This document shows positions 1 to 21,297 of a stretch of DNA of 21,297 bases, one piece after another (position 1 is the first letter of the stretch; each line of letters begins with the position of its first letter). The position numbers were made by a program, and so were the translations under genes. Source of the DNA: Halobacteriales archaeon QH_10_67_13 (GTDB taxonomy: Archaea > Halobacteriota > Halobacteria > Halobacteriales > Haloarculaceae). The notes below the pieces were generated by a model. That model saw only the letters and a list, made by a program, of their open reading frames with translations, was not told where the DNA came from and did no database searches. The DNA is taken from contig PXQL01000084.1 of the NCBI GenBank assembly GCA_003021335.1, positions 6,229 to 27,525 of the forward strand, given 5' to 3'.

Positions 1-88
1 CCCACCAGGCCTGGACGAGCCCGAACTCCTCGGGCGCGCCGGGGGGGATCTCGCGGGGCGGTACGGGGTCCTGTGGTGTTTCAGTCAT
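1..88 (-). CDS. cobA: Cob(I)yrinic acid a,c-diamide adenosyltransferase, N-terminal fragment (cut by window edge)
   Basis: Reading the minus strand from an ATG at 88-86 gives 29 codons that run off the window. They end in PEEFGLVQAWW, which I recognise as the stretch just before the P-loop of haloarchaeal BtuR/CobO-type ATP:corrinoid adenosyltransferases (the family normally continues with a GDGKGKTT P-loop). The enzyme transfers the adenosyl group of ATP to cob(I)alamin precursors, giving the coenzyme form that glutamate mutase needs. The ATG lies inside the end of cbiA (8-nt overlap), so it is the last visible gene of the cobalamin operon and probably translationally coupled. No catalytic motif is inside the window, so the call rests on this short N-terminal match and the operon context. 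Confidence 0.7.
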   Translation of the reverse strand, partial: MTETPQDPVPPREIPPGAPEEFGLVQAWW

Positions 89-1385
89 CGGTGATCGTCT
101 CGAGTGCCGTATCGAACACGCCGCTCTCGGCGTGGAAATGCGTGTAGGTTCCGAGCGTCCGGTATTCGGTCAGCCCATCGCGGTCGCCGTCGATTCCCCG
201 GCCGCGCTCGACCGCGAAGGCAAATGTCGCGTCGCGGGCGGGACTGGCCGTCGAGTAGTGAAACTCCTGGCCCCGGAGTCGGTCGCCGGAGGCTGCGACG
301 AGGCTCTGGCGGGTGGCGCGGAGTTCGACGTGACCGAGCGCCTGGTACCGCTCCCGGAGCCGGACCGAACAGGGGAGCACGCCGGCCATCTCGTAGGTCT
401 CCCCGTCGACGGTCAGGGTCTCAGCGAGTGCCATCAGCCCGCCGCATTCGGCCACCACGGGGAGGCCCTCGCTCGCGCGGTCCGCGAGCGTCGCCATCGC
501 AGCACTCCCGGCGAGCGCAGCCGCTTGGCGTTCGGGGTAGCCCCCGGGCAGGTAGACGAGATCGCAGACCGGAAGCGTATCGCCGGCGGTCGGGGCGAAC
601 GTGACAACATCTGCCCGCCGGGCGAGGCGGTCGCGCACGCTCGGATACACGAACTGGAAGGCGTCGTCCCGGGCCACCGCGACGGTCACTCCGGTCGGCG
701 GCGCGGGTCGGGTCGGCGGCGGATCGGGAGGAACGGCCGCGAGCGCCGCGATCCGCTCGGGGCGGAGGGGGGTCGCGGCCGCCTCGAGCGCGGAATCCTC
801 GACGGGGGCCTCCTCGCCGCCGTGGAGCCCGAGGTGTCTGTCCGGAACGGCGAGTCCCTCCGCCGGCGGGATCCGACCGCAGTAGGTGAGCTCCTCGGGG
901 AGTGCCTCGCGGATCGCCCGCTCGTGGGCGCCCCCACGAGTCCTGGTCGCGATTACCCCGGCGACATCGATCGCGCGCCCGGCGCGCTCGGCGTAGCGGT
1001 CGAATCCGTGGGCCGTCGCCGCGACGCTGGCCGCGCTGGCGCTCCCGTCGACGACCAACACCACCGGAAGACCGAGGCGCTCGGCGACCCCCGCGGTGCT
1101 CACGCGGTCGCCGTCGTACAGCCCCATCATCCCCTCGATCACGCGAAGATCGCCCTCGTCGCGGTGGTAGGTGCGCCGGAGTCCGGCCTCACCCTCGAGC
1201 CACGGGTCGAGCGTCCGCGAGGGGCGGTCGGCGACGACGGCGTGGTGGCTCGGGTCGATGAAGTCGGGACCGACCTTCGCCGGGGCGACCGACCGACCCG
1301 TCGCCTGAAGAGCCCGGACGACGGCGAGTGTTGCGACGGTCTTGCCGGCGCCGGACTCGGGGGCGGCGAGCACGACGCCGTTCAC
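81..1385 (-). CDS. cbiA: Cobyrinic acid a,c-diamide synthase CbiA
   Basis: This is a 434-residue glutamine- and ATP-dependent amidase that amidates the a and c side chains of cobyrinate. The N-terminal half is a dethiobiotin-synthetase-like ATPase domain with a P-loop at residues 9-16 (PESGAGKT) and the family motif KVGPDFIDPSHH at 37-48. The C-terminal half is a class I glutamine amidotransferase, with LPGGYPE at 279-285, the nucleophile Cys314 in AECGGLMAL, and HFHAE near 416-420. Length is normal and I see no lesion. The start is the GTG at 1385-1383, which overlaps the cbiZ stop as GTGA. Longer frames upstream lie inside cbiZ and lack family similarity. It is the sixth gene of the minus-strand cobalamin operon, followed by cobA with an 8-nt overlap. 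Confidence 0.93.
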   Translation of the reverse strand: MNGVVLAAPESGAGKTVATLAVVRALQATGRSVAPAKVGPDFIDPSHHAVVADRPSRTLDPWLEGEAGLRRTYHRDEGDLRVIEGMMGLYDGDRVSTAGVAERLGLPVVLVVDGSASAASVAATAHGFDRYAERAGRAIDVAGVIATRTRGGAHERAIREALPEELTYCGRIPPAEGLAVPDRHLGLHGGEEAPVEDSALEAAATPLRPERIAALAAVPPDPPPTRPAPPTGVTVAVARDDAFQFVYPSVRDRLARRADVVTFAPTAGDTLPVCDLVYLPGGYPERQAAALAGSAAMATLADRASEGLPVVAECGGLMALAETLTVDGETYEMAGVLPCSVRLRERYQALGHVELRATRQSLVAASGDRLRGQEFHYSTASPARDATFAFAVERGRGIDGDRDGLTEYRTLGTYTHFHAESGVFDTALETITDD

Positions 1386-2107
1386 GGTCGAAACACCGCC
1401 GCTCGCCGGTCGGTACTGACCCCGTGGTCGGCCGCGGCGACCGTCTCGGGGTACTCGCGATTGGGGTACCGCGAGCGCAGGCTTGCCAGGACCGCCTCCC
1501 TGACACACGCCCGGGCCGCCGCCCCGACCGGCGTCGCCGATCCGGTAAACTGCACCGACTCCCCGGTCGGGTCGTGTCCGACGACGATCGCGTCGGTCGT
1601 CGTGCCGGGAACGCCGGCCTCCGAGAGCAGCGTCGCGGCCTTCACCTCGGCCGCGACCGCGACGAGATTCGCGAGCGCGCCGCCGGCGAGGTTTCGCGCC
1701 GTCCCGACGAACACGTTGACCGTCCCGGCGGGCCCGCGGTCGTCGTCCCGGGGCGGGGAGTCGTCACCCGGCGACACATCGGGTGCCGGTACCGGCAGGG
1801 CGGCGGGATTCGACAGCCCGGCGGTGGCGTAGACCTCGACAGGACCGCACCGGGCGCCGCGCAGGTGATCGAGCGAGACGCCGGTAAACAGCGTCGGGCC
1901 GGGACGGTCGAACCCGGCCCGGTCGCGCCGCTGTGCGGCGTAGGCTCCGAGGTCGACCTCCGGCCAGCCCTCCGGAACCGAGACGTTGTACGCGGTCGGA
2001 GCCCGCTCGGGGCCCCCGTTCCATCCGGTCGAGAGCCACTCCGTATCGGGGCGGTCGAGCCGGAGCACGCCGTCGCGGACGCTCGCGGTGAACAGTCGAT
2101 CAGCCAC
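1382..2107 (-). CDS. cbiZ: Adenosylcobinamide amidohydrolase CbiZ
   Basis: This 241-residue enzyme cleaves the aminopropanol side chain from adenosylcobinamide to give adenosylcobyric acid, the archaeal route for salvaging external corrinoids. Family signatures are STGWNGG near the N-terminus, then GVSLDHLRGARCGP and TAGLSNPAA in the middle. The C-terminal part holds NVFVGTARNLAGGALANLV and an AIVVG segment. The GTG start at 2107-2105 overlaps the last 8 nt of the upstream aminotransferase gene. The longer open frame runs into that gene as Ser/Arg-rich nonsense, so I reject it. Its position between nucleotide-loop assembly genes and cbiA suggests that salvage and synthesis are co-transcribed here. 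It appears complete. Confidence 0.92.
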   Translation of the reverse strand: MADRLFTASVRDGVLRLDRPDTEWLSTGWNGGPERAPTAYNVSVPEGWPEVDLGAYAAQRRDRAGFDRPGPTLFTGVSLDHLRGARCGPVEVYATAGLSNPAALPVPAPDVSPGDDSPPRDDDRGPAGTVNVFVGTARNLAGGALANLVAVAAEVKAATLLSEAGVPGTTTDAIVVGHDPTGESVQFTGSATPVGAAARACVREAVLASLRSRYPNREYPETVAAADHGVSTDRRAAVFRP

Positions 2108-3032
2108 CGGCGAGCACCCCGAGCAGTCGGTCGTTTTCCTCGGGCAGCCGGATCGCCACCCGGACGTGGCTGTCGAGCCCCCGGAACGTACGGGCGTCCC
2201 GGAGCGCGAGCCCGGCAGACTCCGCGGTCGCGAGCAGGCCGTCGGGGTTCTCGAGCTTGAGCAGGAGGTACGGCGCCTCGGAGGGGGCGACGTCGATCCG
2301 CTCGCGCTGATCGAGTGCGGCGGCGACGCGCTCGCGTTCCCGTTGCACCCGCCGGCGGGTCTCGGCAACGGCGAGCCGCTCGCCGAGTTCACCGGTCGCG
2401 ACCGCGTATCCCGCCCGGAGCCCCGGTAGCCCGAACAGCTTCGTCAGCGACCGGGCCACGACGACCCCGTCGGTGCCGGCGAGCGAGAGTCGGTCGGTGA
2501 ACCCGAGAAAGGCCTCGTCGACGAGCACGACCGTACCGGCGTCTCGACACCGTCCGACGAACGAACGCAGCGCGGCGTCGTCGTAGGCGGTGCCGGTCGG
2601 ATTGTTCGGGTGACAGACCACCGCCATCGCGTGTGGTTCCGGATCGGCACCGAACAGGTCGTCGTGAGGACGGTAGACCGGCTCTCCGCCCTGGAGTCGC
2701 ACCTCGCGGGCGTACTCTCCGAAGCTCGGGACCGGAAGCAGGACCGAGTCGCCGGCGGCCACCGTCGTCGCGATCGCGAGCCGGATCGCAGCGAGCCCGC
2801 CGGCGGTCGGGATGACCGCGGCCGGGTCGCAGTCAACGGCTGCGGCCGCGGCCCGACGGAACGCCCGGGGTTCGTCCGGGTAGCGCTGGGCGCGCTCCAA
2901 CGCGGCGTCGTAAACCTCCGCGACCCCGTCCGGGGTCCGAGGGTTCGTGTTCGCACTGAAATCGAGCACCGACGGGTCGTCGCTGCCGCCGTGTGGGACC
3001 CGCTCGATCCGGTCGACAGACTCAGGATCCAT
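2100..3032 (-). CDS. cobD: CobD/HisC-like PLP aminotransferase (L-threonine-phosphate decarboxylase type)
   Basis: This 310-residue fold-type I PLP enzyme probably decarboxylates L-threonine-O-phosphate to aminopropanol phosphate, the linker that CbiB attaches to cobyric acid. Visible motifs are FSANTNP at 25-31, HPNNPTG at 141-147, VDEAF at 171-175 and SLTKLFGLPGLRAGY at 195-209, whose Lys198 should form the Schiff base. The ATG at 3032 overlaps the end of cobY by 11 nt. After GELGERLA (to about residue 221) the chain jumps straight to AETRRRVQRER. Relatives normally carry about 25 more residues there (a segment with an aromatic/Thr-Pro pattern), so an in-frame loss near 2361-2375 is suspected. 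The same fold includes HisC, but the operon context favours the cobalamin role. Confidence 0.85.
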   Translation of the reverse strand: MDPESVDRIERVPHGGSDDPSVLDFSANTNPRTPDGVAEVYDAALERAQRYPDEPRAFRRAAAAAVDCDPAAVIPTAGGLAAIRLAIATTVAAGDSVLLPVPSFGEYAREVRLQGGEPVYRPHDDLFGADPEPHAMAVVCHPNNPTGTAYDDAALRSFVGRCRDAGTVVLVDEAFLGFTDRLSLAGTDGVVVARSLTKLFGLPGLRAGYAVATGELGERLAVAETRRRVQRERERVAAALDQRERIDVAPSEAPYLLLKLENPDGLLATAESAGLALRDARTFRGLDSHVRVAIRLPEENDRLLGVLAGG

Positions 3033-3516
3033 CTTCGTCCTCCGTCCGCCCCAAGAGTCGCTCGGCGACCGCGGCGTCCGCGCGCCGGTTCACGTTGACG
3101 GCGTACCGCGCGTCGTAGGAGATCCGGATCTCGTCTGCGTCGTCGGCGACGACGTTGACCCCAGCCGGGACGACTGACCGCCCGTCGCGCTCGGTCGAAC
3201 GGTCGTAGCTCACGCCGAGGGCCGATTTTAGCGCCGCCGGGACGTACACGGCGAGCGAGCCCCGGCGCGCGTTGAGCACCCGATCGACGGCCGCGGCGTC
3301 GAGCAGCGGGAGGTCGGCGGCGACGGTCAGGGCGGGCGTCGAGACCCGATCGAGGGCGTAAGTTAGGTCGGCGACGTAGCCCTCTCCCGGCGCCGCGATA
3401 CGCTCGACGCCCCGCTCGCGGAGGTGCGCGCTGGTCGCCGGGGCCTGGGGGGAGGTCACCGCTCGAATCTCTCCGACCCCGCTGCCTTCGAGCGCGGCGA
3501 GCACGCGATCGACCAT
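3022..3516 (-). CDS. cobY: Adenosylcobinamide-phosphate guanylyltransferase CobY, N-terminus missing
   Basis: CobY is the archaeal enzyme that activates adenosylcobinamide phosphate with GTP to AdoCbi-GDP. The 164 residues here begin at MVDRVLAALEG and match the family from the middle of the Rossmann domain on: DLTYALDRV, VAADLPLLDA at about 83-92, PAGVNVV, and a C-terminal YAVNVN. CobY proteins normally have about 30-40 more residues at the front containing the GTP-binding motif of the form GGxGTR. Those are absent, and the ATG at 3516-3514 is only an internal methionine of the family. Immediately upstream the sequence is already the C-terminus of CobS, so the missing DNA would have held the end of cobS and the start of cobY. 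As written the protein should not bind GTP. Confidence 0.85.
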   Translation of the reverse strand: MVDRVLAALEGSGVGEIRAVTSPQAPATSAHLRERGVERIAAPGEGYVADLTYALDRVSTPALTVAADLPLLDAAAVDRVLNARRGSLAVYVPAALKSALGVSYDRSTERDGRSVVPAGVNVVADDADEIRISYDARYAVNVNRRADAAVAERLLGRTEDEDGS

Positions 3517-3520
3517 CGCA

Positions 3521-4249
3521 CGCGATCACCCCCGCGTGGAGCCCGGCCAGCCGGGCGAGTTCGTTGCTCGCACCGAATACGTCGCCGCTCACGCCCCCCA
3601 ACAGTCGACGGGCGAGCGCGAGCGTGCCTCCGGCGGTCGCGAGCGCCGCCACCAGTCCCACCGCAGCGGCTGGGTGCGGCCAGGTGAACGCGGCCGCCGG
3701 CGCGGCTATCGCGACAGAGCCGACGGCCGCGAGCCGACCCGATCCCTCGGTCACCCGGGCGCCGAGCCCGTCGTGGCGCGCGGTCCCGAGCCCCGCGAGG
3801 ACGCCGATACCGGCCTTCGCACCGACCTCTGTGGCGACGACCAGCCCCAGCGCCGCGAGCGGTAACTCCGCCAGCGAGAGCCCGGCCAGCCCCAGCCCCA
3901 CCACGGCGAGGCCCACGGCGAGCGCACCGCCGACGCCGACCGCAGTGTCTTTCATCACGGCGGCGCGGTCGTCGGGCCCGCCGTGGACGACCAGCGCGTC
4001 GCCCACGTCTGCGAGGCCGTCGAGGTGAGCGATCCCGGTGACGAGATACAGCCACGCGACGAACCCGAACGCGGCTGTCGGCGCCGGAACCGGCAGCGCG
4101 AGCGGGAGCGCCACCAGTCCCCCGACGAGTGCGCCCGCCACCGGAAAGACGAGCGGCCTCGCTCGGAACGCGTCCCAGGCGCGCTCGTCGGTGCCGACCG
4201 GGAGTCGAGAAAAAAAGCCCAGCGCACCCCGGAGCGCCGTCACCACCAC
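3521..4249 (-). CDS. cobS: Adenosylcobinamide-GDP ribazoletransferase (cobalamin synthase) CobS, stop codon lost
   Basis: CobS is an integral membrane enzyme joining AdoCbi-GDP with alpha-ribazole (phosphate). About 243 residues match: TALRGALGFFSRLPVG at the start, HLDGLADVGDAL (metal-binding HxDGxxD-type motif) near 75-86, KDTAVGVGGAL, and LGGVSGDVFGASNELAR near the end, set in long hydrophobic helices. Three tandem GTG codons (4249, 4246, 4243) overlap the cbiB stop; I chose the first because the family reads M-x-x-TALRGAL. After GVIA at 3521 the frame runs directly into cobY sequence in another register, so the usual final residues and stop are missing. Without a stop the frame stays open for about another 1.1 kb of nonsense. 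Confidence 0.88.
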
Positions 4250-5187
4250 GGTATCGCCTCCCAGAGTCCGGCGGCGAGCCAGACACAGACGCCGGCGGCG
4301 GCGATTGCCAGCACGCCGGCCGCCCGCACGACCTGGAGGCCGCGACGGGCGTGGTCGTCGGTCGGCAGCTCCGAGGCCGGGTTGAGGGCGTACCGATCGG
4401 GCTTGCGGAGCTGCACGCCCAGCGCCCCGGCGAGCGTCGCCATCGGCCAGCCCGCGTTCGGGGAGGCCGGGGCACGCGCCCAGCGGCCGGCCGCGATCAG
4501 CACGGACGGCGTCTGGGCCGTGGCGGCGATCAGCCCGGCCGTGAGTCGCGCGGGCACGTACATCACGGCGTCGTCTAGACGGGCGCTCGCCCACCCCAGC
4601 GGCTTCTCCCGGTACCCGAACATCGAATCGAGCGTGTTGACACCCTTGACCCACGCCGCCGCTCCGACCGCGACCGGAACCGAGATCGCCGCCCCGGCGA
4701 CGAAGGCGGCGAGCGGCGCCACGAGTCCGTCCGAGAGGTTCTCGGCGAGGCTCTCGACGACGCCGCTCCGAAGCTCGCCCGCCGACAGCCCGTCCGTGTC
4801 CCGCCCGACGAGCGCGCGGATCGGTCGGGTCGGATCGTCCCCGTCGCTTTCGATGGCGACGAGAGTCTCCTCGGCGACCCCGAGTAGCATCCGCAGGCTG
4901 ACGGCGGTAAACAGCAGGCCGCCCGCGAGCGCGACCCCAACCGCCCCCGGAGCGAGCGCCACGGGGACGGCGTAGACCGCCGCGAACCCGAGCGGAGCAC
5001 AGAGTGCCACGACCACTCCGACCGCTCGGGGGCGTTGCCAGTCCCGATCGAACGGGGTCACCGCCGCGCCGAAACGCGCGACCGGGTGGAGCCGCTCGGG
5101 GGGCTCTCCGAGTGCGGCCTCGAGAGCGACCGCGACCGCGAGCGCCCCTACGGCTGGGGGAACGGTGGACCCGGCGACCGGGCTCAC
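4240..5187 (-). CDS. cbiB: Adenosylcobinamide-phosphate synthase CbiB
   Basis: CbiB is a membrane protein that condenses cobyric acid with aminopropanol (phosphate) to give cobinamide (phosphate). Signatures are LGEPPERLHPV near the start, ESLAENLSDGLVAP, NTLDSMFGYREKPLGWASARLDD, and SPNAGWPMATLAGALGV followed by LRKPDRYALNP. Several hydrophobic segments are evident and length is normal. Two starts are possible. A TTG at 5226 would make 328 residues. The GTG at 5187-5185 makes 315 and is preceded at 8 nt by GGAGG, so I prefer it. It would follow a leader of about 30 nt from the GTATTTGTC box at 5241-5249. This is the first gene of the cobalamin operon, and its stop overlaps cobS. Confidence 0.93.
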   Translation of the reverse strand: MSPVAGSTVPPAVGALAVAVALEAALGEPPERLHPVARFGAAVTPFDRDWQRPRAVGVVVALCAPLGFAAVYAVPVALAPGAVGVALAGGLLFTAVSLRMLLGVAEETLVAIESDGDDPTRPIRALVGRDTDGLSAGELRSGVVESLAENLSDGLVAPLAAFVAGAAISVPVAVGAAAWVKGVNTLDSMFGYREKPLGWASARLDDAVMYVPARLTAGLIAATAQTPSVLIAAGRWARAPASPNAGWPMATLAGALGVQLRKPDRYALNPASELPTDDHARRGLQVVRAAGVLAIAAAGVCVWLAAGLWEAIPWW

Positions 5188-5240
5188 CGACTCGTCCTCC
5201 CGGTTCGCGCTGGTGTCATTGCCCAAATCTGCGTCGCGAG

Positions 5241-5249
5241 GACAAATAC
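5241..5249 (-). promoter_or_regulatory. Candidate TATA/BRE element of the cobalamin operon
   Basis: On the minus strand this reads GTATTTGTC, preceded by purine-rich GAAAGT (BRE-like). Transcription would start about 25 bp downstream, near 5220, giving a leader of about 30 nt with a GGAGG before the GTG of cbiB at 5187. The same nine bases occur in front of the adjacent regulator gene (6106-6114). Confidence 0.5.
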
Positions 5250-5276
5250 ACTTTCGCTACCGAAGACGCAGTTGTC

Positions 5277-6083
5277 TCACGCGGCTAGATCGAGGACCTC
5301 GTGGTCGATCTCGCGCTCGCGGAGAAGATCCGTCTGTGCCGAGAGCCGGTCGGCGACCACGAGCGCGAACACGTCCAGCCCGCGGGTCGCGGCCTCGGCG
5401 ACGGCCTCGATCGTCCCGAACCGGATGTCGGGATCGAGGTCGGCTCGGCGAGCGGCGGCGACGGCCTCGACCCCGGTAACCGCCACCAGGGCCGCCGACT
5501 CTGCGCCGGCGGCGACCGTCGTCGGATCGGTGGCGCCGCTGCCGCCGTTGCGAATCACCGGGACCGAGCCGACGGTGACGGTGCCGGGATCGAGCTCGAC
5601 CAGCCCCTCGAAGTCGGTGATCCCGACATCCTGGCCGGCCGCGGCGTCGGTGACCGCGACTGCCGTTGCCCCCTCGGAGTCGTCGGGGTCCGCGCGGAGA
5701 TAGCCCGCCCGCATCCGCATCGCGACGCGGTCGCCCTCCTCGATCGGGGCGGCGGCGATCGCGCTCTCGACCTCGATCTGTTCGATGACCTCGCCGGCCA
5801 CGTGATCGACGTACGCCTCCAGCCCGTCGGTCCGGGTGATGAGCCAGTCGACGCCCTCCTTTGTCGTCTTGTATCGGCCGCGTCCCTCGGCCTCGACGAA
5901 CCTGCTCTCGATCAACTCGCCGAGGTGGTTGCTCACCGCCTGCGGGGTGACGCCGACGGCGTTGGCGATCTCCCGCTGGCTGACTGCCGGCTGGTGTTGG
6001 GCGATCTGGACCAGGATCTGGTACTGGGTCGCCTCGCGCTTGCTCCGGAGCACGGCGGCTCGCTCGGCCGGCTCGTCTCCCAT
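5277..6083 (-). CDS. Winged-helix (MarR/ArsR-like) transcriptional regulator upstream of the cobalamin operon
   Basis: This 268-residue protein has an N-terminal helix-turn-helix: YQILVQIAQHQPAVSQREIA then VGVTPQAVSNHLGELIE at roughly residues 20-55, a wing with GRGRYKTTKEGVDWL, and a linker helix. The C-terminal ~150 residues form an alpha/beta domain of unknown function, ending in FALVVADRLSAQTDLLRER. I recognise it only as a conserved haloarchaeal HTH protein with a domain of unknown function, commonly labelled MarR-like. The ATG at 6083 is supported by a TATA-like box 23-31 bp upstream, implying a leaderless message. Its stop lies about 90 nt before cbiB on the same strand, so it is a good candidate regulator of the cobalamin operon and possibly of itself. 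This role is inferred from position and the shared promoter motif only. Confidence 0.85.
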   Translation of the reverse strand: MGDEPAERAAVLRSKREATQYQILVQIAQHQPAVSQREIANAVGVTPQAVSNHLGELIESRFVEAEGRGRYKTTKEGVDWLITRTDGLEAYVDHVAGEVIEQIEVESAIAAAPIEEGDRVAMRMRAGYLRADPDDSEGATAVAVTDAAAGQDVGITDFEGLVELDPGTVTVGSVPVIRNGGSGATDPTTVAAGAESAALVAVTGVEAVAAARRADLDPDIRFGTIEAVAEAATRGLDVFALVVADRLSAQTDLLREREIDHEVLDLAA

Positions 6084-6105
6084 CACCCGATTCAGGCGGC
6101 GGAAA

Positions 6106-6114
6106 GACAAATAC
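6106..6114 (-). promoter_or_regulatory. Candidate TATA element of the regulator gene
   Basis: On the minus strand this reads GTATTTGTC, centred about 27 bp before the ATG at 6083, the expected spacing for a leaderless haloarchaeal transcript. It is identical over nine bases to the element before cbiB. Confidence 0.5.
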
Positions 6115-6170
6115 GTTTGTGCTCGAGGGCGGTCGAGGTGGCCCACGGGCGTGAAACCGACGGCCGGCGG

Positions 6171-6563
6171 TCAGGCCGCGTCCTCGACTATGCTCGCGAA
6201 GGCGACGTTCTCGCGGACGTCCTCGATCCGGACGGTGGGCTCGTCGCCGGGGCGGGTCCCGGGGACGATCACGACGTACCCGCGCTCGACTTTCGCGATG
6301 CCGTCCCCCTGGTCGCCCAGCGACTCGACAGTAACCTCCCTGACCTCCCCCTCGTCGACCGGCGGCGCCGGCGGACCGTCGGCAGTCGGCGTCTCGTCGG
6401 TCGCCTCGGCCCCGCTTGGTAACACTGCGACGCGGTAGGTTCCCCCCGGCTGAACCACCCCGTGATCGACCTCTCTATCCGGGAGCTCGACGACGAACCG
6501 ACCGTCCCGCTCCTCGACCGTCGCGGTAAACAGACTCTTAAGCGAATCGTCGATCTGAACCAT
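6171..6563 (-). CDS. TRAM domain-containing protein
   Basis: This 130-residue protein has a C-terminal TRAM domain, a small OB-like RNA-binding beta barrel. It starts at about residue 68 with PPVDEGEVREVTVESLGDQG, continues DGIAKVERGYVVIVPGTRPG, and ends with VRIEDVRENVAFASIVE. The N-terminal ~50 residues (DDSLKSLFTATVEERDGRFV and following beta strands) match a conserved haloarchaeal extension, joined to the TRAM domain by a low-complexity Pro/Ala/Thr linker. TRAM proteins bind RNA and have been proposed as archaeal RNA chaperones. The ATG at 6563 is the only plausible start. It is divergent from sppA across 115 bp. I see no well-placed TATA box. It appears complete. Confidence 0.88.
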   Translation of the reverse strand: MVQIDDSLKSLFTATVEERDGRFVVELPDREVDHGVVQPGGTYRVAVLPSGAEATDETPTADGPPAPPVDEGEVREVTVESLGDQGDGIAKVERGYVVIVPGTRPGDEPTVRIEDVRENVAFASIVEDAA

Positions 6564-6678
6564 CGATCAAAATACGGTCCCATGGGGACTTAGCAGTTTG
6601 GGGGATCTGACGGTCCCGTTACCGCCGGGCTCCGAGCCCGTGCCAAGGGTTTTCAGTTCCCGACGGCACACAGAATGT

Positions 6679-7608
6679 ATGTCGAATGTGCGTTCGCTCG
6701 GCAGACTCGCGGTCGTACTGATCGGGACCGGCCTCGCGGTCGGCGTCGGAATCGGGGTGGTCTGGGGGGTGCCAGCCTTTACCGAGCTGAGCACGCTGGA
6801 TGCGGTCGTCGTCGCGGCGGTCGGGGCCGCCGGCGTTGGACTCGCCGGCCGGTTCGCGACGGACCTGTTCCCGGCCTACAACGTCGCGGAGGTCGAGGTC
6901 GGGGACGTGATCACCCGCGACGGTGCTGCCGGCCCGCTCCCGGGATCCGGCGGCGCCTCGGCCGACGAGATCGTCGAGCAGATCGAGCGGGCCGACGCCG
7001 ACGACAGCGCACAGGGGCTGATCGTGAAGCTCAACACGCCCGGCGGCGAGGTCGTCCCGAGCGAGGATATTCGCCGGGCTGCAGCGGAGTTCGACGGGCC
7101 GACGGTCGCCTACGCCGAGGACATCGCCGCCAGCGGCGGCTACTGGATCGCGAGCGGTTGCGACGAGTTTCACGCCCGGGAGACCAGCCTCGTCGGGAGC
7201 ATCGGTGTCAACGGCACGCAGCTCGGCCGGACCGGTCTGGCCGAGAAGGCCGGCCTCGAGTACCGGCGGTTCGTCGCCGGCGAGTACAAGGATTCGCCCT
7301 CGCCGTGGCGCGAGCTCGAGGATCGCAGAGAGCTCGAGGAGGCGTTCGTCCGGGACACCGAGGCCCGAGTGTACATCGGCGAGGAAGCCGCCGAGAACGG
7401 ACTGGTCGACGCCTGCGGCCCGCGGCCGGCGATGGAAGCCCGGCTCGCGGACCGGCTCGGCGTCGATGAGCTCCGGGTCGAGACCTTCGAACCGCAGCGC
7501 GGGGTCACCGACCGGCTCGGCGCCGGCGCCCGGTCGGTCGCGTACGCACTCGGAGCCGGCGCGGCGAGCGCGCTGCTCGGCGACGACGGTCCGCGGATCC
7601 GAACCTGA
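6679..7608 (+). CDS. sppA: Signal peptide peptidase SppA-like membrane serine protease (S49 family)
   Basis: This 309-residue protein has two N-terminal transmembrane helices (about residues 10-32 and 40-60) followed by an extracytoplasmic S49 protease domain. The core reads LIVKLNTPGGEVVPSEDIRR at 115-133, AEDIAASGGYWIAS at 146-159 with the presumed nucleophile Ser152, and LVGSIGV, then GEYKD with the presumed general base Lys204. The Ser-Lys spacing of 52 fits archaeal SppA. Between RELEDRRELEE and AFVRDTEARVYIGEEA (about 215-223) the family normally has some 25-30 more residues, so an in-frame loss near 7321-7345 is suspected. The catalytic dyad remains. The ATG at 6679 follows a weak TTTTCAG element about 25 bp upstream. 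An earlier TTG would add an Arg/Pro-rich leader that does not fit. Confidence 0.87.
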   Translation: MSNVRSLGRLAVVLIGTGLAVGVGIGVVWGVPAFTELSTLDAVVVAAVGAAGVGLAGRFATDLFPAYNVAEVEVGDVITRDGAAGPLPGSGGASADEIVEQIERADADDSAQGLIVKLNTPGGEVVPSEDIRRAAAEFDGPTVAYAEDIAASGGYWIASGCDEFHARETSLVGSIGVNGTQLGRTGLAEKAGLEYRRFVAGEYKDSPSPWRELEDRRELEEAFVRDTEARVYIGEEAAENGLVDACGPRPAMEARLADRLGVDELRVETFEPQRGVTDRLGAGARSVAYALGAGAASALLGDDGPRIRT

Positions 7609-7613
7609 AGCCG

Positions 7614-7654
7614 GGTCGGTGCGTCCCGAAGACGGGCGCTCGGCGCCACCGACC
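7614..7654. terminator. Inverted repeat between convergent genes, possible terminator
   Basis: GGTCGGTG at 7614-7621 pairs perfectly with CACCGACC at 7647-7654, with smaller GC hairpins between the arms. It lies between the convergent ends of sppA (7608) and the histidine kinase (7697). No U-rich tract follows, so a terminator role is only a guess. Confidence 0.3.
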
Positions 7655-7696
7655 GTCGACGGTCATATGTGGGCCGAGCGGACGGGCGCGACGGAC

Positions 7697-9247
7697 TCAC
7701 CCGCCGTGCAGCCTGGGAGAGTTCTCCGAGCGGATCCGGACGCCGGAGACGACGAGCCGAACCCCCTCCTGGTAGTCCGAGTCGATCCGGACCGACCAGC
7801 CGTGGACTCGGGCGAACGCCCGGGCGTTCGGAAGCTTCATGCCGGACTTCACGGTGCCGGCGTCATTCCGGCAGGCGAAGACAAAGGCGTTGAGTAGTAG
7901 CTCCCGCAGCCGCCCGGGATCTGCCTCGAGCGTGGCGTCGTCGGCGATCTCGAGCTCGACCTCGCCCGTGTCCGCGATCCACCAGGCGTCGGTGACGGCC
8001 TCCCGGAGCTCGACGGACTCGAGCCGGTCGACGGTCTGTCCGTACTGTGCGAGCGTCGTGAAATCGTCCACCCGATCGGCGATCCGTTCGTTCGCCTCCG
8101 TCGCGGCGTCGATCGAATCGGACGCCACTGTCCCCGAGTCGGTCCGGTCGGCGGCCATCGCCAGCCGCCAGTCGATGATCTGGATCAGGTTGCGGAACTC
8201 GTGAGCGAGCGCGCTCGCGAGCTCCTCGAGCTGTTCGTTGTGCCGGGAGAGCTCCCGTCGCCGGCGCTCGGTGCTCGTCACGTCCGAGAATACGAGCGCG
8301 CGCCCGCCGGACTCGCCGAGTTGAACGCTGGTCTCCGAGACCAGGTAATAACGGTCCTCCCCGTCGACGCGGCGCTCGACGATCGGCTCGTCGTCGTCGG
8401 TGGCAGCTGCGACCCGCGGGAGAACGTCTACGAGCGCCGTCCCGCGGGCGCTGGCGATCCCGGGAAAGAGCCGCTCGGCCGGGACCGTGTAGTCTCTGAC
8501 CTGCCCGTCCCCGTCGAGGAACACAACTGCTTCCCCGTCGGTTTTGGGGGCCGCCAGGAACCGCTGCTCGTAGACGTACAGCGCGGTCACCGCAAACGCC
8601 GCGACGCCGATGGGCGCGTAACTCACGCTGACGATCCCGGGGACCGTCGCGCTGAGAACGTCGAGTCCCGCCGGGAGCCCGACGACGGCGGTCAACAGAC
8701 CCAGCGGCCGCACGTCGTAGCCCGCCCGGACGTACATATCGAACAGTGCGAACACCGCCGTTGCCGCCAACGAGTAAGAGATACCGGTGACGATCCAGTG
8801 AAGCGGGCCGAGCTCGATCGCCATGTGGGTAAACGGGGTCATCTCCTCGCCGACGGTAAAATACAGCCGGTGGATCGGGTTGGTGATCTTCGCGGCCGTG
8901 ACCACCAGAAACAGGGCCACGCCGACCCGCCGCACGCTCGGATTCCGGTGGTACGACCGGTTCGTGTACGCCGAGGCGAAGTACAGCCAGGCTCCGACGG
9001 CCGCGAACCCGAGGACCAGCCCGAGGGTGTAGATTGGCTCTCGGAGCGGATCGGGAGCAACGAAAAACAGCGCCTGGAGCAGACTCCAGACTCCGGTGGT
9101 CGCCAGCAGCCAGACGAGTCCCGTCCGGACCTCACCGTCGTCGATTCGGCTGGCCCGGACCGCCGCGGCGGTCGCGATGAGTCCCGTGAGCGCGAATCCG
9201 GCGACGTAGGCGACCGCGACGACGGTGGTCTGGAGCGAGACCGACAT
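7697..9247 (-). CDS. Sensor histidine kinase with 7TM N-terminal region, ATPase domain partly missing
   Basis: This 516-residue protein has about seven hydrophobic helices over residues 5-228, like the haloarchaeal histidine-kinase 7TM sensor module. A PAS-like segment spans about 236-325 (VVFLDGDGQVRDYTVPAERL). The phosphoacceptor H349 lies in ALAHEFRNLIQIIDWRL. The ATP-binding domain starts normally, with the N-box Asn453 in RELLLNAFVFACRND, but after AGTV (466) jumps to KSGMKLPNARAFARVHGW, the G2-box region. The G1 box (DxGxG) and F box, about 35 residues, are absent, so as written it should not bind ATP. It lies 46 bp downstream of hsp20 on the same strand and may be co-transcribed. No response regulator is adjacent. 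Confidence 0.85.
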   Translation of the reverse strand: MSVSLQTTVVAVAYVAGFALTGLIATAAAVRASRIDDGEVRTGLVWLLATTGVWSLLQALFFVAPDPLREPIYTLGLVLGFAAVGAWLYFASAYTNRSYHRNPSVRRVGVALFLVVTAAKITNPIHRLYFTVGEEMTPFTHMAIELGPLHWIVTGISYSLAATAVFALFDMYVRAGYDVRPLGLLTAVVGLPAGLDVLSATVPGIVSVSYAPIGVAAFAVTALYVYEQRFLAAPKTDGEAVVFLDGDGQVRDYTVPAERLFPGIASARGTALVDVLPRVAAATDDDEPIVERRVDGEDRYYLVSETSVQLGESGGRALVFSDVTSTERRRRELSRHNEQLEELASALAHEFRNLIQIIDWRLAMAADRTDSGTVASDSIDAATEANERIADRVDDFTTLAQYGQTVDRLESVELREAVTDAWWIADTGEVELEIADDATLEADPGRLRELLLNAFVFACRNDAGTVKSGMKLPNARAFARVHGWSVRIDSDYQEGVRLVVSGVRIRSENSPRLHGG

Positions 9248-9293
9248 CTACCAGACAGGTTCGCCGCCCGCCGACAAAACTCTTCTCAGACGG

Positions 9294-9680
9294 TTACTCG
9301 ATCGCGATCTCCGTCCCCTCGTCGTCGCCGGAGCGTTTCGCGAGCTTGACGGTGAGCACGCCCCGCTCATATCGGGCGGTCGCCTCGGCAGGGTCGACGG
9401 CGGCGGGCAGGGTCAGGCTGCGATCCAGCGACCGGTGGGTGCGCTCCCCACGCACCCGGCGACCGTCGGGGTCCGTCGGCCCGTCGGCGACGATCCGAAG
9501 AGTGCGGTCCTCGACCAGAGAAATGTCGATCCCCTCGGCGGACCGCCCCGGAAGGTCGACCGCGACGATAAGCGTCTCGCCCGCGTCGTAGAGATCCACC
9601 GGCGGCTCCGCCTCGTCGGCCGCGAGAAACTGGTCGACGAACTGTTCGAGCTCCGCGAGCGGATCGTCGTCCTGTGCCAT
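9294..9680 (-). CDS. Hsp20/alpha-crystallin family small heat-shock protein
   Basis: This 128-residue protein has a short acidic N-terminus (MAQDDDPLAELEQFVDQFLA) and then an alpha-crystallin domain. PPVDLYDAGETLIVAVDLPG opens the domain, ISLVEDRTLRIVADG forms central strands, and GVLTVKLAKRSG carries the typical A-x-x-x-G-V-L-T-V motif (ARYERGVLTVKL). It is expected to act as an ATP-independent holdase. The ATG at 9680 is the natural start, since the longer frame adds Arg-rich residues unlike the family. It is divergent from the methylaspartate operon over 248 bp and upstream of the histidine kinase on the same strand. I see no strong TATA box at the expected distance. Confidence 0.9.
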   Translation of the reverse strand: MAQDDDPLAELEQFVDQFLAADEAEPPVDLYDAGETLIVAVDLPGRSAEGIDISLVEDRTLRIVADGPTDPDGRRVRGERTHRSLDRSLTLPAAVDPAEATARYERGVLTVKLAKRSGDDEGTEIAIE

Positions 9681-9747
9681 ACTGAGCAGTACGTCCCCGG
9701 CGCCCGAAAGTTGACCGATCCCTGTCTTGACCCGGCGCGGCGGTCGT

Positions 9748-9764
9748 GTGGGAGTCGATCCCAC
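9748..9764. repeat. Short perfect inverted repeat in the hsp20-mamA intergenic region
   Basis: GTGGGA (9748-9753) and TCCCAC (9759-9764) form a 6-bp inverted repeat with a 5-nt spacer. It lies about 70 bp upstream of hsp20 and next to an A+T-rich stretch (9766-9793) that holds TATA-like sequence on both strands. It may be a regulatory site or chance. Confidence 0.3.
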
Positions 9765-9776
9765 GATTGATCATTA

Positions 9777-9791
9777 ACTTTTATTATAGAT
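9777..9791 (+). promoter_or_regulatory. A+T-rich upstream element, possible distal promoter of the methylaspartate operon
   Basis: ACTTTTATTATAGAT stands out in very G+C-rich DNA and contains a TATTATA core. A start about 25 bp downstream would give a leader of over 100 nt to mamA. Its complement also contains TTAATG-type sequence that could serve hsp20. A second, better placed TATA box exists at 9891. Confidence 0.3.
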
Positions 9792-9867
9792 CGGGTGCTA
9801 TAGACACGCGTTGATGTTTCCCAACGCCCCCCGCTCGGACGGACGCCCGCTCCAGTGTATTACGACG

Positions 9868-9891
9868 AGTGTCGATAGGTTTTTCGACACT
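9868..9891. promoter_or_regulatory. Candidate operator: perfect 8-bp inverted repeat abutting the mamA TATA box
   Basis: AGTGTCGA (9868-9875) and TCGACACT (9884-9891) are exact reverse complements separated by 8 bp. The right arm touches the TATTATAA box at 9891, where the BRE and TFB would sit. A dimeric regulator bound here could block or recruit initiation of the methylaspartate operon. Confidence 0.5.
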
Positions 9892-9898
9892 ATTATAA
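9891..9898 (+). promoter_or_regulatory. TATA box of the methylaspartate-cycle operon
   Basis: TATTATAA lies about 31-38 bp before the mamA ATG at 9929. With the usual 25-bp offset, transcription would start around 9918-9922, giving a leader of under 12 nt. Confidence 0.6.
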
Positions 9899-9928
9899 CC
9901 GAGACGGAAGACCAAATCTAACAAGCAG

Positions 9929-10372
9929 ATGTCTGGGACCTCCGTCGTCGTCGGCACGATCGGATCGGACGCACACGTCGTCGGGATCACGCTGTTAGAA
10001 CACGCGCTGAAGGAGGCGGGGTTCGAGGTGCGCAACCTCGGCGCCCAGACGCCAAAGGAGGCCTTCGCCGAGGCGGCAGTCGAGACGGACGCGAGCGCCG
10101 TGTTGGTCTCCTCGCTGTACGGCCACGCCGAGCAGGACTGTGAGGGACTGCACGAGGCGTTCGCCGAGCGGGGAGCCGACCCGACGACCTACATCGGGGG
10201 CAACCTCGCGGTCGGACAGAGCGAGTTCGAGGAGGTCCGCCGGCGGTTCCGCGAGATGGGCTTCGACGGCGTGTTCAGCGCCGACGCCGACTTCGAGGAC
10301 GTCGTCGAGGCGCTCCGGGCGGAGTTCGGAATCGACGAGTCGGCGAGCCAGCTCGCCCGGGCCCGGTCGTAG
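9929..10372 (+). CDS. mamA: Glutamate mutase (methylaspartate mutase) small subunit, B12-binding
   Basis: This 147-residue adenosylcobalamin-binding subunit (also called GlmS/MutS) works with MamB to rearrange L-glutamate to L-threo-3-methylaspartate by a radical mechanism. The base-off/His-on motif is clear: D14-A-H16-V-V-G19 (DxHxxG), S61-S62-L63 and G90-G91. Alignment from memory with the clostridial MutS is good along the whole length (SSLYGHAEQDCEGL, YIGGNLAVG, FREMGFDGVF). It is the first gene of the plus-strand methylaspartate-cycle operon, 4 nt before mamB, directly behind a TATA box and a perfect palindrome. It appears complete. Confidence 0.96.
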   Translation: MSGTSVVVGTIGSDAHVVGITLLEHALKEAGFEVRNLGAQTPKEAFAEAAVETDASAVLVSSLYGHAEQDCEGLHEAFAERGADPTTYIGGNLAVGQSEFEEVRRRFREMGFDGVFSADADFEDVVEALRAEFGIDESASQLARARS

Positions 10373-10376
10373 TCCG

Positions 10377-11807
10377 ATGGTCGAGGATCGACGGCTCACC
10401 GACGCCGAGCTCGACCGGCTCGACGAGCGGGTGTGGACGGATGCTCCCGACGAGGCTCGAGTCGACTTCGAGGACGCGGTCGCCTTTCACGAGTCCCTGC
10501 CCGCACACAAGCAGTTCGCGGACGTGCTTGAGGGCGCCGACGGAGTCTTGACCCAGCCGCGGGCGGGCGTGGCCCGACTCGAAGAACAGATCGAGCTGCT
10601 ACGAACGCTCACTGAGGAAGGCGGCGCGGACCTGCTACCGACGACGATCGACTCCTACACCCGGGACAACGAGTACGAGAAGGCACAGGCGGGGCTCGAG
10701 CAGTCCCGCGAGACCGGCGAGAGCGAACTCAACGGGTTCCCGGCGGTGAACCACGGCGTGGAGGGCTGTCGCAGCCTGATCGAAGCCGTCGACGCCCCCG
10801 TCCAGGTGCGACACGGTACGCCCGACGCGCGCCTGCTGGCGGCGGTCACGCTTGCCGGCGGGTTCCAGAGCTTCGAGGGCGGGCCGATCACGTACAACCT
10901 GCCATACACGAGTAAGTACGAGCTGGCCGAGACGATCGAGTACTGGCAGTACGTCGACCGGCTGTGTGGCGCCTACACCGAGCGGGGCGTGCGGATCAAC
11001 CGGGAGCCGTTCGGCCCGCTGACCGGGACGCTCGTTCCTCCCTCGATCGCGATCGCGATCTGCATCGTCGAGGGGCTGCTCGCGGCCACCCAGGGCGTGC
11101 GCAGCGTCACCCTCGGGTACGGACAGGTGGGAAACATCGTCCAGGACGTGGCCGCGATCCGCGCGATGGAGCGACTCGGTCCGGAGTACCTGCCCGACGC
11201 GGTGACGGTCACGACGGTCTTCCACCAGTGGATGGGCGGGTTCCCCAGAGACGAGGCCCGGGCCAGCGGCGTGATCGCGCTCGGTAGCGCCACCGCGGCG
11301 ATCGTCGAGCCTGACAAGATCATCACCAAATCTCCACAGGAGGCCCGGGGCGTGCCAACCGCGGAGGCAAACGCCACCGGACTCCGCACCACTGATCAGG
11401 TGCTCCAGATGCTCGCCGAACAGTCGATCGACCTCGAGGGCGTCGACCGCGAGCAGGAGCTGATCGAGCGGTCGGTCCGATCGCTGCTTGAGGCGGTCTT
11501 CGAGGCCGGCGACGGCGACGTCGCATGCGGCGTCGTCCGGGCTTTCGAGCGGGGACTGCTCGACGTGCCCTTCCCGCCCAGCGAGGCCGCCGCGGGGGAT
11601 GCGTTGCCGGCCAGAGACGATGACGGCCGGGTCCGCCTGCTGAAGTTCGGCGACCTCGCTGTCGACGAAGAGACAAAAGAGATCCACCGAGCACGGCTCG
11701 AGGATCGGGCCGCGACTGAGGACCGGAGCCCCTCCTTCCGAATGGTCGCAGACGATGTCTCGGCGATCAGCGACGGCCGGCTCGTCGGCCGTCCGGGGGA
11801 CGACTGA
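10377..11807 (+). CDS. mamB: Glutamate mutase (methylaspartate mutase) large subunit
   Basis: This 476-residue catalytic epsilon subunit (GlmE/MutE) is a TIM barrel that binds glutamate and faces the corrin held by MamA. Family stretches are present throughout: QPRAGVARLEEQIELLRTL, DLLPTTIDSYTRDNEYEKA, NGFPAVNHGVEGC, QVRHGTPDARLLA, REPFGPLTGTLVPPS, VTTVFHQWMGGFPRDEA, GVPTAEANATG and FRMVADDVSAI. It can be followed from end to end against the clostridial enzyme, so I see no loss. The ATG at 10377 fits the family N-terminus; the longer frame upstream is a shadow of mamA. Its stop overlaps the start of mal by one nucleotide (TGATG). Confidence 0.96.
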   Translation: MVEDRRLTDAELDRLDERVWTDAPDEARVDFEDAVAFHESLPAHKQFADVLEGADGVLTQPRAGVARLEEQIELLRTLTEEGGADLLPTTIDSYTRDNEYEKAQAGLEQSRETGESELNGFPAVNHGVEGCRSLIEAVDAPVQVRHGTPDARLLAAVTLAGGFQSFEGGPITYNLPYTSKYELAETIEYWQYVDRLCGAYTERGVRINREPFGPLTGTLVPPSIAIAICIVEGLLAATQGVRSVTLGYGQVGNIVQDVAAIRAMERLGPEYLPDAVTVTTVFHQWMGGFPRDEARASGVIALGSATAAIVEPDKIITKSPQEARGVPTAEANATGLRTTDQVLQMLAEQSIDLEGVDREQELIERSVRSLLEAVFEAGDGDVACGVVRAFERGLLDVPFPPSEAAAGDALPARDDDGRVRLLKFGDLAVDEETKEIHRARLEDRAATEDRSPSFRMVADDVSAISDGRLVGRPGDD

Positions 11808-13048
11808 TGTACATCGAGACCCTCACGGCGACGCCCGGCACAGCGGCGTTTTTCGCCGACGACCAGGCCGCGATCACTGCCGGCGCGGACTCGGACGGTT
11901 TCGCCTACGACGCTGAGCCCCGGACCCCAGGGTTCGACCGGATCCGCGAGCCCGGCGAGGCGCTGTTGGTCGACCTGCGGCTGAGCGACGGTCGGGTTCT
12001 CCGAGGTGACTGCGCCGCGGTGCAGTACGCCGCCGCGGGCGATCGCGATCCGGTCTTTCGCGCCCGCGAACACGTCGAAACCGTCGAGGGTCCGGTCGCT
12101 GAGCGGCTGGTCGGGGGCGATCCGGCAGCACTCGCGGCGAACGCCGCCGAAATCGAGGCGATGGAGCTACACTCGGCGGTCGAGTACGGCCTTTCGCAGG
12201 CGCTGGTCGCCGCCGCTGCGGCCGCCCGCAAAATGACCCAGACGCGCGCCCTCGCCGACGCGCTCGGGACCGAACCCGCGACCGAGCCGGTGCCGGTGTT
12301 CGGACAGACCGGCGAGGATCGCCGGCAGGGCGCCGAGAAGATGCTGCTCAAGCGCGTGCCGGTGTTGCCTCACGGGCTGTTCAATAGCCCCGAGACGGTC
12401 GGCCCCGATGGCGGCCGGCTCGTCGAGTACCTGGCCTGGCTGTCAGAGCGGGCGACCGAGCTCGGCGAGGAGGGGTACCGGCCGCGGTTTCACGTCGACG
12501 TATACGGGATGATCGACGCACTGCTCGGCCGGCCGTTCGACCGGCCGGCGGTAACGGAGTACTTCCGCGAGCTCGAGCGGGCGGCCGCCCCGTACCCGCT
12601 GCAGGTCGAGGAGCCGACGATTGCCGGGGACCGGGCGGAACAGATCGCGGCGATGGCCGAGCTCCGGGACGGACTCGCAGAGGCCGGCGTCGGGGTGGAT
12701 CTCGTCGCCGACGAGTGGTGTGACCGGCGCGACGACATCGAGGCGTTCGTCGACGCCGGCGCGGCCGACCTCGTCCAGGTGAAAACCCCCGATGTGGGCA
12801 GTCTCTTAGAGAGCGGCCGGGCGGTTCGGTACTGCGAGGGGACCGACGTCTGGGCGTACCTCGGCGGCACCTGCAACGAGACCACAGTGTCGGCCCGGGC
12901 GAGCGCGCACCTCGGGCTCGCGACCGACGCCGCACAGCTGCTCGCGAAACCGGGCATGGGCTTCGACGAGGGGTACGCGATCGCCACAAACGAGATGCGT
13001 CGGACGCTCGCCCGGCACCGCCGCGAGCCGAACCAGGAGACAGATTAG
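11807..13048 (+). CDS. mal: Methylaspartate ammonia-lyase
   Basis: This 413-residue member of the enolase superfamily removes ammonia from 3-methylaspartate to give mesaconate. The length equals that of the clostridial enzyme. Likely catalytic residues are Lys326 in LVQVKTPDVGS and His189 in VLPHGLFN. Mg ligands are expected at Asp231 (FHVDVYG), Glu268 or Glu269 (QVEEPT) and Asp302 (LVADEWCD). These correspond, with small offsets, to the published Lys331, His194, Asp238, Glu273 and Asp307 (numbers from memory). The start ATG overlaps the mamB stop. Released ammonium can be reassimilated when glutamate is remade, so the cycle is nitrogen-neutral. It appears complete. Confidence 0.96.
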   Translation: MYIETLTATPGTAAFFADDQAAITAGADSDGFAYDAEPRTPGFDRIREPGEALLVDLRLSDGRVLRGDCAAVQYAAAGDRDPVFRAREHVETVEGPVAERLVGGDPAALAANAAEIEAMELHSAVEYGLSQALVAAAAAARKMTQTRALADALGTEPATEPVPVFGQTGEDRRQGAEKMLLKRVPVLPHGLFNSPETVGPDGGRLVEYLAWLSERATELGEEGYRPRFHVDVYGMIDALLGRPFDRPAVTEYFRELERAAAPYPLQVEEPTIAGDRAEQIAAMAELRDGLAEAGVGVDLVADEWCDRRDDIEAFVDAGAADLVQVKTPDVGSLLESGRAVRYCEGTDVWAYLGGTCNETTVSARASAHLGLATDAAQLLAKPGMGFDEGYAIATNEMRRTLARHRREPNQETD

Positions 13049-13073
13049 TCCCGCCGCCGACCTCACACCACGC

Positions 13074-13646
13074 ATGACAGACGACACAGACGACGCCGAC
13101 GACACGGACGACCGAAAGACGCGGGTCCGGGCGGGTTGGCAGGGTCGGTTCTACGAGGACTTCGCCGTCGGGGACGTGTACAAACACCCCTACGGCCGGA
13201 CCGTGACCGAGACCGATAACGTCTGGTTTACGAACCTGACCCAGAACATGAACCCGATGCATTTCACCGAGCCCTACGCCGCCGAGACCGAGTTCGGTGA
13301 GCGGCTGGTCAACGGGCTGTACGTGATCGCGCTCGCGGTCGGGATGAGCGTGATCGACGTGAGCACGAACGCCACGGCGAACCTGGGATACGACGATGTT
13401 CAGCACCACGCCCCGGTGTTTCACGGCGACACGATCTTCGCCGAGAGCGAGGTGCTCTCGAAACGCGAGTCAGAGTCCCGCGAGCACGTCGGTCTGGTCA
13501 CCACCGAGCTCCGGGCGTACAACCAGGACGACGAGCTCGTGCTCTCGCTCGAGCGGACGCCGATGGTGCTCAAACGGGAGTACGCAGACCCGTCGCCGGC
13601 CCGGCCCCCGGGCTGGCCCGAGGGGATCGGCACGCAGCCGGAATGA
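13074..13646 (+). CDS. mch: MaoC-family mesaconyl-CoA hydratase
   Basis: This 190-residue single hot-dog MaoC-like protein begins with a strongly acidic tail and then GRFYEDFAVGDVYKHPYGRTV. The hydratase-2 type motif is NLTQNMNPMHFTEPYA, followed by LVNGLYVIALAVGMSV and DDVQHHAPVFHGDTI. In the haloarchaeal methylaspartate cycle a MaoC protein hydrates mesaconyl-C1-CoA to beta-methylmalyl-CoA, and this gene sits exactly where that enzyme is encoded. It begins 25 nt after mal, and its stop overlaps the next gene (ATGA), which is the CoA-transferase-family gene expected to make its substrate. The substrate is inferred from the operon. Confidence 0.88.
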   Translation: MTDDTDDADDTDDRKTRVRAGWQGRFYEDFAVGDVYKHPYGRTVTETDNVWFTNLTQNMNPMHFTEPYAAETEFGERLVNGLYVIALAVGMSVIDVSTNATANLGYDDVQHHAPVFHGDTIFAESEVLSKRESESREHVGLVTTELRAYNQDDELVLSLERTPMVLKREYADPSPARPPGWPEGIGTQPE

Positions 13647-15124
13647 CCGCGCCAGACCTCGACGGCGGCCTTCCCGAGCGGATCGGCGATGGACTACCGG
13701 TCGTCGATCCCGCGAGCGCCGCCGAGACGATCGGGGACGGGGCGACGGTTGCGGTCTCGGGGTTTGGCAGTGTCGGCGACCCCAAAGCCGTGCCGCGGGC
13801 GATCGCGCGGGCGGCTGAAGCCGGCGAGCGTAACCCGTCGCTGACAGTCGTCTCCGGAGGCAGCGTCGGCGATCCGATCGACACCACGTTAGTCGAGGCC
13901 GGCGGGATTTACCGGCGGTACCCGTTCGTCGCGACCGACGCAGCGCGGGCGGCGGCAAACGACCGCTCGATGGCCTTTGCCGACCGCGGCATCGCCGGGC
14001 TGAGCGACGAGGTCCGGTTCGGGCGGGTCGCCGATCCCGACCTCGCGGTGGTCGAGGCGGTCGCGGTCGGGCCGGACTGGCTGATTCCCTCGACCTCGGT
14101 CGGCCAGACCCCCGCGTACGTCCGGGCCGCCGAGGAGCTGATCGTCGAGGTTAACGCTGCACAGCCGCTCGAACTCGCCCGGTTTCACGATGTCGTCGTC
14201 CGCGATCCGCCGCCGGACCGGGGGCCGATCGGGCTCGCGGGGCCGGGTGAGCGGATCGGCGGCCCGGCAGTCTCGTTCGCGCCGGAGAAGCTCCAAGCGG
14301 TTGTGCGGACCGACGAGCGCGACGACCCCTACGAGTTCCGCGAGCCGACCGCGGCCGATCGGGCAATCGCGGCGAATCTCACGGACTTTCTCGAACGCGA
14401 GCGCGACCGTGATCCGGTCGTTGGAGCGGCGCCGACGCTGCAGTTCGGCGTCGGGAGCCTCGGCAACGCCTTGATGCGAGCGCTCGCGGACTCGGCGCTC
14501 GCCGACGGCCGGCTCCGGTACTTCGGCGAGGTGATCCAGGACGGGCTGCTCGATCTGCTCGAGGCCGGCGATCTCGAGGCCGCGAGTGCGACCTCGCTTG
14601 CACTCTCTGAGGCGGGCCAGGACCGGCTGTTCGCCGATCCCGAGGGATACGCAGAGAACGTGGTGCTCCGGCCCTCTGAGCTGTCGAACGCGCCCGCGCT
14701 GATCGACCGGTTCGGCGTCGTCGCGGTCAACAGCGCCATCGAACTCGACCTGTACGGCCACGTCAACTCCACACACATCAGTGGCTCGCGGCTGGTCAGC
14801 GGCGTCGGCGGGAGCGTCGATTTCAACCGCAACGCACACTTAACCGTCGTTGCGACGCCGGCCACCGCCGGCGGCGGCGAGGTCTCGACGGTCGTCCCGA
14901 TGGTGACACACACCGATCACACGGAACACGATATCGACGCGGTCGTGACCGAACACGGCGTCGCCGACCTGCGCGGGCTGGCGCCGGTCGAGCGCGCCGA
15001 GGCGATAATCGAGTGTGCCGCGCCGGAGTTTCGCGCGGATCTCCGGGCGTACTTGACGCAGGCTCGGACCGCCGGCGGGCACCTGCCGCAGGATCTCGAG
15101 ACCGCATTCAACTGGCGGTCCTGA
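13643..15124 (+). CDS. Acetyl-CoA hydrolase / class I CoA-transferase family protein, candidate mesaconate CoA-transferase
   Basis: This 493-residue two-domain protein belongs to the acetyl-CoA hydrolase / succinyl-CoA:acetate CoA-transferase family. Motifs are VAVSGFGSVGDPKAVP at 36-51 in the first domain, QFGVGSLGNAL at 267-277 (CoA-binding loop), and RYFGEVIQDG at 292-301, where Glu296 lines up with the thioester-forming glutamate of this family. SAIELDLYGHVNS at 364-376 and GVGGSVDFNRNAHL at 387-400 follow. Retention of the glutamate favours CoA transfer over simple hydrolysis. Its ATG overlaps the mch stop by 4 nt, so it is co-translated with the mesaconyl-CoA hydratase. Mesaconate activation is the obvious role, but acetate or propionate CoA handling cannot be excluded. 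Confidence 0.88.
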   Translation: MTAPDLDGGLPERIGDGLPVVDPASAAETIGDGATVAVSGFGSVGDPKAVPRAIARAAEAGERNPSLTVVSGGSVGDPIDTTLVEAGGIYRRYPFVATDAARAAANDRSMAFADRGIAGLSDEVRFGRVADPDLAVVEAVAVGPDWLIPSTSVGQTPAYVRAAEELIVEVNAAQPLELARFHDVVVRDPPPDRGPIGLAGPGERIGGPAVSFAPEKLQAVVRTDERDDPYEFREPTAADRAIAANLTDFLERERDRDPVVGAAPTLQFGVGSLGNALMRALADSALADGRLRYFGEVIQDGLLDLLEAGDLEAASATSLALSEAGQDRLFADPEGYAENVVLRPSELSNAPALIDRFGVVAVNSAIELDLYGHVNSTHISGSRLVSGVGGSVDFNRNAHLTVVATPATAGGGEVSTVVPMVTHTDHTEHDIDAVVTEHGVADLRGLAPVERAEAIIECAAPEFRADLRAYLTQARTAGGHLPQDLETAFNWRS

Positions 15125-15141
15125 CAAGCTGACCGCTCTGA

Positions 15142-15164
15142 CCCCTTCGCGGCCCGCGATGGGG
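15142..15164 (+). terminator. Stem-loop after the methylaspartate operon, possible terminator
   Basis: CCCC-T-TCGCG, loop GCC, CGCGA-T-GGGG gives nine base pairs with one internal T-T mismatch. It starts 18 nt after the stop of the last operon gene and lies between convergent genes. The run after it is only TTCCC, so termination by U-tract is not clear. Confidence 0.4.
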
Positions 15165-15191
15165 TTCCCGGCCGAGTGGGGCGTTAGTTTA

Positions 15192-17171
15192 TCAATCGTC
15201 GGGCTCGCGGGTGAACTCCCGTTCGGCCAGGACGGTGCTGCCGTCGAAAACGACGAACACGCCACGGGGCCGCTCAGCGACCGAGAGGACGACGGCGTCG
15301 TCGGGCTCGACGGTCTCGTAGGTCTCGGCCCAGGGCGTGTGGTTCTCGACGGGGGCGCCGAATACCTCGACGCGGAGCCGCTCGGGGTCGATCGGGTCGC
15401 CGCCGGCGTGGGGGATCGTGAGCTCCTCGGCGCCCTCGTCGTAGCCGATCTCGAAGGTCGCGTCGGGGGTGACGGTGTACTCGTCGACGCGGAACGGTCG
15501 GTCGTCGCCGACCCACTCGACGACAATCCGATCGCCGACAGCGACGTCCACTGCGACGGAATCGCCGTCGGTCAGCCGATCGTACTGGTCTGCGAACTGG
15601 ACCGACGCCGGCTCGTCCTCGCCGGCGAAGCCGATCCGGTAGTTCTCGGCCGGCTGGCGCTCGGAGCCGCGATACGTGATCGTCACGGTTCCGTCCTCGG
15701 GGATGAACTCGAACCGTCCCGGCGGCTCGGCGATAAAGCTGAACACCGACATCGTGATGCCGTAGGCTTCGTCGGCGCGGCTGCGCTCGACGGTCAACGT
15801 GATATCGATCCGATCGCCGTAGCCGACGTCCTCGACGGTAATCGAGTCGCCGGCAGTCAGCCGCTCGCCGACGAGACTCTCAAGATCGGTCTTCTTGTCG
15901 TCTTCGGGCCCGGGTCCGCCACGTTGAAGCGAGAACCTCCTCGCGTCCGCCTCGAACTCCTTGGTGTACGTGATCGTGAGCGCGTCGGCGTCGGGGTCGT
16001 GCTCGCCCTCGAAGGCGTCGCGACCGCTCGCGACCGACCGACCCAGCGGCCGTTCGACGTCGAACTCGGGGTCGAGCCACACGACCTCGACGAGCTGGAA
16101 GGGATCGACGTCGATCTCGAAGCGATCGCCGGGCTCGATGGGCGCCTCGCGGTCGTCCCAGGGCGGGGCGCGTTTTTCGCCGCCGACCCTGAGCTCGACT
16201 CGGGCCGGGTCGACCGGCTCCTCACCGATCTGTTCGAGCACGCCCTTCGAGTCTCTGAAGCGGAATCGTGCGTCCGGAGCGTTGTCCGGCAGCTGCGAGG
16301 GCGGCAGCTGGGTCACGAACGATCCGACGACGGTCCGATCCTCCGGGCCGACCCGCTCGTACTCGACGTCGAGCTCGTCGACGTTACCGCGTTGGTCGTC
16401 GATGATCGTCTCGACGGCCGTCTCGGTGGCCGCCTCCCGATCGACGAAGCGAACCGCGAACTCGACGCGCTGGTCGTACCCGCCGACGAGTCGTCGTCCG
16501 ACGGCGACCCGCTCGACCGAATCGGGGTCCTCGAAGGAGATCCCCTCGGCGTTCGGCGCGAGTCCGATGAAGGTATTATCCTGGATCGGCGCGACGACCG
16601 GTTCGAGCGTGGTACCGATTCCGGCCTCCGGGTCCGCGGCCGCGTCCCGGGCGGCTTCGAGCCCCGCCTCCCAGGGCCCGTCGTTCCGGGCGAAGATCGC
16701 GAATCCGTCCGCGGCGCGAGTGGCGATGTCTCCCGGCGGATCGAGGGCTTCGCCGCCGAACGAGCCGACGGCGACTGCGAGACTCACCGCGGTCTCGTCC
16801 GGGTCGACTGCCACGGCCGCGCGGTCGATCGCCTCGGGGTCGAGCCCGAGCTGTTGGGCGACGAGGGTGGTGTTAGGAACCGCGGGGAGATCGGACTCGG
16901 TTTCGGAACCCTCAGACGGCGGCGCGACGATCCAGAGCGGTCTGATCGACCGATCGCCGACGGTTCGGGGAATCGCACCGAGGACCGTCGCGAGATCTTC
17001 GGACAGACTCGGCTCGCCCGTCCGGTCGCCGTCTGGCTGGTCGTCGGAATCGGTCGCCGGATCCTCGTTCGAGTCGTTTTGTTCGGCCGGCTCCTGTGAG
17101 TCGCTTTCCAGACAGCCGGCGAGGAGGGCTACGCCGCCGATGGCGAGGAGTCGTCGTCGCGTCGGGGCCAT
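15192..17171 (-). CDS. Tat-exported lipoprotein with four tandem beta-rich repeats, function unknown
   Basis: This 659-residue protein begins MAPTRRRLLAIGGVALLAGC: an Arg5-Arg6-Arg7 Tat-like motif, a hydrophobic stretch and a lipobox (Leu17-Ala18-Gly19-Cys20). An Asp/Glu-rich linker follows. Residues about 55-300 form an alpha/beta region with no motif I recognise. Four related units follow at about 300-366, 386-460, 486-555 and 572-645. Each has an aromatic/TI-Y strand pair, an Arg/Leu strand, then a GDxhxVxVxxGDRIxVxW-like ending (h, hydrophobic). The last unit (LTIPHAGGDPIDPERLRV) resembles the C-terminal beta segment of haloarchaeal pilin-type domains. The ATG at 17171 has a TTATT element about 27 bp upstream. 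Surface anchoring is well supported, but the function is not known. Confidence 0.85.
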   Translation of the reverse strand: MAPTRRRLLAIGGVALLAGCLESDSQEPAEQNDSNEDPATDSDDQPDGDRTGEPSLSEDLATVLGAIPRTVGDRSIRPLWIVAPPSEGSETESDLPAVPNTTLVAQQLGLDPEAIDRAAVAVDPDETAVSLAVAVGSFGGEALDPPGDIATRAADGFAIFARNDGPWEAGLEAARDAAADPEAGIGTTLEPVVAPIQDNTFIGLAPNAEGISFEDPDSVERVAVGRRLVGGYDQRVEFAVRFVDREAATETAVETIIDDQRGNVDELDVEYERVGPEDRTVVGSFVTQLPPSQLPDNAPDARFRFRDSKGVLEQIGEEPVDPARVELRVGGEKRAPPWDDREAPIEPGDRFEIDVDPFQLVEVVWLDPEFDVERPLGRSVASGRDAFEGEHDPDADALTITYTKEFEADARRFSLQRGGPGPEDDKKTDLESLVGERLTAGDSITVEDVGYGDRIDITLTVERSRADEAYGITMSVFSFIAEPPGRFEFIPEDGTVTITYRGSERQPAENYRIGFAGEDEPASVQFADQYDRLTDGDSVAVDVAVGDRIVVEWVGDDRPFRVDEYTVTPDATFEIGYDEGAEELTIPHAGGDPIDPERLRVEVFGAPVENHTPWAETYETVEPDDAVVLSVAERPRGVFVVFDGSTVLAEREFTREPDD

Positions 17172-17425
17172 ACCCGTCGGTTCCCTCGAACCCGAATAAG
17201 GGCGTCGAGAGATTTCCCAGACAGAAACGCGGCGTGTCACGCCTCCGTCAACTGGATCGCCTCGCCGACGAGCGCGACGTCACCCGGCCGCGCGTGGCCG
17301 GAGAGAGCCCGCGAGTCGGCCCGGCCGGGGCGACGACGCGGTCTGCCGGGATCGAACCCCGCCCGCGAGACGGCGGGTGAAACATCCGGGAGCTACGGTC
17401 CAGCTGACAGAGAGCCGACGGTGGA
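17172..17425. other. Intergenic stretch of 254 bp with GC hairpins, no convincing gene
   Basis: It holds the lipoprotein promoter region at its left end. CCCGCC (17358-17363) pairs with GGCGGG (17372-17377). A T-loop-like string (minus strand GGGGTTCGATCCC, 17347-17359) is present, but no cloverleaf can be built around it. A minus-strand frame ending at 17237 finishes GDVALVGEAIQLTEA, which looks protein-like but has no start or recognised family. It may be the remnant of a gene. Confidence 0.4.
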
Positions 17426-17962
17426 TCACCCCTGGTAGGGGTGATACTCCATGCCCTTGTGTTTGAGCTCGTTGCGCTTCTGTTCCAAAAACGAGTAGAC
17501 GGCCCCGTGAGGAGCCCCCTCGAGCAGCATCTCGACGGCTTCCCTGACCGCCTCGACCTGGCGGGGACCGCCGATGGCGCCGAGCGTCGAGCCGTAGATC
17601 ACGACCGAGGCGCCGGTGAGTTCCTCCATGAGCTCGCGGGTGCGGCCGTCCTCGCCGATGAGCCGGCCTTTCTTACGCCGGAGGTCCGACCCGTTGCGCG
17701 CGGCCGCGTCGATGTCGATCAGCTCGAACATCATCATCTCGTCGTCGAGCAGGCGCAGGGCCTCCTCGGGGGCGAACCCGCGGCCGATCGCCTTCACGAT
17801 GTCGGGGCCCTTGAGCCCGGTGACCGGGTCGCCGATCTTCTCGACGCGCACGGTGCCCGACTCCGAGTCGATGTTGAGGCGAACCTCCGCGCGACGCTCG
17901 ATCTCGCGCATCGTCTCGCCGCCACGACCGATGAGAACGCCGATCCGGTCGTCGGGGACCGT
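17426..17962 (-). CDS. KH-domain RNA-binding protein (archaeal Dim2/PNO1-like), N-terminus joined to rio1
   Basis: This is the archaeal relative of the ribosome assembly factor Pno1/Dim2. First KH domain: TVPDDRIGVLIGRGGETMRE with the GxxG loop. Then come VKAIGRGFAPEEALRLL and a second KH-like region, KKGRLIGEDGRTRELMEELT and GASVVIYGSTLGAIGGPRQV, ending HGAVYSFLEQKRNELKH. The family usually opens with a few residues such as M-x-x-V before VPxDRIGVLIG. Here those residues and the start codon are missing and the reading goes directly into the Rio1 sequence in another frame. The first in-frame ATG is at 17911, which would delete the first KH core. Rio1 and this KH gene are neighbours in many haloarchaea, both acting on the small ribosomal subunit. 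Confidence 0.85.
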   Translation of the reverse strand, partial: TVPDDRIGVLIGRGGETMREIERRAEVRLNIDSESGTVRVEKIGDPVTGLKGPDIVKAIGRGFAPEEALRLLDDEMMMFELIDIDAAARNGSDLRRKKGRLIGEDGRTRELMEELTGASVVIYGSTLGAIGGPRQVEAVREAVEMLLEGAPHGAVYSFLEQKRNELKHKGMEYHPYQG

Positions 17963-17963
17963 C

Positions 17964-18674
17964 CTCGAGGAACTCGTCGCTGTTGGGGTGATGGACCGTC
18001 ACCGCCTGGCCGACGTCGATTAGGTACAGTCGTGAGTCGTCGACGACGACGTTGTACTCTGAGAGGTCGCCGTGGACCATCCCGGCGTCGTACAGCCGGC
18101 GCATGTACTCTCTGATTACCTCGAAGGCAGTGTTCGGGTTCTCAAGCTGCACCTCGGCGAGGCGCCTGGCCCGGCCCGCGTCGGTGCGCAGATACTTCAT
18201 AATCAGGACGTTGCGCTCGACCGCGAGCGGTCGGGGCGCCCGGACCCCTGCCGCCCGGGCGCGCTTGAGATTAGCAAACTCCTTTTTGACCCAGCCGATC
18301 ACGACCGCCTTCTTGTCGTTTGCCACCTCCTCGAACCGGGGATCGCCTTCCAAGTACTCGCCCATCTCGCGGAAGTCCGAGGCGTTGATCCGGTAGATCT
18401 TGACTGCGACGGTCGGCTCCTCGCCGCCGAGCTCGGCCGCGGCGGTTTCCCCGCCAAGCGCCGTGTAGACGAGGGCGCCGTAGGTCGCCTCGTCGAACAC
18501 CGACTCTTCGAGTTTGAACTGGTCTGCGTCGGTGATCCGCTCGCGAAACTGGCTGAACTCCCGGTCGCGCTCGCGGGCGATCCGGTCGGCCTCGGTGTCC
18601 GAGTAATCGATCGAGGTCCACTCGTCGCCCGGCGGCGCCTGGTCTGTGTCGAGCAGGCCGTAATCCTCGTCCAT
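17964..18674 (-). CDS. rio1: Rio1-type serine protein kinase, two segments missing
   Basis: This 237-residue recognisable part is an atypical kinase of 40S/30S maturation. It has an N-terminal acidic helix region and DQFKLEESVFDEATYGA at 51-67, then jumps to LVYTALGG. The Rio1 nucleotide loop STGKEANVY belongs between them but is absent apart from VY (in-frame loss of about 22 residues near 18468-18473). Present are VAVKIYRI (Lys92), VRAPRPLAVERNVLIMKYL, the catalytic VHGDLSEYN (Asp203, Asn208) and LIDVGQAV (metal Asp220). After HHPNSDEFLE (to 17964) the C-terminal ~50 residues are missing and the frame runs on into the KH gene as nonsense to 17673. As written it cannot be functional. The ATG at 18674 has TCTTTTGTCC about 30 bp upstream. 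Confidence 0.88.
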
Positions 18675-18730
18675 CTGTCCTGTCGTAGGTGGTCGAGGGA
18701 CAAAAGACTGGCCGGAAAAAAGCCGGACGG

Positions 18731-18736
18731 TTTATG
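18731..18736 (+). promoter_or_regulatory. TATA box of the uvrD/rep-like gene
   Basis: TTTATG is centred about 30 bp before the ATG at 18763, fitting a leaderless or very short-leader transcript. The same 88-bp divergent region must also hold the rio1 promoter. Confidence 0.5.
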
Positions 18737-18762
18737 ACGCCGGACCGAATAGTAAGGCCTTA

Positions 18763-20420
18763 ATGGCTGATTCGGCCGATGTCACACGCCTGTTCGGTGG
18801 TCCGGGGAGCGGGAAGACGACGGCGCTGCTCGACCGCGTCGAGAAGCTGTTAGACGATTCAGACATCGAGGTCCGGGACGTACTCGTCGTCTCGTACACG
18901 CGAGCGGCCGCCTCGGAGATCCGCGAGCGACTCGCGGACCGCCTGGAAGTGTCCCCCCGCGCGCTCCGGGGTAACGTCTCGACGATGCACGCGAAGGCCT
19001 ACGACCTGCTCGATCTCTCGCGCAGCGACGTCGTCGGTGAGTCCGAGAAGGAGGAGTTCTGTGACGACTACGGGATCGAGTACGAGCGCCGGGACGTCGG
19101 GGACTGGTACGAGGTGCCGTTCAAGTGGAACGACGAGGAGGTCCGGCTGCCCCCAGAAATCGACGACCGGGCCCAGACTGGCAACAAGTACACCCCCACC
19201 TGGCCAAGCGACGACGACCGGCTGGACGTCCCCGAGGCGATCCGGGCCTGGCGGGCCTGGAAAGGCGAACAGGGGCTGGTCGGGTTCGCGGACATGCTCG
19301 AGCGGGTCAAAGAGCGGTCGCTCGTGCCCGGGATCGATTACCTGGTGATCGACGAGTTCCAGGACATTACGACCCTGCAGTATGCCGTCTACGCGGAGTG
19401 GCGGCCTCACACCGAGCGGGTGCTGATCGCCGGTGACGACGACCAGGTCGTCTACGCCTGGCAGGGGGCAGACCCCGACCTGCTGCTCGACGAGGATGTC
19501 GACGAGGATGTGGTCCTGCCGAACTCCTACCGGCTGCCTTCCCGGATCCTCAACGCCGTCAACCAGGAGGTGAGCCACATCGAGAAACGCCAGGAGAAAG
19601 ACCTCAAGCCGCGCAAGGAGGGCGGCAGCGTCGAGGCGATCCGAAACCGATCGATGCTGGATCTCTCTCGGGAGGCCACCCGGACCGTCGAAGAGACCGA
19701 CGAGACGGTGATGGTGCTGTTCCGGGCCCGGTACCAGATGTTCCAGTTTATCGACGAGTTCATCGACCAGGGTATCCCGTTCCAGTGTCTGACCGACCAG
19801 CGGATGTGGACCGACCGGCTCGCCCAGTACGTCAGCGGGATCGAGTCCCTCGGGCCTTAGAGGACCGCGAGGAAGCCGCCGACGTCGACGACATCGCCGA
19901 GTTCGACGTCGAGCCGGAGCTGATCCGCGAGCACGCCCCGTTCGCGCCCGATCCGCCGGCGGCCGCAGACATGCTCCGGAAGGTCACGAGCTTTCAGGAA
20001 CGCAGCGTGCGGGCGTACTTCGCCGGCCCGTACCGCGGAATGGCCCACGGTCGGGTACGCCTGGGGACGATCCACTCGGCGAAGGGCCGCGAGGCCGATC
20101 ACGTCTTCGTTGCCACCGACCTCACCGAGAAGGTCGTCGAGCAGATGGCCGCGACCATCGATCAGACCGACGCGGCCGTGCCGGGTGACGCGGAGTTCAC
20201 CAAAACGACCAGCCCCGTGCCGACGGTCACCGACAACGAGCGACGGGTGTTCTACGTCGGGATGTCCCGCGCCAGAGAGCGACTCGTCCTCATGGAGAAC
20301 CTGGTCGACGGCGCGCCGACCCTGCCGATCGACGTCCTGCTCGAGAACGAGCCCGCCGAAACCGACATCGAGGAGCTGCTTGAACGGGTGAGCGAGCCGC
20401 CGGTGGCGGGGACACAGTAA
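18763..20420 (+). pseudogene. UvrD/Rep (SF1A) DNA helicase, disrupted by two losses
   Basis: The protein is a haloarchaeal UvrD/PcrA/Rep-type helicase. Frame 1 (18763-19860) carries Walker A GGPGSGKTT (12-20), motif Ia VVSYTRAAASEIRERL, motif II VIDEFQD (195-201), GDDDQVVYAWQGAD (224-237) and PNSYRLPSRILNAV. At about 19084-19090, DDYGIEYE jumps to RRDVGDWYEVPF; relatives have some 35 residues more there (in-frame). At about 19850-19860 the frame ends in ESLGP-stop, while the helicase resumes in another frame with ALEDREEAADVDDIAEF. It continues through TIHSAKGREADHVFV (motif V) and VFYVGMSRARERL (motif VI) to the stop at 20420. The missing piece there is probably about 40 residues. If the sequence is correct, the gene yields only a truncated ATPase half. 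Confidence 0.87.
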
Positions 20421-20463
20421 CGCCCGGGACAAAGGTTAACTCCCGATCGATCCTTCCGCCGGT

Positions 20464-20842
20464 ATGAGCGACGACCAGACGCTGTTCGAGCGGATCGTTG
20501 CGGGTGAGATCCCGAGTCACGCGGTCTACGAGGACGAGACCACCTACGCCTTCCTGGACGTGAACCCGCTTGCCCCGGGACACACGCTGGTGATTCCCAA
20601 AGAGCCCTACGAGCGACTCGACGAGGTACCTCCCTCTGTCGCAGGCGATCTGTTCGCGGCGATCGCCGAGCTCACGCCGGCGATTGAGACGGCCGTCGAC
20701 GCCCCCGGGAGATCTCCACTGGCACTTCGTCCCCCGGTTCGAGGACGACGGCGCCGGGGCGATCCACGCCCTGTTCGACGGCGTCGAGATGGACGACGAG
20801 GAACTCGCTGCGACGGCCGCTGAGATCCGCGAGCACCAGTAG
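20464..20842 (+). pseudogene. HIT-family nucleotide hydrolase/transferase, frame broken by an internal loss
   Basis: The N-terminal part (from ATG 20464) is a typical HIT protein: FERIVAGEIPSHAVYEDETT, AFLDVNPLAPGHTLVIPKEP, PPSVAGDLFAAIAELTPAIE. Around 20704-20713 the reading switches: the original frame becomes Arg/Pro-rich and ends at 20823. Another frame gives DLHWHFVPRFEDDGAGAIHA down to the stop at 20842, which is the HIT histidine motif and C-terminus. The usual GQxVxH stretch before the histidines (about 20 residues) is missing. HIT proteins cleave nucleotide phosphoanhydrides or phosphoramidates. It starts 43 nt after uvrD and is probably co-transcribed. It is another of the small losses in this window. 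Confidence 0.85.
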
Positions 20843-20893
20843 CCGGCCGACACGTCGGCACGTCCGGACAGTGCGATGACACGATCCATTACG

Positions 20894-20899
20894 TTTATA
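20894..20899 (+). promoter_or_regulatory. TATA box of a probable small RNA
   Basis: TTTATA in the context ACGTTTATACCC is the best match to the haloarchaeal consensus in the window. A start about 25-27 bp downstream falls at 20920-20925, exactly at the foot of the first hairpin. Confidence 0.55.
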
Positions 20900-20921
20900 C
20901 CCTCGTGTGTCATTGTATCAC

Positions 20922-21010
20922 GTGACGCTTCGTCTGGAGGGCCGAAGCGTCAGCGGGGACCAATTCAGGGCGGCAAGCACCCCTTTTTGGGGTGCTTTCC
21001 TTTCCGTTTG
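20922..21010 (+). ncRNA. Candidate two-hairpin small RNA
   Basis: Downstream of a strong TATA box the DNA contains two perfect stem-loops. Hairpin 1 is TGACGCTTCG (20923-20932) with CGAAGCGTCA (20943-20952) and a 10-nt loop. Hairpin 2 is AAGCACCCC (20975-20983) with GGGGTGCTT (20989-20997) and a TTTTT loop. A 22-nt unpaired linker lies between them and a pyrimidine-rich TTCCTTTCC run follows. This layout fits an independently transcribed RNA of roughly 80-90 nt ending at hairpin 2. It is too short for SRP or RNase P RNA and shows no tRNA or box C/D structure. A short frame from a GTG at 20907 overlaps it but has no family similarity. Ends are estimates. Confidence 0.45.
20975..20997 (+). terminator. 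Strong hairpin with T-rich downstream run
   Basis: A 9-bp perfect stem with a 5-T loop is followed by TTCCTTTCCGTTTG. It probably ends the candidate small RNA and may also separate it from the convergent DapA-like gene. Confidence 0.45.
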
Positions 21011-21039
21011 CACGAGCGATCAGCGGCGAGTACGGGGGT

Positions 21040-21297
21040 TCAGTGAACCCTATCGAGTAGCTCCTCGATCGTCGCCGTCGCCTCGGCGTCGGGTTCGGTG
21101 AACGGGGCACGCGGGTGACCGGCCGGGAGGCTGCGCTGGCGCATCGCCCACTTCAACCCGGGGACGCCGAACCGGCTCGTGATCGCGTGGTTCAGTTGGA
21201 CGAGTGCCTCGTTGCGCTCCCGGGCCGGGACGCCCCCATCGTCCGACCGCTATCGGCAGTCGCGGAGCTCCCTGCCGATCACTGGTACTCGAAACTC
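21040..21297 (-). pseudogene. DapA-family (DHDPS/NAL/KDG aldolase-type) lyase, C-terminal fragment with an in-frame stop
   Basis: Reading the minus strand toward 21040 gives RERNEALVQLNHAITSRFG, then VPGLKWAMRQRSLPAGHPRA and PFTEPDAEATATIEELLDRV. This is the C-terminal helical region of dihydrodipicolinate-synthase-like TIM-barrel lyases or aldolases. Upstream in the same frame a TAG at 21252-21250 interrupts it. The residues beyond (VPVIGRELRDCR) could belong to the preceding helix of the same family, so a segment around the stop may be missing as in other genes here. The gene continues beyond the window edge. The substrate cannot be told from this fragment. Confidence 0.65.

Follow-up and report, generated by a model that had tools for sequence, protein, structure and literature searches.

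Assemblies of metagenomes are known to contain local errors and scaffold joins of the wrong size (Chen et al., 2020; PMC7111523). Multiple displacement amplification (MDA) also produces chimeras; among the rearrangements described by Lasken and Stockwell (2007; PMC1855051), more than 85% were inverted and more than 70% were primed at 2-21 complementary nt. We analysed a window of 21,297 nt, bases 6229-27525 of contig 81 in the draft genome of Halobacteriales archaeon QH_10_67_13 (G000). The draft contains 1,487,707 bases in 116 contigs, with a completeness of 52.1% and a contamination of 0.37%. A run of 43 Ns directly precedes the first base of the window, and the last base of the window is the end of the contig. 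The draft resembles the cases described by Chen et al. (2020) in its incomplete genes, overlaps of k-mer length and N gaps of the wrong size; in those cases the consensus at joins is unsupported, as would be expected in G000 too. Unlike in the errors described there, the joins in G000 are made without Ns and mostly 47-105 nt are lost, as judged from the consensus alone. With the MDA chimeras described in PMC1855051 the draft shares deletions and palindromic joins, as found in drafts from little DNA; it differs from them in that direct losses outnumber strand flips and in the length of the palindromic arms, which is exactly 99 nt.

Missing segments in the window

Each named gene in the window was compared by alignment with the loci of relatives; the genomes searched included 17 further members of the same genus. 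The first-pass annotation had listed ten short losses of roughly 20-40 codons. At nine of these places a stretch is indeed missing relative to members of the genus, and the tenth, at 21250 beside the contig end, was not settled (Table 1). The measured losses are slightly smaller than listed, at 16-35 codons.

Table 1. Junctions in the window at which sequence is missing relative to relatives (L numbers are loci)
Feature	Position	Strand	Missing sequence	Comparison
cobD-like aminotransferase gene (2100-3032)	2371..2372	-	75 nt, in frame	75 columns vs L160, L166, L172, L177
cobS/cobY	3518..3519	-	82 nt: cobS end and cobY N-terminus	82 columns vs four relatives
sppA-like peptidase gene	7329..7330	+	69 nt, in frame	vs L165, L169, L197
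Sensor kinase gene	7848..7849	-	105 nt, in frame	vs L163, L173, L178, L182
rio1/KH	17960..17963	-	Last 35 codons of Rio1 and first five codons of KH	
rio1, internal	18471..18472	-	~69 nt, in frame, ATP-binding loop included	
uvrD-like helicase gene, junction 1	19086..19087	+	90 nt, in frame	8/9 relatives; Ns at this site in the ninth (G007, L185)
uvrD-like helicase gene, junction 2	19852..19853 (about)	+	97 nt, frame shifted into a stop	9/9 relatives
HIT gene	20703..20712 (about)	+	47 nt, frame shifted	47 columns in 6/7 relatives; seventh (L355) has its own gap nearby
DapA-like fragment, end of similarity	21226..21250	-		Relatives' matches stop at ~21226; coding model ends at 21246, leaving 51 nt to the contig end

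Rio1 scores 363.8 bits with the NCBIfam haloarchaeal Rio1 model (cut-off 480) and the cobD-like product 234.3 bits with the CobD model (cut-off 290.55). CobY and SppA also fall below their NCBIfam cut-offs, whereas the two subunits of methylaspartate mutase and the KH protein are above theirs. Residues 1-29 of the relatives' cobY product find no counterpart in the window cobY. The internal loss in rio1 comprises 23 codons (YKLVQDGHIDAFGGPISTGKEAN), as read by eye; MAFFT divided this gap around a lineage-specific insertion. In most relatives of the genus, rio1 and the KH gene do not adjoin.

It had also been claimed that about half of the losses keep the frame and that the methylaspartate operon is spared. 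Five of the eight measured window losses are multiples of three, and so are six of the 14 tabulated across the draft, where one third would be expected (p 0.31). The genes of the operon are full length. The loss-free 10.1 kb, on the other hand, is weak evidence of sparing: its probability is 0.03 for nine uniformly placed points, and 0.08 when 15137-17425, a stretch lacking relatives, is excluded.

Lesions of the same kind elsewhere in the draft

For a wider view of the draft we used a sample of 41 sequences from 40 of the 116 contigs (483,274 bp). Frame switches were called by a codon-usage model that covers all six frames and was trained on the same sequences, a switch being a direct pass to another frame of the same strand with no stop in the first frame within 60 nt. 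The G000 sample has 39 such switches in 483 kb, or 8.1 per 100 kb. There are four in 515 kb (514,775 bp; 0.8 per 100 kb) in 25 named haloarchaeal loci without MAG label (p ~1e-8 for the difference), and none in 100 kb (five stretches) of G008. This distribution is the one expected of assembly error, as the damage is draft-wide, irrespective of gene function and not a property of well-assembled relatives. If any gap of up to 150 nt is allowed, a looser definition, the rate in the named records is 2.3 per 100 kb. The strict rates were 2.0 in G006, 2.6 in G007, 6.2 in G017 and 3.0 in seven named loci that are mostly MAG. The G017 sequences (L339-L343) contain five direct frame switches in 81 kb and two N runs, and may share a milder form of the error. 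Losses that keep the frame or run into a chance stop escape the model, and the actual number of losses therefore exceeds the switch count. The window itself has three switches, compared with 36 in the remaining 462 kb of the sample (p 0.25, no difference).

Comparison with relatives likewise gave more losses than chance would. A looser homology scan, in which 62.5 kb of G000 coding DNA could be compared, found nine losses there and none in 89.9 kb of control, although some of the nine may be natural indels and the rio1, uvrD and HIT losses were overlooked, we think because reverse-frame open reading frames of the relatives were counted as contradictions. A stricter scan returned six G000 rows, which represent four distinct losses (two were listed on both strands), and none in the controls. 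At the base level, 67 nt are missing in L205, 68 nt in L212, 65 and 75 nt in L322 (the latter relative to two relatives), 68 nt in a gene that we read as IMP dehydrogenase (L208) and 68 nt in one that we read as glutamate synthase (L327). Larger segments are also missing by match coordinates, 1.10-1.21 kb at L213:3334 relative to six of six relatives and 692-751 nt in L311 relative to five of five. The 14 tabulated losses, seven of which cluster at 65-69 nt, include neither these two nor the rio1/KH junction; the looser scan's events of 49, 54, 84 and 135 nt are not among them either. The losses are thus not particular to the window, and the same damage runs throughout the sampled draft.

One gene in the sample contains inserts. 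At ~16.1-18.7 kb of L212 (G000:C60), a conserved gene contains inserts of ~1.4 and 1.1 kb, the first of which is matched by G014 and the second by G006; in G004, G008, G010 and G017 the matches are confined to the flanks. As a guess, the inserts could be intein-like.

Assembly marks and the origin of the losses

Two further traces of k-mer assembly and of scaffolding, N runs and 99-nt repeats, are present in the contigs with losses, as expected of assembly error. There are 23 N runs in the sample, and all six measurable gaps are shorter than the sequence of the relatives. A gap of 43 corresponds to 69 nt in four of four relatives. The gap of 231 is 246 too short (six of six relatives), that of 198 is 153-198 too short (four of four) and that of 87, over poorly conserved DNA, is 237-262 too short (seven of seven); the gaps of 10 and 12 are 26 and 12 too short by alignment length with one relative each. 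The sample also has four exact repeats with a length of exactly 99 nt. One of them is a direct repeat at the start of a contig; the other three are inverted, and two of these span an N run. At 3475-3682 and 7913-8269 of L213 (G000:C65), N runs join 99 nt to their own exact reverse complement; these palindromes are a signature of an assembly graph or of chimeras. The fixed length of the repeats is a k-mer signature, as left by a de Bruijn graph.

The missing segments most probably result from local errors in the assembly of a fragmentary draft, and the living organism presumably carries the affected genes intact. Contigs would have come from a de Bruijn assembly with a k-mer overlap of 99 nt. 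They may then have been joined, probably on the basis of read pairs, across small unassembled stretches or gaps estimated at zero or less. The flanks would thereby have been abutted without Ns, and perhaps trimmed as well. We infer this joining mechanism from the losses, their spread, the N gaps and their reduced size, and the 99-nt repeats. Joins through a sequence overlap of at least 10 nt were considered and rejected, as none was found at the junctions by eye. Three observations fit assembly error less well. The few switches in the sister drafts G006, G007 and G017 mean that the error would be strong in G000 alone, the looser definition gives a higher rate in the named records too, and the cluster of sizes at 65-69 nt is not accounted for, although it may help to identify the responsible software step. 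If instead the DNA had been amplified by MDA, from a single cell or low input, deletion chimeras could have become the consensus. The low completeness of the draft and the two L213 gaps at which sequence meets its own reverse complement would be in keeping with this, but a k-mer graph accounts for arms of exactly 99 nt. Rearrangements by MDA should be mostly inverted. Among convergent gene pairs, which the strand-flip count covers, a mid-gene strand flip was found in one of 70 pairs in G000 and in one of 47 in named isolate records, as against 39 same-strand switches in G000. Junction homology appears to be ~0-2 nt by eye, the relatives being too diverged for an exact count. We rejected MDA as the main cause on the strand-flip counts and regard it as unlikely.

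The first-pass annotation had proposed a systematic artefact, with GC-rich hairpins collapsed or skipped during amplification or assembly; such hairpins in the missing segments would have stalled the polymerase, or the assembler would have collapsed them. The class of explanation was right, but the hairpin cause is weakly supported. Lost segments were ranked against stretches drawn at random from the corresponding loci of the relatives, on a scale with 0 as most extreme and 0.5 as chance. Over 11 losses the mean folding rank was 0.35, a slight excess, and the mean GC rank was 0.43, close to chance; the rio1 row in this set is based on a 31-column gap and not on the true segment. The L205 loss has a folding rank of 0.87. 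A run of 69 Ns in the sister draft G007 covers the uvrD segment lost in G000, a failure at one shared site that hairpins could explain; it suggests in any case that assembling this segment from short reads is difficult. Hairpins were rejected as the main cause on the GC and folding ranks, and we consider this explanation unlikely. The annotation had also raised the idea of a genome with real micro-deletions, many short segments having been lost recently or by a programmed process. The losses are present in the consensus and the frame is kept in most of those measured in the window, but frame keeping across the draft is at chance level. Gene decay would be expected to affect dispensable genes and to leave extra stops and small frameshifts. 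The affected genes include core ones (rio1, KH and those read as IMP dehydrogenase and glutamate synthase), the flanks are conserved right to the junctions and the pieces between junctions read open. Among the G000 matches listed (down to ~237 bits, in a draft that is about half complete), the rio1-uvrD region has no second copy. The same lesions occur over the sampled contigs and in conserved enzymes, in a draft with independent assembly faults such as N gaps and repeats of k-mer length. Real deletion was therefore rejected as a cause and is very unlikely, and it is just as unlikely that the sampled cells bore many genome-wide short deletions, mostly of 45-105 nt, from a programmed or catastrophic process; the window offers no biological micro-deletion to investigate. 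Gene losses, frameshifts and the rio1-KH join in G000 are unsafe to interpret, and a simple count of frame switches flags such drafts before biology is inferred.

A conserved intergenic element next to the HIT gene

The window also contains a conserved intergenic element at 20888-21012, with the HIT gene on one side and the DapA-like fragment on the other. It is matched in all eight genus genomes searched, and weaker unannotated copies are found on one Haloarcula plasmid and one Halorubrum plasmid. A search of Rfam gave no match for this element. Its 54-nt core (20923-20976) is identical in all six sequences aligned, the window and five members of the genus. A TTTATA box precedes the core. The hairpin that follows the core shows compensating changes, both partners differing in five of its 34 predicted pairs, with a weak covariation term; the fold z is -2.6. 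The element is a candidate small RNA.
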